Source of the DNA: Watersipora subatra
Lineage: Eukaryota > Bryozoa > Gymnolaemata > Cheilostomatida > Watersiporidae
Reading direction: 5' to 3'
Length of the DNA: 64,000 bases
NCBI RefSeq assembly: GCF_963576615.1
Contig: NC_088708.1
Span: 59,197,196 to 59,261,195 of the forward strand
Shown: positions 1 to 64,000 of the stretch, in pieces
Position numbering within the stretch: the first letter of the stretch is position 1
Layout: the number at the start of each line of letters is the position of its first letter
Made by a program: the position numbers and the translations under genes
The notes under the pieces: model-generated
Database searches by the model: none
What the model was told of the DNA's origin: nothing
Seen by the model: the letters and a program-made list of their open reading frames with translations, nothing else

Positions 1-40
1 TTTCGGAACAATCAATCTTCATTTAAATTGTAAGCAGTTG

Positions 41-51
41 TGGCCGAGTGG
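41..51 (+). promoter_or_regulatory. Internal A box of tRNA-Ser
   Basis: TGGCCGAGTGG, gene bases 8-18, is a standard Pol III A box. It is the reference for the P and R genes. Class Q differs at several of these bases. Confidence 0.85.
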
Positions 52-93
52 TTAAGGCGATTGACTTGAAATCAATTGGGCTATGCCTGCACA

Positions 94-104
94 GGTTCGA
101 ATCC
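94..104 (+). promoter_or_regulatory. Internal B box of tRNA-Ser
   Basis: GGTTCGAATCC, gene bases 61-71, is the TFIIIC-binding B box in its consensus form. It is retained in most copies of all three classes. Confidence 0.85.
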
Positions 105-126
105 TGTCAACTGCGGCGATGTAAAG

Positions 127-132
127 TTTTTT
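127..132 (+). terminator. Pol III terminator, class P (T6)
   Basis: Six T residues starting 12 bases after the tRNA at 34-115. The P genes keep this run, except for the group at 34302 (interrupted) and a T5 version after 5194. Confidence 0.85.
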
Positions 133-340
133 GCGTCCAATAGATGATTTGAGCTTAGCTGAACACGGTTCAGATCAAAAGAGGCGCATACAATCACAAC
201 AGTTTGGTTTTCGATTATTCATGGAGCTTCCGGTGAGCATGGTCTTTCATGTTGCATCTCCAGTTTTTACGACAAGGTGGTTTTACATTCATCGTTTCAA
301 TGACTGCGCAAACGAAATTGTATAAGGAAACCTCAAATCG

Positions 341-350
341 CGAAACCGTT
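341..350 (+). promoter_or_regulatory. Conserved upstream element CGAAACCGTT, Q type
   Basis: A 10-base motif 117 bp upstream of the Q tRNA at 458. The same motif stands 107 bp upstream of R (767-776) and P (1212-1221) genes, although the surrounding spacers have diverged. Function unknown; conservation across classes is what singles it out. Confidence 0.4.
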
Positions 351-407
351 TTAACCTCTATATATGTAAATGCTTGAGAATAACTTCTTCCAATACTTAC
401 TGTCTAG

Positions 408-415
408 ATATATAA
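408..415 (+). promoter_or_regulatory. TATA-like element upstream of Q tRNA
   Basis: ATATATAA at -50 to -43 relative to the tRNA at 458. P genes have the same octamer and R genes usually ATAAATAA at exactly the same offset. Upstream TATA-like elements are known to help TFIIIB placement at some animal and plant tRNA genes. A role here is inferred. Confidence 0.5.
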
Positions 416-457
416 CGTTGACGACTTCCGAACGATCAAACTTCATTTACAATTTAA

Positions 458-539
458 GCAGTTGGGGTCGGTTGGTTGAGGCGATTGACTTGAAATCAAT
501 TGGGCTGTGCCAGCACAGGTTCGAATCCTGTCAGCTGCG
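458..539 (+). tRNA. tRNA-Ser(TGA)-like, class Q, degenerate D-arm
   Basis: Reference Q gene. Acceptor, anticodon and T arms pair, but base 8 is G instead of T, base 14 is G instead of the near-universal A, base 15 is T and base 21 is G. The U8-A14 tertiary contact is therefore lost and the A box is altered. The B box and T6 terminator remain. It may be a pseudogene or a non-tRNA transcript. Confidence 0.6.
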
Positions 540-550
540 AAGGTGCAAAG

Positions 551-556
551 TTTTTT
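551..556 (+). terminator. Pol III terminator, class Q (T6)
   Basis: Six T residues starting 12 bases after the Q tRNA at 458-539, kept in Q units and in P>Q hybrids. Confidence 0.8.
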
Positions 557-823
557 GGCTTCCAATGAATGATTTGAGCCTTGACGAAAATTTTCCAAAT
601 AATGTGAGGCACCTACAATCACAACATTTAGGTTTTACGTTCATTCATAGAACTCCGCAAGAGCAAAATCTTTTATTTCATATCAAAAGTTTTTGCGATT
701 ACTTGGTTTTACATCCAGAGTTTTCAAAATAGCTCAAACAAAGTCGTTTAATGAAACTTTAAATGTCGAAACCGTTGTAACTTTAATGTTTCAACATAGC
801 TTGTCCTAATACTTACGGGCTAG

Positions 824-831
824 ATAAATAT
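824..831 (+). promoter_or_regulatory. AT-rich element upstream of R tRNA
   Basis: ATAAATAT at -50 to -43 of the tRNA at 874 (ATAAATAA in most other R units). Same position as the P and Q octamers. Confidence 0.45.
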
Positions 832-873
832 TGCTGTCGTCTTCAGATCATTCGAACATTATGCTGAACAGAA

Positions 874-955
874 GCAGTTGTGGCTGAGTGGTTAAGGCGA
901 TTGACTCGAAATCAATTGGGCTCTGCCCGCACAGGTTCAAATCCTGTCAACTGCG
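874..955 (+). tRNA. tRNA-Ser(CGA), class R
   Basis: Loop CTCGAAA gives anticodon CGA (reads UCG). Perfect GGGC/GCCC variable stem. D-stem base 12 is T (wobble pair), and the T-loop is TTCAAAT, a common variant. Confidence 0.94.
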
Positions 956-967
956 ATGATGTAAAGC

Positions 968-971
968 TTTT
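968..971 (+). terminator. Pol III terminator, class R (T4)
   Basis: Four T residues starting 13 bases after the R tRNA at 874-955, in the context AGCTTTTCGC (ACCTTTTCGC in most P>R hybrids). A minimal run, so some read-through is plausible. Confidence 0.75.
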
Positions 972-1268
972 CGCATCTATTGGATGATTTGAACTTTACT
1001 GAAAAAGGTTCTTATAATGTGAATCTTGTTTTGTCACATTCGATTGGTGTTGCAAATATTTATGGAACTTCACAAAAGCAAAGTGTTTTATTTTGTATCT
1101 CAAGTTTTTGCCAGTTGTGTGTTTTACATTCGTAGTTTCGATGATGGCTGGAACAAATATACGTGTTTCAATGATGGCGGAAATAAAATTGTAGGATGAA
1201 AGCTCAAATCTCGAAACCGTTGTAACTAAAACGTTTCAGAATAACTTGTTCTAATACTAACTGTCTAA

Positions 1269-1276
1269 ATATATAA
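1269..1276 (+). promoter_or_regulatory. TATA-like element upstream of P tRNA
   Basis: ATATATAA at -50 to -43 of the tRNA at 1319, repeated before practically every P gene. Confidence 0.5.
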
Positions 1277-1318
1277 TGTTGACAATTTCGGAACAATCAA
1301 TCTTCATTTAAAACGCAA

Positions 1319-1400
1319 GCAGTTGTGGCCGAGTGGTTAAGGCGATCGACTTGAAATCAATTGGGCTATGCCCGCACAGGTTCGAATCCTGTCAACTGCG
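1319..1400 (+). tRNA. tRNA-Ser(TGA), class P
   Basis: Standard P gene except for one C-A mismatch in the anticodon stem (GATCGA on the 5' side). Confidence 0.9.
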
Positions 1401-1742
1401 GTGATATAAAGTTTTTTGCGTCCAATAGATGATTTGCGCTTTGCTGAACACGGTTCAGATCAAAAGAGGCGCATACAATCACAACAGTTCGGTTTTCGAT
1501 TATTCATGGAACTTCCGGTGAGCATAGTCTTTCATGTTGCATCTCCAGTTTTTACGACAAGGTGGTTTTACATTCATCGTTTCAATGACTGCGCAAACGA
1601 AATTGTATTTGCAAACCTCAAATCGCAAAACCGTTTTAACCTCTATATATGTAAATGCTTGAGAATAACTTGTTCTAATACTTACTGTCTAGATATATAA
1701 CGTTGACGACTTCCGAACGATCAAACTTCATTTACAATTTAA

Positions 1743-1824
1743 GCAGTTGGGGTCGGTTGGTTGAGGAGATTGACTTGAAATCATTTGGGCTGTGCCTGCA
1801 CAAGTTCGAATCCTGTCAGCCGCG
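1743..1824 (+). tRNA. tRNA-Ser(TGA)-like, class Q, most degenerate
   Basis: Besides the Q D-arm changes, it has a D-stem change, an anticodon-stem mismatch (TCATT), a T-stem A-C mismatch (ACAAG) and an acceptor-stem change (CAGCCGC). Probably a pseudogene. Confidence 0.45.
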
Positions 1825-2158
1825 ATGGTGCAAAGTTTTTTGGCTTCCAATGAATGATTTGAGCCTTGACGAAAATTTTCCAAAAAATGTGAGGCACCTA
1901 CAATCACAACATTTAGGTTTTACGTTCATTCATAGAATTCCGCAAGAGCAAAGTCTTTTATTTCATATCAAAAGTTTTTGCGATTACTTGGTTTTACATC
2001 CAGAGTTTTCAAAATAGCTCAAACAAAGTGGTTTAATGAAACTTTAAATGTCGAAACCGTTGTAACTTTAATGTTTCAACATAGCTTGTCCTAATACTTA
2101 TGGACTAGATAAATAACGCTGTCGACTTCAGATCATTCAAACATTATGCTGAACAGAA

Positions 2159-2240
2159 GCAGTTGTGGCTGAGTGGTTAAGGCGATTGATTAGAAATCAA
2201 TTGGGCTCTGCCCGCACAGGTTGGAATCCTGTCAACTGCG
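2159..2240 (+). tRNA. tRNA-Ser(AGA), class R
   Basis: Loop TTAGAAA gives anticodon AGA (read as IGA for UCU/UCC/UCA). The T-loop is TTGGAAT: the universal C56 is G, which also damages the B box. Function is doubtful. Confidence 0.75.
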
Positions 2241-2603
2241 ATGATGTAAAGCTTTTCGCATCTATTGGATGATTTGAACTTTGTTGAAAAAGGTTCTTAT
2301 AATGTGAATCATGTTTTGTCACATTCGATTGGTGTTGCAAATATTTATGGAGCTTCGCAAAAGCAAAGTCTTTTGTTTTGTATCTCAAGTTTTTGCCAGT
2401 AGTGTGTTTTACATTCGTAGTCTCGATGATGGCTGGAACAAATATACGTGTTTCAATGATGGCGGAAATAAAATTGTAGGATGAAAGCTCAATTCTCGAA
2501 ACCGTTGTAACTTTAATGTTTCAACCTAACTTGTTCTAATACTTACGGACTAGATAAATAATGCTGTCGACTTCAGATCATTCAAACATTATGCTGAACA
2601 GAA
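2241..2603 (+). repeat. R-to-R hybrid spacer, representative (363 bp)
   Basis: Begins as an R 3' spacer but switches to the R-type upstream region (ACTTTAATGTTTCAACC, then GTCGACTTCAGA), so two R genes follow each other without a P or Q unit between. Also seen before 4334, 20629, 22359, 40324 and 53715. The exchange point is in the spacer, not in the tRNA. The T4 run after the upstream tRNA is kept. No gene seen. Confidence 0.8.
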
Positions 2604-2685
2604 GCAGTTGTGGTCGAGTGGTTAAGGCGATTGACTAGAAATCAATTGGGCTCTGCCCGCACAGGTTCGAATCCTTTCAACTGCG
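2604..2685 (+). tRNA. tRNA-Ser(AGA), class R
   Basis: Follows the gene at 2159 directly as a second R unit. One T-stem mismatch (CCTTT on the 3' side); otherwise intact. Confidence 0.87.
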
Positions 2686-3048
2686 ATGATGTAAAGCTTT
2701 TCGCATCTATTGGATGATTTGAACTTTACTGAAATAGGTTCTTATAATGTGAATCTTGTTTTGTCACATTCGGTTGGTGTTGCAAATATTTATGGAACTT
2801 CACAAAAGCAAAGTCTTTTATTTTGTATCTCAAGTTTTTGCCAGTAGTGTGTTTTACATTCGTAGTTTCGATGATGGCTGGAACAAATATACGTGTTTCA
2901 ATGATGGACGAAATAAAATTGTATGATGAAAGCTCAAATCTCGAAACCGTTGTAATTTAAACGTTTCAGAATAACTTGTTCTAATACTAACTGTCTAAAT
3001 ATATGATGTTGACAATTTCTGAACGATCAATCTTCATTTAAAACGTAA

Positions 3049-3130
3049 GCAGTTGTGGTCGAGTGGTTAAGGCGATTGACTTGAAATGAATTGGGCTATG
3101 CCTGCACAGGTTCGAATCCTGTCAACTGCA
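3049..3130 (+). tRNA. tRNA-Ser(TGA), class P, discriminator A
   Basis: Base 73 is A rather than the G expected for serine tRNA, and the anticodon stem has one mismatch (TGAAT). A73 is the leucine-type discriminator in eukaryotes, so charging by SerRS may be weak. Confidence 0.82.
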
Positions 3131-3472
3131 GCGATGTAAAGTTTTTTGCGTCCAATAGATGATTGGAGCTTTGCTGAACCCGGTTCAGATCAAAAGAGGC
3201 GCATACAATCACAACAGTTCGGTTTTCGATTATTCATGGAGCTTCCGGTTGGCATGGTCTTTCATGTTGCATCTCCAGTTTTTACGACAAGGTGCTTTTA
3301 CATTCATCGTTTCAATGACTGCGCAAACGAAATTGTATAAGGAAACCTCAAATCGCGAAACCGTTTTAACCTCTATATATGTGAATGCTTGAGAATAACT
3401 TGTTCTAATACTTAGTGTCTAGATATATAACGTTGACGACTTCCGAACGATCAAACTTCATTTACAATTTAA

Positions 3473-3554
3473 GCAGTTGGGGCCGATTGGTTGAGGCAAT
3501 TGACTTGAAATCAATTGGGCTGTGCCTGCACAGGTTCGAATCCTGTCAACTGTG
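3473..3554 (+). tRNA. tRNA-Ser(TGA)-like, class Q, A14 retained
   Basis: Q subtype with D-arm GCCGATTGG: A14 is present, but G8 and T15 remain. Base 26 is A, and the first acceptor pair is G-T. Confidence 0.62.
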
Positions 3555-3888
3555 ATGATGCAAAGTTTTTTGCCTTCCAATGAATGATTTGAGCCTTGAC
3601 GAAAATTTTCCAAGAAATGTAAGGAACACACAGTCACAACATTTAGGTTTTACAATCATTCATAGAAATCCGCAAGAGCAAAGTCTTTTATTTCATATCA
3701 AAAGTTTTTGCGATTATTTGATTTTACATCCGGAGTTTTCATAATAGCTAAAACAAAGTCGTTTAATGAAACATTAAATGTCGAAACCGTTTTAACTTTA
3801 ATGTTTCAACATAGGTTGTCCTAATACTTATGGACTAGATAAATAACGCTGTCGACTTCAGATCATTCAAACATTATGCTGAACAGAA

Positions 3889-3970
3889 GCAGTTGTGGCC
3901 GAGTGGTTAAGGCGATTGATTAGAAATCAATTGGGTTCTGCCCGTACAGGTTCGAATCCTATCAACTGCG
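3889..3970 (+). tRNA. tRNA-Ser(AGA), class R
   Basis: Intact A and B boxes. One C-A mismatch in the T-stem (CCTAT) and a G-T exchange in the variable arm (GGGT). Confidence 0.88.
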
Positions 3971-4333
3971 ATGATGTAAAGCTTTTCGCATCTATTGGAT
4001 GATTTGAACTTTGTTGAAAAAGGTTCTTATAATGTGAATCATGTTTTGTCACATTCGATTTGTGTTGCAAATAGTTATGGAGCTTCGCAAAAGCAAAGTC
4101 TTTTATTTTGTATCTCAAGTTTTTGCCAGTTGTGTGTTTTACATTCGTAGTCTCGATGATGGCTGGAACAAATATACGTGTTTCAATGATGGCGGAAATA
4201 AAATTGTAGGATGAAAGCTCAATTCTCGAAACCGTTGTAACTTTAATGTTTCAACCTAACTTGTTCTAATACTTACGGACTAGATAAATAATGCTGTCGA
4301 CTTCAGATCATTCAAACATTATGCTGAACAGAA

Positions 4334-4415
4334 GCAGTGTTGGCCGAGTGGTTAAGGCGATTGACTAGAAATCAATTGGGTTCTGCCCGCACAGGTTCGA
4401 ATCCTATCAACTGCG
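4334..4415 (+). tRNA. tRNA-Ser(AGA), class R, altered acceptor
   Basis: Acceptor reads GCAGTGT instead of GCAGTTG (a swap of two adjacent bases), giving two mismatches against CAACTGC. T-stem has the CCTAT mismatch. Possibly inactive. Confidence 0.75.
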
Positions 4416-4778
4416 ATGATGTAAAGCTTTTCGCATCTATTGGATGATTTGAACTTTACTGAAATAGGTTCTTATAATGTGAATCTTGTTTTGTCACATT
4501 CGATTGGTGTTGCAAATATTTATGGAACTTCACAAAAGCAAAGTCTTTTTTTTTGTATCTCAAGTTTTTGCCAGTTGTGTGTTTCACATTCGTAGTTTCG
4601 ATGATGGCTGGAACAAATATACGTGTTTCAATGATGGCGGAAATAAAATTGTAGGATGAAAGCTCAAATCTCGAAGCCGTTGTAACTTAAACGTTTCAGA
4701 ATAACTTGTTCTAATACTAACTGTCTAAATATATAATGTTGACAATTTCGGAACAATCAATCTTCATTTGAATTGTAA

Positions 4779-4860
4779 GCAGTTGTGGCCGAGTGGTTAA
4801 GGCGATTGACTTGAAATCAATTGGGCTATGCCCGCACAGGTTCGAATCCTGTCAACTGCG
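4779..4860 (+). tRNA. tRNA-Ser(TGA), hybrid P>Q
   Basis: Fully paired gene with intact boxes, preceded by P flank and followed by the Q flank with T6, so an exchange occurred within the tRNA. Confidence 0.95.
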
Positions 4861-5193
4861 ATGATGAAAAGTTTTTTGGCTTCCAATGAATGATTTGAGC
4901 CTTGATGAAATTTTCCAAAAACTGTGAGGAACACACAGTCACAACATTTAGGTTTTACGATCATTCATAGAATTCCGCAAGAGCAAAGTCTTTTATTTCA
5001 TATCAAAAGTTTTTGCGATTACTTGGTTTTACATCCAGAGTTTTCATAATAACTAAAACAAAGTCGTTTAATGAAACTTTAAATGTCGAAACCGTTATAA
5101 CTTTAATGTTTCAACCTAGCTTGTCATAATACTTACGGACTAGATAAGTAACGCTGTCGACTTCAGATCATTCAAACATTATGCTGAACAGAA

Positions 5194-5275
5194 GCAGTTG
5201 TGGCCGAGTGGTTAAGGCGATTGACTAGAAATCAATTGGGCTCTGCCCGCACAGGTTCGAATCCTATCAACTGCG
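5194..5275 (+). tRNA. tRNA-Ser(AGA), hybrid R>P
   Basis: R flank upstream, P flank downstream with a T5 terminator. One T-stem mismatch (CCTAT). The retrotransposon lies 215 bp downstream, in this unit's spacer. Confidence 0.9.
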
Positions 5276-5485
5276 GCGATGTAAAGTTTTTGCGTCCAAT
5301 AGATGATTTGAGCTTTGCTGAACACGGTTCAGATCAAAAGAGGCGCATACAATCACAACAGTTCGGTTTTCGATTATTCATGGAGCTTCCGTTGAGCATG
5401 GTCTTTCATGTTGCATCTCCAGTTTTTACGACGAGGTGCTTTTACATTCATCGTTTCAATGACTGCGCAAACGAAATTGTATAAG

Positions 5486-5490
5486 GAAAC
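5486..5490 (+). repeat. Target-site duplication GAAAC, left
   Basis: GAAAC precedes the element at 5486-5490 and follows it at 10129-10133. Neighbouring empty spacers have a single GAAAC at this point (AAGGAAACCTCAAATC). A 5-bp duplication is typical of Ty3/gypsy integrases. Confidence 0.93.
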
Positions 5491-5675
5491 TGTTGTATTG
5501 TAGTTGTTGTATTGTATTATCACAATAAGTCTTGTCTCACAGAAAACACAGCTAACAGGTAAGAAGCACATAAAGGAACTGACTTTGTTAGCAAGCCCAT
5601 AGCTATCGGTTATTAGACAATTATGCGATTATAGCACAGCTAAAAGAAAGCTGACTGCACAGCTAATATGTAACA
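5491..5675 (-). repeat. 3' LTR of retrotransposon copy 1
   Basis: 185 bp, TGTTG...TAACA on the + strand. It ends against the polypurine tract. AT-rich, with internal repetition of TTGTATTG near one end. Confidence 0.93.
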
Positions 5676-5687
5676 CATCTCCCTCAC
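5676..5687 (-). other. Polypurine tract, copy 1
   Basis: GTGAGGGAGATG on the - strand, immediately before the 3' LTR: the expected plus-strand primer position. Confidence 0.8.
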
Positions 5688-5718
5688 TATTCTGAGTTTA
5701 TGGTTAGTCATGACCTTG

Positions 5719-8700
5719 TTAGAACTTAGAACTGTCATAGTAATCAGGTCGTCTTCTATTACGAGTAGGATATCTGGGACTTTGTACTGGCCTGTCATCA
5801 GGTACAGATTGGGCAGGTTGGATGTTAAGATCATTTGAAGCTGTGATGATATTGTCATTGGTCGATGTATCATTAACTTGAAGTCTAGCTTGTAGCTGAT
5901 TGGCATGTCGTCTCCATACACCACGGTCTGTTCGCACAGCATACAGTATGTTACCCAGCTTGTTAATTATCGTTCCAGGTATCCACTTAGGTCCAGAGCT
6001 ATAGTTCCTTGCATAAACCAAAGAGTCTACTTCATACCGTGATGATGTAGAAGATGCTTGACCTGGTGAAAGAGTTTTCTTGTTCTGAATTGGTTTCAGC
6101 AAGGTCAGAGTATTTCTCGGCTGTCGTCCATGTAGAACTTCAGCAGGTGATTTCCAGTTCAAAGAGGGATGAGGTAAACATCTGTAAGTGGTTAAAAACA
6201 GTTGTAGGGCAGTCTTGATTTTCTCCCCTCCTGCACAATTCTTCTCTACAGATTGCTTAAGAGTCTGGACAAATCTCTCCGCTTCTCCATTCGATGCAGG
6301 ATGGAATGCGGGAGATGTTATATGTTTAATGCCATGCATGGTGCAGAACTGGTCAAATTCATTTGACACGAATTGTGGGCCGTTGTCTGTAACAATAGTC
6401 CGAGGAAGACCTTCATGTACAAAGATCTGTCGTAGCACGCCAATTGTGTCCTTAGAAGTAGTTTTTCCTACATCTAGCATAGCAACGTACGGATATCGGG
6501 AATGTGCATCTACACAAACCAACCACATCTGACCTTTAAAAGGTCCTGCATAATCCAAATGAGTTTGTTCCCATGGTAGTTGGGTGGACGGCCAACTTTG
6601 GTAAGTCTTGGCTGGGTCATTAGCACAGATTCGGCAAGGTTCACAAGCTTTGATTAGCTGTTCTATGTCTGCATTGATGCTAGGCCACCATGCGTATCGA
6701 CGAGCAAGCTGTTTTACTCTTTCTACACCCCAGTGTGATGTATGCAGCAAGTCTAACACTTTACTCTTCAGAGCCTGTGGAATGACAACTCTAGTAGTGC
6801 CATCACGTTGCAAAAGCACAGCCTCCCCATGAACAAAAAGAGACTCCCTCATATTCCAATATGGCCGCAAATGTTCATAGCTAGCTGTAAGCTTACTGCG
6901 CCAAAGGCCATTCAGTATCCACTCTTTCACTATCTGTAGTGATGTGTATTTCATGGTTTCTTGTTTAACAGCCTCATCGTCAAGGGGACCATGATCGAGC
7001 TCCTCTTGTATAGTGTGTGAGACCTCAATGCTCTCCTTCTCTTCATCATGGTCAAACTTCGGGTCTGCCCCTATAGGTAACCTGGACAAGCCATCTGCAT
7101 TGCCGTGCTGTGCTGTAGGTTTGTACCTGATGTCATACTGATAAGCCATCAGTGTGAGGGCCCATCTCTGCAGTCGCTGAGCTGTTAAAACGGGGATATT
7201 CTTTTCTGGTGAAAACATGGCAACCAGGGGTTTATGATCAGTAATGAGCGTGAAACGTCTCCCATATAGATACTGTCTAAACTTAGTCACTCCATAGATG
7301 ATAGAAAGCGCTTCTTTCTCTATCTGTGAGTAATTCTTTTGGTGCACGCTCAATGTCTTTGATGCATGTGCTAGTGGTCTTTCAGCTCCATTTTCCTCTT
7401 GTAGGAGTACTGCCCCAATTCCATAGTTAGATGCGTCTGTTGCTAGAACCAGCGGTTTACTCTGGTCAAAATGGGTAAGTTTGGTAGCCTTGATGACACT
7501 TTCTTTAAGAACATGGAAGGCCTTGTCACACTCGTCAGTCCAGTCAAACTCGACATTTTCACGAAGAAACTTGTAGAGGGGGGCTGCTTTGCTAGACAGG
7601 TCAGCAATGTATGAGCCATAATAGTTGATCTTGCCCAAAAACGCCTGTAGCTGTTGTAAGTTCTGTGGTCGTGGAAGCTGTTCAATAGCCTCTATTGCAG
7701 AATTCGAGGGAGTCTTGCCGTTCTTGTCTATTATGTGACCTAGGTATTCAACAGCATTCTTAAAGAACTCGCATTTCTCTCTTTGTATGCGGAGCCCATA
7801 CTCCTGTAGTCTAGCTAAGAGTTTGTCGAGGTTAGACCAGTGCTCACTCTCACTGCTACCAGTGACAATCAGATCATCCAAGTATGCTGCAACTCCAGGT
7901 AAGTCAGCAATCATTGAGTCCATGCATCGCTGAAACTGTGCAGGGCTTGATGCCAATCCAAAACACATCCTGTTGTAGCGAAACAAACCACATTGAGTGT
8001 TGATGACACACAACTTCTTTGCATTATCATCTAACTCTAGTTGCAAGTAGGCATCTGCCAGGTCTATCTTGGAAAAGTGTACCCCGCCTCTCAACTTCTC
8101 TAGCAACTCTTCAAGGCTTGGTAATGGGTGTTGATCAATTGATATTTGTTGGTTCAACATCTTGAAATCACCACATATACGCACTCTTCCATTGGGTTTG
8201 GAAACTGCTACTATTGGAGCAGCATAATCACTAAAGTCCACATGTTCCAAAACACCAGCTTTAACTAATCGATCTAGCTCTTCTTTTACAGCTTGGCGTC
8301 TAGAGAATGGCACTACACGAGGTTTAGAAAAACTTGGTGTGCTTCCTGGTTTCAAGCGTACTGGTACTTTTACCTTTTTACATCGGCCAAGACCTGTCTT
8401 GAAGACATCAGAGTACTTAGAGGAGAGTGCAGCAATTTTGTCCCTAAATCCAATAGGGTTACTTCCTGTGACAGTACAGGTAACATCACAACTACCCTGT
8501 GTCAATATAGCTAGCCCCTGCTGAGAGAGACCGAATTTGTCACTCCAATCTAGACCAAAAAGGTTTGAGCCTTGTGTTGTGTTTACAACAAGAAGTTTGA
8601 GATTTTGTTTTTCCACATCTCCTACCTTCACACTAACTGAACATTGTCCTTTAATCTGTAACTCACTCTGCCCATATGCTTTAAGATGGGTACTGACAGG

Positions 8701-9885
8701 TAAGAGGGGGGGTGATCCAAGACTTTGGTAGCCTTGCAAATCAACTATAGAGCAAGTAGCCCCTGTGTCCCATTGAAACATTGCATCATGACCATTGACA
8801 ACAGTTTTGATCCAAACCTTTCTATTGACTCGTTGGAAAAGATTATCTGAAACTGCATGTACTGAATGATAAGGTTCACTTGCATCAGTGAGCACACTTA
8901 ACACAGAGTTTTCAACTGTCCTAGCAGACTGTTCTGTCTGACTTTGTGTTGCTGTCTTAGCCATACAGACAGCCTCAATGTGACCTTTGACCTCACATTT
9001 CCTGCAGACAAATGCTCTGCAGGGACAATTTTTTCTGTCATGTTTAATGTAACAGCTAGGGCAAGACTTCAACATACCTGTGTTCTGTGCATTAGCTTGT
9101 TGCTTTCCAATGGTTTGTTGACCTCGGCGTGATCTTTGCTTGTACTGACCTGACATTTTGTTTACTGTGTCTTCGATAGCTGGAGAAGTTGTCTCCCCCT
9201 TGAGAATTTTATCGGTCTCCGTTGTCTTGATGAATGCTGTAGCCTTCTTAAGAACATCATTAAGAGAGGGATCAGCATCAAGTAGACACTGGCGACGTAC
9301 ATCAGCATGTGGCGTCTCTTTAGAGATTATGTCACGAATTTGTTCATCAACATAACTAGTGCCACAGCCTGTGCTTTTGCACGTGAAAGCACAGTGCCGT
9401 GCGAGTCCACGAAGTTCTGCAGCCCAATCAACATAGGACTGACCAGTCTTCATCTTACATTGAGAAAATTCAAATCTTGCTGCCTGAACATGTATGGTAT
9501 CTGCAAAGTGTTCATTAAGTTTCTCCGACAACTCAGTAAATGACTTGCTTGTAATATCCTCTGCGCCAAATAAGTTTGACAACAAGTCGTATGTCTCAGC
9601 TCCTACCCAAGATAGTAAGCATGCTCGTTTCTGACTGTCATCTACCACCCGATACACATTAAAGTGCTGATTGAAACGTTGAAGGTACTGGTTCCATTTT
9701 TCTTTACCCCTGTCGTATGCTTCAAACTTGGGTATGGCGACAGCTACTGGTATTGATGCAGCACTATCACTCTTGGTAGCTTCAAACAAGGAGATAAACT
9801 GCTTCTGTAGATCAGCATTTTGCTGCTGGAACTGTTGTTGCTGTTTCTGCATAGCATCGATCAAAGCTTTTATGTTAGGATCCAT
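5719..9885 (-). CDS. gag-pol: Gag-Pol polyprotein of Mag-like Ty3/gypsy element, copy 1
   Basis: One open frame of 1388 residues from the first ATG (MDPNIK...). The frame stays open 18 codons further upstream into the primer-binding region, but without an ATG. Domains in order: Gag with a Gln-rich N-terminal stretch; two zinc knuckles at ~275-307 (CPSCYIKHDRKNC, then CRKCEVKGHIEAVC); aspartic protease with DTGA at ~373; reverse transcriptase with YLDD at ~668-671; RNase H with TDAS at ~816; integrase with an HHCC zinc domain at ~1048-1084 and a D,D35E triad at about D1111, D1167, E1203; then a basic C-terminal tail. Gag and Pol share a frame, as in Steamer and other Mag elements, so mature proteins would come from protease cleavage. 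It would drive reverse transcription in cytoplasmic particles and nuclear integration. The frame looks whole. Whether it is expressed cannot be judged. Confidence 0.95.
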   Translation of the reverse strand: MDPNIKALIDAMQKQQQQFQQQNADLQKQFISLFEATKSDSAASIPVAVAIPKFEAYDRGKEKWNQYLQRFNQHFNVYRVVDDSQKRACLLSWVGAETYDLLSNLFGAEDITSKSFTELSEKLNEHFADTIHVQAARFEFSQCKMKTGQSYVDWAAELRGLARHCAFTCKSTGCGTSYVDEQIRDIISKETPHADVRRQCLLDADPSLNDVLKKATAFIKTTETDKILKGETTSPAIEDTVNKMSGQYKQRSRRGQQTIGKQQANAQNTGMLKSCPSCYIKHDRKNCPCRAFVCRKCEVKGHIEAVCMAKTATQSQTEQSARTVENSVLSVLTDASEPYHSVHAVSDNLFQRVNRKVWIKTVVNGHDAMFQWDTGATCSIVDLQGYQSLGSPPLLPVSTHLKAYGQSELQIKGQCSVSVKVGDVEKQNLKLLVVNTTQGSNLFGLDWSDKFGLSQQGLAILTQGSCDVTCTVTGSNPIGFRDKIAALSSKYSDVFKTGLGRCKKVKVPVRLKPGSTPSFSKPRVVPFSRRQAVKEELDRLVKAGVLEHVDFSDYAAPIVAVSKPNGRVRICGDFKMLNQQISIDQHPLPSLEELLEKLRGGVHFSKIDLADAYLQLELDDNAKKLCVINTQCGLFRYNRMCFGLASSPAQFQRCMDSMIADLPGVAAYLDDLIVTGSSESEHWSNLDKLLARLQEYGLRIQREKCEFFKNAVEYLGHIIDKNGKTPSNSAIEAIEQLPRPQNLQQLQAFLGKINYYGSYIADLSSKAAPLYKFLRENVEFDWTDECDKAFHVLKESVIKATKLTHFDQSKPLVLATDASNYGIGAVLLQEENGAERPLAHASKTLSVHQKNYSQIEKEALSIIYGVTKFRQYLYGRRFTLITDHKPLVAMFSPEKNIPVLTAQRLQRWALTLMAYQYDIRYKPTAQHGNADGLSRLPIGADPKFDHDEEKESIEVSHTIQEELDHGPLDDEAVKQETMKYTSLQIVKEWILNGLWRSKLTASYEHLRPYWNMRESLFVHGEAVLLQRDGTTRVVIPQALKSKVLDLLHTSHWGVERVKQLARRYAWWPSINADIEQLIKACEPCRICANDPAKTYQSWPSTQLPWEQTHLDYAGPFKGQMWLVCVDAHSRYPYVAMLDVGKTTSKDTIGVLRQIFVHEGLPRTIVTDNGPQFVSNEFDQFCTMHGIKHITSPAFHPASNGEAERFVQTLKQSVEKNCAGGEKIKTALQLFLTTYRCLPHPSLNWKSPAEVLHGRQPRNTLTLLKPIQNKKTLSPGQASSTSSRYEVDSLVYARNYSSGPKWIPGTIINKLGNILYAVRTDRGVWRRHANQLQARLQVNDTSTNDNIITASNDLNIQPAQSVPDDRPVQSPRYPTRNRRRPDYYDSSKF

Positions 9886-9931
9886 AGCAAGACAATAGAA
9901 AAATGCTGGCTGTGAGTCCACAATGTTCGTT

Positions 9932-9941
9932 CCTGACACCA
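9932..9941 (-). other. Primer-binding site, copy 1
   Basis: TGGTGTCAGG, starting 2 bases inside the 5' LTR. The first nine bases are complementary to the CCA end of animal tRNA-Leu of the TGACA-CCA type. It does not match the 3' end of the serine tRNAs of this array. Confidence 0.65.
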
Positions 9942-9943
9942 GT

Positions 9944-10128
9944 TGTTGTATTGTAGTTGTTGTATTGTATTATCACAATAAGTCTTGTATCACAGAAAAC
10001 ACAGCTAACAGGTAAGAAGCACATAAAGGAACTGACTTAGTTAGCAAGCCCATAGCTATGGGTTATTAGACAATTATGCGATTATAGCACAGCTAAAAGA
10101 AAGCTGACTGCACAGCTAATATGTAACA
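9944..10128 (-). repeat. 5' LTR of retrotransposon copy 1
   Basis: 185 bp, same ends and length as the LTR at 5491-5675. It would carry the Pol II promoter of the element. Confidence 0.93.
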
Positions 10129-10133
10129 GAAAC
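10129..10133 (+). repeat. Target-site duplication GAAAC, right
   Basis: Second half of the GAAAC duplication. The P-to-Q spacer resumes with CTCAAATCGCG. Confidence 0.93.
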
Positions 10134-10259
10134 CTCAAATCGCGAAACCGTTTTAACCTCTATATATGTAAATGCTTGAGAATAACTTGTTCTAATACTT
10201 ACTGTCTAGATATATAACGTTGACGAGTTCCGAACGATCAAACTTCATTTACAATTTAA

Positions 10260-10341
10260 GCAGTTGGGGTTGGTTGGTTGAGGCGATTGACTTGAAATCA
10301 ATTGGGCTGTGCCTGTACAGGTTCGAATCCTATCAGCTGCG
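10260..10341 (+). tRNA. tRNA-Ser(TGA)-like, class Q
   Basis: First tRNA after the retrotransposon, 131 bp from it. D-arm GTTGGTTGG (G8, G14), T-stem CCTAT mismatch. Confidence 0.55.
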
Positions 10342-10675
10342 ATGGTGCAAAGTTTTTTGGCTTCCAATGAATGATTTGAGCCTTGACGAAAATTTTCCAA
10401 AAAATGTTAGGCACCTACAATCACAACATTTAGGTTTTACGATCATTCATAGAATTCCGCAAGAGCAAAGTCTTTTATTACATATCAAAAGTTTTTGCGA
10501 TTACTTGGTTTTACATCCAGAGTTTTCCAAGTCGCTCAAACAAAATCGTTTAATGAAACATTAAATGTCGAAACCGTTTTAACTTTAATGTTTCAACATA
10601 GGTTGTCCTAATACTTACGGGCTAGATAAATAACGCTGTCGACTTGAGATCATACAAACATTATGCTGAACAGAA

Positions 10676-10757
10676 GCAGTTGTGGTCGAGTGGTTAAGGG
10701 GATTGACTCGAAATCAATTGGTCTCTGCCCGCTCAGGTTCGAATCCTGTCAACTGCG
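10676..10757 (+). tRNA. tRNA-Ser(CGA), class R variant
   Basis: D-stem 3' side is GGG and the T-stem begins TCAGG, giving one mismatch in each arm. Variable arm GGTC. Same subtype as 35142 and 38594. Confidence 0.82.
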
Positions 10758-11118
10758 ATGATGTAAAGCTTTTCGCATCTATTGGATGATTTGAACTTTA
10801 CTGAAATAGGTTCTTATAATGTGAATCTTGTTTTGTCACATCCGATTGGTGCTGCAAATGTTTATGGAACTTCACAAAAGCAGTCTTTTATTTTGTATCT
10901 CAAGTTTTTGCCAGTAGTGTGTTTTACATTCGTAGTTTCGATGATGGCTGGAACAAATATACGTGTTTCAATGATGGCGGAAATAAAATTGTAGGATGAA
11001 AGCTCAAATCTCGAAACCGTAGTAACTTAAACGTTTCAGAATAACTTGTTCTAATACTAACTGTCTAAATATATAATGTTGACAATTTCGGAACGATCAA
11101 TCTTCATTTAAAACGTAA

Positions 11119-11200
11119 GCAGTTGTGGTATAGTGGTTAAGGCGATTGACTTGAAATCAATTGGGCTGTGCCTGCACAGGTTCGAATCCTGTCAACTGTG
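11119..11200 (+). tRNA. tRNA-Ser(TGA), hybrid P>Q with foreign-looking A box
   Basis: Three adjacent bases differ from every sibling, turning the A box into TGGTATAGTGG, the form usual in tRNA-Gly, -Glu and -Asp. This breaks the 3-bp D-stem. The first acceptor pair is G-T. Confidence 0.8.
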
Positions 11201-11534
11201 ATGGTGCAAAGTTTTTTGGCTTCCAATGAATGATTTGAGCCTTGACGAAAATTTTCCAAAAAATGTGAGGAACACACAGTCACAACATTTAGGTTTAACG
11301 ATCATTCATAGAATTCCGCAAGAGCAAAGTTTTTTATTTCATATCAAAGGTTATTGCGATTACTTGGTTTTACATCCAGAGTTTTCATAATAGCTAAAAC
11401 AAAGTCGATCAATGAAACTTTAAATGTCGAAACCGTTGTAACTTTAATGTTTCAACATAGCTTGTCCTAATACTTACGGGCTAGATAAATAACGCTGTCG
11501 CCTTGAGATCATACAAACATTATGCTGAACAGAA

Positions 11535-11615
11535 GCAGTTGTGGTCGAGTGGTTAAGGCGATTGACTAGAAATCAATTGGGCTCTGCCCGCACAGGTTCG
11601 AATCTGTCAACTGCG
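11535..11615 (+). tRNA. tRNA-Ser(AGA), class R, 81 nt
   Basis: One base is missing from the T-stem 3' side (GAATCTGTC rather than GAATCCTGTC), so the T-arm and B box are damaged. Likely inactive. Confidence 0.7.
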
Positions 11616-11978
11616 ATGATGTAAAGCTTTTCGCATCTATTGGATGATTTGAACTTTACTGAAATAGGCTCTTATAAAGTAAATCTCGTTTTGTCACATT
11701 CGATTGGTGTTGCAATTATTTATGGAACTTCACAAAAGCAAAGTCTTTTATTTTGTATCTCAAGTTTTTGCCAGTTGTGTGTTTTACATTCCTAGTTTCG
11801 ATTATGGCTGGAACAAATATACGTGTTTCAATGATGGCGGAAATAAAATTGTAGGATGAAAGCTCAAATCTCGAAACCGTTGTAATTTAAACGTTTCAGA
11901 ATAACTTGTTCTAATACTAACTGTCTAAATATATAATGTTGACAATTTCGGAGCAATCAATCTTCATTTAAAACGTAA

Positions 11979-12060
11979 GCAGTTGTGGCCGAGTGGTTAA
12001 GGCGATTGACTTGAAATCAATTGGGCTATGCCCGCACAGGTTCGAATCCTGTCAACTGCG
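11979..12060 (+). tRNA. tRNA-Ser(TGA), class P
   Basis: Intact gene, first of the 1730-bp module, with T6 terminator. Confidence 0.96.
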
Positions 12061-12402
12061 GCGATGTAAAGTTTTTTGCGTCCAATAGATGATTTGAGCT
12101 TTGCTGAACACAGTTCAGATCAAAAGAGGCGCATACAATCACAACAGTTCGGTTTTCGATTATTCATGGAGCTTCCGGTGAGCATGGTCTTTCATGTTGC
12201 ATCTCTAGTTTTTACGACAAGGTGGTTTTACATTCATCGTTTCAATGACTGTGCAAACGAAATTGTATAAGGAAACCTCAAATCGCGAAACCGTTTTAAC
12301 CTCTATATATGTAAACGCTTGAGATTAACTTGTTCTAATACTTACTGTCTAGATATATAACATTGACGACTTCCGAACGATCAAACTTCGTTTACAATTT
12401 AA

Positions 12403-12484
12403 GCAGTTGGGGTCGGTTGGTTGAGGCGATTGACTTGAAATCAATTGGGCTGTGCCCGCACAGGTTCGAATCCTATCAGCTGCG
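12403..12484 (+). tRNA. tRNA-Ser(TGA)-like, class Q
   Basis: Second gene of the 1730-bp module. Q D-arm (G8, G14), T-stem CCTAT mismatch, B box intact. Confidence 0.58.
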
Positions 12485-12818
12485 ATGGTGCAAAGTTTTT
12501 TGGCTTCCAATGAATGATTTGAGCCTTGACGAAAATTTTCCAAAAACTTTGAGGCACCTACAATCACAACATTTAGGTTTTACGATCATTCATAGAATTC
12601 CGCAAGAGCAAAGTCTTTTATTTCATATCAAAAGTTTTTGCGATTACTTGGTGTTACAGCCAGAGTTTTCAAAGTAGCTCAAACAAAGTCGTTTAATGAA
12701 ACATTAAATGTCGAAACCGTTTTAACTTTAATGTTTCAACATAGGTTGTCCTAATACTTACGGGCTAGATAAATAACGCTGTCGACTTCAGATCGTTCAA
12801 ACATTATGCTGAACAGAA

Positions 12819-12900
12819 GCAGTTGTGGCCGAGTGGTTAAGGCGATTGACTCGAAATCAATTGGGCTCTGCCCGCACAGGTTCGAAACCTGTCAACTGTG
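12819..12900 (+). tRNA. tRNA-Ser(CGA), class R
   Basis: Third gene of the module. T-loop TTCGAAA and a G-T first acceptor pair; otherwise sound. Confidence 0.9.
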
Positions 12901-13263
12901 ATGATGTAAAGCTTTTCGCATCTATTGGATGATTTGAACTTTACTGAAATAGGTTCTTATAATGTGAATCTTGTTTTGTCACATTCGATTGGTGTTGCAA
13001 ATATTTATGGAACTTCACAAAAGCAAAGTCTTTTATTTTGTATCTCAAGTTTTTGCCAGTAGTGTGTTTTACATTCGTAGTTTCGATGATGGCTGGAACA
13101 AATATACGTGTTTCAATGATGGCGGAAATAAAATTGTAGGATGAAAGCTCAAATCTCGAAACCGTTGTAATTTAAACGTTTCAGAATAACTTGTTCTAAT
13201 ACTAACTGTCTAAATATATAATGTTGACAATTTCGGAACAATCAATCTTCATTTAAAACGTAA

Positions 13264-13345
13264 GCAGTTGTGGCCGAGTGGTTAAGGCGATTGACTCGAA
13301 ATCAATTGGGCCCTGCCCGCACAAGTTCGAATCCTGTCAACCGCG
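13264..13345 (+). tRNA. tRNA-Ser(CGA), hybrid P>R
   Basis: P flank upstream, R flank downstream (T4). Variable arm GGGCCCTGCCC. T-stem A-C mismatch (ACAAG) and acceptor A-C mismatch (CAACCGC). Confidence 0.82.
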
Positions 13346-13708
13346 ATGATGTAAACCTTTTCGCATCTATTGGATGATTTGAACTTTACTGAAATAGGTT
13401 CTTATAATGTGAATCTTGTTTTGTCACATTCGATTGGTGTTGCAAATATTTATGGAACTTCACAAAAGCAAAGTCTTTTATTTTGTATCTCAAGTTTTTG
13501 CCAGTAGTGTGTTTTACATTCCTAGTTTCGATGATGGCTGGAACAAATATACGTGTTTCAATGATGGCGGAAATAAAATTGTAGGATGAAAGCTCAAATC
13601 TCGAAACCGTTGTAATTTAAACGTTTCAGAATAACTTGTTCTAATACTAACTGTCTAAATATATAATGTTGACAATTTCGGAGCAATCAATCTTCATTTA
13701 AAACGTAA

Positions 13709-13790
13709 GCAGTTGTGGCCGAGTGGTTAAGGCGATTGACTTGAAATCAATTGGGCTATGCCCGCACAGGTTCGAATCCTGTCAACTGCG
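13709..13790 (+). tRNA. tRNA-Ser(TGA), class P
   Basis: Second module copy of 11979; intact. Confidence 0.96.
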
Positions 13791-14132
13791 GCGATGTAAA
13801 GTTTTTTGCGTCCAATAGATGATTTGAGCTTTGCTGAACACAGTTCAGATCAAAAGAGGCGCATACAATCACAACAGTTCGGTTTTCGATTATTCATGGA
13901 GCTTCCGGTGAGCATGGTCTTTCATGTTGCATCTCTAGTTTTTACGACAAGGTGGTTTTACATTCATCGTTTCAATGACTGTGCAAACGAAATTGTATAA
14001 GGAAACCTCAAATCGCGAAACCGTTTTAACCTCTATATATGTAAACGCTTGAGATTAACTTGTTCTAATACTTACTGTCTAGATATATAACATTGACGAC
14101 TTCCGAACGATCAAACTTCGTTTACAATTTAA

Positions 14133-14214
14133 GCAGTTGGGGTCGGTTGGTTGAGGCGATTGACTTGAAATCAATTGGGCTGTGCCCGCACAGGTTCGAA
14201 TCCTATCAGCTGCG
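14133..14214 (+). tRNA. tRNA-Ser(TGA)-like, class Q
   Basis: Second module copy of 12403. Confidence 0.58.
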
Positions 14215-14548
14215 ATGGTGCAAAGTTTTTTGGCTTCCAATGAATGATTTGAGCCTTGACGAAAATTTTCCAAAAACTTTGAGGCACCTACAATCACAAC
14301 ATTTAGGTTTTACGATCATTCATAGAATTCCGCAAGAGCAAAGTCTTTTATTTCATATCAAAAGTTTTTGCGATTACTTGGTGTTACAGCCAGAGTTTTC
14401 AAAGTAGCTCAAACAAAGTCGTTTAATGAAACATTAAATGTCGAAACCGTTTTAACTTTAATGTTTCAACATAGGTTGTCCTAATACTTACGGGCTAGAT
14501 AAATAACGCTGTCGACTTCAGATCGTTCAAACATTATGCTGAACAGAA

Positions 14549-14630
14549 GCAGTTGTGGCCGAGTGGTTAAGGCGATTGACTCGAAATCAATTGGGCTCTG
14601 CCCGCACAGGTTCGAAACCTGTCAACTGTG
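14549..14630 (+). tRNA. tRNA-Ser(CGA), class R
   Basis: Second module copy of 12819. Confidence 0.9.
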
Positions 14631-14993
14631 ATGATGTAAAGCTTTTCGCATCTATTGGATGATTTGAACTTTACTGAAATAGGTTCTTATAATGTGAATC
14701 TTGTTTTGTCACATTCGATTGGTGTTGCAAATATTTATGGAACTTCACAAAAGCAAAGTCTTTTATTTTGTATCTCAAGTTTTTGCCAGTAGTGTGTTTT
14801 ACATTCGTAGTTTCGATGATGGCTGGAACAAATATACGTGTTTCAATGATGGCGGAAATAAAATTGTAGGATGAAAGCTCAAATCTCGAAACCGTTGTAA
14901 TTTAAACGTTTCAGAATAACTTGTTCTAATACTAACTGTCTAAATATATAATGTTGACAATTTCGGAACAATCAATCTTCATTTAAAACGTAA

Positions 14994-15075
14994 GCAGTTG
15001 TGGCCGAGTGGTTAAGGCGATTGACTCGAAATCAATTGGGCCCTGCCCGCACAAGTTCGAATCCTGTCAACCGCG
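14994..15075 (+). tRNA. tRNA-Ser(CGA), hybrid P>R
   Basis: Second module copy of 13264. Confidence 0.82.
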
Positions 15076-15438
15076 ATGATGTAAACCTTTTCGCATCTAT
15101 TGGATGATTTGAACTTTACTGAAATAGGTTCTTATAATGTGAATCTTGTTTTGTCACATTCGATTGGTGTTGCAAATATTTATGGAACTTCACAAAAGCA
15201 AAGTCTTTTATTTTGTATCTCAAGTTTTTGCCAGTAGTGTGTTTTACATTCCTAGTTTCGATGATGGCTGGAACAAATATACGTGTTTCAATGATGGCGG
15301 AAATAAAATTGTATGATGAAAGCTCAAATCTCGAAACCGTTGTAATTTAAACGTTTCAGAATAACTTGTTCTAATACTAACTGTCTAAATATATAATGTT
15401 GACAATTTCGGAACAATCAATCTTCATTTAAAACGTAA

Positions 15439-15520
15439 GCATTTGTGGCCGAGTGGTTAAGGCGATTGACTTGAAATCAATTGGGCTATGCCCGCACAGG
15501 TTTGAATCCTGTCAACTGGG
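15439..15520 (+). tRNA. tRNA-Ser(TGA), class P, altered acceptor
   Basis: Starts the third module copy but differs from 11979 and 13709: acceptor GCATTTG against CAACTGG (mismatches at pairs 1-72 and 4-69) and T-loop TTTGAAT (C56 lost). Doubtful as a working gene. Siblings are at 31289, 45540 and 58931. Confidence 0.7.
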
Positions 15521-15862
15521 GCGATGTAAAGTTTTTTGCGTCCAATAGATGATTTGAGCTTTGCTGAACACAGTTCAGATCAAAAGAGGCGCATACAATC
15601 ACAACAGTTCGGTTTTCGATTATTCATGGAGCTTCCGGTGAGCATGGTCTTTCATGTTGCATCTCTAGTTTTTACGACAAGGTGGTTTTACATTCATCGT
15701 TTCAATGACTGTGCAAACGAAATTGTATAAGGAAACCTCAAATCGCGAAACCGTTTTAACCTCTATATATGTAAATGCTTGAGAATAACTTGTTCTAATA
15801 CTTACTGTCTAGATATATAACATTGACGACTTCCGAACGATCAAACTTCATTTACAATTTAA

Positions 15863-15944
15863 GCAGTTGGGGTCGGTTGGTTGAGGCGATTGACTTGAAA
15901 TCAATTGGGCTGTGCCCGCACAGGTTCGAATCCTATCAGCTGCG
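15863..15944 (+). tRNA. tRNA-Ser(TGA)-like, class Q
   Basis: Third module copy of 12403. Confidence 0.58.
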
Positions 15945-16278
15945 ATGGTGCAAAGTTTTTTGGCTTCCAATGAATGATTTGAGCCTTGACGAAAATTTTC
16001 CAAAAACTTTGAGGCACCTACAATCACAACATTTAGGTTTTACGATCATTCATAGAATTCCGCAAGAGCAAAGTCTTTTATTTCATATCAAAAGTTTTTG
16101 CGATTACTTGGTGTTACAGCCAGAGTTTTCAAAGTAGCTCAAACAAAGTCGTTTAATGAAACATTAAATGTCGAAACCGTTTTAACTTTAATGTTTCAAC
16201 ATAGGTTGTCCTAATACTTACGGGCTAGATAAATAACGCTGTCGACTTCAGATCGTTCAAACATTATGCTGAACAGAA

Positions 16279-16360
16279 GCAGTTGTGGCCGAGTGGTTAA
16301 GGCGATTGACTCGAAATCAATTGGGCTCTGCCCGCACAGGTTCGAAACCTGTCAACTGTG
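16279..16360 (+). tRNA. tRNA-Ser(CGA), class R
   Basis: Third module copy of 12819. Confidence 0.9.
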
Positions 16361-16723
16361 ATGATGTAAAGCTTTTCGCATCTATTGGATGATTTGAACT
16401 TTACTGAAATAGGTTCTTATAATGTGAATCTTGTTTTGTCACATTCGATTGGTGTTGCAAATATTTATGGAACTTCACAAAAGCAAAGTCTTTTATTTTG
16501 TATCTCAAGTTTTTGCCAGTAGTGTGTTTTACATTCGTAGTTTCGATGATGGCTGGAACAAATATACGTGTTTCAATGATGGCGGAAATAAAATTGTAGG
16601 ATGAAAGCTCAAATCTCGAAACCGTTGTAATTTAAACGTTTCAGAATAACTTGTTCTAATACTAACTGTCTAAATATATAATGTTGACAATTTCGGAACA
16701 ATCAATCTTCATTTAAAACGTAA

Positions 16724-16805
16724 GCAGTTGTGGCCGAGTGGTTAAGGCGATTGACTCGAAATCAATTGGGCCCTGCCCGCACAAGTTCGAATCCTGTCAA
16801 CCGCG
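16724..16805 (+). tRNA. tRNA-Ser(CGA), hybrid P>R
   Basis: Third module copy of 13264. Confidence 0.82.
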
Positions 16806-17168
16806 ATGATGTAAACCTTTTCGCATCTATTGGATGATTTGAACTTTACTGAAATAGGTTCTTATAATGTGAATCTTGTTTTGTCACATTCGATTGGTGT
16901 TGCAAATATTTATGGAACTTCACAAAAGCAAAGTCTTTTATTTTGTATCTCAAGTTTTTGCCAGTAGTGTGTTTTACATTCCTAGTTTCGATGATGGCTG
17001 GAACAAATATACGTGTTTCAATGATGGCGGAAATAAAATTGTATGATGAAAGCTCAAATCTCGAAACCGTTGTAATTTAAACGTTTCAGAATAACTTGTT
17101 CTAATACTAACTGTCTAAATATATAATGTTGACAATTTCGGAACAATCAATCTTCATTTAAAACGTAA

Positions 17169-17250
17169 GCATTTGTGGCCGAGTGGTTAAGGCGATTGAC
17201 TTGAAATCAATTGGGCTATGCCCGCACAGGTTCGAATCCTGTCAACTGCA
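17169..17250 (+). tRNA. tRNA-Ser(TGA), hybrid P>R, discriminator A
   Basis: GCATTTG acceptor (one mismatch) and A at base 73. Its R 3' flank ends the 1730-bp module series. Confidence 0.75.
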
Positions 17251-17613
17251 ATGATGTAAAGCTTTTCGCATCTATTGGATGATTTGAACTTTACTGAAAT
17301 AGGTTCTTATAATGTGAATCTTGTTTTGTCACATTCGATTGGTGTTGCAAATATTTATGGAACTTCACAAAAGCAAAGTCTTTTATTTTGTATCTCAAGT
17401 TTTTGCCAGTTGTGTGTTTTATATTCGTAGTTTCGATGATGGCTGGAACAAATATACGTGTTTCAATGATGGCGGAAATAAAATTGTAGGATGAAAGCTC
17501 AAATCTCAAAACCGTTGTAACTGTAATGTTTCAACCTCGCTTGACCTAATACTTACGGGCTAGATAAATAACGCTGTCGACTTGAGATCATTCACACATT
17601 ATGCTGAACAGAA

Positions 17614-17695
17614 GCAGTTGTGGCCGAGTGGTTAAGGCGATTGACTAGAAATCAATTGGGCTCTGCCCGCACAAGTTCGAATCCTGTCAACTGCG
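17614..17695 (+). tRNA. tRNA-Ser(AGA), class R
   Basis: T-stem A-C mismatch (ACAAG); otherwise standard. Last tRNA of D1. Confidence 0.87.
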
Positions 17696-18058
17696 ATGAT
17701 GTAAAGCTTTTCACATCTATTGGATGATTTGAACTTTACTGAAATAGGTTCTTATAATGTGAATCTTGTTTTGTCACAATCGATTGGTGTTGCAAATATT
17801 TATGGAACTTCACAAAAGCAAAGTCTTTTATTTTGTATCTCAAGTTTTTGCCAGTAGTGTGTTTTACATTCGTAGTTTCGATGATGGCTGGAACAAATAT
17901 ACGTGTTTCAATGATGGCGGAAATAAAATTGTAGGATGAAAGCTCAAATCTCGAAACCGTTGTAACTTAAACGTTTCAGAATAACTTGTTCTAATACTAA
18001 CTGTCTAAATATATAATGTTGACAATTTCGGAACAATCAATCTTCATTTAAATTGTAA

Positions 18059-18140
18059 GCAGTTGTGGCCGAGTGGTTAAGGCGATTGACTTGAAATCAA
18101 TTGGGCTATGCCTGCACAGGTTCGAATCCTGTCAACTGCG
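18059..18140 (+). tRNA. tRNA-Ser(TGA), class P
   Basis: First tRNA of D2; copy of 34-115. Confidence 0.96.
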
Positions 18141-18482
18141 GCGATGTAAAGTTTTTTGCGTCCAATAGATGATTTGAGCTTAGCTGAACACGGTTCAGAT
18201 CAAAAGAGGCGCATACAATCACAACAGTTTGGTTTTCGATTATTCATGGAGCTTCCGGTGAGCATGGTCTTTCATGTTGCATCTCCAGTTTTTACGACAA
18301 GGTGGTTTTACATTCATCGTTTCAATGACTGCGCAAACGAAATTGTATAAGGAAACCTCAAATCGCGAAACCGTTTTAACCTCTATATATGTAAATGCTT
18401 GAGAATAACTTCTTCCAATACTTACTGTCTAGATATATAACGTTGACGACTTCCGAACGATCAAACTTCATTTACAATTTAA

Positions 18483-18564
18483 GCAGTTGGGGTCGGTTGG
18501 TTGAGGCGATTGACTTGAAATCAATTGGGCTGTGCCAGCACAGGTTCGAATCCTGTCAGCTGCG
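18483..18564 (+). tRNA. tRNA-Ser(TGA)-like, class Q
   Basis: D2 copy of 458-539. Confidence 0.6.
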
Positions 18565-18898
18565 AAGGTGCAAAGTTTTTTGGCTTCCAATGAATGATTT
18601 GAGCCTTGACGAAAATTTTCCAAATAATGTGAGGCACCTACAATCACAACATTTAGGTTTTACGTTCATTCATAGAACTCCGCAAGAGCAAAATCTTTTA
18701 TTTCATATCAAAAGTTTTTGCGATTACTTGGTTTTACATCCAGAGTTTTCAAAATAGCTCAAACAAAGTCGTTTAATGAAACTTTAAATGTCGAAACCGT
18801 TGTAACTTTAATGTTTCAACATAGCTTGTCCTAATACTTACGGGCTAGATAAATATTGCTGTCGTCTTCAGATCATTCGAACATTATGCTGAACAGAA

Positions 18899-18980
18899 GC
18901 AGTTGTGGCTGAGTGGTTAAGGCGATTGACTCGAAATCAATTGGGCTCTGCCCGCACAGGTTCAAATCCTGTCAACTGCG
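18899..18980 (+). tRNA. tRNA-Ser(CGA), class R
   Basis: D2 copy of 874-955 (T-loop TTCAAAT). Confidence 0.94.
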
Positions 18981-19343
18981 ATGATGTAAAGCTTTTCGCA
19001 TCTATTGGATGATTTGAACTTTACTGAAAAAGGTTCTTATAATGTGAATCTTGTTTTGTCACATTCGATTGGTGTTGCAAATATTTATGGAACTTCACAA
19101 AAGCAAAGTGTTTTATTTTGTATCTCAAGTTTTTGCCAGTTGTGTGTTTTACATTCGTAGTTTCGATGATGGCTGGAACAAATATACGTGTTTCAATGAT
19201 GGCGGAAATAAAATTGTAGGATGAAAGCTCAAATCTCGAAACCGTTGTAACTAAAACGTTTCAGAATAACTTGTTCTAATACTAACTGTCTAAATATATA
19301 ATGTTGACAATTTCGGAACAATCAATCTTCATTTAAAACGCAA

Positions 19344-19425
19344 GCAGTTGTGGCCGAGTGGTTAAGGCGATCGACTTGAAATCAATTGGGCTATGCCCGC
19401 ACAGGTTCGAATCCTGTCAACTGCG
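19344..19425 (+). tRNA. tRNA-Ser(TGA), class P
   Basis: D2 copy of 1319-1400 with the same anticodon-stem mismatch. Confidence 0.9.
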
Positions 19426-19767
19426 GTGATATAAAGTTTTTTGCGTCCAATAGATGATTTGCGCTTTGCTGAACACGGTTCAGATCAAAAGAGGCGCATA
19501 CAATCACAACAGTTCGGTTTTCGATTATTCATGGAACTTCCGGTGAGCATAGTCTTTCATGTTGCATCTCCAGTTTTTACGACAAGGTGGTTTTACATTC
19601 ATCGTTTCAATGACTGCGCAAACGAAATTGTATTTGCAAACCTCAAATCGCAAAACCGTTTTAACCTCTATATATGTAAATGCTTGAGAATAACTTGTTC
19701 TAATACTTACTGTCTAGATATATAACGTTGACGACTTCCGAACGATCAAACTTCATTTACAATTTAA

Positions 19768-19849
19768 GCAGTTGGGGTCGGTTGGTTGAGGAGATTGACT
19801 TGAAATCATTTGGGCTGTGCCTGCACAAGTTCGAATCCTGTCAGCCGCG
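19768..19849 (+). tRNA. tRNA-Ser(TGA)-like, class Q, most degenerate
   Basis: D2 copy of 1743-1824. Confidence 0.45.
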
Positions 19850-20183
19850 ATGGTGCAAAGTTTTTTGGCTTCCAATGAATGATTTGAGCCTTGACGAAAA
19901 TTTTCCAAAAAATGTGAGGCACCTACAATCACAACATTTAGGTTTTACGTTCATTCATAGAATTCCGCAAGAGCAAAGTCTTTTATTTCATATCAAAAGT
20001 TTTTGCGATTACTTGGTTTTACATCCAGAGTTTTCAAAATAGCTCAAACAAAGTGGTTTAATGAAACTTTAAATGTCGAAACCGTTGTAACTTTAATGTT
20101 TCAACATAGCTTGTCCTAATACTTATGGACTAGATAAATAACGCTGTCGACTTCAGATCATTCAAACATTATGCTGAACAGAA

Positions 20184-20265
20184 GCAGTTGTGGCTGAGTG
20201 GTTAAGGCGATTGATTAGAAATCAATTGGGCTCTGCCCGCACAGGTTGGAATCCTGTCAACTGCG
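20184..20265 (+). tRNA. tRNA-Ser(AGA), class R
   Basis: D2 copy of 2159-2240, including the C56 to G change. Confidence 0.75.
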
Positions 20266-20628
20266 ATGATGTAAAGCTTTTCGCATCTATTGGATGATTT
20301 GAACTTTGTTGAAAAAGGTTCTTATAATGTGAATCATGTTTTGTCACATTCGATTGGTGTTGCAAATATTTATGGAGCTTCGCAAAAGCAAAGTCTTTTG
20401 TTTTGTATCTCAAGTTTTTGCCAGTAGTGTGTTTTACATTCGTAGTCTCGATGATGGCTGGAACAAATATACGTGTTTCAATGATGGCGGAAATAAAATT
20501 GTAGGATGAAAGCTCAATTCTCGAAACCGTTGTAACTTTAATGTTTCAACCTAACTTGTTCTAATACTTACGGACTAGATAAATAATGCTGTCGACTTCA
20601 GATCATTCAAACATTATGCTGAACAGAA

Positions 20629-20710
20629 GCAGTTGTGGTCGAGTGGTTAAGGCGATTGACTAGAAATCAATTGGGCTCTGCCCGCACAGGTTCGAATCCT
20701 TTCAACTGCG
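20629..20710 (+). tRNA. tRNA-Ser(AGA), class R
   Basis: D2 copy of 2604-2685. Confidence 0.87.
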
Positions 20711-21073
20711 ATGATGTAAAGCTTTTCGCATCTATTGGATGATTTGAACTTTACTGAAATAGGTTCTTATAATGTGAATCTTGTTCTGTCACATTCGGTT
20801 GGTGTTGCAAATATTTATGGAACTTCACAAAAGCAAAGTCTTTTATTTTGTATCTCAAGTTTTTGCCAGTAGTGTGTTTTACATTCGTAGTTTCGATGAT
20901 GGCTGGAACAAATATACGTGTTTCAATGATGGACGAAATAAAATTGTATGATGAAAGCTCAAATCTCGAAACCGTTGTAATTTAAACGTTTCAGAATAAC
21001 TTGTTCTAATACTAACTGTCTAAATATATGATGTTGACAATTTCTGAACGATCAATCTTCATTTAAAACGTAA

Positions 21074-21155
21074 GCAGTTGTGGTCGAGTGGTTAAGGCGA
21101 TTGACTTGAAATGAATTGGGCTATGCCTGCACAGGTTCGAATCCTGTCAACTGCA
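21074..21155 (+). tRNA. tRNA-Ser(TGA), class P, discriminator A
   Basis: D2 copy of 3049-3130, A73 retained. Confidence 0.82.
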
Positions 21156-21497
21156 GCGATGTAAAGTTTTTTGCGTCCAATAGATGATTGGAGCTTTGCT
21201 GAACCCGGTTCAGATCAAAAGAGGCGCATACAATCACAACAGTTCGGTTTTCGATTATTCATGGAGCTTCCGGTTGGCATGGTCTTTCATGTTGCATCTC
21301 CAGTTTTTACGACAAGGTGCTTTTACATTCATCGTTTCAATGACTGCGCAAACGAAATTGTATAAGGAAACCTCAAATCGCGAAACCGTTTTAACCTCTA
21401 TATATGTGAATGCTTGAGAATAACTTGTTCTAATACTTTGTGTCTAGATATATAACGTTGACGACTTCCGAACGATCAAACTTCATTTACAATTTAA

Positions 21498-21579
21498 GCA
21501 GTTGGGGCCGATTGGTTGAGGCAATTGACTTGAAATCAATTGGGCTGTGCCTGCACAGGTTCGAATCCTGTCAACTGTG
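21498..21579 (+). tRNA. tRNA-Ser(TGA)-like, class Q, A14 retained
   Basis: D2 copy of 3473-3554. Confidence 0.62.
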
Positions 21580-21913
21580 ATGATGCAAAGTTTTTTGCCT
21601 TCCAATGAATGATTTGAGCCTTGACGAAAATTTTCCAAGAAATGTAAGGAACACACAGTCACAACATTTAGGTTTTACAATCATTCATAGAAATCCGCAA
21701 GAGCAAAGTCTTTTATTTCATATCAAAAGTTTTTGCGATTATTTGATTTTACATCCGGAGTTTTCATAATAGCTAAAACAAAGTCGTTTAATGAAACATT
21801 AAATGTCGAAACCGTTTTAACTTTAATGTTTCAACATAGGTTGTCCTAATACTTATGGACTAGATAAATAACGCTGTCGACTTCAGATCATTCAAACATT
21901 ATGCTGAACAGAA

Positions 21914-21995
21914 GCAGTTGTGGCCGAGTGGTTAAGGCGATTGATTAGAAATCAATTGGGTTCTGCCCGTACAGGTTCGAATCCTATCAACTGCG
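21914..21995 (+). tRNA. tRNA-Ser(AGA), class R
   Basis: D2 copy of 3889-3970. Confidence 0.88.
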
Positions 21996-22358
21996 ATGAT
22001 GTAAAGCTTTTCGCATCTATTGGATGATTTGAACTTTGTTGAAAAAGGTTCTTATAATGTGAATCATGTTTTGTCACATTCGATTTGTGTTGCAAATAGT
22101 TATGGAGCTTCGCAAAAGCAAAGTCTTTTATTTTGTATCTCAAGTTTTTGCCAGTTGTGTGTTTTACATTCGTAGTCTCGATGATGGCTGGAACAAATAT
22201 ACGTGTTTCAATGATGGCGGAAATAAAATTGTAGGATGAAAGCTCAATTCTCGAAACCGTTGTAACTTTAATGTTTCAACCTAACTTGTTCTAATACTTA
22301 CGGACTAGATAAATAATGCTGTCGACTTCAGATCATTCAAACATTATGCTGAACAGAA

Positions 22359-22440
22359 GCAGTGTTGGCCGAGTGGTTAAGGCGATTGACTAGAAATCAA
22401 TTGGGTTCTGCCCGCACAGGTTCGAATCCTATCAACTGCG
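22359..22440 (+). tRNA. tRNA-Ser(AGA), class R, altered acceptor
   Basis: D2 copy of 4334-4415 (GCAGTGT acceptor). Confidence 0.75.
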
Positions 22441-22803
22441 ATGATGTAAAGCTTTTCGCATCTATTGGATGATTTGAACTTTACTGAAATAGGTTCTTAT
22501 AATGTGAATCTTGTTTTGTCACATTCGATTGGTGTTGCAAATATTTATGGAACTTCACAAAAGCAAAGTCTTTTTTTTTGTATCTCAAGTTTTTGCCAGT
22601 TGTGTGTTTCACATTCGTAGTTTCGATGATGGCTGGAACAAATATACGTGTTTCAATGATGGCGGAAATAAAATTGTAGGATGAAAGCTCAAATCTCGAA
22701 GCCGTTGTAACTTAAACGTTTCAGAATAACTTGTTCTAATACTAACTGTCTAAATATATAATGTTGACAATTTCGGAACAATCAATCTTCATTTGAATTG
22801 TAA

Positions 22804-22885
22804 GCAGTTGTGGCCGAGTGGTTAAGGCGATTGACTTGAAATCAATTGGGCTATGCCCGCACAGGTTCGAATCCTGTCAACTGCG
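22804..22885 (+). tRNA. tRNA-Ser(TGA), hybrid P>Q
   Basis: D2 copy of 4779-4860; intact. Confidence 0.95.
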
Positions 22886-23218
22886 ATGATGAAAAGTTTT
22901 TTGGCTTCCAATGAATGATTTGAGCCTTGATGAAATTTTCCAAAAACTGTGAGGAACACACAGTCACAACATTTAGGTTTTACGATCATTCATAGAATTC
23001 CGCAAGAGCAAAGTCTTTTATTTCATATCAAAAGTTTTTGCGATTACTTGGTTTTACATCCAGAGTTTTCATAATAACTAAAACAAAGTCGTTTAATGAA
23101 ACTTTAAATGTCGAAACCGTTATAACTTTAATGTTTCAACCTAGCTTGTCATAATACTTACGGACTAGATAAGTAACGCTGTCGACTTCAGATCATTCAA
23201 ACATTATGCTGAACAGAA

Positions 23219-23300
23219 GCAGTTGTGGCCGAGTGGTTAAGGCGATTGACTAGAAATCAATTGGGCTCTGCCCGCACAGGTTCGAATCCTATCAACTGCG
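23219..23300 (+). tRNA. tRNA-Ser(AGA), hybrid R>P
   Basis: D2 copy of 5194-5275, upstream neighbour of the second retrotransposon copy. Confidence 0.9.
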
Positions 23301-23510
23301 GCGATGTAAAGTTTTTGCGTCCAATAGATGATTTGAGCTTTGCTGAACACGGTTCAGATCAAAAGAGGCGCATACAATCACAACAGTTCGGTTTTCGATT
23401 ATTCATGGAGCTTCCGTTGAGCATGGTCTTTCATGTTGCATCTCCAGTTTTTACGACGAGGTGCTTTTACATTCATCGTTTCAATGACTGCGCAAACGAA
23501 ATTGTATAAG

Positions 23511-23515
23511 GAAAC
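23511..23515 (+). repeat. Target-site duplication GAAAC, left, copy 2
   Basis: Same GAAAC and same insertion point as copy 1, so copy 2 arose with the block and not by a new insertion. Confidence 0.93.
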
Positions 23516-23700
23516 TGTTGTATTGTAGTTGTTGTATTGTATTATCACAATAAGTCTTGTCTCACAGAAAACACAGCTAACAGGTAAGAAGCACATAAAG
23601 GAACTGACTTTGTTAGCAAGCCCATAGCTATCGGTTATTAGACAATTATGCGATTATAGCACAGCTAAAAGAAAGCTGACTGCACAGCTAATATGTAACA
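23516..23700 (-). repeat. 3' LTR of retrotransposon copy 2
   Basis: 185 bp; counterpart of 5491-5675. Confidence 0.93.
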
Positions 23701-23712
23701 CATCTCCCTCAC
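23701..23712 (-). other. Polypurine tract, copy 2
   Basis: Counterpart of 5676-5687, next to the 3' LTR. Confidence 0.8.
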
Positions 23713-23743
23713 TATTCTGAGTTTATGGTTAGTCATGACCTTG

Positions 23744-26700
23744 TTAGAACTTAGAACTGTCATAGTAATCAGGTCGTCTTCTATTACGAGTAGGATATCT
23801 GGGACTTTGTACTGGCCTGTCATCAGGTACAGATTGGGCAGGTTGGATGTTAAGATCATTTGAAGCTGTGATGATATTGTCATTGGTCGATGTATCATTA
23901 ACTTGAAGTCTAGCTTGTAGCTGATTGGCATGTCGTCTCCATACACCACGGTCTGTTCGCACAGCATACAGTATGTTACCCAGCTTGTTAATTATCGTTC
24001 CAGGTATCCACTTAGGTCCAGAGCTATAGTTCCTTGCATAAACCAAAGAGTCTACTTCATACCGTGATGATGTAGAAGATGCTTGACCTGGTGAAAGAGT
24101 TTTCTTGTTCTGAATTGGTTTCAGCAAGGTCAGAGTATTTCTCGGCTGTCGTCCATGTAGAACTTCAGCAGGTGATTTCCAGTTCAAAGAGGGATGAGGT
24201 AAACATCTGTAAGTGGTTAAAAACAGTTGTAGGGCAGTCTTGATTTTCTCCCCTCCTGCACAATTCTTCTCTACAGATTGCTTAAGAGTCTGGACAAATC
24301 TCTCCGCTTCTCCATTCGATGCAGGATGGAATGCGGGAGATGTTATATGTTTAATGCCATGCATGGTGCAGAACTGGTCAAATTCATTTGACACGAATTG
24401 TGGGCCGTTGTCTGTAACAATAGTCCGAGGAAGACCTTCATGTACAAAGATCTGTCGTAGCACGCCAATTGTGTCCTTAGAAGTAGTTTTTCCTACATCT
24501 AGCATAGCAACGTACGGATATCGGGAATGTGCATCTACACAAACCAACCACATCTGACCTTTAAAAGGTCCTGCATAATCCAAATGAGTTTGTTCCCATG
24601 GTAGTTGGGTGGACGGCCAACTTTGGTAAGTCTTGGCTGGGTCATTAGCACAGATTCGGCAAGGTTCACAAGCTTTGATTAGCTGTTCTATGTCTGCATT
24701 GATGCTAGGCCACCATGCGTATCGACGAGCAAGCTGTTTTACTCTTTCTACACCCCAGTGTGATGTATGCAGCAAGTCTAACACTTTACTCTTCAGAGCC
24801 TGTGGAATGACAACTCTAGTAGTGCCATCACGTTGCAAAAGCACAGCCTCCCCATGAACAAAAAGAGACTCCCTCATATTCCAATATGGCCGCAAATGTT
24901 CATAGCTAGCTGTAAGCTTACTGCGCCAAAGGCCATTCAGTATCCACTCTTTCACTATCTGTAGTGATGTGTATTTCATGGTTTCTTGTTTAACAGCCTC
25001 ATCGTCAAGGGGACCATGATCGAGCTCCTCTTGTATAGTGTGTGAGACCTCAATGCTCTCCTTCTCTTCATCATGGTCAAACTTCGGGTCTGCCCCTATA
25101 GGTAACCTGGACAAGCCATCTGCATTGCCGTGCTGTGCTGTAGGTTTGTACCTGATGTCATACTGATAAGCCATCAGTGTGAGGGCCCATCTCTGCAGTC
25201 GCTGAGCTGTTAAAACGGGGATATTCTTTTCTGGTGAAAACATGGCAACCAGGGGTTTATGATCAGTAATGAGCGTGAAACGTCTCCCATATAGATACTG
25301 TCTAAACTTAGTCACTCCATAGATGATAGAAAGCGCTTCTTTCTCTATCTGTGAGTAATTCTTTTGGTGCACGCTCAATGTCTTTGATGCATGTGCTAGT
25401 GGTCTTTCAGCTCCATTTTCCTCTTGTAGGAGTACTGCCCCAATTCCATAGTTAGATGCGTCTGTTGCTAGAACCAGCGGTTTACTCTGGTCAAAATGGG
25501 TAAGTTTGGTAGCCTTGATGACACTTTCTTTAAGAACATGGAAGGCCTTGTCACACTCGTCAGTCCAGTCAAACTCGACATTTTCACGAAGAAACTTGTA
25601 GAGGGGGGCTGCTTTGCTAGACAGGTCAGCAATGTATGAGCCATAATAGTTGATCTTGCCCAAAAACGCCTGTAGCTGTTGTAAGTTCTGTGGTCGTGGA
25701 AGCTGTTCAATAGCCTCTATTGCAGAATTCGAGGGAGTCTTGCCGTTCTTGTCTATTATGTGACCTAGGTATTCAACAGCATTCTTAAAGAACTCGCATT
25801 TCTCTCTTTGTATGCGGAGCCCATACTCCTGTAGTCTAGCTAAGAGTTTGTCGAGGTTAGACCAGTGCTCACTCTCACTGCTACCAGTGACAATCAGATC
25901 ATCCAAGTATGCTGCAACTCCAGGTAAGTCAGCAATCATTGAGTCCATGCATCGCTGAAACTGTGCAGGGCTTGATGCCAATCCAAAACACATCCTGTTG
26001 TAGCGAAACAAACCACATTGAGTGTTGATGACACACAACTTCTTTGCATTATCATCTAACTCTAGTTGCAAGTAGGCATCTGCCAGGTCTATCTTGGAAA
26101 AGTGTACCCCGCCTCTCAACTTCTCTAGCAACTCTTCAAGGCTTGGTAATGGGTGTTGATCAATTGATATTTGTTGGTTCAACATCTTGAAATCACCACA
26201 TATACGCACTCTTCCATTGGGTTTGGAAACTGCTACTATTGGAGCAGCATAATCACTAAAGTCCACATGTTCCAAAACACCAGCTTTAACTAATCGATCT
26301 AGCTCTTCTTTTACAGCTTGGCGTCTAGAGAATGGCACTACACGAGGTTTAGAAAAACTTGGTGTGCTTCCTGGTTTCAAGCGTACTGGTACTTTTACCT
26401 TTTTACATCGGCCAAGACCTGTCTTGAAGACATCAGAGTACTTAGAGGAGAGTGCAGCAATTTTGTCCCTAAATCCAATAGGGTTACTTCCTGTGACAGT
26501 ACAGGTAACATCACAACTACCCTGTGTCAATATAGCTAGCCCCTGCTGAGAGAGACCGAATTTGTCACTCCAATCTAGACCAAAAAGGTTTGAGCCTTGT
26601 GTTGTGTTTACAACAAGAAGTTTGAGATTTTGTTTTTCCACATCTCCTACCTTCACACTAACTGAACATTGTCCTTTAATCTGTAACTCACTCTGCCCAT

Positions 26701-27910
26701 ATGCTTTAAGATGGGTACTGACAGGTAAGAGGGGGGGTGATCCAAGACTTTGGTAGCCTTGCAAATCAACTATAGAGCAAGTAGCCCCTGTGTCCCATTG
26801 AAACATTGCATCATGACCATTGACAACAGTTTTGATCCAAACCTTTCTATTGACTCGTTGGAAAAGATTATCTGAAACTGCATGTACTGAATGATAAGGT
26901 TCACTTGCATCAGTGAGCACACTTAACACAGAGTTTTCAACTGTCCTAGCAGACTGTTCTGTCTGACTTTGTGTTGCTGTCTTAGCCATACAGACAGCCT
27001 CAATGTGACCTTTGACCTCACATTTCCTGCAGACAAATGCTCTGCAGGGACAATTTTTTCTGTCATGTTTAATGTAACAGCTAGGGCAAGACTTCAACAT
27101 ACCTGTGTTCTGTGCATTAGCTTGTTGCTTTCCAATGGTTTGTTGACCTCGGCGTGATCTTTGCTTGTACTGACCTGACATTTTGTTTACTGTGTCTTCG
27201 ATAGCTGGAGAAGTTGTCTCCCCCTTGAGAATTTTATCGGTCTCCGTTGTCTTGATGAATGCTGTAGCCTTCTTAAGAACATCATTAAGAGAGGGATCAG
27301 CATCAAGTAGACACTGGCGACGTACATCAGCATGTGGCGTCTCTTTAGAGATTATGTCACGAATTTGTTCATCAACATAACTAGTGCCACAGCCTGTGCT
27401 TTTGCACGTGAAAGCACAGTGCCGTGCGAGTCCACGAAGTTCTGCAGCCCAATCAACATAGGACTGACCAGTCTTCATCTTACATTGAGAAAATTCAAAT
27501 CTTGCTGCCTGAACATGTATGGTATCTGCAAAGTGTTCATTAAGTTTCTCCGACAACTCAGTAAATGACTTGCTTGTAATATCCTCTGCGCCAAATAAGT
27601 TTGACAACAAGTCGTATGTCTCAGCTCCTACCCAAGATAGTAAGCATGCTCGTTTCTGACTGTCATCTACCACCCGATACACATTAAAGTGCTGATTGAA
27701 ACGTTGAAGGTACTGGTTCCATTTTTCTTTACCCCTGTCGTATGCTTCAAACTTGGGTATGGCGACAGCTACTGGTATTGATGCAGCACTATCACTCTTG
27801 GTAGCTTCAAACAAGGAGATAAACTGCTTCTGTAGATCAGCATTTTGCTGCTGGAACTGTTGTTGCTGTTTCTGCATAGCATCGATCAAAGCTTTTATGT
27901 TAGGATCCAT
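23744..27910 (-). CDS. gag-pol: Gag-Pol polyprotein of Mag-like Ty3/gypsy element, copy 2
   Basis: 1388-residue frame from the first ATG, the same protein as at 5719-9885: Gag with two zinc knuckles, protease (DTGA), reverse transcriptase (YLDD), RNase H, integrase (HHCC and D,D35E). The frame looks whole. Because the copy came from block duplication, its intactness reflects recency of the duplication and not separate selection on two insertions. Confidence 0.95.
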   Translation of the reverse strand: MDPNIKALIDAMQKQQQQFQQQNADLQKQFISLFEATKSDSAASIPVAVAIPKFEAYDRGKEKWNQYLQRFNQHFNVYRVVDDSQKRACLLSWVGAETYDLLSNLFGAEDITSKSFTELSEKLNEHFADTIHVQAARFEFSQCKMKTGQSYVDWAAELRGLARHCAFTCKSTGCGTSYVDEQIRDIISKETPHADVRRQCLLDADPSLNDVLKKATAFIKTTETDKILKGETTSPAIEDTVNKMSGQYKQRSRRGQQTIGKQQANAQNTGMLKSCPSCYIKHDRKNCPCRAFVCRKCEVKGHIEAVCMAKTATQSQTEQSARTVENSVLSVLTDASEPYHSVHAVSDNLFQRVNRKVWIKTVVNGHDAMFQWDTGATCSIVDLQGYQSLGSPPLLPVSTHLKAYGQSELQIKGQCSVSVKVGDVEKQNLKLLVVNTTQGSNLFGLDWSDKFGLSQQGLAILTQGSCDVTCTVTGSNPIGFRDKIAALSSKYSDVFKTGLGRCKKVKVPVRLKPGSTPSFSKPRVVPFSRRQAVKEELDRLVKAGVLEHVDFSDYAAPIVAVSKPNGRVRICGDFKMLNQQISIDQHPLPSLEELLEKLRGGVHFSKIDLADAYLQLELDDNAKKLCVINTQCGLFRYNRMCFGLASSPAQFQRCMDSMIADLPGVAAYLDDLIVTGSSESEHWSNLDKLLARLQEYGLRIQREKCEFFKNAVEYLGHIIDKNGKTPSNSAIEAIEQLPRPQNLQQLQAFLGKINYYGSYIADLSSKAAPLYKFLRENVEFDWTDECDKAFHVLKESVIKATKLTHFDQSKPLVLATDASNYGIGAVLLQEENGAERPLAHASKTLSVHQKNYSQIEKEALSIIYGVTKFRQYLYGRRFTLITDHKPLVAMFSPEKNIPVLTAQRLQRWALTLMAYQYDIRYKPTAQHGNADGLSRLPIGADPKFDHDEEKESIEVSHTIQEELDHGPLDDEAVKQETMKYTSLQIVKEWILNGLWRSKLTASYEHLRPYWNMRESLFVHGEAVLLQRDGTTRVVIPQALKSKVLDLLHTSHWGVERVKQLARRYAWWPSINADIEQLIKACEPCRICANDPAKTYQSWPSTQLPWEQTHLDYAGPFKGQMWLVCVDAHSRYPYVAMLDVGKTTSKDTIGVLRQIFVHEGLPRTIVTDNGPQFVSNEFDQFCTMHGIKHITSPAFHPASNGEAERFVQTLKQSVEKNCAGGEKIKTALQLFLTTYRCLPHPSLNWKSPAEVLHGRQPRNTLTLLKPIQNKKTLSPGQASSTSSRYEVDSLVYARNYSSGPKWIPGTIINKLGNILYAVRTDRGVWRRHANQLQARLQVNDTSTNDNIITASNDLNIQPAQSVPDDRPVQSPRYPTRNRRRPDYYDSSKF

Positions 27911-27956
27911 AGCAAGACAATAGAAAAATGCTGGCTGTGAGTCCACAATGTTCGTT

Positions 27957-27966
27957 CCTGACACCA
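27957..27966 (-). other. Primer-binding site, copy 2
   Basis: TGGTGTCAGG next to the 5' LTR; counterpart of 9932-9941. Confidence 0.65.
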
Positions 27967-27968
27967 GT

Positions 27969-28153
27969 TGTTGTATTGTAGTTGTTGTATTGTATTATCA
28001 CAATAAGTCTTGTATCACAGAAAACACAGCTAACAGGTAAGAAGCACATAAAGGAACTGACTTAGTTAGCAAGCCCATAGCTATGGGTTATTAGACAATT
28101 ATGCGATTATAGCACAGCTAAAAGAAAGCTGACTGCACAGCTAATATGTAACA
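27969..28153 (-). repeat. 5' LTR of retrotransposon copy 2
   Basis: 185 bp; counterpart of 9944-10128. It carries the same base differences from its 3' LTR as copy 1 does. Confidence 0.93.
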
Positions 28154-28158
28154 GAAAC
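28154..28158 (+). repeat. Target-site duplication GAAAC, right, copy 2
   Basis: Counterpart of 10129-10133. Confidence 0.93.
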
Positions 28159-28284
28159 CTCAAATCGCGAAACCGTTTTAACCTCTATATATGTAAATGC
28201 TTGAGAATAACTTGTTCTAATACTTACTGTCTAGATATATAACGTTGACGAGTTCCGAACGATCAAACTTCATTTACAATTTAA

Positions 28285-28366
28285 GCAGTTGGGGTTGGTT
28301 GGTTGAGGCGATTGACTTGAAATCAATTGGGCTGTGCCTGTACAGGTTCGAATCCTATCAGCTGCG
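28285..28366 (+). tRNA. tRNA-Ser(TGA)-like, class Q
   Basis: D2 copy of 10260-10341, first tRNA after the element. Confidence 0.55.
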
Positions 28367-28700
28367 ATGGTGCAAAGTTTTTTGGCTTCCAATGAATGAT
28401 TTGAGCCTTGACGAAAATTTTCCAAAAAATGTTAGGCACCTACAATCACAACATTTAGGTTTTACGATCATTCATAGAATTCCGCAAGAGCAAAGTCTTT
28501 TATTACATATCAAAAGTTTTTGCGATTACTTGGTTTTACATCCAGAGTTTTCCAAGTCGCTCAAACAAAATCGTTTAATGAAACATTAAATGTCGAAACC
28601 GTTTTAACTTTAATGTTTCAACATAGGTTGTCCTAATACTTACGGGCTAGATAAATAACGCTGTCGACTTGAGATCATACAAACATTATGCTGAACAGAA

Positions 28701-28782
28701 GCAGTTGTGGTCGAGTGGTTAAGGGGATTGACTCGAAATCAATTGGTCTCTGCCCGCTCAGGTTCGAATCCTGTCAACTGCG
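28701..28782 (+). tRNA. tRNA-Ser(CGA), class R variant
   Basis: D2 copy of 10676-10757. Confidence 0.82.
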
Positions 28783-29143
28783 ATGATGTAAAGCTTTTCG
28801 CATCTATTGGATGATTTGAACTTTACTGAAATAGGTTCTTATAATGTGAATCTTGTTTTGTCACATCCGATTGGTGCTGCAAATGTTTATGGAACTTCAC
28901 AAAAGCAGTCTTTTATTTTGTATCTCAAGTTTTTGCCAGTAGTGTGTTTTACATTCGTAGTTTCGATGATGGCTGGAACAAATATACGTGTTTCAATGAT
29001 GGCGGAAATAAAATTGTAGGATGAAAGCTCAAATCTCGAAACCGTAGTAACTTAAACGTTTCAGAATAACTTGTTCTAATACTAACTGTCTAAATATATA
29101 ATGTTGACAATTTCGGAACGATCAATCTTCATTTAAAACGTAA

Positions 29144-29225
29144 GCAGTTGTGGTATAGTGGTTAAGGCGATTGACTTGAAATCAATTGGGCTGTGCCTGC
29201 ACAGGTTCGAATCCTGTCAACTGTG
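29144..29225 (+). tRNA. tRNA-Ser(TGA), hybrid P>Q with foreign-looking A box
   Basis: D2 copy of 11119-11200, with the same TGGTATAGTGG A box. Confidence 0.8.
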
Positions 29226-29559
29226 ATGGTGCAAAGTTTTTTGGCTTCCAATGAATGATTTGAGCCTTGACGAAAATTTTCCAAAAAATGTGAGGAACAC
29301 ACAGTCACAACATTTAGGTTTAACGATCATTCATAGAATTCCGCAAGAGCAAAGTTTTTTATTTCATATCAAAGGTTATTGCGATTACTTGGTTTTACAT
29401 CCAGAGTTTTCATAATAGCTAAAACAAAGTCGATCAATGAAACTTTAAATGTCGAAACCGTTGTAACTTTAATGTTTCAACATAGCTTGTCCTAATACTT
29501 ACGGGCTAGATAAATAACGCTGTCGCCTTGAGATCATACAAACATTATGCTGAACAGAA

Positions 29560-29640
29560 GCAGTTGTGGCCGAGTGGTTAAGGCGATTGACTAGAAATCA
29601 ATTGGGCTCTGCCCGCACAGGTTCGAATCTGTCAACTGCG
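29560..29640 (+). tRNA. tRNA-Ser(AGA), class R, 81 nt
   Basis: D2 copy of 11535-11615 with the same missing T-stem base. The D-stem reads GCC here but GTC in D1. Confidence 0.7.
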
Positions 29641-30003
29641 ATGATGTAAAGCTTTTCGCATCTATTGGATGATTTGAACTTTACTGAAATAGGCTCTTAT
29701 AAAGTAAATCTCGTTTTGTCACATTCGATTGGTGTTGCAATTATTTATGGAACTTCACAAAAGCAAAGTCTTTTATTTTGTATCTCAAGTTTTTGCCAGT
29801 TGTGTGTTTTACATTCGTAGTTTCGATTATGGCTGGAACAAATATACGTGTTTCAATGATGGCGGAAATAAAATTGTAGGATGAAAGCTCAAATCTCGAA
29901 ACCGTTGTAATTTAAACGTTTCAGAATAACTTGTTCTAATACTAACTGTCTAAATATATAATGTTGACAATTTCGGAGCAATCAATCTTCATTTAAAACG
30001 TAA

Positions 30004-30085
30004 GCAGTTGTGGCCGAGTGGTTAAGGCGATTGACTTGAAATCAATTGGGCTATGCCCGCACAGGTTCGAATCCTGTCAACTGCG
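30004..30085 (+). tRNA. tRNA-Ser(TGA), class P
   Basis: D2 copy of 11979-12060; intact. Confidence 0.96.
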
Positions 30086-30427
30086 GCGATGTAAAGTTTT
30101 TTGCGTCCAATAGATGATTTGAGCTTTGCTGAACACAGTTCAGATCAAAAGAGGCGCATACAATCACAACAGTTCGGTTTTCGATTATTCATGGAGCTTC
30201 CGGTGAGCATGGTCTTTCATGTTGCATCTCTAGTTTTTACGACAAGGTGGTTTTACATTCATCGTTTCAATGACTGCGCAAACGAAATTGTATAAGGAAA
30301 CCTCAAATCGCGAAACCGTTTTAACCTCTATATATGTAAACGCTTGAGATTAACTTGTTCTAATACTTACTGTCTAGATATATAACATTGACGACTTCCG
30401 AACGATCAAACTTCGTTTACAATTTAA

Positions 30428-30509
30428 GCAGTTGGGGGCGGTTGGTTGAGGCGATTGACTTGAAATCAATTGGGCTGTGCCCGCACAGGTTCGAATCCTA
30501 TCAGCTGCG
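30428..30509 (+). tRNA. tRNA-Ser(TGA)-like, class Q
   Basis: D2 copy of 12403-12484, with one further change in the D-stem (GGGGGCGG). Confidence 0.55.
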
Positions 30510-30843
30510 ATGGTGCAAAGTTTTTTGGCTTCCAATGAATGATTTGAGCCTTGACGAAAATTTTCCAAAAACTTTGAGGCACCTACAATCACAACATTTA
30601 GGTTTTACGATCATTCATAGAATTCCGCAAGAGCAAAGTCTTTTATTTCATATCAAAAGTTTTTGCGATTACTTGGTGTTACAGCCAGAGTTTTCAAAGT
30701 AGCTCAAACAAAGTCGTTTAATGAAACATTAAATGTCGAAACCGTTTTAACTTTAATGTTTCAACATAGGTTGTCCTAATACTTACGGGCTAGATAAATA
30801 ACGCTGTCGACTTCAGATCGTTCAAACATTATGCTGAACAGAA

Positions 30844-30925
30844 GCAGTTGTGGCCGAGTGGTTAAGGCGATTGACTCGAAATCAATTGGGCTCTGCCCGC
30901 ACAGGTTCGAAACCTGTCAACTGTG
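30844..30925 (+). tRNA. tRNA-Ser(CGA), class R
   Basis: D2 copy of 12819-12900, last undisturbed gene of D2. Confidence 0.9.
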
Positions 30926-31288
30926 ATGATGTAAAGCTTTTCGCATCTATTGGATGATTTGAACTTTACTGAAATAGGTTCTTATAATGTGAATCTTGTT
31001 TTGTCACATTCGATTGGTGTTGCAAATATTTATGGAACTTCACAAAAGCAAAGTCTTTTATTTTGTATCTCAAGTTTTTGCCAGTAGTGTGTTTTACATT
31101 CGTAGTTTCGATGATGGCTGGAACAAATATACGTGTTTCAATGATGGCGGAAATAAAATTGTAGGATGAAAGCTCAAATCTCGAAACGGTTGTAATTTAA
31201 ACGTTTCAGAATAACTTGTTCTAATACTAACTGTCTAAATATATAATGTTGACAATTTCGGAACAATCAATCTTCATTTAAAACGTAA

Positions 31289-31370
31289 GCAGTTGTGGCC
31301 GAGTGGTTAAGGCGATTGACTTGAAATCAATTGGGCTATGCCCGCACAGGTTTGAATCCTGTCAACTGGG
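31289..31370 (+). tRNA. tRNA-Ser(TGA), class P, at the D2/U1 junction
   Basis: The upstream flank and 5' part match the D2 position of 13264, while the 3' part (TTTGAAT loop, CAACTGG end) matches 15439. The joint between blocks thus lies inside this gene. The acceptor 5' side is GCAGTTG, leaving a G-G clash at pair 1-72. Confidence 0.75.
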
Positions 31371-31712
31371 GCGATGTAAAGTTTTTTGCGTCCAATAGAT
31401 GATTTGAGCTTTGCTGAACACAGTTCAGATCAAAAGAGGCGCATACAATCACAACAGTTCGGTTTTCGATTATTCATGGAGCTTCCGGTGAGCATGGTCT
31501 TTCATGTTGCATCTCTAGTTTTTACGACAAGGTGGTTTTACATTCATCGTTTCAATGACTGTGCAAACGAAATTGTATAAGGAAACCTCAAATCGCGAAA
31601 CCGTTTTAACCTCTATATATGTAAATGCTTGAGAATAACTTGTTCTAATACTTACTGTCTAGATATATAACATTGACGACTTCCGAACGATCAAACTTCA
31701 TTTACAATTTAA

Positions 31713-31794
31713 GCAGTTGGGGTCGGTTGGTTGAGGCGATTGACTTGAAATCAATTGGGCTGTGCCTGAACAGGTTCGAATCCTATCAGCTGCG
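31713..31794 (+). tRNA. tRNA-Ser(TGA)-like, class Q
   Basis: Q D-arm; variable arm ends CCTGA; T-stem CCTAT mismatch. Confidence 0.55.
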
Positions 31795-32128
31795 ATGGTG
31801 CAAAGTTTTTTGGCTTCCAATGAATGATTTGAGCCTTGACGAAAATTTTCCAAAAAATTTGAGGCACACACAATCACAACATTTAGGTGTAACGATCATT
31901 CATAGAATTCCGCAAGAGCAAAGTCTTTTATTTCATATCAAAAGTTTTTGCGATTACTTGGTGTTACAGCCAGAGTTTTCAAAGTAGCTCAAACAAAGTC
32001 GTTTAATGAAACATTAAATGTCGAAACCGTTTTAACTTTAATGTTTCAACATAGGTTGTCCTAATACTTACGGGCTAGATAAATAACGCTGTCGACTTGA
32101 GATCATACAAACATTATGCTGAACAAAA

Positions 32129-32210
32129 GCAGTTGTGGCCGAGTGGTTAAGGCGATTGACTCGAAATCAATTGGGCTCTGCCTGGACAGGTTCGAATCCT
32201 GTCAACTGCG
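32129..32210 (+). tRNA. tRNA-Ser(CGA), class R
   Basis: All stems pair. Variable arm ends CCTGG, and the upstream flank reads GAACAAAAG. Confidence 0.92.
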
Positions 32211-32573
32211 ATGATGTAAAGCTTTTCGCATCTATTGGATGATTTGAACTTTACTGAAATAGGTTCTTATAATGTGAATCTTGTTTTGTCACATTCGATT
32301 GGTGTTGCAAATATTTATGGAACTTCACAAAAGCAAAGTCTTTTATTTTGTATCTCAAGTTTTTGCCAAATGTGTGTTTTACATTCGTAGTTTCGATGAT
32401 GGCTGGAACAAATATACGTGTTTCAATGATGGCGGAAATAAAATTGTAGGATGAAAGCTCAAATCTCGAAGCCGTTGTAACTTAAACGTTTCAGAATAAC
32501 TTGTTCTAATACTAACTGTCTAAATATATAATGTTGACAATTTCGGAACAATCAATCTTCATTTAAATTGTAA

Positions 32574-32655
32574 GCAGTTGTGGCCGAGTGGTTAAGGCGA
32601 TTGACTTGAAATCAATTGGGCTATGCCCGCACAGGTTCGAATCCTGTCAACTGCG
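32574..32655 (+). tRNA. tRNA-Ser(TGA), hybrid P>Q
   Basis: Intact gene, close relative of 4779. Absent from U2. Confidence 0.95.
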
Positions 32656-32988
32656 ATGATGAAAAGTTTTTTGGCTTCCAATGAATGATTTGAGCCTTGA
32701 TGAAATTTTCCAAAAACTGTGAGGAACACACAGTCACAACATTTAGGTTTTACGATCATTCATAGAAATCCGCAAGAGCAAAGTCTTTTATTTCATATCA
32801 AAAGTTTTTGCGATTATTTGATTTGACATCCGGAGTTTTCATAATAGCTAAAACAAAGTCGTTTAATGAAACTTTAAATGTCGAAACCGTTGTAACTTTA
32901 ATGTTTCAACATAGCTTGTCCTAATACTTATGGACTAGATAAATAACGCTGTCGACTTCAGATCATTCAAACATTATGCTGAACAGAA

Positions 32989-33070
32989 GCAGTTGTGGCC
33001 GAGTGGTTAAAGCGATTGATTAGAAATCAATTGGGCTCTGCCCGCACAGGTTCGAATCCTGTCAACTGCG
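32989..33070 (+). tRNA. tRNA-Ser(AGA), class R
   Basis: D-stem 3' side is AGC (one C-A mismatch). Absent from U2. Confidence 0.87.
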
Positions 33071-33433
33071 ATGATGTAAAGCTTTTCGCATCTATTGGAT
33101 GATTTGAACTTTGTTGAAAAAGGTTCTTATAATGTGAATCATGTTTTGTCACATTCGATTGGTGTTGCAAATAGTTATGGAGCTTCGCAAAAGCAAAGTC
33201 TTTTATTTTGTATCTCAAGTTTTTGCCAGTTGTGTGTTTTACATTCGTATTCTCGATGATGGCTGGAACAAATATACGTGTTTCAATAATGGCGGAACTA
33301 AAATTGTAGGATGAAAGCTCAATTCTCGAAACCGTTGTAATTTAATTGTTTCAGAATAACTTGTTCTAATACTAACTGTCTAAATATATAATGTTGACAA
33401 TTTCGGAACAGTCAATCTTCATTTAAAACGTAA

Positions 33434-33515
33434 GCAGTCGTGGCCGAGTGGTTAAGGCGTTTGACTAGAAATCAATTGGGCTCTGCCCGCACAGGTTCGA
33501 ATCCTATCAACTGCG
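33434..33515 (+). tRNA. tRNA-Ser(AGA) in class P flanks
   Basis: Both flanks are class P, but the interior carries AGA and the R-type variable arm (CTCTGCCC). The core therefore seems to have been converted within a P locus. Mismatches: C6-A67 in the acceptor (GCAGTCG), one in the anticodon stem, one in the T-stem. Confidence 0.83.
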
Positions 33516-33857
33516 GCGATGTAAAGTTTTTTGCGTCCAATAGATGATTGGAGCTTTGCTGAACACGGTTCAGATCAAAAGAGGCGCATACAATCACAAC
33601 AGTTCGGTTTTCGATTATTCATGGAGCTTCCGGTGAGCATGGTCTTTCATGTTGCATCTCCAGTTTTTACGACGAGGTGCTTTTACATTCATCGTTTCAA
33701 TGACTGCGCAAACGAAATTGTATTAGGAAACCTCAAATCGCGAAACCGTTTTAACCTCTATATATGTAAATGCTTGAGAATAACTTGTTCTAATACTTAC
33801 TGTCTAGATATATAACGTTTACGACTTCCGAACGATCAAACTTCATTTACAATTTAA

Positions 33858-33939
33858 GCAGTTGGGGTCGGTTGGTTGAGGCGATTGACTTGAAATCAAT
33901 TGGGCTGTGCCTGCACAGGTTTGAATCCTGTCAACTGCG
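33858..33939 (+). tRNA. tRNA-Ser(TGA)-like, class Q
   Basis: Q D-arm; T-loop TTTGAAT (C56 lost). Followed by the hybrid spacer 33940-34301. Confidence 0.5.
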
Positions 33940-34301
33940 ATGATGTAAAGTTTTTTGGCTTCCAATGAATGATTTGAGCCTTGATGAAATTTTCCAAAAA
34001 ATGTGAGGAACACACAGTCACAACATTTAGGTTATACGATCATTCATAGAATTCCGCAAAAGCAAAGTCTTTTATTTTGTATCAAAAGTTTTTGCCAGTT
34101 GTGTGTTCTACATTCGTAGTTTCGATGATGGCTGAAACAAATATACGTGTTTCAATGATGGCGAAAATAAAATTGTAGGATGAAAGCTCAAATCTCGAAA
34201 CCGTTGTAATTTAAACGTTTCAGAATAACTTGTTCTAATACTAACTGTCTAAATATATAATGTTGACAATTTCGGAACAACAATCTTCATTTAAAACGTA
34301 A
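33940..34301 (+). repeat. Q-to-P hybrid spacer lacking an R unit
   Basis: Starts as the Q 3' spacer and changes near 34060-34075 (around GCAAAAGCAAAGTC) to the R 3' spacer. It then leads directly into a P-flanked tRNA. The join lies at short homology common to the Q and R spacers. Copies are at 47331-47692 and 61582-61943. Confidence 0.8.
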
Positions 34302-34383
34302 GCAGTCGTGGCTGAGTGGTTAAGGCGATTGACTAGAAATCAATTGGGCTCTGCCCGCACAGGATCGAATCCTGTTAACTGCG
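34302..34383 (+). tRNA. tRNA-Ser(AGA) in class P flanks, no clear terminator
   Basis: Second P locus with an AGA core. Acceptor GCAGTCG against TAACTGC, B box GGATCGAATCC. The usual T6 is interrupted (TTATTT at 34395-34400), so no T4 follows for about 80 bases. Confidence 0.78.
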
Positions 34384-34725
34384 GCGATGTAAAGTTATTT
34401 GCGTCCAATAGATGATTTGAGCTTTGCGGAACACAGTTCAGATCAAAAGAGGCGCATACAATCACAACAGTTCGGTTTTCGATTATTCATGGAGCTTCCG
34501 GTGAGCATGGTCTTTCATGTTGCATCTCCAGTTTTTACGACAAGGTGGTTTTACATTCATCGTTTCAATGACTGCGCAAACGAAATTGTATAAGGAAACC
34601 TCAAATTGCGAAACCGTTTTAACCTCTATATATGTAAATGCTTGAGAATAACTTGTTCTAATACTTACTGTCTAGATATATAACGTTGACGACTTCCGAA
34701 CGATCAAACTTAATTTACAATTTAA

Positions 34726-34807
34726 GCAGTTGGGGTCGGGTGGTTGAGGCGATTGACTTGAAATCAATTGGGCTGTGCCTGCACAGGTTCGAATCCTGTC
34801 AACTGTG
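34726..34807 (+). tRNA. tRNA-Ser(TGA)-like, class Q
   Basis: D-arm GTCGGGTGG: G15 is regained but G8 and G14 stay. First acceptor pair is G-T. Confidence 0.58.
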
Positions 34808-35141
34808 ATGATGCAAAGTTTTTTGGCTTCCTATGAATTATTTGAGCCTTGACGAAAATTTTCCAAAAAATGTGAGGAACACACAGTCACAACATTTAGG
34901 TTTTACGATCATTCATAGAATTCCGCAAGAGCAAAGTCTTTTATTTCATATCAAAAGTTTTTGCGATTACTTGGTTTTACATCCAGAGTTTTCATAATAG
35001 CTAAAACCAAGGCGTTTAATGAAACTTGAAATGTCGAAACCGTTGTAACTTTAATGTTTTAACATAACTTGTCCTAATACTTACGGACTAGATAAATAAC
35101 GCTGTCGACTTCAGATCATTCAAACATTATGCTGAACAGAA

Positions 35142-35223
35142 GCAGTTGTGGTCGAGTGGTTAAGGGGATTGACTCGAAATCAATTGGGCTCTGCCCGCTC
35201 AGGTTCGAATCCTGTCAACTGCG
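35142..35223 (+). tRNA. tRNA-Ser(CGA), class R variant
   Basis: Same D-stem GGG and TCAGG T-stem subtype as 10676, with normal variable arm GGGC. Confidence 0.83.
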
Positions 35224-35586
35224 ATGATGTAAAGCTTTTCGCATCGATTGGATGATTTGAACTTTGCTGAAATAGGTTCTTATAATGTGAAACTTGTTTT
35301 GTCACATTCGATTGGTGCTGCAAATGTTTATGGAACTTCACAAAAGCAAAGTCTTTTATTTTGTATCTCAAGTTTTTGCCAGTAGTGTGTTTTACATTCG
35401 TAGTTTCGATGATGGCTGGAACAAATATACGTGTTTCAATGATGGCGGAAATAAAATTGTAGGATGAAAGCTCAAATCTCGAAACCGTAGTAACTTAAAC
35501 GTTTCAGAATAACTTGTTCTAATACTAACTGTCTAAATATATAATGTTGACAATTTCGGAACGATCAATCTTCATTTAAAACGTAA

Positions 35587-35668
35587 GCAGTTGTGGTCGA
35601 GTGGTTAAGGCGATTCATTTGAAATCAATTGGGCTGTGCCTGCACAGGTTCGAATCCTATCAACTGCG
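35587..35668 (+). tRNA. tRNA-Ser(TGA), hybrid P>R
   Basis: Anticodon-stem 5' side is ATTCA (C-C mismatch) and the loop is TTTGAAA. T-stem CCTAT mismatch. Confidence 0.82.
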
Positions 35669-36031
35669 ATGATGTAAAGCTTTTCGCATCTATTGGATCA
35701 TTTGAACTTTACTAAAATAGGTTCTTATAATGTGAATCTTGTTTTGTCACATTCGATTGGTGTTGCAAATATTTATGGAACTTCACAAAAGCAAAGTCTT
35801 TTATTTTGTATCTCAACTTTTTGCCAGTTGTGTGTTTTACATTCGTAGTTTCGATGATGGCTGGAACAAATATACGTGTTTCAATGATGGCGGAAATAAA
35901 CTTGTAGGATGAAAGCTCAAATCTCGAAACCGTTGTAATTTAAACGTTTCAGAATAACTTGTTCTAATACTAACTGTCTAAATATATAATGTTGACAATT
36001 TCGGAACAATCAATCTTCATTTAAAACGTAA

Positions 36032-36113
36032 GCAGTTGTGGCCGAGTGGTTAAGGCGATTGACTTGAAATCAATTGGGCTATGCCCGCACAGGTTCGAAT
36101 CCTATCAGCTGCG
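36032..36113 (+). tRNA. tRNA-Ser(TGA), hybrid P>Q
   Basis: P-type D-arm and A box, joined to a Q-type 3' end (CCTATCAGCTGC) and Q flank. The switch lies between the variable arm and the T-stem. Confidence 0.9.
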
Positions 36114-36447
36114 ATGGTGCAAAGTTTTTTGGCTTCCAATGAATGATTTGAGCCTTGACGAAAATTTTCCAAAAAATTTGAGGCACCTACAATCACAACA
36201 TTTAGGTTTTACGATCATTCATAGCATTCCGCAAGAGCAAAGTCTTTTATTACATATCAAAAGTTTTTGCGATTACTTGGTTTTACATCTAGAGTTTTCA
36301 TAATAGCTAAAACAAAGTCGATCAATGAAACTTTAAATGTCGAAACCGTTGTAACTTTAATGTTTCAACATAGCTTGTCCTAATACTTACGGGCTAGATA
36401 AATAACGCTGTCGACTTGAGATCATACAAACATTATGCTGAACAGAA

Positions 36448-36529
36448 GCAGTTGTGGCCGAGTGGTTAAGGCGATTGACTAGAAATCAATTGGGCTCTGC
36501 CCGCACAGGTTCGAATCCTGTCAACTGCG
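36448..36529 (+). tRNA. tRNA-Ser(AGA), class R
   Basis: Reference AGA gene: all stems pair, A and B boxes intact, T4 terminator. Confidence 0.96.
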
Positions 36530-36892
36530 ATGATGTAAAGCTTTTCGCATCTATTGGATGATTTGAACTTTACTGAAATAGGCTCTTATAAAGTAAATCT
36601 CGTTTTGTCACATTCGATTGGTGTTGCAAATATTTATGGAACTTCACAAAAGCAAAGTGTTTTATTTTGTATCTCAAGTTTTTGCCAGTAGTGTGTTTTA
36701 CATTCGTAGTTTCGATGATGGCTGGAACAAATATACGTGTTTCAATGATGGCGGAAATAAAATTGTAGGATGAAAGCTCAAATCTCGAAACGGTTGTAAT
36801 TTAAACGTTTCAGAATAACTTGTTCTAATACTAACTGTCTAAATATATAATGTTGACAATTTCGGAACAATCAATCTTCATTTAAAACGTAA

Positions 36893-36974
36893 GCAGTTGT
36901 GGCCGAGTGGTTAAGGCGATTGACTAGAAATCAATTGGGCCCTGCCCGCACAAGTTCGAATCCTGTCAATCGCG
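36893..36974 (+). tRNA. tRNA-Ser(AGA), hybrid P>R
   Basis: Like 13264 but with AGA instead of CGA. T-stem ACAAG mismatch, acceptor 3' side CAATCGC. Confidence 0.8.
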
Positions 36975-37337
36975 ATGATGTAAACCTTTTCGCATCTATT
37001 GGATGATTTGGACTTTACTGAAATAGGTTCTTATAATGTGAATCTTGTTTTGTCACATTCGATTGGTGTTGCAAATATTTATGGAACTTCACAAAAGCAA
37101 AGTCTTTTATTTTGTATCTCAAGTTTTTGCCAGTTGTGTGTTTTACATTCCTAGTTTCGATGATGGCTGGAACAATTATACGTGTTTCAATGATGGCGGA
37201 AATAAAATTGTAGGATGAAAGCTCAAATCTCGAAACCGTTGTAATTTAAACGTTTCAGAATAACTTGTTCTAATACTAACTGTCTAAATATATAATGTTG
37301 ACAATTTCGGAACAATCAATCTTCATTTAAAACGTAA

Positions 37338-37419
37338 GCAGTTGTGGCCGAGTGGTTAAGGCGATTGACTTGAAATCAATTGGGCTATGCCCGCACAGGT
37401 TCGAATCCTGTCAACTGTG
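37338..37419 (+). tRNA. tRNA-Ser(TGA), hybrid P>Q
   Basis: Intact apart from a G-T first acceptor pair. Confidence 0.93.
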
Positions 37420-37753
37420 ATGGTGCAAAGTTTTTTGGCTTCCAATGAATGATTTGAGCCTTGACGAAAATTTTCCAAAAAATTTGAGGCACCTACAATC
37501 ACAACATTTAGGTTTAACGATCATTCATAGAATTCCGCAAGAGCAAAGTCTTTTATTTCATATCAAAAGTTTTTGCGATTACTTGGTGTTACAGCCAGAG
37601 TTTTCAAAGTAGCTCAAACAAAGTCGTTTAATGAAACATTAAATGTCGAAACCGTTTTAACTTTAATGTTTCAACATAGGTTGTCCTAATACTTACGGGC
37701 TATATAAATAACGCTGTCGACTTCAGATCGCTCAAACATTATGCTGAACAGAA

Positions 37754-37835
37754 GCAGTTGTGGCTGAGTGGTTAAGGCGATTGACTTGAAATCAATTGGG
37801 CTATGCCCGCACAGGTTCGAATCCTGTCAACTGCG
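37754..37835 (+). tRNA. tRNA-Ser(TGA), hybrid R>P
   Basis: R upstream flank but TGA anticodon and P 3' flank, so the switch lies 5' of the anticodon. Stems pair. Confidence 0.94.
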
Positions 37836-38177
37836 GCGATGTAAAGTTTTTTGCGTACAATAGATGATTTGAGCTTTGCTGAACACAGTTCAGATCAAAA
37901 GAGGCGCATACAATCACAACAGTTCGGTTTTCGATTATTCATGGAGCTTCCGGTGAGCATGGTCTTTCATGTTGCATCTCCAGTTTTTACGACGAGGTGC
38001 TTTTACATTCATCGTTTCAATGACTGCGCAAACGAAATTGTATAAGGAAACCTCAAATCGCGAAACCGTTTTAACCTCTATATATGTAAATGCTTGAGAA
38101 TAACTTGTTCTAATACTTACTGTCTAGATATATAACGTTGACGACTTCCGAACGATCAAACTTCATTTACAATTTAG

Positions 38178-38259
38178 GCAGTTGGGGTCGATTGGTTGAG
38201 GCGATTGACTTGAAATCAATTGGGCTGTGCCTGCACAGGTTCGAATCCTATCAGCTGCG
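38178..38259 (+). tRNA. tRNA-Ser(TGA)-like, class Q, A14 retained
   Basis: D-arm GTCGATTGG; T-stem CCTAT mismatch. Confidence 0.6.
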
Positions 38260-38593
38260 ATGGTGCAAAGTTTTTTGGCTTCCAATGAATGATTTGAGCC
38301 TTGACGAAAATTTTCCAAAAATTGTTAGGCACCTACAATCACAACATTTAGGTTTTACGATCATTCATAGCATTCCGCAAGAGCAAAGTCTTTTATTACA
38401 TATCAAAAGTTTTTGCGATTACTTGGTTTTACATCCAGAGTTTTCAAAGTTGCTCAAACAAAATCGTTTAATGAAACATTAAATATGGAAACCGTTTTAA
38501 CTTTAATGTTTCAACATAGGTTGTCCTAATACTTACGGGCTAGATAAATAACGCTGTCGACTTGAGATCATACAAACATTATGCTGAACAGAA

Positions 38594-38675
38594 GCAGTTG
38601 TGGTCGAGTGGTTAAGGGGATTGACTCGAAATCAATTGTGCTCTGCCCGCTCAGGTTCGAATCCTGTCAACTGCG
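38594..38675 (+). tRNA. tRNA-Ser(CGA), class R variant
   Basis: D-stem GGG, T-stem TCAGG, variable arm GTGC. The upstream CGAAACCGTT is altered to GGAAACCGTT. Confidence 0.8.
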
Positions 38676-39038
38676 ATGATGTAAAGCTTTTCGCATCTAT
38701 TGGATGATTTGAACTTTGCTGAAATAGGTTCTTATAATGTGAATCTTGTTTTGTCACATTCGATTGGTGCTGCAAATGTTTATGGAACTTCACAAAAGCA
38801 AAGTCTTTTATTTTGTATCTCAAGTTTTTGCCAGTTGTGTGTTTTACATTCCTAGTTTCGATGATGGCTGGAACAATTATACGTGTTTCAATGATGGCGG
38901 AAATAAAATTGTAGGATGAAAGCTCAAATCTCGAAACCGTAGTAACTTAAACGTTTCAGAATAACTTGTTCTAATACTAACTGTCTAAATATATAATGTT
39001 GACAATTTCGGAACGATCAATCTTCATTTAAAACGTAA

Positions 39039-39120
39039 GCAGTTGTGGTCGAGTGGTTAAGGCGATTGACTTGAAATCAATTGGGCTATGCCCGCACAGG
39101 TTCGAATCCTATCAACTGCG
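39039..39120 (+). tRNA. tRNA-Ser(TGA), class P
   Basis: D-stem GTC (wobble), T-stem CCTAT mismatch; otherwise standard. Confidence 0.92.
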
Positions 39121-39462
39121 GCGATGTAAAGTTTTTTGCGTCCAATAGATGATTGGAGCTTTGCTGAACACGGTTCAGATCAAAAGAGGCGCATACAATC
39201 ACAACAGTTCGGTTTTCGATTATTCATGGAGCTTCCGGTTGGCATGGTCTTTCATGTTGCATCTCCAGTTTTTACGACAAGGTGCTTTTACATTCATCGT
39301 TTCAATGACTGCGCAAACGAAATTGTATAAGGAAACCTCAAATCGCGAAACCGTTTTAACCTCTATATATGTAAATGCTTGAGAATAACTTGTTCTAATA
39401 CTTAGTGTCTAGATATAAAACGTTGACGACTTCCGAACGATCAAACTTCATTTACAATTTAA

Positions 39463-39544
39463 GCAGTTGGGGCCGATTGGTTGAGGCGATTGACTTGAAA
39501 TCAATTGGGCTGTGCCTGCACAGGTTCGAATCCTGTCAACTGTG
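39463..39544 (+). tRNA. tRNA-Ser(TGA)-like, class Q, A14 retained
   Basis: D-arm GCCGATTGG, first acceptor pair G-T; resembles 3473. Confidence 0.62.
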
Positions 39545-39878
39545 ATGATGCAAAGTTTTTTGCCTTCCAATGAATGATTTGAGCCTTGACGAAAATTTTC
39601 CAAGAAATGTAAGGAACACACAGTCACAACATTTAGGTTTTACGATCATTCATAGAATTCCGCAAGAGCAAAGTTTTTTATTTCATATCAAAGGTTATTG
39701 TGATTACTTGGTTTTACATCCAGAGTTTTCATAATAGCTAAAACAAAGTCGATCAATGAAACTTTAAATGTCGAAACCGTTGTAACTTTAATGTTTCAAC
39801 ATAGCTTGTCCTAATACTTATGGACTAGATAAATAACGCTGTCGACTTCAGATCATTCAAACATTATGCTGAACAGAA

Positions 39879-39960
39879 GCAGTTGTGGCCGAGTGGTTAA
39901 AGCGATTGATTAGAAATCAATTGGGCTCTGCCCGCACAGGTTCGAATCCTGTCAACTGCG
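39879..39960 (+). tRNA. tRNA-Ser(AGA), class R
   Basis: Same D-stem AGC variant as 32989. Confidence 0.87.
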
Positions 39961-40323
39961 ATGATGTAAAGCTTTTCGCATCTATTGGATGATTTGCACT
40001 TTGTTGAAAAAGGTTCTTATAATGTGAATCATGTTTTGTCACATTCGATTGGTGTTGCAAATAGTTATGGAGCTTCGCAAAAGCAAAGTCTTTTATTTTG
40101 TATCTCAAGTTTTTGCCAGTAGTGTGTTTTACATTCGTATTCTCGATGATGGCTGGAACAAATATACGTGTTTCAATGATGGCGGAAATAAAATTGTAGG
40201 ATGAATGCTCAATTCTCGAAACCGTTGTAACTTTAATGTTTCAACCTAACATGTTCTAATACTTACGGACTAGATAAATAACGCTGTCGACTTCAGATCA
40301 TTCAAACATTATGCTGAACAGAA

Positions 40324-40405
40324 GCAGTTGTGGCCGAGTGGTTAAGGCGATTGACTAGAAATCAATTGGGCTCTGCCCGCACAGGTTCGAATCCTGTCAA
40401 CTGCG
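40324..40405 (+). tRNA. tRNA-Ser(AGA), class R
   Basis: Second R unit in a row; intact. Confidence 0.95.
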
Positions 40406-40768
40406 ATGATGTAAAGCTTTTCGCATCTATTGGATGATTTGAACTTTACTGAAGTAGGTTCTTATAAAGTGAATCTCATTTTGTCACGTTCGATTGGTGT
40501 TGCAAATATTTATGGAACTTCACAAAAGCAAAGTCTTTTATTTTGTATCTCAAGTTTTTGCCAGTTGTGTGTTTTACATTCGTAGTTTCGATGATGGCTG
40601 GAACAAATATACGTGTTTCAATGATGGCGGAAATAAACTTGTAGGATGAAAGCTCAAATCTCGAAACCGTTGTAATTTAAACGTTTCAGAATAACTTGTT
40701 CTAATACTAACTGTCTAAATATATAATGTTGACAATTTCGGAACGATCAATCTTCATTTAAAGCGTAA

Positions 40769-40850
40769 GCAGTTGTGGTCGAGTGGTTAAGGCGATTGAC
40801 TTGAAATCAATTGGGCTGTGCCTGCACAGGTTCGAATCCTGTCAACTGCG
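40769..40850 (+). tRNA. tRNA-Ser(TGA), hybrid P>R
   Basis: All stems pair; ends with the R flank and T4. Confidence 0.93.
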
Positions 40851-41213
40851 ATGATGTAAAGCTTTTCGCATCTATTGGATCATTTGAACTTTACTAAAAT
40901 AGGTTCTTATAATGTGAATCTTGTTTTGTCACATTCGATTGGTGTTGCAAATATTTATGGAACTTCACAAAAGCAAAGTCTTTTATTTTGTATCTCAAGT
41001 TTTTGCCAGTTGTGTGTTTTACATTCGTAGTTTCGATGATGGCTGGAACAAATATACGTGTTTCAATGATGGCGGAAATAAACTTGTAGGATGAAAGCTC
41101 AAATCTCGAAACCGTTGTAATTTAAACGTTTCAGAATAACTTGTTCTAATACTAACTGTCTAAATATATAATGTTGACAATTTCGGAACAATCAATCTTC
41201 ATTTAAAACGTAA

Positions 41214-41295
41214 GCAGTTGTGGCCGTTTGGTTAAGGCGATTGACTTGAAATCAATTGGGCTATGCCCGCACAGGTTCGAATCCTATCAACTGCG
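41214..41295 (+). tRNA. tRNA-Ser(TGA), class P, altered A box
   Basis: A box reads TGGCCGTTTGG: A14 and G15 are both T. T-stem CCTAT mismatch. Probably weak or inactive. Confidence 0.72.
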
Positions 41296-41637
41296 GCGAT
41301 GTAAAGTTTTTTGCGTCCAATAGATGATTTGAGCTTTGCTGAACACGGTTCAGATCAAAAGAGGCGCATACAATCACAACAGTTCGGTTTTCGATTATTC
41401 ATGGAGCTTCCGGTGAGCATGGTCTTTCATGTTGCATCTGTAGTTTTTACGACAAGGTGGTTTTACATTCATCGTTTCAATGACTGCGCAAACGAAATTG
41501 TATAAGGAAACCTCAAATCGCGAAACCGTTTTAACCTCTATATATGTAAATGCTTGAGAATAACTTGTTCTAATACTCACTGTCTAGATATATAACGTTG
41601 ACGACTTCCGAACGATCAAACTTCATTTACGATTTAA

Positions 41638-41719
41638 GCAGTTGGGGTCGGTTGGTTGAGGCGATTGACTTGAAATCAATTGGGCTGTGCCTGCACAGGT
41701 TCGAATCCTATCAGCTGCG
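41638..41719 (+). tRNA. tRNA-Ser(TGA)-like, class Q
   Basis: Q D-arm (G8, G14); T-stem CCTAT mismatch. Confidence 0.58.
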
Positions 41720-42053
41720 ATGGTGCAAAGTTTTTTGGCTTCCAATGAATGATTTGAGCCTTGACGAAAATTTTCCAAAAAATGTGAGGCACCTACAATC
41801 ACAACATTTAGGTTTTACGATCATTCATAGCATTCCGCAAGAGCAAAGTCTTTTATTACATATCAAAAGTTTTTGCGATTACTTGGTTTTACATCCAGAG
41901 TTTTCATAATAGCTAAAACAAAGTCGATCAATGAAACTTTAAATGTCGAAACCGTTGTAACTTTGATGTTTCAACATAGCTTGTCCTAATACTTACGGGC
42001 TAGATAAATAACGCTGTCGACTTGAGATCATACAAACATTATGCTGAACAGAA

Positions 42054-42135
42054 GCAGTTGTGGCCGAGTGGTTAAGGCGATTGACTAGAAATCAATTGGG
42101 CTCTGCCCGCACAGGTTCGAATCCTGTCAACTGCG
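42054..42135 (+). tRNA. tRNA-Ser(AGA), class R
   Basis: Same sequence as the reference AGA gene at 36448. Confidence 0.96.
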
Positions 42136-42498
42136 ATGATGTAAAGCTTTTCGCATCTATTGGATGATTTGAACTTTACTGAAATAGGCTCTTATAAAGT
42201 AAATCTCGTTTTGTCACATTCGATTGGTGTTGCAAATATTTATGGAACTTCACAAAAGCAAAGTGTTTTATTTTGTATCTCAAGTTTTTGCCAGTAGTGT
42301 GTTTTACATTCGTAGTTTCGATGATGGCTGGAACAAATATACGTGTTTCAATGATGGCGGAAATAAAATTGTAGGATGAATGCTCAAATCTCGAAACCGT
42401 TGTAATTTAAACGTTTCAGAATAACTTTTTCTAATACTAACTGTCTAAATATATAATGTTGACAATTTCGGAACGATCAATCTTCATTTAAAACGTAA

Positions 42499-42580
42499 GC
42501 AGTTGTGGCCGAGTGGTTAAGGCGATTGACTAGAAATCAATTGGGCCCTGCCCGCACAAGTTCGAATCCTGTCAATCGCG
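42499..42580 (+). tRNA. tRNA-Ser(AGA), hybrid P>R
   Basis: Same subtype as 36893 (ACAAG, CAATCGC). Confidence 0.8.
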
Positions 42581-42943
42581 ATGATGTAAACCTTTTCGCA
42601 TCTATTGGATGATTTGAACTTTACTGAAATAGGTTCTTATAATGTGAATCTTGTTTTGTCACATTCGATTGGTGTTGCAAATATTTATGGAACTTCACAA
42701 AAGCAAAGTCTTTTATTTTGTATCTCAAGTTTTTGCCAGTTGTGTGTTTTACATTCCTAGTTTCGATGATGGCTGGAACAATTATACGTGTTTCAATGAT
42801 GGCGGAAATAAAATTGTAGGATGAAAGCTCAAATCTCGAAACCGTTGTAATTTAAACGTTTCAGAATAACTTGTTCTAATACTAACTGTCTAAATATATA
42901 ATGTTGACAATTTCGGAACAATCAATCTTCATTTAAAACGTAA

Positions 42944-43025
42944 GCAGTTGTGGCCGAGTGGTTAAGGCGATTGACTTGAAATCAATTGGGCTATGCCCGC
43001 ACAGGTTCGAATCCTGTCAACTGCG
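42944..43025 (+). tRNA. tRNA-Ser(TGA), class P
   Basis: Intact gene with T6 terminator. Confidence 0.96.
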
Positions 43026-43367
43026 GCGATGTAAAGTTTTTTGCGTACAATAGATGATTTGAGCTTTGCTGAACACAGTTCAGATCAAAAGAGGCGCATA
43101 CAATCACAACAGTTCGGTTTTCGATTATTCATGGAGCTTCCGGTGAGCATGGTCTTTCATGTTGCATCTCCAGTTTTTACGACGAGGTGCTTTTACATTC
43201 ATCGTTTCAATGACTGCGCAAACGAAATTGTATAAGGAAACCTCAAATCGCGAAACCGTTTTAACCTCTATATATGTAAATGCTTGAGAATAACTTGTTC
43301 TAATACTTACTGTCTAGATATATAACGTTGACGACTTCCGAACGATCAAACTTCATTTACAATTTAA

Positions 43368-43449
43368 GCAGTTGGGGTCGATTGGTTGAGGCGATTGACT
43401 TGAAATCAATTGGGCTGTGCCTGCACAGGTTCGAATCCTATCAGCTGCG
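43368..43449 (+). tRNA. tRNA-Ser(TGA)-like, class Q, A14 retained
   Basis: D-arm GTCGATTGG, as in 38178. Confidence 0.6.
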
Positions 43450-43783
43450 ATGGTGCAAAGTTTTTTGGCTTCCAATGAATGATTTGAGCCTTGACGAAAA
43501 TTTTCCAAAAAATGTTAGGCACCTACAATCACAACATTTAGGTTTTACGATCATTCATAGCATTCCGCAAGAGCAAAGTCTTTTATTACATATCAAAAGT
43601 TTTTGCGATAACTTGGTTTTACATCCAGAGTTTTCAAAGTTGCTCAAACAAAATCGTTTAATGAAACATTAAATATGGAAACCGTTTTAACTTTAATGTT
43701 TCAACATAGGTTGTCCTAATACTTACGGGCTAGATAAATAACGCTGTCGACTTGAGATCATACAAACATTATGCTGAACAGAA

Positions 43784-43865
43784 GCAGTTGTGGTCGAGTG
43801 GTTAAGGGGATTGACTCGAAATCAATTGTGCTCTGCCCGCTCAGGTTCGAATCCTGTCAACTGCG
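43784..43865 (+). tRNA. tRNA-Ser(CGA), class R variant
   Basis: Same gene as 38594 (GGG D-stem, GTGC variable arm). Confidence 0.8.
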
Positions 43866-44228
43866 ATGATGTAAAGCTTTTCGCATCTATTGGATGATTT
43901 GAACTTTGCTGAAATAGGTTCTTATAATGTGAATCTTGTTTTGTCACATTCGATTGGTGCTGCAAATGTTTATGGAACTTCACAAAAGCAAAGTCTTTTA
44001 TTTTGTATCTCAAGTTTTTGCCAGTAGTGTGTTTTACATTCGTAGTTTCGATGATGGCTGGAACAAATATACGTGTTTCAATGATGGCGGAATTAAAATT
44101 GTAGGATGAAAGCTCAAATCTCGAAACCGTAGTAACTTAAACGTTTCAGAATAACTTGTTCTAATACTAACTGTCTAAATATATAATGTTGACAATTTCG
44201 GAACGATCAATCTTCATTTAAAACGTAA

Positions 44229-44310
44229 GCAGTTGTGGTCGAGTGGTTAAGGCGATTGACTTGAAATCAATTGGGCTGTGCCTGCACAGGTTCGAATCCT
44301 GTCAACTGTG
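44229..44310 (+). tRNA. tRNA-Ser(TGA), hybrid P>Q
   Basis: D-stem GTC (wobble), first acceptor pair G-T; sound. Confidence 0.93.
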
Positions 44311-44649
44311 ATGGTGCAAAGTTTTTTGGCTTCCAATGAATGATTTGAGCCTTGACGAAAATTTTCCAAAAAATGTGAGGAACACACAGTCACAACATTT
44401 AGGTTTAACGATCATTCATAGAATTCCGCAAGAGCAAAGTTTTTTATTTCATATCAAAGGTTATTGCGATTACTTGGTTTTACATCCAGAGTTTTCATAA
44501 TAGCTAAAACAACGTCGATCAATGAAACTTCAAATGTAGTTCAAACTTCCTTGTAACTTTAATGTTTCAACATAGCTTGTCCTAATACTTACGGGCTAGA
44601 TAAATAACGCTGTCGACTTGAGATCATACAAACATTATGCTGAACAGAA

Positions 44650-44731
44650 GCAGTTGTGGCCGAGTGGTTAAGGCGATTGACTCGAAATCAATTGGGCTCT
44701 GCCCGCACAGGTTCGAATCCTGTCAACTGCG
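44650..44731 (+). tRNA. tRNA-Ser(CGA), class R
   Basis: Intact CGA gene. The upstream CGAAACCGTT element is disrupted here (TTCAAACTTCC near 44540), unlike nearly all other units. Confidence 0.95.
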
Positions 44732-45094
44732 ATGATGTAAAGCTTTTCGCATCTATTGGATGATTTGAACTTTACTGAAATAGGTTCTTATAAAGTGAAT
44801 CTCGTTTTGTCACATTCGATTGGTGTTGCAAATATTTATGGAACTTCACAAAAGCAAAGTCTTTTATTTTGTATCTCAAGTTTTTGCCAGTAGTGTGTTT
44901 TACATTCGTAGTTTCGATGATGGCTGGAACAAATATACGTGTTTCAATGATGGCGGAAATAAAATTGTAGGATGAAAGCTCAAATCTCGAAACCATTGTA
45001 ATTTAAACGTTTCAGAATAACTTGTTCTAATACTAACTGTCTAAATATATAATGTTGACAATTTCGGAACAATCAATCTTCATTTAAAACGTAA

Positions 45095-45176
45095 GCAGTT
45101 GTGGCCGAGTGGTTAAGGCGATTGACTAGAAATCAATTGGGCCCTGCCCGCACAAGTTCGAATCCTGTCAACCGCG
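45095..45176 (+). tRNA. tRNA-Ser(AGA), hybrid P>R
   Basis: Like 13264 (ACAAG, CAACCGC) but AGA. Confidence 0.8.
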
Positions 45177-45539
45177 ATGATGTAAACCTTTTCGCATCTA
45201 TTGGATGATTTGAACTTTACTGAAATAGGTTCTTATAATGTGAATCTTGTTTTGTCACATTCGATTGGTGTTGCAAATATTTATGGAACTTCACAAAAGC
45301 AAAGTCTTTTATTTTGTATCTCAAGTTTTTGCCAGTAGTGTGTTTTACATTCCTAGTTTCGATGATGGCTGGAACAAATATACGTGTTTCAATGATGGCG
45401 GAAAAAAAATTGTATGATGAAAGCTCAAATCTCGAAACCGTTGTAATTTAAACGTTTCAGAATAACTTGTTCTAATACTAACTGTCTAAATATATAATGT
45501 TGACAATTTCGGAACAATCAATCTTCATTTAAAACGTAA

Positions 45540-45621
45540 GCATTTGTGGCCGAGTGGTTAAGGCGATTGACTTGAAATCAATTGGGCTATGCCCGCACAG
45601 GTTTGAATCCTGTCAACTGGG
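45540..45621 (+). tRNA. tRNA-Ser(TGA), class P, altered acceptor
   Basis: First gene of U2. Same GCATTTG/CAACTGG acceptor and TTTGAAT loop as 15439. Confidence 0.7.
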
Positions 45622-45963
45622 GCGATGTAAAGTTTTTTGCGTCCAATAGATGATTTGAGCTTTGCTGAACACAGTTCAGATCAAAAGAGGCGCATACAAT
45701 CACAACAGTTCGGTTTTCGATTATTCATGGAGCTTCCGGTGAGCATGGTCTTTCATGTTGCATCTCTAGTTTTTACGACAAGGTGGTTTTACATTCATCG
45801 TTTCAATGACTGTGCAAACGAAATTGTATAAGGAAACCTCAAATCGCGAAACCGTTTTAACCTCTATATATGTAAATGCTTGAGAATAACTTGTTCTAAT
45901 ACTTACTGTCTAGATATATAACATTGACGACTTCCGAACGATCAAACTTCATTTACAATTTAA

Positions 45964-46045
45964 GCAGTTGGGGTCGGTTGGTTGAGGCGATTGACTTGAA
46001 ATCAATTGGGCTGTGCCTGAACAGGTTCGAATCCTATCAGCTGCG
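45964..46045 (+). tRNA. tRNA-Ser(TGA)-like, class Q
   Basis: U2 copy of 31713. Confidence 0.55.
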
Positions 46046-46379
46046 ATGGTGCAAAGTTTTTTGGCTTCCAATGAATGATTTGAGCCTTGACGAAAATTTT
46101 CCAAAAAATTTGAGGCACACACAATCACAACATTTAGGTGTAACGATCATTCATAGAATTCCGCAAGAGCAAAGTCTTTTATTTCATATCAAAAGTTTTT
46201 GCGATTACTTGGTGTTACAGCCAGAGTTTTCAAAGTAGCTCAAACAAAGTCGTTTAATGAAACATTAAATGTCGAAACCGTTTTAACTTTAATGTTTCAA
46301 CATAGGTTGTCCTAATACTTACGGGCTAGATAAATAACGCTGTCGACTTGAGATCATACAAACATTATGCTGAACAAAA

Positions 46380-46461
46380 GCAGTTGTGGCCGAGTGGTTA
46401 AGGCGATTGACTCGAAATCAATTGGGCTCTGCCTGGACAGGTTCGAATCCTGTCAACTGCG
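46380..46461 (+). tRNA. tRNA-Ser(CGA), class R
   Basis: U2 copy of 32129. The following spacer contains the 860-bp deletion joint, about 46740-46800. Confidence 0.92.
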
Positions 46462-46824
46462 ATGATGTAAAGCTTTTCGCATCTATTGGATGATTTGAAC
46501 TTTACTGAAATAGGTTCTTATAATGTGAATCTTGTTTTGTCACATTCGATTGGTGTTGCAAATATTTATGGAACTTCACAAAAGCAAAGTCTTTTATTTT
46601 GTATCTCAAGTTTTTGCCAAATGTGTGTTTTACATTCGTAGTTTCGATGATGGCTGGAACAAATATACGTGTTTCAATGATGGCGGAAATAAAATTGTAG
46701 GATGAAAGCTCAAATCTCGAAGCCGTTGTAACTTAAACGTTTCAGAATAACTTGTTCTAATACTAACTGTCTAAATATATAATGTTGACAATTTCGGAAC
46801 AGTCAATCTTCATTTAAAACGTAA

Positions 46825-46906
46825 GCAGTCGTGGCCGAGTGGTTAAGGCGTTTGACTAGAAATCAATTGGGCTCTGCCCGCACAGGTTCGAATCCTATCA
46901 ACTGCG
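46825..46906 (+). tRNA. tRNA-Ser(AGA) in class P flanks
   Basis: U2 copy of 33434. Confidence 0.83.
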
Positions 46907-47248
46907 GCGATGTAAAGTTTTTTGCGTCCAATAGATGATTGGAGCTTTGCTGAACACGGTTCAGATCAAAAGAGGCGCATACAATCACAACAGTTCGGTT
47001 TTCGATTATTCATGGAGCTTCCGGTGAGCATGGTCTTTCATGTTGCATCTCCAGTTTTTACGACGAGGTGCTTTTACATTCATCGTTTCAATGACTGCGC
47101 AAACGAAATTGTATTAGGAAACCTCAAATCGCGAAACCGTTTTAACCTCTATATATGTAAATGCTTGAGAATAACTTGTTCTAATACTTACTGTCTAGAT
47201 ATATAACGTTTACGACTTCCGAACGATCAAACTTCATTTACAATTTAA

Positions 47249-47330
47249 GCAGTTGGGGTCGGTTGGTTGAGGCGATTGACTTGAAATCAATTGGGCTGTG
47301 CCTGCACAGGTTTGAATCCTGTCAACTGCG
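47249..47330 (+). tRNA. tRNA-Ser(TGA)-like, class Q
   Basis: U2 copy of 33858. Confidence 0.5.
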
Positions 47331-47692
47331 ATGATGTAAAGTTTTTTGGCTTCCAATGAATGATTTGAGCCTTGATGAAATTTTCCAAAAAATGTGAGGA
47401 ACACACAGTCACAACATTTAGGTTATACGATCATTCATAGAATTCCGCAAAAGCAAAGTCTTTTATTTTGTATCAAAAGTTTTTGCCAGTTGTGTGTTCT
47501 ACATTCGTAGTTTCGATGATGGCTGAAACAAATATACGTGTTTCAATGATGGCGAAAATAAAATTGTAGGATGAAAGCTCAAATCTCGAAACCGTTGTAA
47601 TTTAAACGTTTCAGAATAACTTGTTCTAATACTAACTGTCTAAATATATAATGTTGACAATTTCGGAACAACAATCTTCATTTAAAACGTAA

Positions 47693-47774
47693 GCAGTCGT
47701 GGCTGAGTGGTTAAGGCGATTGACTAGAAATCAATTGGGCTCTGCCCGCACAGGATCGAATCCTGTTAACTGCG
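47693..47774 (+). tRNA. tRNA-Ser(AGA) in class P flanks, no clear terminator
   Basis: U2 copy of 34302, with the same interrupted T run. Confidence 0.78.
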
Positions 47775-48116
47775 GCGATGTAAAGTTATTTGCGTCCAAT
47801 AGATGATTTGAGCTTTGCGGAACACAGTTCAGATCAAAAGAGGCGCATACAATCACAACAGTTCGGTTTTCGATTATTCATGGAGCTTCCGGTGAGCATG
47901 GTCTTTCATGTTGCATCTCCAGTTTTTACGACAAGGTGGTTTTACATTCATCGTTTCAATGACTGCGCAAACGAAATTGTATAAGGAAACCTCAAATTGC
48001 GAAACCGTTTTAACCTCTATATATGTAAATGCTTGAGAATAACTTGTTCTAATACTTACTGTCTAGATATATAACGTTGACGACTTCCGAACGATCAAAC
48101 TTAATTTACAATTTAA

Positions 48117-48198
48117 GCAGTTGGGGTCGGGTGGTTGAGGCGATTGACTTGAAATCAATTGGGCTGTGCCTGCACAGGTTCGAATCCTGTCAACTGTG
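48117..48198 (+). tRNA. tRNA-Ser(TGA)-like, class Q
   Basis: U2 copy of 34726. Confidence 0.58.
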
Positions 48199-48532
48199 AT
48201 GATGCAAAGTTTTTTGGCTTCCTATGAATTATTTGAGCCTTGACGAAAATTTTCCAAAAAATGTGAGGAACACACAGTCACAACATTTAGGTTTTACGAT
48301 CATTCATAGAATTCCGCAAGAGCAAAGTCTTTTATTTCATATCAAAAGTTTTTGCGATTACTTGGTTTTACATCCAGAGTTTTCATAATAGCTAAAACCA
48401 AGGCGTTTAATGAAACTTGAAATGTCGAAACCGTTGTAACTTTAATGTTTTAACATAACTTGTCCTAATACTTACGGACTAGATAAATAACGCTGTCGAC
48501 TTCAGATCATTCAAACATTATGCTGAACAGAA

Positions 48533-48614
48533 GCAGTTGTGGTCGAGTGGTTAAGGGGATTGACTCGAAATCAATTGGGCTCTGCCCGCTCAGGTTCGAA
48601 TCCTGTCAACTGCG
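48533..48614 (+). tRNA. tRNA-Ser(CGA), class R variant
   Basis: U2 copy of 35142. Confidence 0.83.
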
Positions 48615-48977
48615 ATGATGTAAAGCTTTTCGCATCGATTGGATGATTTGAACTTTGCTGAAATAGGTTCTTATAATGTGAAACTTGTTTTGTCACATTC
48701 GATTGGTGCTGCAAATGTTTATGGAACTTCACAAAAGCAAAGTCTTTTATTTTGTATCTCAAGTTTTTGCCAGTAGTGTGTTTTACATTCGTAGTTTCGA
48801 TGATGGCTGGAACAAATATACGTGTTTCAATGATGGCGGAAATAAAATTGTAGGATGAAAGCTCAAATCTCGAAACCGTAGTAACTTAAACGTTTCAGAA
48901 TAACTTGTTCTAATACTAACTGTCTAAATATATAATGTTGACAATTTCGGAACGATCAATCTTCATTTAAAACGTAA

Positions 48978-49059
48978 GCAGTTGTGGTCGAGTGGTTAAG
49001 GCGATTCATTTGAAATCAATTGGGCTGTGCCTGCACAGGTTCGAATCCTATCAACTGCG
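48978..49059 (+). tRNA. tRNA-Ser(TGA), hybrid P>R
   Basis: U2 copy of 35587 (anticodon-stem ATTCA). Confidence 0.82.
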
Positions 49060-49422
49060 ATGATGTAAAGCTTTTCGCATCTATTGGATCATTTGAACTT
49101 TACTAAAATAGGTTCTTATAATGTGAATCTTGTTTTGTCACATTCGATTGGTGTTGCAAATATTTATGGAACTTCACAAAAGCAAAGTCTTTTATTTTGT
49201 ATCTCAACTTTTTGCCAGTTGTGTGTTTTACATTCGTAGTTTCGATGATGGCTGGAACAAATATACGTGTTTCAATGATGGCGGAAATAAACTTGTAGGA
49301 TGAAAGCTCAAATCTCGAAACCGTTGTAATTTAAACGTTTCAGAATAACTTGTTCTAATACTAACTGTCTAAATATATAATGTTGACAATTTCGGAACAA
49401 TCAATCTTCATTTAAAACGTAA

Positions 49423-49504
49423 GCAGTTGTGGCCGAGTGGTTAAGGCGATTGACTTGAAATCAATTGGGCTATGCCCGCACAGGTTCGAATCCTATCAGC
49501 TGCG
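49423..49504 (+). tRNA. tRNA-Ser(TGA), hybrid P>Q
   Basis: U2 copy of 36032. Confidence 0.9.
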
Positions 49505-49838
49505 ATGGTGCAAAGTTTTTTGGCTTCCAATGAATGATTTGAGCCTTGACGAAAATTTTCCAAAAAATTTGAGGCACCTACAATCACAACATTTAGGTTT
49601 TACGATCATTCATAGCATTCCGCAAGAGCAAAGTCTTTTATTACATATCAAAAGTTTTTGCGATTACTTGGTTTTACATCTAGAGTTTTCATAATAGCTA
49701 AAACAAAGTCGATCAATGAAACTTTAAATGTCGAAACCGTTGTAACTTTAATGTTTCAACATAGCTTGTCCTAATACTTACGGGCTAGATAAATAACGCT
49801 GTCGACTTGAGATCATACAAACATTATGCTGAACAGAA

Positions 49839-49920
49839 GCAGTTGTGGCCGAGTGGTTAAGGCGATTGACTAGAAATCAATTGGGCTCTGCCCGCACAGG
49901 TTCGAATCCTGTCAACTGCG
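49839..49920 (+). tRNA. tRNA-Ser(AGA), class R
   Basis: U2 copy of 36448; intact. Confidence 0.96.
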
Positions 49921-50283
49921 ATGATGTAAAGCTTTTCGCATCTATTGGATGATTTGAACTTTACTGAAATAGGCTCTTATAAAGTAAATCTCGTTTTGTC
50001 ACATTCGATTGGTGTTGCAAATATTTATGGAACTTCACAAAAGCAAAGTGTTTTATTTTGTATCTCAAGTTTTTGCCAGTAGTGTGTTTTACATTCGTAG
50101 TTTCGATGATGGCTGGAACAAATATACGTGTTTCAATGATGGCGGAAATAAAATTGTAGGATGAAAGCTCAAATCTCGAAACGGTTGTAATTTAAACGTT
50201 TCAGAATAACTTGTTCTAATACTAACTGTCTAAATATATAATGTTGACAATTTCGGAACAATCAATCTTCATTTAAAACGTAA

Positions 50284-50365
50284 GCAGTTGTGGCCGAGTG
50301 GTTAAGGCGATTGACTAGAAATCAATTGGGCCCTGCCCGCACAAGTTCGAATCCTGTCAATCGCG
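50284..50365 (+). tRNA. tRNA-Ser(AGA), hybrid P>R
   Basis: U2 copy of 36893. Confidence 0.8.
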
Positions 50366-50728
50366 ATGATGTAAACCTTTTCGCATCTATTGGATGATTT
50401 GGACTTTACTGAAATAGGTTCTTATAATGTGAATCTTGTTTTGTCACATTCGATTGGTGTTGCAAATATTTATGGAACTTCACAAAAGCAAAGTCTTTTA
50501 TTTTGTATCTCAAGTTTTTGCCAGTTGTGTGTTTTACATTCCTAGTTTCGATGATGGCTGGAACAATTATACGTGTTTCAATGATGGCGGAAATAAAATT
50601 GTAGGATGAAAGCTCAAATCTCGAAACCGTTGTAATTTAAACGTTTCAGAATAACTTGTTCTAATACTAACTGTCTAAATATATAATGTTGACAATTTCG
50701 GAACAATCAATCTTCATTTAAAACGTAA

Positions 50729-50810
50729 GCAGTTGTGGCCGAGTGGTTAAGGCGATTGACTTGAAATCAATTGGGCTATGCCCGCACAGGTTCGAATCCT
50801 GTCAACTGTG
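50729..50810 (+). tRNA. tRNA-Ser(TGA), hybrid P>Q
   Basis: U2 copy of 37338. Confidence 0.93.
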
Positions 50811-51144
50811 ATGGTGCAAAGTTTTTTGGCTTCCAATGAATGATTTGAGCCTTGACGAAAATTTTCCAAAAAATTTGAGGCACCTACAATCACAACATTT
50901 AGGTTTAACGATCATTCATAGAATTCCGCAAGAGCAAAGTCTTTTATTTCATATCAAAAGTTTTTGCGATTACTTGGTGTTACAGCCAGAGTTTTCAAAG
51001 TAGCTCAAACAAAGTCGTTTAATGAAACATTAAATGTCGAAACCGTTTTAACTTTAATGTTTCAACATAGGTTGTCCTAATACTTACGGGCTATATAAAT
51101 AACGCTGTCGACTTCAGATCGCTCAAACATTATGCTGAACAGAA

Positions 51145-51226
51145 GCAGTTGTGGCTGAGTGGTTAAGGCGATTGACTTGAAATCAATTGGGCTATGCCCG
51201 CACAGGTTCGAATCCTGTCAACTGCG
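51145..51226 (+). tRNA. tRNA-Ser(TGA), hybrid R>P
   Basis: U2 copy of 37754. Confidence 0.94.
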
Positions 51227-51568
51227 GCGATGTAAAGTTTTTTGCGTACAATAGATGATTTGAGCTTTGCTGAACACAGTTCAGATCAAAAGAGGCGCAT
51301 ACAATCACAACAGTTCGGTTTTCGATTATTCATGGAGCTTCCGGTGAGCATGGTCTTTCATGTTGCATCTCCAGTTTTTACGACGAGGTGCTTTTACATT
51401 CATCGTTTCAATGACTGCGCAAACGAAATTGTATAAGGAAACCTCAAATCGCGAAACCGTTTTAACCTCTATATATGTAAATGCTTGAGAATAACTTGTT
51501 CTAATACTTACTGTCTAGATATATAACGTTGACGACTTCCGAACGATCAAACTTCATTTACAATTTAG

Positions 51569-51650
51569 GCAGTTGGGGTCGATTGGTTGAGGCGATTGAC
51601 TTGAAATCAATTGGGCTGTGCCTGCACAGGTTCGAATCCTATCAGCTGCG
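51569..51650 (+). tRNA. tRNA-Ser(TGA)-like, class Q, A14 retained
   Basis: U2 copy of 38178. Confidence 0.6.
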
Positions 51651-51984
51651 ATGGTGCAAAGTTTTTTGGCTTCCAATGAATGATTTGAGCCTTGACGAAA
51701 ATTTTCCAAAAATTGTTAGGCACCTACAATCACAACATTTAGGTTTTACGATCATTCATAGCATTCCGCAAGAGCAAAGTCTTTTATTACATATCAAAAG
51801 TTTTTGCGATTACTTGGTTTTACATCCAGAGTTTTCAAAGTTGCTCAAACAAAATCGTTTAATGAAACATTAAATATGGAAACCGTTTTAACTTTAATGT
51901 TTCAACATAGGTTGTCCTAATACTTACGGGCTAGATAAATAACGCTGTCGACTTGAGATCATACAAACATTATGCTGAACAGAA

Positions 51985-52066
51985 GCAGTTGTGGTCGAGT
52001 GGTTAAGGGGATTGACTCGAAATCAATTGTGCTCTGCCCGCTCAGGTTCGAATCCTGTCAACTGCG
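51985..52066 (+). tRNA. tRNA-Ser(CGA), class R variant
   Basis: U2 copy of 38594. Confidence 0.8.
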
Positions 52067-52429
52067 ATGATGTAAAGCTTTTCGCATCTATTGGATGATT
52101 TGAACTTTGCTGAAATAGGTTCTTATAATGTGAATCTTGTTTTGTCACATTCGATTGGTGCTGCAAATGTTTATGGAACTTCACAAAAGCAAAGTCTTTT
52201 ATTTTGTATCTCAAGTTTTTGCCAGTTGTGTGTTTTACATTCCTAGTTTCGATGATGGCTGGAACAATTATACGTGTTTCAATGATGGCGGAAATAAAAT
52301 TGTAGGATGAAAGCTCAAATCTCGAAACCGTAGTAACTTAAACGTTTCAGAATAACTTGTTCTAATACTAACTGTCTAAATATATAATGTTGACAATTTC
52401 GGAACGATCAATCTTCATTTAAAACGTAA

Positions 52430-52511
52430 GCAGTTGTGGTCGAGTGGTTAAGGCGATTGACTTGAAATCAATTGGGCTATGCCCGCACAGGTTCGAATCC
52501 TATCAACTGCG
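52430..52511 (+). tRNA. tRNA-Ser(TGA), class P
   Basis: U2 copy of 39039. Confidence 0.92.
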
Positions 52512-52853
52512 GCGATGTAAAGTTTTTTGCGTCCAATAGATGATTGGAGCTTTGCTGAACACGGTTCAGATCAAAAGAGGCGCATACAATCACAACAGTT
52601 CGGTTTTCGATTATTCATGGAGCTTCCGGTTGGCATGGTCTTTCATGTTGCATCTCCAGTTTTTACGACAAGGTGCTTTTACATTCATCGTTTCAATGAC
52701 TGCGCAAACGAAATTGTATAAGGAAACCTCAAATCGCGAAACCGTTTTAACCTCTATATATGTAAATGCTTGAGAATAACTTGTTCTAATACTTAGTGTC
52801 TAGATATAAAACGTTGACGACTTCCGAACGATCAAACTTCATTTACAATTTAA

Positions 52854-52935
52854 GCAGTTGGGGCCGATTGGTTGAGGCGATTGACTTGAAATCAATTGGG
52901 CTGTGCCTGCACAGGTTCGAATCCTGTCAACTGTG
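52854..52935 (+). tRNA. tRNA-Ser(TGA)-like, class Q, A14 retained
   Basis: U2 copy of 39463. Confidence 0.62.
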
Positions 52936-53269
52936 ATGATGCAAAGTTTTTTGCCTTCCAATGAATGATTTGAGCCTTGACGAAAATTTTCCAAGAAATG
53001 TAAGGAACACACAGTCACAACATTTAGGTTTTACGATCATTCATAGAATTCCGCAAGAGCAAAGTTTTTTATTTCATATCAAAGGTTATTGTGATTACTT
53101 GGTTTTACATCCAGAGTTTTCATAATAGCTAAAACAAAGTCGATCAATGAAACTTTAAATGTCGAAACCGTTGTAACTTTAATGTTTCAACATAGCTTGT
53201 CCTAATACTTATGGACTAGATAAATAACGCTGTCGACTTCAGATCATTCAAACATTATGCTGAACAGAA

Positions 53270-53351
53270 GCAGTTGTGGCCGAGTGGTTAAAGCGATTGA
53301 TTAGAAATCAATTGGGCTCTGCCCGCACAGGTTCGAATCCTGTCAACTGCG
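53270..53351 (+). tRNA. tRNA-Ser(AGA), class R
   Basis: U2 copy of 39879. Confidence 0.87.
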
Positions 53352-53714
53352 ATGATGTAAAGCTTTTCGCATCTATTGGATGATTTGCACTTTGTTGAAA
53401 AAGGTTCTTATAATGTGAATCATGTTTTGTCACATTCGATTGGTGTTGCAAATAGTTATGGAGCTTCGCAAAAGCAAAGTCTTTTATTTTGTATCTCAAG
53501 TTTTTGCCAGTAGTGTGTTTTACATTCGTATTCTCGATGATGGCTGGAACAAATATACGTGTTTCAATGATGGCGGAAATAAAATTGTAGGATGAATGCT
53601 CAATTCTCGAAACCGTTGTAACTTTAATGTTTCAACCTAACATGTTCTAATACTTACGGACTAGATAAATAACGCTGTCGACTTCAGATCATTCAAACAT
53701 TATGCTGAACAGAA

Positions 53715-53796
53715 GCAGTTGTGGCCGAGTGGTTAAGGCGATTGACTAGAAATCAATTGGGCTCTGCCCGCACAGGTTCGAATCCTGTCAACTGCG
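53715..53796 (+). tRNA. tRNA-Ser(AGA), class R
   Basis: U2 copy of 40324; intact. Confidence 0.95.
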
Positions 53797-54159
53797 ATGA
53801 TGTAAAGCTTTTCGCATCTATTGGATGATTTGAACTTTACTGAAGTAGGTTCTTATAAAGTGAATCTCATTTTGTCACGTTCGATTGGTGTTGCAAATAT
53901 TTATGGAACTTCACAAAAGCAAAGTCTTTTATTTTGTATCTCAAGTTTTTGCCAGTTGTGTGTTTTACATTCGTAGTTTCGATGATGGCTGGAACAAATA
54001 TACGTGTTTCAATGATGGCGGAAATAAACTTGTAGGATGAAAGCTCAAATCTCGAAACCGTTGTAATTTAAACGTTTCAGAATAACTTGTTCTAATACTA
54101 ACTGTCTAAATATATAATGTTGACAATTTCGGAACGATCAATCTTCATTTAAAGCGTAA

Positions 54160-54241
54160 GCAGTTGTGGTCGAGTGGTTAAGGCGATTGACTTGAAATCA
54201 ATTGGGCTGTGCCTGCACAGGTTCGAATCCTGTCAACTGCG
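54160..54241 (+). tRNA. tRNA-Ser(TGA), hybrid P>R
   Basis: U2 copy of 40769. Confidence 0.93.
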
Positions 54242-54604
54242 ATGATGTAAAGCTTTTCGCATCTATTGGATCATTTGAACTTTACTAAAATAGGTTCTTA
54301 TAATGTGAATCTTGTTTTGTCACATTCGATTGGTGTTGCAAATATTTATGGAACTTCACAAAAGCAAAGTCTTTTATTTTGTATCTCAAGTTTTTGCCAG
54401 TTGTGTGTTTTACATTCGTAGTTTCGATGATGGCTGGAACAAATATACGTGTTTCAATGATGGCGGAAATAAACTTGTAGGATGAAAGCTCAAATCTCGA
54501 AACCGTTGTAATTTAAACGTTTCAGAATAACTTGTTCTAATACTAACTGTCTAAATATATAATGTTGACAATTTCGGAACAATCAATCTTCATTTAAAAC
54601 GTAA

Positions 54605-54686
54605 GCAGTTGTGGCCGTTTGGTTAAGGCGATTGACTTGAAATCAATTGGGCTATGCCCGCACAGGTTCGAATCCTATCAACTGCG
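54605..54686 (+). tRNA. tRNA-Ser(TGA), class P, altered A box
   Basis: U2 copy of 41214. Confidence 0.72.
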
Positions 54687-55028
54687 GCGATGTAAAGTTT
54701 TTTGCGTCCAATAGATGATTTGAGCTTTGCTGAACACGGTTCAGATCAAAAGAGGCGCATACAATCACAACAGTTCGGTTTTCGATTATTCATGGAGCTT
54801 CCGGTGAGCATGGTCTTTCATGTTGCATCTGTAGTTTTTACGACAAGGTGGTTTTACATTCATCGTTTCAATGACTGCGCAAACGAAATTGTATAAGGAA
54901 ACCTCAAATCGCGAAACCGTTTTAACCTCTATATATGTAAATGCTTGAGAATAACTTGTTCTAATACTCACTGTCTAGATATATAACGTTGACGACTTCC
55001 GAACGATCAAACTTCATTTACGATTTAA

Positions 55029-55110
55029 GCAGTTGGGGTCGGTTGGTTGAGGCGATTGACTTGAAATCAATTGGGCTGTGCCTGCACAGGTTCGAATCCT
55101 ATCAGCTGCG
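55029..55110 (+). tRNA. tRNA-Ser(TGA)-like, class Q
   Basis: U2 copy of 41638. Confidence 0.58.
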
Positions 55111-55444
55111 ATGGTGCAAAGTTTTTTGGCTTCCAATGAATGATTTGAGCCTTGACGAAAATTTTCCAAAAAATGTGAGGCACCTACAATCACAACATTT
55201 AGGTTTTACGATCATTCATAGCATTCCGCAAGAGCAAAGTCTTTTATTACATATCAAAAGTTTTTGCGATTACTTGGTTTTACATCCAGAGTTTTCATAA
55301 TAGCTAAAACAAAGTCGATCAATGAAACTTTAAATGTCGAAACCGTTGTAACTTTGATGTTTCAACATAGCTTGTCCTAATACTTACGGGCTAGATAAAT
55401 AACGCTGTCGACTTGAGATCATACAAACATTATGCTGAACAGAA

Positions 55445-55526
55445 GCAGTTGTGGCCGAGTGGTTAAGGCGATTGACTAGAAATCAATTGGGCTCTGCCCG
55501 CACAGGTTCGAATCCTGTCAACTGCG
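55445..55526 (+). tRNA. tRNA-Ser(AGA), class R
   Basis: U2 copy of 42054; intact. Confidence 0.96.
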
Positions 55527-55889
55527 ATGATGTAAAGCTTTTCGCATCTATTGGATGATTTGAACTTTACTGAAATAGGCTCTTATAAAGTAAATCTCGT
55601 TTTGTCACATTCGATTGGTGTTGCAAATATTTATGGAACTTCACAAAAGCAAAGTGTTTTATTTTGTATCTCAAGTTTTTGCCAGTAGTGTGTTTTACAT
55701 TCGTAGTTTCGATGATGGCTGGAACAAATATACGTGTTTCAATGATGGCGGAAATAAAATTGTAGGATGAATGCTCAAATCTCGAAACCGTTGTAATTTA
55801 AACGTTTCAGAATAACTTTTTCTAATACTAACTGTCTAAATATATAATGTTGACAATTTCGGAACGATCAATCTTCATTTAAAACGTAA

Positions 55890-55971
55890 GCAGTTGTGGC
55901 CGAGTGGTTAAGGCGATTGACTAGAAATCAATTGGGCCCTGCCCGCACAAGTTCGAATCCTGTCAATCGCG
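55890..55971 (+). tRNA. tRNA-Ser(AGA), hybrid P>R
   Basis: U2 copy of 42499. Confidence 0.8.
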
Positions 55972-56334
55972 ATGATGTAAACCTTTTCGCATCTATTGGA
56001 TGATTTGAACTTTACTGAAATAGGTTCTTATAATGTGAATCTTGTTTTGTCACATTCGATTGGTGTTGCAAATATTTATGGAACTTCACAAAAGCAAAGT
56101 CTTTTATTTTGTATCTCAAGTTTTTGCCAGTTGTGTGTTTTACATTCCTAGTTTCGATGATGGCTGGAACAATTATACGTGTTTCAATGATGGCGGAAAT
56201 AAAATTGTAGGATGAAAGCTCAAATCTCGAAACCGTTGTAATTTAAACGTTTCAGAATAACTTGTTCTAATACTAACTGTCTAAATATATAATGTTGACA
56301 ATTTCGGAACAATCAATCTTCATTTAAAACGTAA

Positions 56335-56416
56335 GCAGTTGTGGCCGAGTGGTTAAGGCGATTGACTTGAAATCAATTGGGCTATGCCCGCACAGGTTCG
56401 AATCCTGTCAACTGCG
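56335..56416 (+). tRNA. tRNA-Ser(TGA), class P
   Basis: U2 copy of 42944; intact. Confidence 0.96.
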
Positions 56417-56758
56417 GCGATGTAAAGTTTTTTGCGTACAATAGATGATTTGAGCTTTGCTGAACACAGTTCAGATCAAAAGAGGCGCATACAATCACAA
56501 CAGTTCGGTTTTCGATTATTCATGGAGCTTCCGGTGAGCATGGTCTTTCATGTTGCATCTCCAGTTTTTACGACGAGGTGCTTTTACATTCATCGTTTCA
56601 ATGACTGCGCAAACGAAATTGTATAAGGAAACCTCAAATCGCGAAACCGTTTTAACCTCTATATATGTAAATGCTTGAGAATAACTTGTTCTAATACTTA
56701 CTGTCTAGATATATAACGTTGACGACTTCCGAACGATCAAACTTCATTTACAATTTAA

Positions 56759-56840
56759 GCAGTTGGGGTCGATTGGTTGAGGCGATTGACTTGAAATCAA
56801 TTGGGCTGTGCCTGCACAGGTTCGAATCCTATCAGCTGCG
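56759..56840 (+). tRNA. tRNA-Ser(TGA)-like, class Q, A14 retained
   Basis: U2 copy of 43368. Confidence 0.6.
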
Positions 56841-57174
56841 ATGGTGCAAAGTTTTTTGGCTTCCAATGAATGATTTGAGCCTTGACGAAAATTTTCCAAA
56901 AAATGTTAGGCACCTACAATCACAACATTTAGGTTTTACGATCATTCATAGCATTCCGCAAGAGCAAAGTCTTTTATTACATATCAAAAGTTTTTGCGAT
57001 AACTTGGTTTTACATCCAGAGTTTTCAAAGTTGCTCAAACAAAATCGTTTAATGAAACATTAAATATGGAAACCGTTTTAACTTTAATGTTTCAACATAG
57101 GTTGTCCTAATACTTACGGGCTAGATAAATAACGCTGTCGACTTGAGATCATACAAACATTATGCTGAACAGAA

Positions 57175-57256
57175 GCAGTTGTGGTCGAGTGGTTAAGGGG
57201 ATTGACTCGAAATCAATTGTGCTCTGCCCGCTCAGGTTCGAATCCTGTCAACTGCG
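57175..57256 (+). tRNA. tRNA-Ser(CGA), class R variant
   Basis: U2 copy of 43784. Confidence 0.8.
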
Positions 57257-57619
57257 ATGATGTAAAGCTTTTCGCATCTATTGGATGATTTGAACTTTGC
57301 TGAAATAGGTTCTTATAATGTGAATCTTGTTTTGTCACATTCGATTGGTGCTGCAAATGTTTATGGAACTTCACAAAAGCAAAGTCTTTTATTTTGTATC
57401 TCAAGTTTTTGCCAGTAGTGTGTTTTACATTCGTAGTTTCGATGATGGCTGGAACAAATATACGTGTTTCAATGATGGCGGAATTAAAATTGTAGGATGA
57501 AAGCTCAAATCTCGAAACCGTAGTAACTTAAACGTTTCAGAATAACTTGTTCTAATACTAACTGTCTAAATATATAATGTTGACAATTTCGGAACGATCA
57601 ATCTTCATTTAAAACGTAA

Positions 57620-57701
57620 GCAGTTGTGGTCGAGTGGTTAAGGCGATTGACTTGAAATCAATTGGGCTGTGCCTGCACAGGTTCGAATCCTGTCAACTGT
57701 G
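57620..57701 (+). tRNA. tRNA-Ser(TGA), hybrid P>Q
   Basis: U2 copy of 44229. Confidence 0.93.
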
Positions 57702-58040
57702 ATGGTGCAAAGTTTTTTGGCTTCCAATGAATGATTTGAGCCTTGACGAAAATTTTCCAAAAAATGTGAGGAACACACAGTCACAACATTTAGGTTTAAC
57801 GATCATTCATAGAATTCCGCAAGAGCAAAGTTTTTTATTTCATATCAAAGGTTATTGCGATTACTTGGTTTTACATCCAGAGTTTTCATAATAGCTAAAA
57901 CAACGTCGATCAATGAAACTTCAAATGTAGTTCAAACTTCCTTGTAACTTTAATGTTTCAACATAGCTTGTCCTAATACTTACGGGCTAGATAAATAACG
58001 CTGTCGACTTGAGATCATACAAACATTATGCTGAACAGAA

Positions 58041-58122
58041 GCAGTTGTGGCCGAGTGGTTAAGGCGATTGACTCGAAATCAATTGGGCTCTGCCCGCACA
58101 GGTTCGAATCCTGTCAACTGCG
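58041..58122 (+). tRNA. tRNA-Ser(CGA), class R
   Basis: U2 copy of 44650, with the same disrupted upstream element. Confidence 0.95.
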
Positions 58123-58485
58123 ATGATGTAAAGCTTTTCGCATCTATTGGATGATTTGAACTTTACTGAAATAGGTTCTTATAAAGTGAATCTCGTTTTG
58201 TCACATTCGATTGGTGTTGCAAATATTTATGGAACTTCACAAAAGCAAAGTCTTTTATTTTGTATCTCAAGTTTTTGCCAGTAGTGTGTTTTACATTCGT
58301 AGTTTCGATGATGGCTGGAACAAATATACGTGTTTCAATGATGGCGGAAATAAAATTGTAGGATGAAAGCTCAAATCTCGAAACCATTGTAATTTAAACG
58401 TTTCAGAATAACTTGTTCTAATACTAACTGTCTAAATATATAATGTTGACAATTTCGGAACAATCAATCTTCATTTAAAACGTAA

Positions 58486-58567
58486 GCAGTTGTGGCCGAG
58501 TGGTTAAGGCGATTGACTAGAAATCAATTGGGCCCTGCCCGCACAAGTTCGAATCCTGTCAACCGCG
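58486..58567 (+). tRNA. tRNA-Ser(AGA), hybrid P>R
   Basis: U2 copy of 45095. Confidence 0.8.
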
Positions 58568-58930
58568 ATGATGTAAACCTTTTCGCATCTATTGGATGAT
58601 TTGAACTTTACTGAAATAGGTTCTTATAATGTGAATCTTGTTTTGTCACATTCGATTGGTGTTGCAAATATTTATGGAACTTCACAAAAGCAAAGTCTTT
58701 TATTTTGTATCTCAAGTTTTTGCCAGTAGTGTGTTTTACATTCCTAGTTTCGATGATGGCTGGAACAAATATACGTGTTTCAATGATGGCGGAAATAAAA
58801 TTGTATGATGAAAGCTCAAATCTCGAAACCGTTGTAATTTAAACGTTTCAGAATAACTTGTTCTAATACTAACTGTCTAAATATATAATGTTGACAATTT
58901 CGGAACAATCAATCTTCATTTAAAACGTAA

Positions 58931-59012
58931 GCATTTGTGGCCGAGTGGTTAAGGCGATTGACTTGAAATCAATTGGGCTATGCCCGCACAGGTTTGAATC
59001 CTGTCAACTGGG
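58931..59012 (+). tRNA. tRNA-Ser(TGA), class P, altered acceptor
   Basis: First gene of U3; same as 45540. Confidence 0.7.
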
Positions 59013-59354
59013 GCGATGTAAAGTTTTTTGCGTCCAATAGATGATTTGAGCTTTGCTGAACACAGTTCAGATCAAAAGAGGCGCATACAATCACAACAGT
59101 TCGGTTTTCGATTATTCATGGAGCTTCCGGTGAGCATGGTCTTTCATGTTGCATCTCTAGTTTTTACGACAAGGTGGTTTTACATTCATCGTTTCAATGA
59201 CTGTGCAAACGAAATTGTATAAGGAAACCTCAAATCGCGAAACCGTTTTAACCTCTATATATGTAAATGCTTGAGAATAACTTGTTCTAATACTTACTGT
59301 CTAGATATATAACATTGACGACTTCCGAACGATCAAACTTCATTTACAATTTAA

Positions 59355-59436
59355 GCAGTTGGGGTCGGTTGGTTGAGGCGATTGACTTGAAATCAATTGG
59401 GCTGTGCCTGAACAGGTTCGAATCCTATCAGCTGCG
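59355..59436 (+). tRNA. tRNA-Ser(TGA)-like, class Q
   Basis: U3 copy of 31713. Confidence 0.55.
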
Positions 59437-59770
59437 ATGGTGCAAAGTTTTTTGGCTTCCAATGAATGATTTGAGCCTTGACGAAAATTTTCCAAAAAAT
59501 TTGAGGCACACACAATCACAACATTTAGGTGTAACGATCATTCATAGAATTCCGCAAGAGCAAAGTCTTTTATTTCATATCAAAAGTTTTTGCGATTACT
59601 TGGTGTTACAGCCAGAGTTTTCAAAGTAGCTCAAACAAAGTCGTTTAATGAAACATTAAATGTCGAAACCGTTTTAACTTTAATGTTTCAACATAGGTTG
59701 TCCTAATACTTACGGGCTAGATAAATAACGCTGTCGACTTGAGATCATACAAACATTATGCTGAACAAAA

Positions 59771-59852
59771 GCAGTTGTGGCCGAGTGGTTAAGGCGATTG
59801 ACTCGAAATCAATTGGGCTCTGCCTGGACAGGTTCGAATCCTGTCAACTGCG
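59771..59852 (+). tRNA. tRNA-Ser(CGA), class R
   Basis: U3 copy of 32129. Confidence 0.92.
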
Positions 59853-60215
59853 ATGATGTAAAGCTTTTCGCATCTATTGGATGATTTGAACTTTACTGAA
59901 ATAGGTTCTTATAATGTGAATCTTGTTTTGTCACATTCGATTGGTGTTGCAAATATTTATGGAACTTCACAAAAGCAAAGTCTTTTATTTTGTATCTCAA
60001 GTTTTTGCCAAATGTGTGTTTTACATTCGTAGTTTCGATGATGGCTGGAACAAATATACGTGTTTCAATGATGGCGGAAATAAAATTGTAGGATGAAAGC
60101 TCAAATCTCGAAGCCGTTGTAACTTAAACGTTTCAGAATAACTTGTTCTAATACTAACTGTCTAAATATATAATGTTGACAATTTCGGAACAATCAATCT
60201 TCATTTAAATTGTAA

Positions 60216-60297
60216 GCAGTTGTGGCCGAGTGGTTAAGGCGATTGACTTGAAATCAATTGGGCTATGCCCGCACAGGTTCGAATCCTGTCAACTGCG
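60216..60297 (+). tRNA. tRNA-Ser(TGA), hybrid P>Q
   Basis: U3 copy of 32574, present here but missing from U2. Confidence 0.95.
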
Positions 60298-60630
60298 ATG
60301 ATGAAAAGTTTTTTGGCTTCCAATGAATGATTTGAGCCTTGATGAAATTTTCCAAAAACTGTGAGGAACACACAGTCACAACATTTAGGTTTTACGATCA
60401 TTCATAGAAATCCGCAAGAGCAAAGTCTTTTATTTCATATCAAAAGTTTTTGCGATTATTTGATTTGACATCCGGAGTTTTCATAATAGCTAAAACAAAG
60501 TCGTTTAATGAAACTTTAAATGTCGAAACCGTTGTAACTTTAATGTTTCAACATAGCTTGTCCTAATACTTATGGACTAGATAAATAACGCTGTCGACTT
60601 CAGATCATTCAAACATTATGCTGAACAGAA

Positions 60631-60712
60631 GCAGTTGTGGCCGAGTGGTTAAAGCGATTGATTAGAAATCAATTGGGCTCTGCCCGCACAGGTTCGAATC
60701 CTGTCAACTGCG
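60631..60712 (+). tRNA. tRNA-Ser(AGA), class R
   Basis: U3 copy of 32989, present here but missing from U2. Confidence 0.87.
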
Positions 60713-61075
60713 ATGATGTAAAGCTTTTCGCATCTATTGGATGATTTGAACTTTGTTGAAAAAGGTTCTTATAATGTGAATCATGTTTTGTCACATTCGA
60801 TTGGTGTTGCAAATAGTTATGGAGCTTCGCAAAAGCAAAGTCTTTTATTTTGTATCTCAAGTTTTTGCCAGTTGTGTGTTTTACATTCGTATTCTCGATG
60901 ATGGCTGGAACAAATATACGTGTTTCAATAATGGCGGAACTAAAATTGTAGGATGAAAGCTCAATTCTCGAAACCGTTGTAATTTAATTGTTTCAGAATA
61001 ACTTGTTCTAATACTAACTGTCTAAATATATAATGTTGACAATTTCGGAACAGTCAATCTTCATTTAAAACGTAA

Positions 61076-61157
61076 GCAGTCGTGGCCGAGTGGTTAAGGC
61101 GTTTGACTAGAAATCAATTGGGCTCTGCCCGCACAGGTTCGAATCCTATCAACTGCG
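61076..61157 (+). tRNA. tRNA-Ser(AGA) in class P flanks
   Basis: U3 copy of 33434. Confidence 0.83.
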
Positions 61158-61499
61158 GCGATGTAAAGTTTTTTGCGTCCAATAGATGATTGGAGCTTTG
61201 CTGAACACGGTTCAGATCAAAAGAGGCGCATACAATCACAACAGTTCGGTTTTCGATTATTCATGGAGCTTCCGGTGAGCATGGTCTTTCATGTTGCATC
61301 TCCAGTTTTTACGACGAGGTGCTTTTACATTCATCGTTTCAATGACTGCGCAAACGAAATTGTATTAGGAAACCTCAAATCGCGAAACCGTTTTAACCTC
61401 TATATATGTAAATGCTTGAGAATAACTTGTTCTAATACTTACTGTCTAGATATATAACGTTTACGACTTCCGAACGATCAAACTTCATTTACAATTTAA

Positions 61500-61581
61500 G
61501 CAGTTGGGGTCGGTTGGTTGAGGCGATTGACTTGAAATCAATTGGGCTGTGCCTGCACAGGTTTGAATCCTGTCAACTGCG
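61500..61581 (+). tRNA. tRNA-Ser(TGA)-like, class Q
   Basis: U3 copy of 33858. Confidence 0.5.
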
Positions 61582-61943
61582 ATGATGTAAAGTTTTTTGG
61601 CTTCCAATGAATGATTTGAGCCTTGATGAAATTTTCCAAAAAATGTGAGGAACACACAGTCACAACATTTAGGTTATACGATCATTCATAGAATTCCGCA
61701 AAAGCAAAGTCTTTTATTTTGTATCAAAAGTTTTTGCCAGTTGTGTGTTCTACATTCGTAGTTTCGATGATGGCTGAAACAAATATACGTGTTTCAATGA
61801 TGGCGAAAATAAAATTGTAGGATGAAAGCTCAAATCTCGAAACCGTTGTAATTTAAACGTTTCAGAATAACTTGTTCTAATACTAACTGTCTAAATATAT
61901 AATGTTGACAATTTCGGAACAACAATCTTCATTTAAAACGTAA

Positions 61944-62025
61944 GCAGTCGTGGCTGAGTGGTTAAGGCGATTGACTAGAAATCAATTGGGCTCTGCCCGC
62001 ACAGGATCGAATCCTGTTAACTGCG
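61944..62025 (+). tRNA. tRNA-Ser(AGA) in class P flanks, no clear terminator
   Basis: U3 copy of 34302. Confidence 0.78.
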
Positions 62026-62367
62026 GCGATGTAAAGTTATTTGCGTCCAATAGATGATTTGAGCTTTGCGGAACACAGTTCAGATCAAAAGAGGCGCATA
62101 CAATCACAACAGTTCGGTTTTCGATTATTCATGGAGCTTCCGGTGAGCATGGTCTTTCATGTTGCATCTCCAGTTTTTACGACAAGGTGGTTTTACATTC
62201 ATCGTTTCAATGACTGCGCAAACGAAATTGTATAAGGAAACCTCAAATTGCGAAACCGTTTTAACCTCTATATATGTAAATGCTTGAGAATAACTTGTTC
62301 TAATACTTACTGTCTAGATATATAACGTTGACGACTTCCGAACGATCAAACTTAATTTACAATTTAA

Positions 62368-62449
62368 GCAGTTGGGGTCGGGTGGTTGAGGCGATTGACT
62401 TGAAATCAATTGGGCTGTGCCTGCACAGGTTCGAATCCTGTCAACTGTG
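62368..62449 (+). tRNA. tRNA-Ser(TGA)-like, class Q
   Basis: U3 copy of 34726. Confidence 0.58.
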
Positions 62450-62783
62450 ATGATGCAAAGTTTTTTGGCTTCCTATGAATTATTTGAGCCTTGACGAAAA
62501 TTTTCCAAAAAATGTGAGGAACACACAGTCACAACATTTAGGTTTTACGATCATTCATAGAATTCCGCAAGAGCAAAGTCTTTTATTTCATATCAAAAGT
62601 TTTTGCGATTACTTGGTTTTACATCCAGAGTTTTCATAATAGCTAAAACCAAGGCGTTTAATGAAACTTGAAATGTCGAAACCGTTGTAACTTTAATGTT
62701 TTAACATAACTTGTCCTAATACTTACGGACTAGATAAATAACGCTGTCGACTTCAGATCATTCAAACATTATGCTGAACAGAA

Positions 62784-62865
62784 GCAGTTGTGGTCGAGTG
62801 GTTAAGGGGATTGACTCGAAATCAATTGGGCTCTGCCCGCTCAGGTTCGAATCCTGTCAACTGCG
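62784..62865 (+). tRNA. tRNA-Ser(CGA), class R variant
   Basis: U3 copy of 35142. Confidence 0.83.
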
Positions 62866-63228
62866 ATGATGTAAAGCTTTTCGCATCGATTGGATGATTT
62901 GAACTTTGCTGAAATAGGTTCTTATAATGTGAAACTTGTTTTGTCACATTCGATTGGTGCTGCAAATGTTTATGGAACTTCACAAAAGCAAAGTCTTTTA
63001 TTTTGTATCTCAAGTTTTTGCCAGTAGTGTGTTTTACATTCGTAGTTTCGATGATGGCTGGAACAAATATACGTGTTTCAATGATGGCGGAAATAAAATT
63101 GTAGGATGAAAGCTCAAATCTCGAAACCGTAGTAACTTAAACGTTTCAGAATAACTTGTTCTAATACTAACTGTCTAAATATATAATGTTGACAATTTCG
63201 GAACGATCAATCTTCATTTAAAACGTAA

Positions 63229-63310
63229 GCAGTTGTGGTCGAGTGGTTAAGGCGATTCATTTGAAATCAATTGGGCTGTGCCTGCACAGGTTCGAATCCT
63301 ATCAACTGCG
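63229..63310 (+). tRNA. tRNA-Ser(TGA), hybrid P>R
   Basis: U3 copy of 35587. Confidence 0.82.
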
Positions 63311-63673
63311 ATGATGTAAAGCTTTTCGCATCTATTGGATCATTTGAACTTTACTAAAATAGGTTCTTATAATGTGAATCTTGTTTTGTCACATTCGATT
63401 GGTGTTGCAAATATTTATGGAACTTCACAAAAGCAAAGTCTTTTATTTTGTATCTCAACTTTTTGCCAGTTGTGTGTTTTACATTCGTAGTTTCGATGAT
63501 GGCTGGAACAAATATACGTGTTTCAATGATGGCGGAAATAAACTTGTAGGATGAAAGCTCAAATCTCGAAACCGTTGTAATTTAAACGTTTCAGAATAAC
63601 TTGTTCTAATACTAACTGTCTAAATATATAATGTTGACAATTTCGGAACAATCAATCTTCATTTAAAACGTAA

Positions 63674-63755
63674 GCAGTTGTGGCCGAGTGGTTAAGGCGA
63701 TTGACTTGAAATCAATTGGGCTATGCCCGCACAGGTTCGAATCCTATCAGCTGCG
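63674..63755 (+). tRNA. tRNA-Ser(TGA), hybrid P>Q
   Basis: U3 copy of 36032, last tRNA in the window. The remaining 245 bp are Q-to-R spacer. Confidence 0.9.
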
Positions 63756-64000
63756 ATGGTGCAAAGTTTTTTGGCTTCCAATGAATGATTTGAGCCTTGA
63801 CGAAAATTTTCCAAAAAATTTGAGGCACCTACAATCACAACATTTAGGTTTTACGATCATTCATAGCATTCCGCAAGAGCAAAGTCTTTTATTACATATC
63901 AAAAGTTTTTGCGATTACTTGGTTTTACATCTAGAGTTTTCATAATAGCTAAAACAAAGTCGATCAATGAAACTTTAAATGTCGAAACCGTTGTAACTTT

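Follow-up and report, generated by a model that had tools for sequence, protein, structure and literature searches.

A tandem array of 127 tRNA-Ser(UCN) genes in Watersipora subatra, built of three unit classes and duplicated blocks

Does a long run of serine tRNA genes in the bryozoan Watersipora subatra supply tRNA, shape chromatin, or persist as a satellite derived from a tRNA gene? Within the 64,000-nt stretch of DNA analyzed here (the window), we recovered 127 head-to-tail tRNA-Ser genes, all on the + strand, by using tRNAs of the array as blastn queries. ARAGORN and Rfam (RF00005) each identified 125, likewise all on the + strand, and the two additional genes (at 1743 and 19768) are degenerate copies skipped by both programs. 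Because the Rfam E-values of individual genes range from 1e-12 to 2e-3, the array cannot be attributed to chance. Genes are 82 nt long and spaced at 415–445 bp (127 units), with spacers of 340–360 bp between them, and three anticodons (69 TGA, read as UGA, 35 AGA and 23 CGA) are interleaved along the array. With genes running from 34 (start of the first) to 63755 (end of the last complete one), both edges of the window lie inside the array. Among open reading frames (ORFs) of at least 120 aa, we found no host protein gene in the window, only two copies of a retrotransposon polyprotein and a single chance ORF, which crosses a tRNA unit and is seen twice because its segment is duplicated. A first-pass annotation had reported the same gene number, single orientation, open edges, interleaved isoacceptors and absence of host protein genes, all of which we confirm, but its statement that tRNA units occupy the whole window does not hold: two retrotransposon copies make up 9.3 kb (14% of the window), and the array proper spans ~54.7 kb (Table 1). 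That annotation had overlooked the retrotransposon pair, the higher-order organization and the condition of the genes.

Table 1 Positions of the array, representative genes, repeated blocks and inserted elements in the window.
Feature	Position	Strand
Tandem tRNA-Ser (UCN) array, 127 genes, open at both edges, two retrotransposon interruptions	1..64000	+
First gene in window, intact class A tRNA-Ser(UGA)	34..115	+
Most frequent body, an intact tRNA-Ser(UGA) in 9 copies, Rfam 68.0 bits, cloverleaf fold	4779..4860	+
Intact tRNA-Ser(AGA), 6 copies, cloverleaf fold	36448..36529	+
Intact tRNA-Ser(CGA), 2 copies, minimum-energy fold is the cloverleaf	44650..44731	+
Example of D-arm-variant body (29 copies)	458..539	+
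Degenerate copy without ARAGORN or Rfam match; second copy at 19768	1743..1824	+
Block repeated at +18,025 (18026-31348), 10 mismatches in 13.3 kb, retrotransposon included	1..13323	+
Block repeated at +13,391 (46739-60287), 8 mismatches in 13.5 kb, 12,057-bp exact stretch	33348..46896	+
Local 1,730-bp ABCC repeat, ~3 tandem copies (homology at +1,730)	11627..15502	+
LTR retrotransposon, 4,638 bp	5491..10128	-
Second retrotransposon copy, 0 mismatches in 4,638 bp, carried by the 18-kb duplication	23516..28153	-

Arrays of tRNA genes of this type have been described before, from nematodes, hydroids and amoebae, and the locus is a striking example. Its 127 evenly spaced, head-to-tail units place it among the tandem arrays of the Nippostrongylus and Hydractinia type. 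Long reads revealed ~90 tRNA-Ser genes in tandem in Nippostrongylus brasiliensis (PMC5765664), and in Hydractinia each of the 20 amino acids has arrays with tens to hundreds of tRNA genes (PMC11067881), so that the earlier description of the present array as unusual was too strong. Like ours, the Nippostrongylus array consists of head-to-tail tRNA-Ser copies with a species-specific spacer, which is however only 80 bp long; the excerpted account mentions no isoacceptor mix, unit classes, block duplication or pseudogene class (PMC5765664). Hydractinia, likewise an animal, shares near-identical tRNA genes with several hundred bases of spacer between them; its account, again in excerpt, describes neither higher-order repeats nor inserted retrotransposons nor an analysis of selection (PMC11067881). 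Entamoeba likewise has tandem tRNA-bearing units homogenized by concerted evolution, with inactive copies suspected, but arrays nearly its whole tRNA set, with up to five different tRNA genes per unit and, in E. histolytica and E. dispar, short tandem repeats between genes (PMC2652664). The Arabidopsis SYY cluster is a duplication-expanded tandem tRNA-Ser array in which some copies are only tRNA-like; it differs in being a plant locus of mixed Ser and Tyr units, silenced in most tissues by methylated heterochromatin (PMC12308677). The human tRNA VNTR at 1q23.3 is also a tandem tRNA repeat of variable copy number, but with GC-rich 7.3-kb units, 9–43 copies and a CTCF site (PMC4041453). Exact searches of GTDB genomes and IMG/VR with the tRNA 5′ half and a degenerate core returned no matches.

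By their spacers, the units can be sorted into three classes, A (424 bp), B (416 bp) and C (445 bp), ordered as variants of ABC and ABCC. All units can be aligned with one another over their full length, and whole-unit distances are 3–6% within a class compared with 24–28% between classes. Larger repeated blocks of 1.7, 13.4 and 18.0 kb are also present, the two larger being ~99.9% identical. Duplicated assembly paths could in principle produce identical 12-kb and 18-kb blocks from a much shorter true array, as a 12,057-bp stretch repeated without any difference and identical retrotransposon copies might suggest. We consider such inflation very unlikely, however, since the block copies hold scattered private differences, end inside units or tRNA genes at joins of different unit types, and leave 53 distinct unit lineages once duplicated blocks are removed. 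The ends that lie within tRNA genes hint at crossovers there, at a resolution limited by the likeness of all tRNA bodies. Sequence comparison supports anticodon switching in the array, on a poorly resolved tree with at least 9 anticodon changes versus 11.3 in shuffles, and three interleaved anticodons are readily accounted for by substitutions at position 34 together with recombination among units.

The inserted element belongs to Ty3/Gypsy, with Pfam domains in Gypsy order (protease-RT-RNaseH-integrase), 185-bp LTRs, a GAAAC target-site duplication and a Leu-like primer site; no relatives of its protein were found in IMG/VR. Compared by architecture only, it resembles MchSLE1, a Steamer-like LTR retrotransposon of Mytilus chilensis, in its single gag-pol ORF (1,376 vs 1,388 aa), 185-bp LTRs and total length of 4.6–4.8 kb, and differs from it in the primer site, which is Asn in MchSLE1 (PMC11046912). 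The array units themselves might be thought tandem copies of a tRNA-headed mobile element (a SINE or a Helenus-type TRIM), given that tRNA-like sequences are part of Helenus TRIMs, which push up tRNA-Ser counts and are able to form tandem arrays (PMC10886601). We rejected this origin, to which we give almost no chance: the units are continuous, full-length homologs of one another, strictly head to tail, each with a full-length tRNA gene and a Pol III terminator, and they contain neither an encoded CCA nor a self-derived, tRNA-Ser-type primer-binding site. Moreover, Helenus is mostly unable to encode functional tRNA according to Kojima (PMC10886601), whereas the three intact bodies folded here, one per anticodon, have the cloverleaf as their minimum-energy structure.

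We then asked what state the individual genes are in. The 125 copies accepted by both Rfam and ARAGORN fit cytosolic eukaryotic tRNA-Ser(UCN), as defined by a cloverleaf with long variable arm and UCN anticodon, yet only about a quarter of all genes (36/127; 19 UGA, 11 CGA and 6 AGA) are fully canonical, and core nucleotides are lost in 40 of the 127. Most copies show the features of Pol III genes, namely internal A and B boxes (the A box of canonical form in 94 copies), a T4–T6 run 11–12 nt 3′ of the gene (124/127) and no encoded CCA, and none of the 127 contains TTTT inside the gene. Box A is broken in 29 D-arm variants that have lost U8 and A21, most of them also A14 and G15, and these copies are predicted to misfold. 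Variability of the terminator T-run was not significantly lower than that of the spacer (variants at 2/16 sites, P = 0.21). A TATA-like motif lies 49 bp upstream of 106 genes; as this block is conserved no better than chance or the spacer average (best window P = 0.60), we dropped it as a candidate conserved promoter element.

No non-tRNA spacer block was significantly more conserved than the rest (best 20-bp window, P = 0.60). This speaks against a boundary or insulator array in which tRNA genes would act through TFIIIC or a CTCF-like factor, as does the broken A box of the D-arm variants. The human 1q23.3 tRNA VNTR, which binds CTCF and is a proposed boundary (PMC4041453), offers a precedent, but the domains that such an array would separate lie outside the window, and we give this function a very slim chance. 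Among the roles first put forward, our data favor a mix of supply and satellite (36/127 canonical genes, copies that mutate like spacer, block duplication) and provide nothing for a chromatin role.

How selection has acted on the genes was apparent from comparing tRNA bodies with spacers. Between classes, spacers differ by 0.28–0.32 and tRNAs by 0.07–0.105. The A and C consensus sequences differ at 2/82 tRNA sites and 88/332 spacer sites, against 16 tRNA and 60 spacer private within-class variants (Fisher p = 9e-5). Because between-class tRNAs differ far less than spacers, these comparisons indicate that the genes were constrained in the past, although gene conversion inside the tRNA, as opposed to selection, may account for part of their likeness across classes. 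Within classes, private variants are equally frequent per site in tRNA (23/246, 9.3%) and spacer (95/1039, 9.1%; p = 0.90), which indicates that single copies are now evolving neutrally; of the 23 tRNA variants, 16 disrupt a stem or hit a conserved nucleotide, where chance alone would give 51–62%. Spacer CpG is not depleted (observed/expected 1.09–1.50), in contrast to retrotransposon CpG (0.41), a pattern that makes it less likely that the array has long been methylated at CpG in the germline. As CpG transitions are raised 1.6- to 3.3-fold above those at other C/G sites, some recent methylation is possible.

Per-copy neutrality fits a silent array equally well. The locus might be a transcriptionally silent satellite of tRNA origin, spread by selfish or neutral amplification and held in heterochromatin, with working tRNA-Ser genes elsewhere. 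The private mutations, the 40 copies without core nucleotides, the insertion and co-amplification of a retrotransposon, and the Arabidopsis tRNA-Ser/Tyr cluster, silent in most tissues (PMC12308677), all accord with this. We nevertheless hold it to be rather unlikely, since 36 copies with three anticodons are still fully canonical, the T-run terminator is kept in 124/127, CpG is undepleted in spacer but depleted in the inserted element, and a redundant active array would give identical neutrality. By analogy, the array might instead be a specialized supply, switched on in one tissue or stage for serine-rich proteins (e.g., mucins, silks or repeat glycoproteins); it holds a complete UCN decoding set, and developmental reactivation of the Ser/Tyr cluster is a precedent (PMC12308677). 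With no sign of current selection on single copies, this appears improbable. We attach very little credence to an extended form, a developmentally switched serine tRNA reserve with a complete UCN set, whose isoacceptor ratio would be continually re-set by recombination and anticodon changes and whose D-arm variants would give a separate stable tRNA-like RNA.

The array is, we think, probably a nuclear tRNA-Ser(UCN) family in tandem-array form that evolves by birth and death or in concert and is active in part but largely redundant. A trimer A-B-C (~1,285 bp) of diverged units, with genes for UGA, for UGA in a D-arm variant, and for CGA/AGA, would have been amplified by unequal crossing-over between units, the copying route that we infer, after which progressively larger blocks (1.7, 13.4 and 18.0 kb) would have been duplicated. 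Every unit would be a self-contained Pol III gene with its own A/B boxes and T4–T6 terminator and without CCA, and the three anticodons would jointly decode all UCN codons. Selection would have acted on the ancestral genes and now be too weak to see on single copies, for which reason the array may work by redundancy. Some 36 intact genes, a subset presumably transcribed, could supply tRNA-Ser, and some 40 copies without core nucleotides would be passenger pseudogenes.

The locus offers a clean case for how selection acts on a gene with more than 100 copies, with old constraint between unit classes, none apparent within them, and an array that is being renewed through blocks as long as 18 kb. 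Raw tRNA gene counts prove misleading here: of the 127 serine genes predicted, only 36 are canonical, and the set comes down to ~53 independent lineages. Were arrays of this type expressed, they would be relevant to the way in which animals adjust their tRNA supply.

ARAGORN and Rfam each identified 125 tRNA-Ser genes on the plus strand of the window and none on the minus strand, and a search that used the array's own genes as queries raised the total to 127. This is the number given by the first-pass annotation, which also correctly described a single orientation and an array open on both sides, each window edge falling inside it. Its claim that the array fills the whole window held for both edges but overlooked two retrotransposon insertions. 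The 127 copies carry 69 UGA, 35 AGA and 23 CGA anticodons and comprise 50 distinct 82-nt tRNA bodies.

Units, each a gene and its following spacer, fall into three spacer classes (A, B and C), with mean whole-unit distances of 3–6% inside a class and 24–28% across classes, and their order is built from the motifs ABC and ABCC, in which some units are exchanged. Since block repeats are layered over this order, the array is a higher-order repeat of very recent growth. Three right-hand block ends fall inside tRNA genes, as would be expected if unequal crossing-over took place there, although this inference is limited because all tRNA bodies are so alike. On the class C spacer tree, whose branching is weakly supported, the anticodon distribution requires a minimum of 9 changes, compared with a mean of 11.3 after shuffling, indicating that isoacceptors have been exchanged or switched many times.

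Features of the serine tRNA array (positions within the window)
Feature	Position	Strand	Details
Class A		+	unit 424 bp; 29 units
Class B		+	unit 416 bp; 39 units
Class C		+	unit 445 bp; 59 units
1,730-bp block repeat	11.6-17.2 kb		ABCC, ~3 copies
13,391-bp block repeat	33348-46896 vs 46739-60287		8 mismatches
18,025-bp block repeat	1-13323 vs 18026-31348		10 mismatches
LTR retrotransposon copy 1	5491-10128	-	LTRs, target-site duplication, gag-pol domains
LTR retrotransposon copy 2	23516-28153	-	LTRs, target-site duplication, gag-pol domains
D-arm variants (examples)	458-539, 10260-10341, 38178-38259	+	common set of changes
Class A gene without terminator	34302, 47693, 61944	+	three block copies
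Short-T-arm AGA allele	11535-11615, 29560-29640	+	T arm one base short

At two gaps, neighbouring gene starts lie 5,066 bp apart, and each gap contains a 4,638-bp LTR retrotransposon. Its LTRs are 185 bp long, its target-site duplication is GAAAC, and a single open gag-pol ORF of 1,388 aa encodes protease, reverse transcriptase, RNase H and integrase in Gypsy order. The sequence adjoining the 5′ LTR begins TGGTGTCAGGA and resembles a tRNA-Leu primer-binding site, given the usual metazoan tRNA-Leu 3′ ends. Because the two copies show 0 differences while the paired LTRs have diverged at 3 of their 185 positions (1.6%), a single insertion was afterwards duplicated with its surroundings. In architecture the element is similar in size and layout to MchSLE1, a Steamer-like element of a mussel (4,758 bp, 185-bp LTRs, 1,376-aa ORF; PMC11046912). 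This intact Gypsy retrotransposon is possibly still active in its host.

All checked stem pairs and all conserved core nucleotides are present in 36 of the 127 copies (19 UGA, 11 CGA, 6 AGA); a single stem mismatch is present in 25 others and at least two in 26, while the remaining 40 lack a core nucleotide. The biggest damaged group, the D-arm variants, comprises 29 UGA copies, nearly all class B, sharing U8 to G8 and A21 to G21 and mostly also A14 to G14 and G15 to T15; box A is broken because these bases replace the canonical ones. Intact bodies are predicted to fold at minimum energy as cloverleaves, whereas in two tested D-arm variants the D arm is predicted to pair with the anticodon arm, and a third, more degenerate, also misfolds. 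A T4–T6 run starts 11–12 nt past the gene end in 124 of 127 genes, and CCA directly follows none of the 127. Taken with the LTR retrotransposon, this gene type, with Pol III boxes and terminators but no CCA, points to a eukaryotic genome, most probably that of an animal. One class A gene has, in its three block copies, lost this T-run terminator (GTTATTTG) and also carries the T-loop change T63A. A tRNA-Ser(AGA) allele with a shortened T arm (GAATCTGTC) occurs in each copy of the 18-kb block.

We consider the array probably a tRNA-Ser gene family that is highly redundant and in part active, with expression inferred; the chief rival reading, a silent satellite, seems rather unlikely. No upstream element more conserved than the spacer average was found in the array units. 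Spacer consensus CpG observed/expected is 1.09–1.50, not depleted, compared with 0.41, strongly depleted, in the inserted element, which argues that the array has not long been methylated in the germline, despite mildly raised CpG transitions among units.

Across classes, spacers diverge by 28–32% and tRNA bodies by 7–10%; the A and C consensuses differ at 2 of 82 tRNA positions (34 and 50) and 88 of 332 spacer positions. Some of the low tRNA divergence between classes could stem from gene conversion within the genes. Within classes, among 53 lineages left after collapsing block copies, private variants had the same density in tRNA (23/246) as in spacer (95/1039; P = 0.90). Of the 23 tRNA variants, 16 were damaging, a share not below that expected by chance. 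Recent variation contrasted significantly with old divergence for A versus C (P = 9 × 10−5) and less strongly for A versus B (P = 0.02). We read these patterns as past constraint, after which the units were amplified and selection on individual copies relaxed, the outcome that redundancy would predict.

The array belongs with published tandem tRNA arrays, known, as the first-pass annotation stated, from Entamoeba (PMC2652664) and some animals: Nippostrongylus has ~90 tRNA-Ser and ~150 tRNA-Trp tandem copies (PMC5765664), and Hydractinia has arrays for each of the 20 amino acids, with some arrays also in Nematostella (PMC11067881). Others are the human 1q23.3 VNTR (PMC4041453) and the Arabidopsis Ser/Tyr cluster (PMC12308677). 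Relative to what is described for those arrays, the serine array adds three isoacceptors together and a higher-order structure clearly built from three unit classes. It also carries a retrotransposon amplified along with the units and a large class of pseudogenes, and it allows past and present constraint to be contrasted by measurement.
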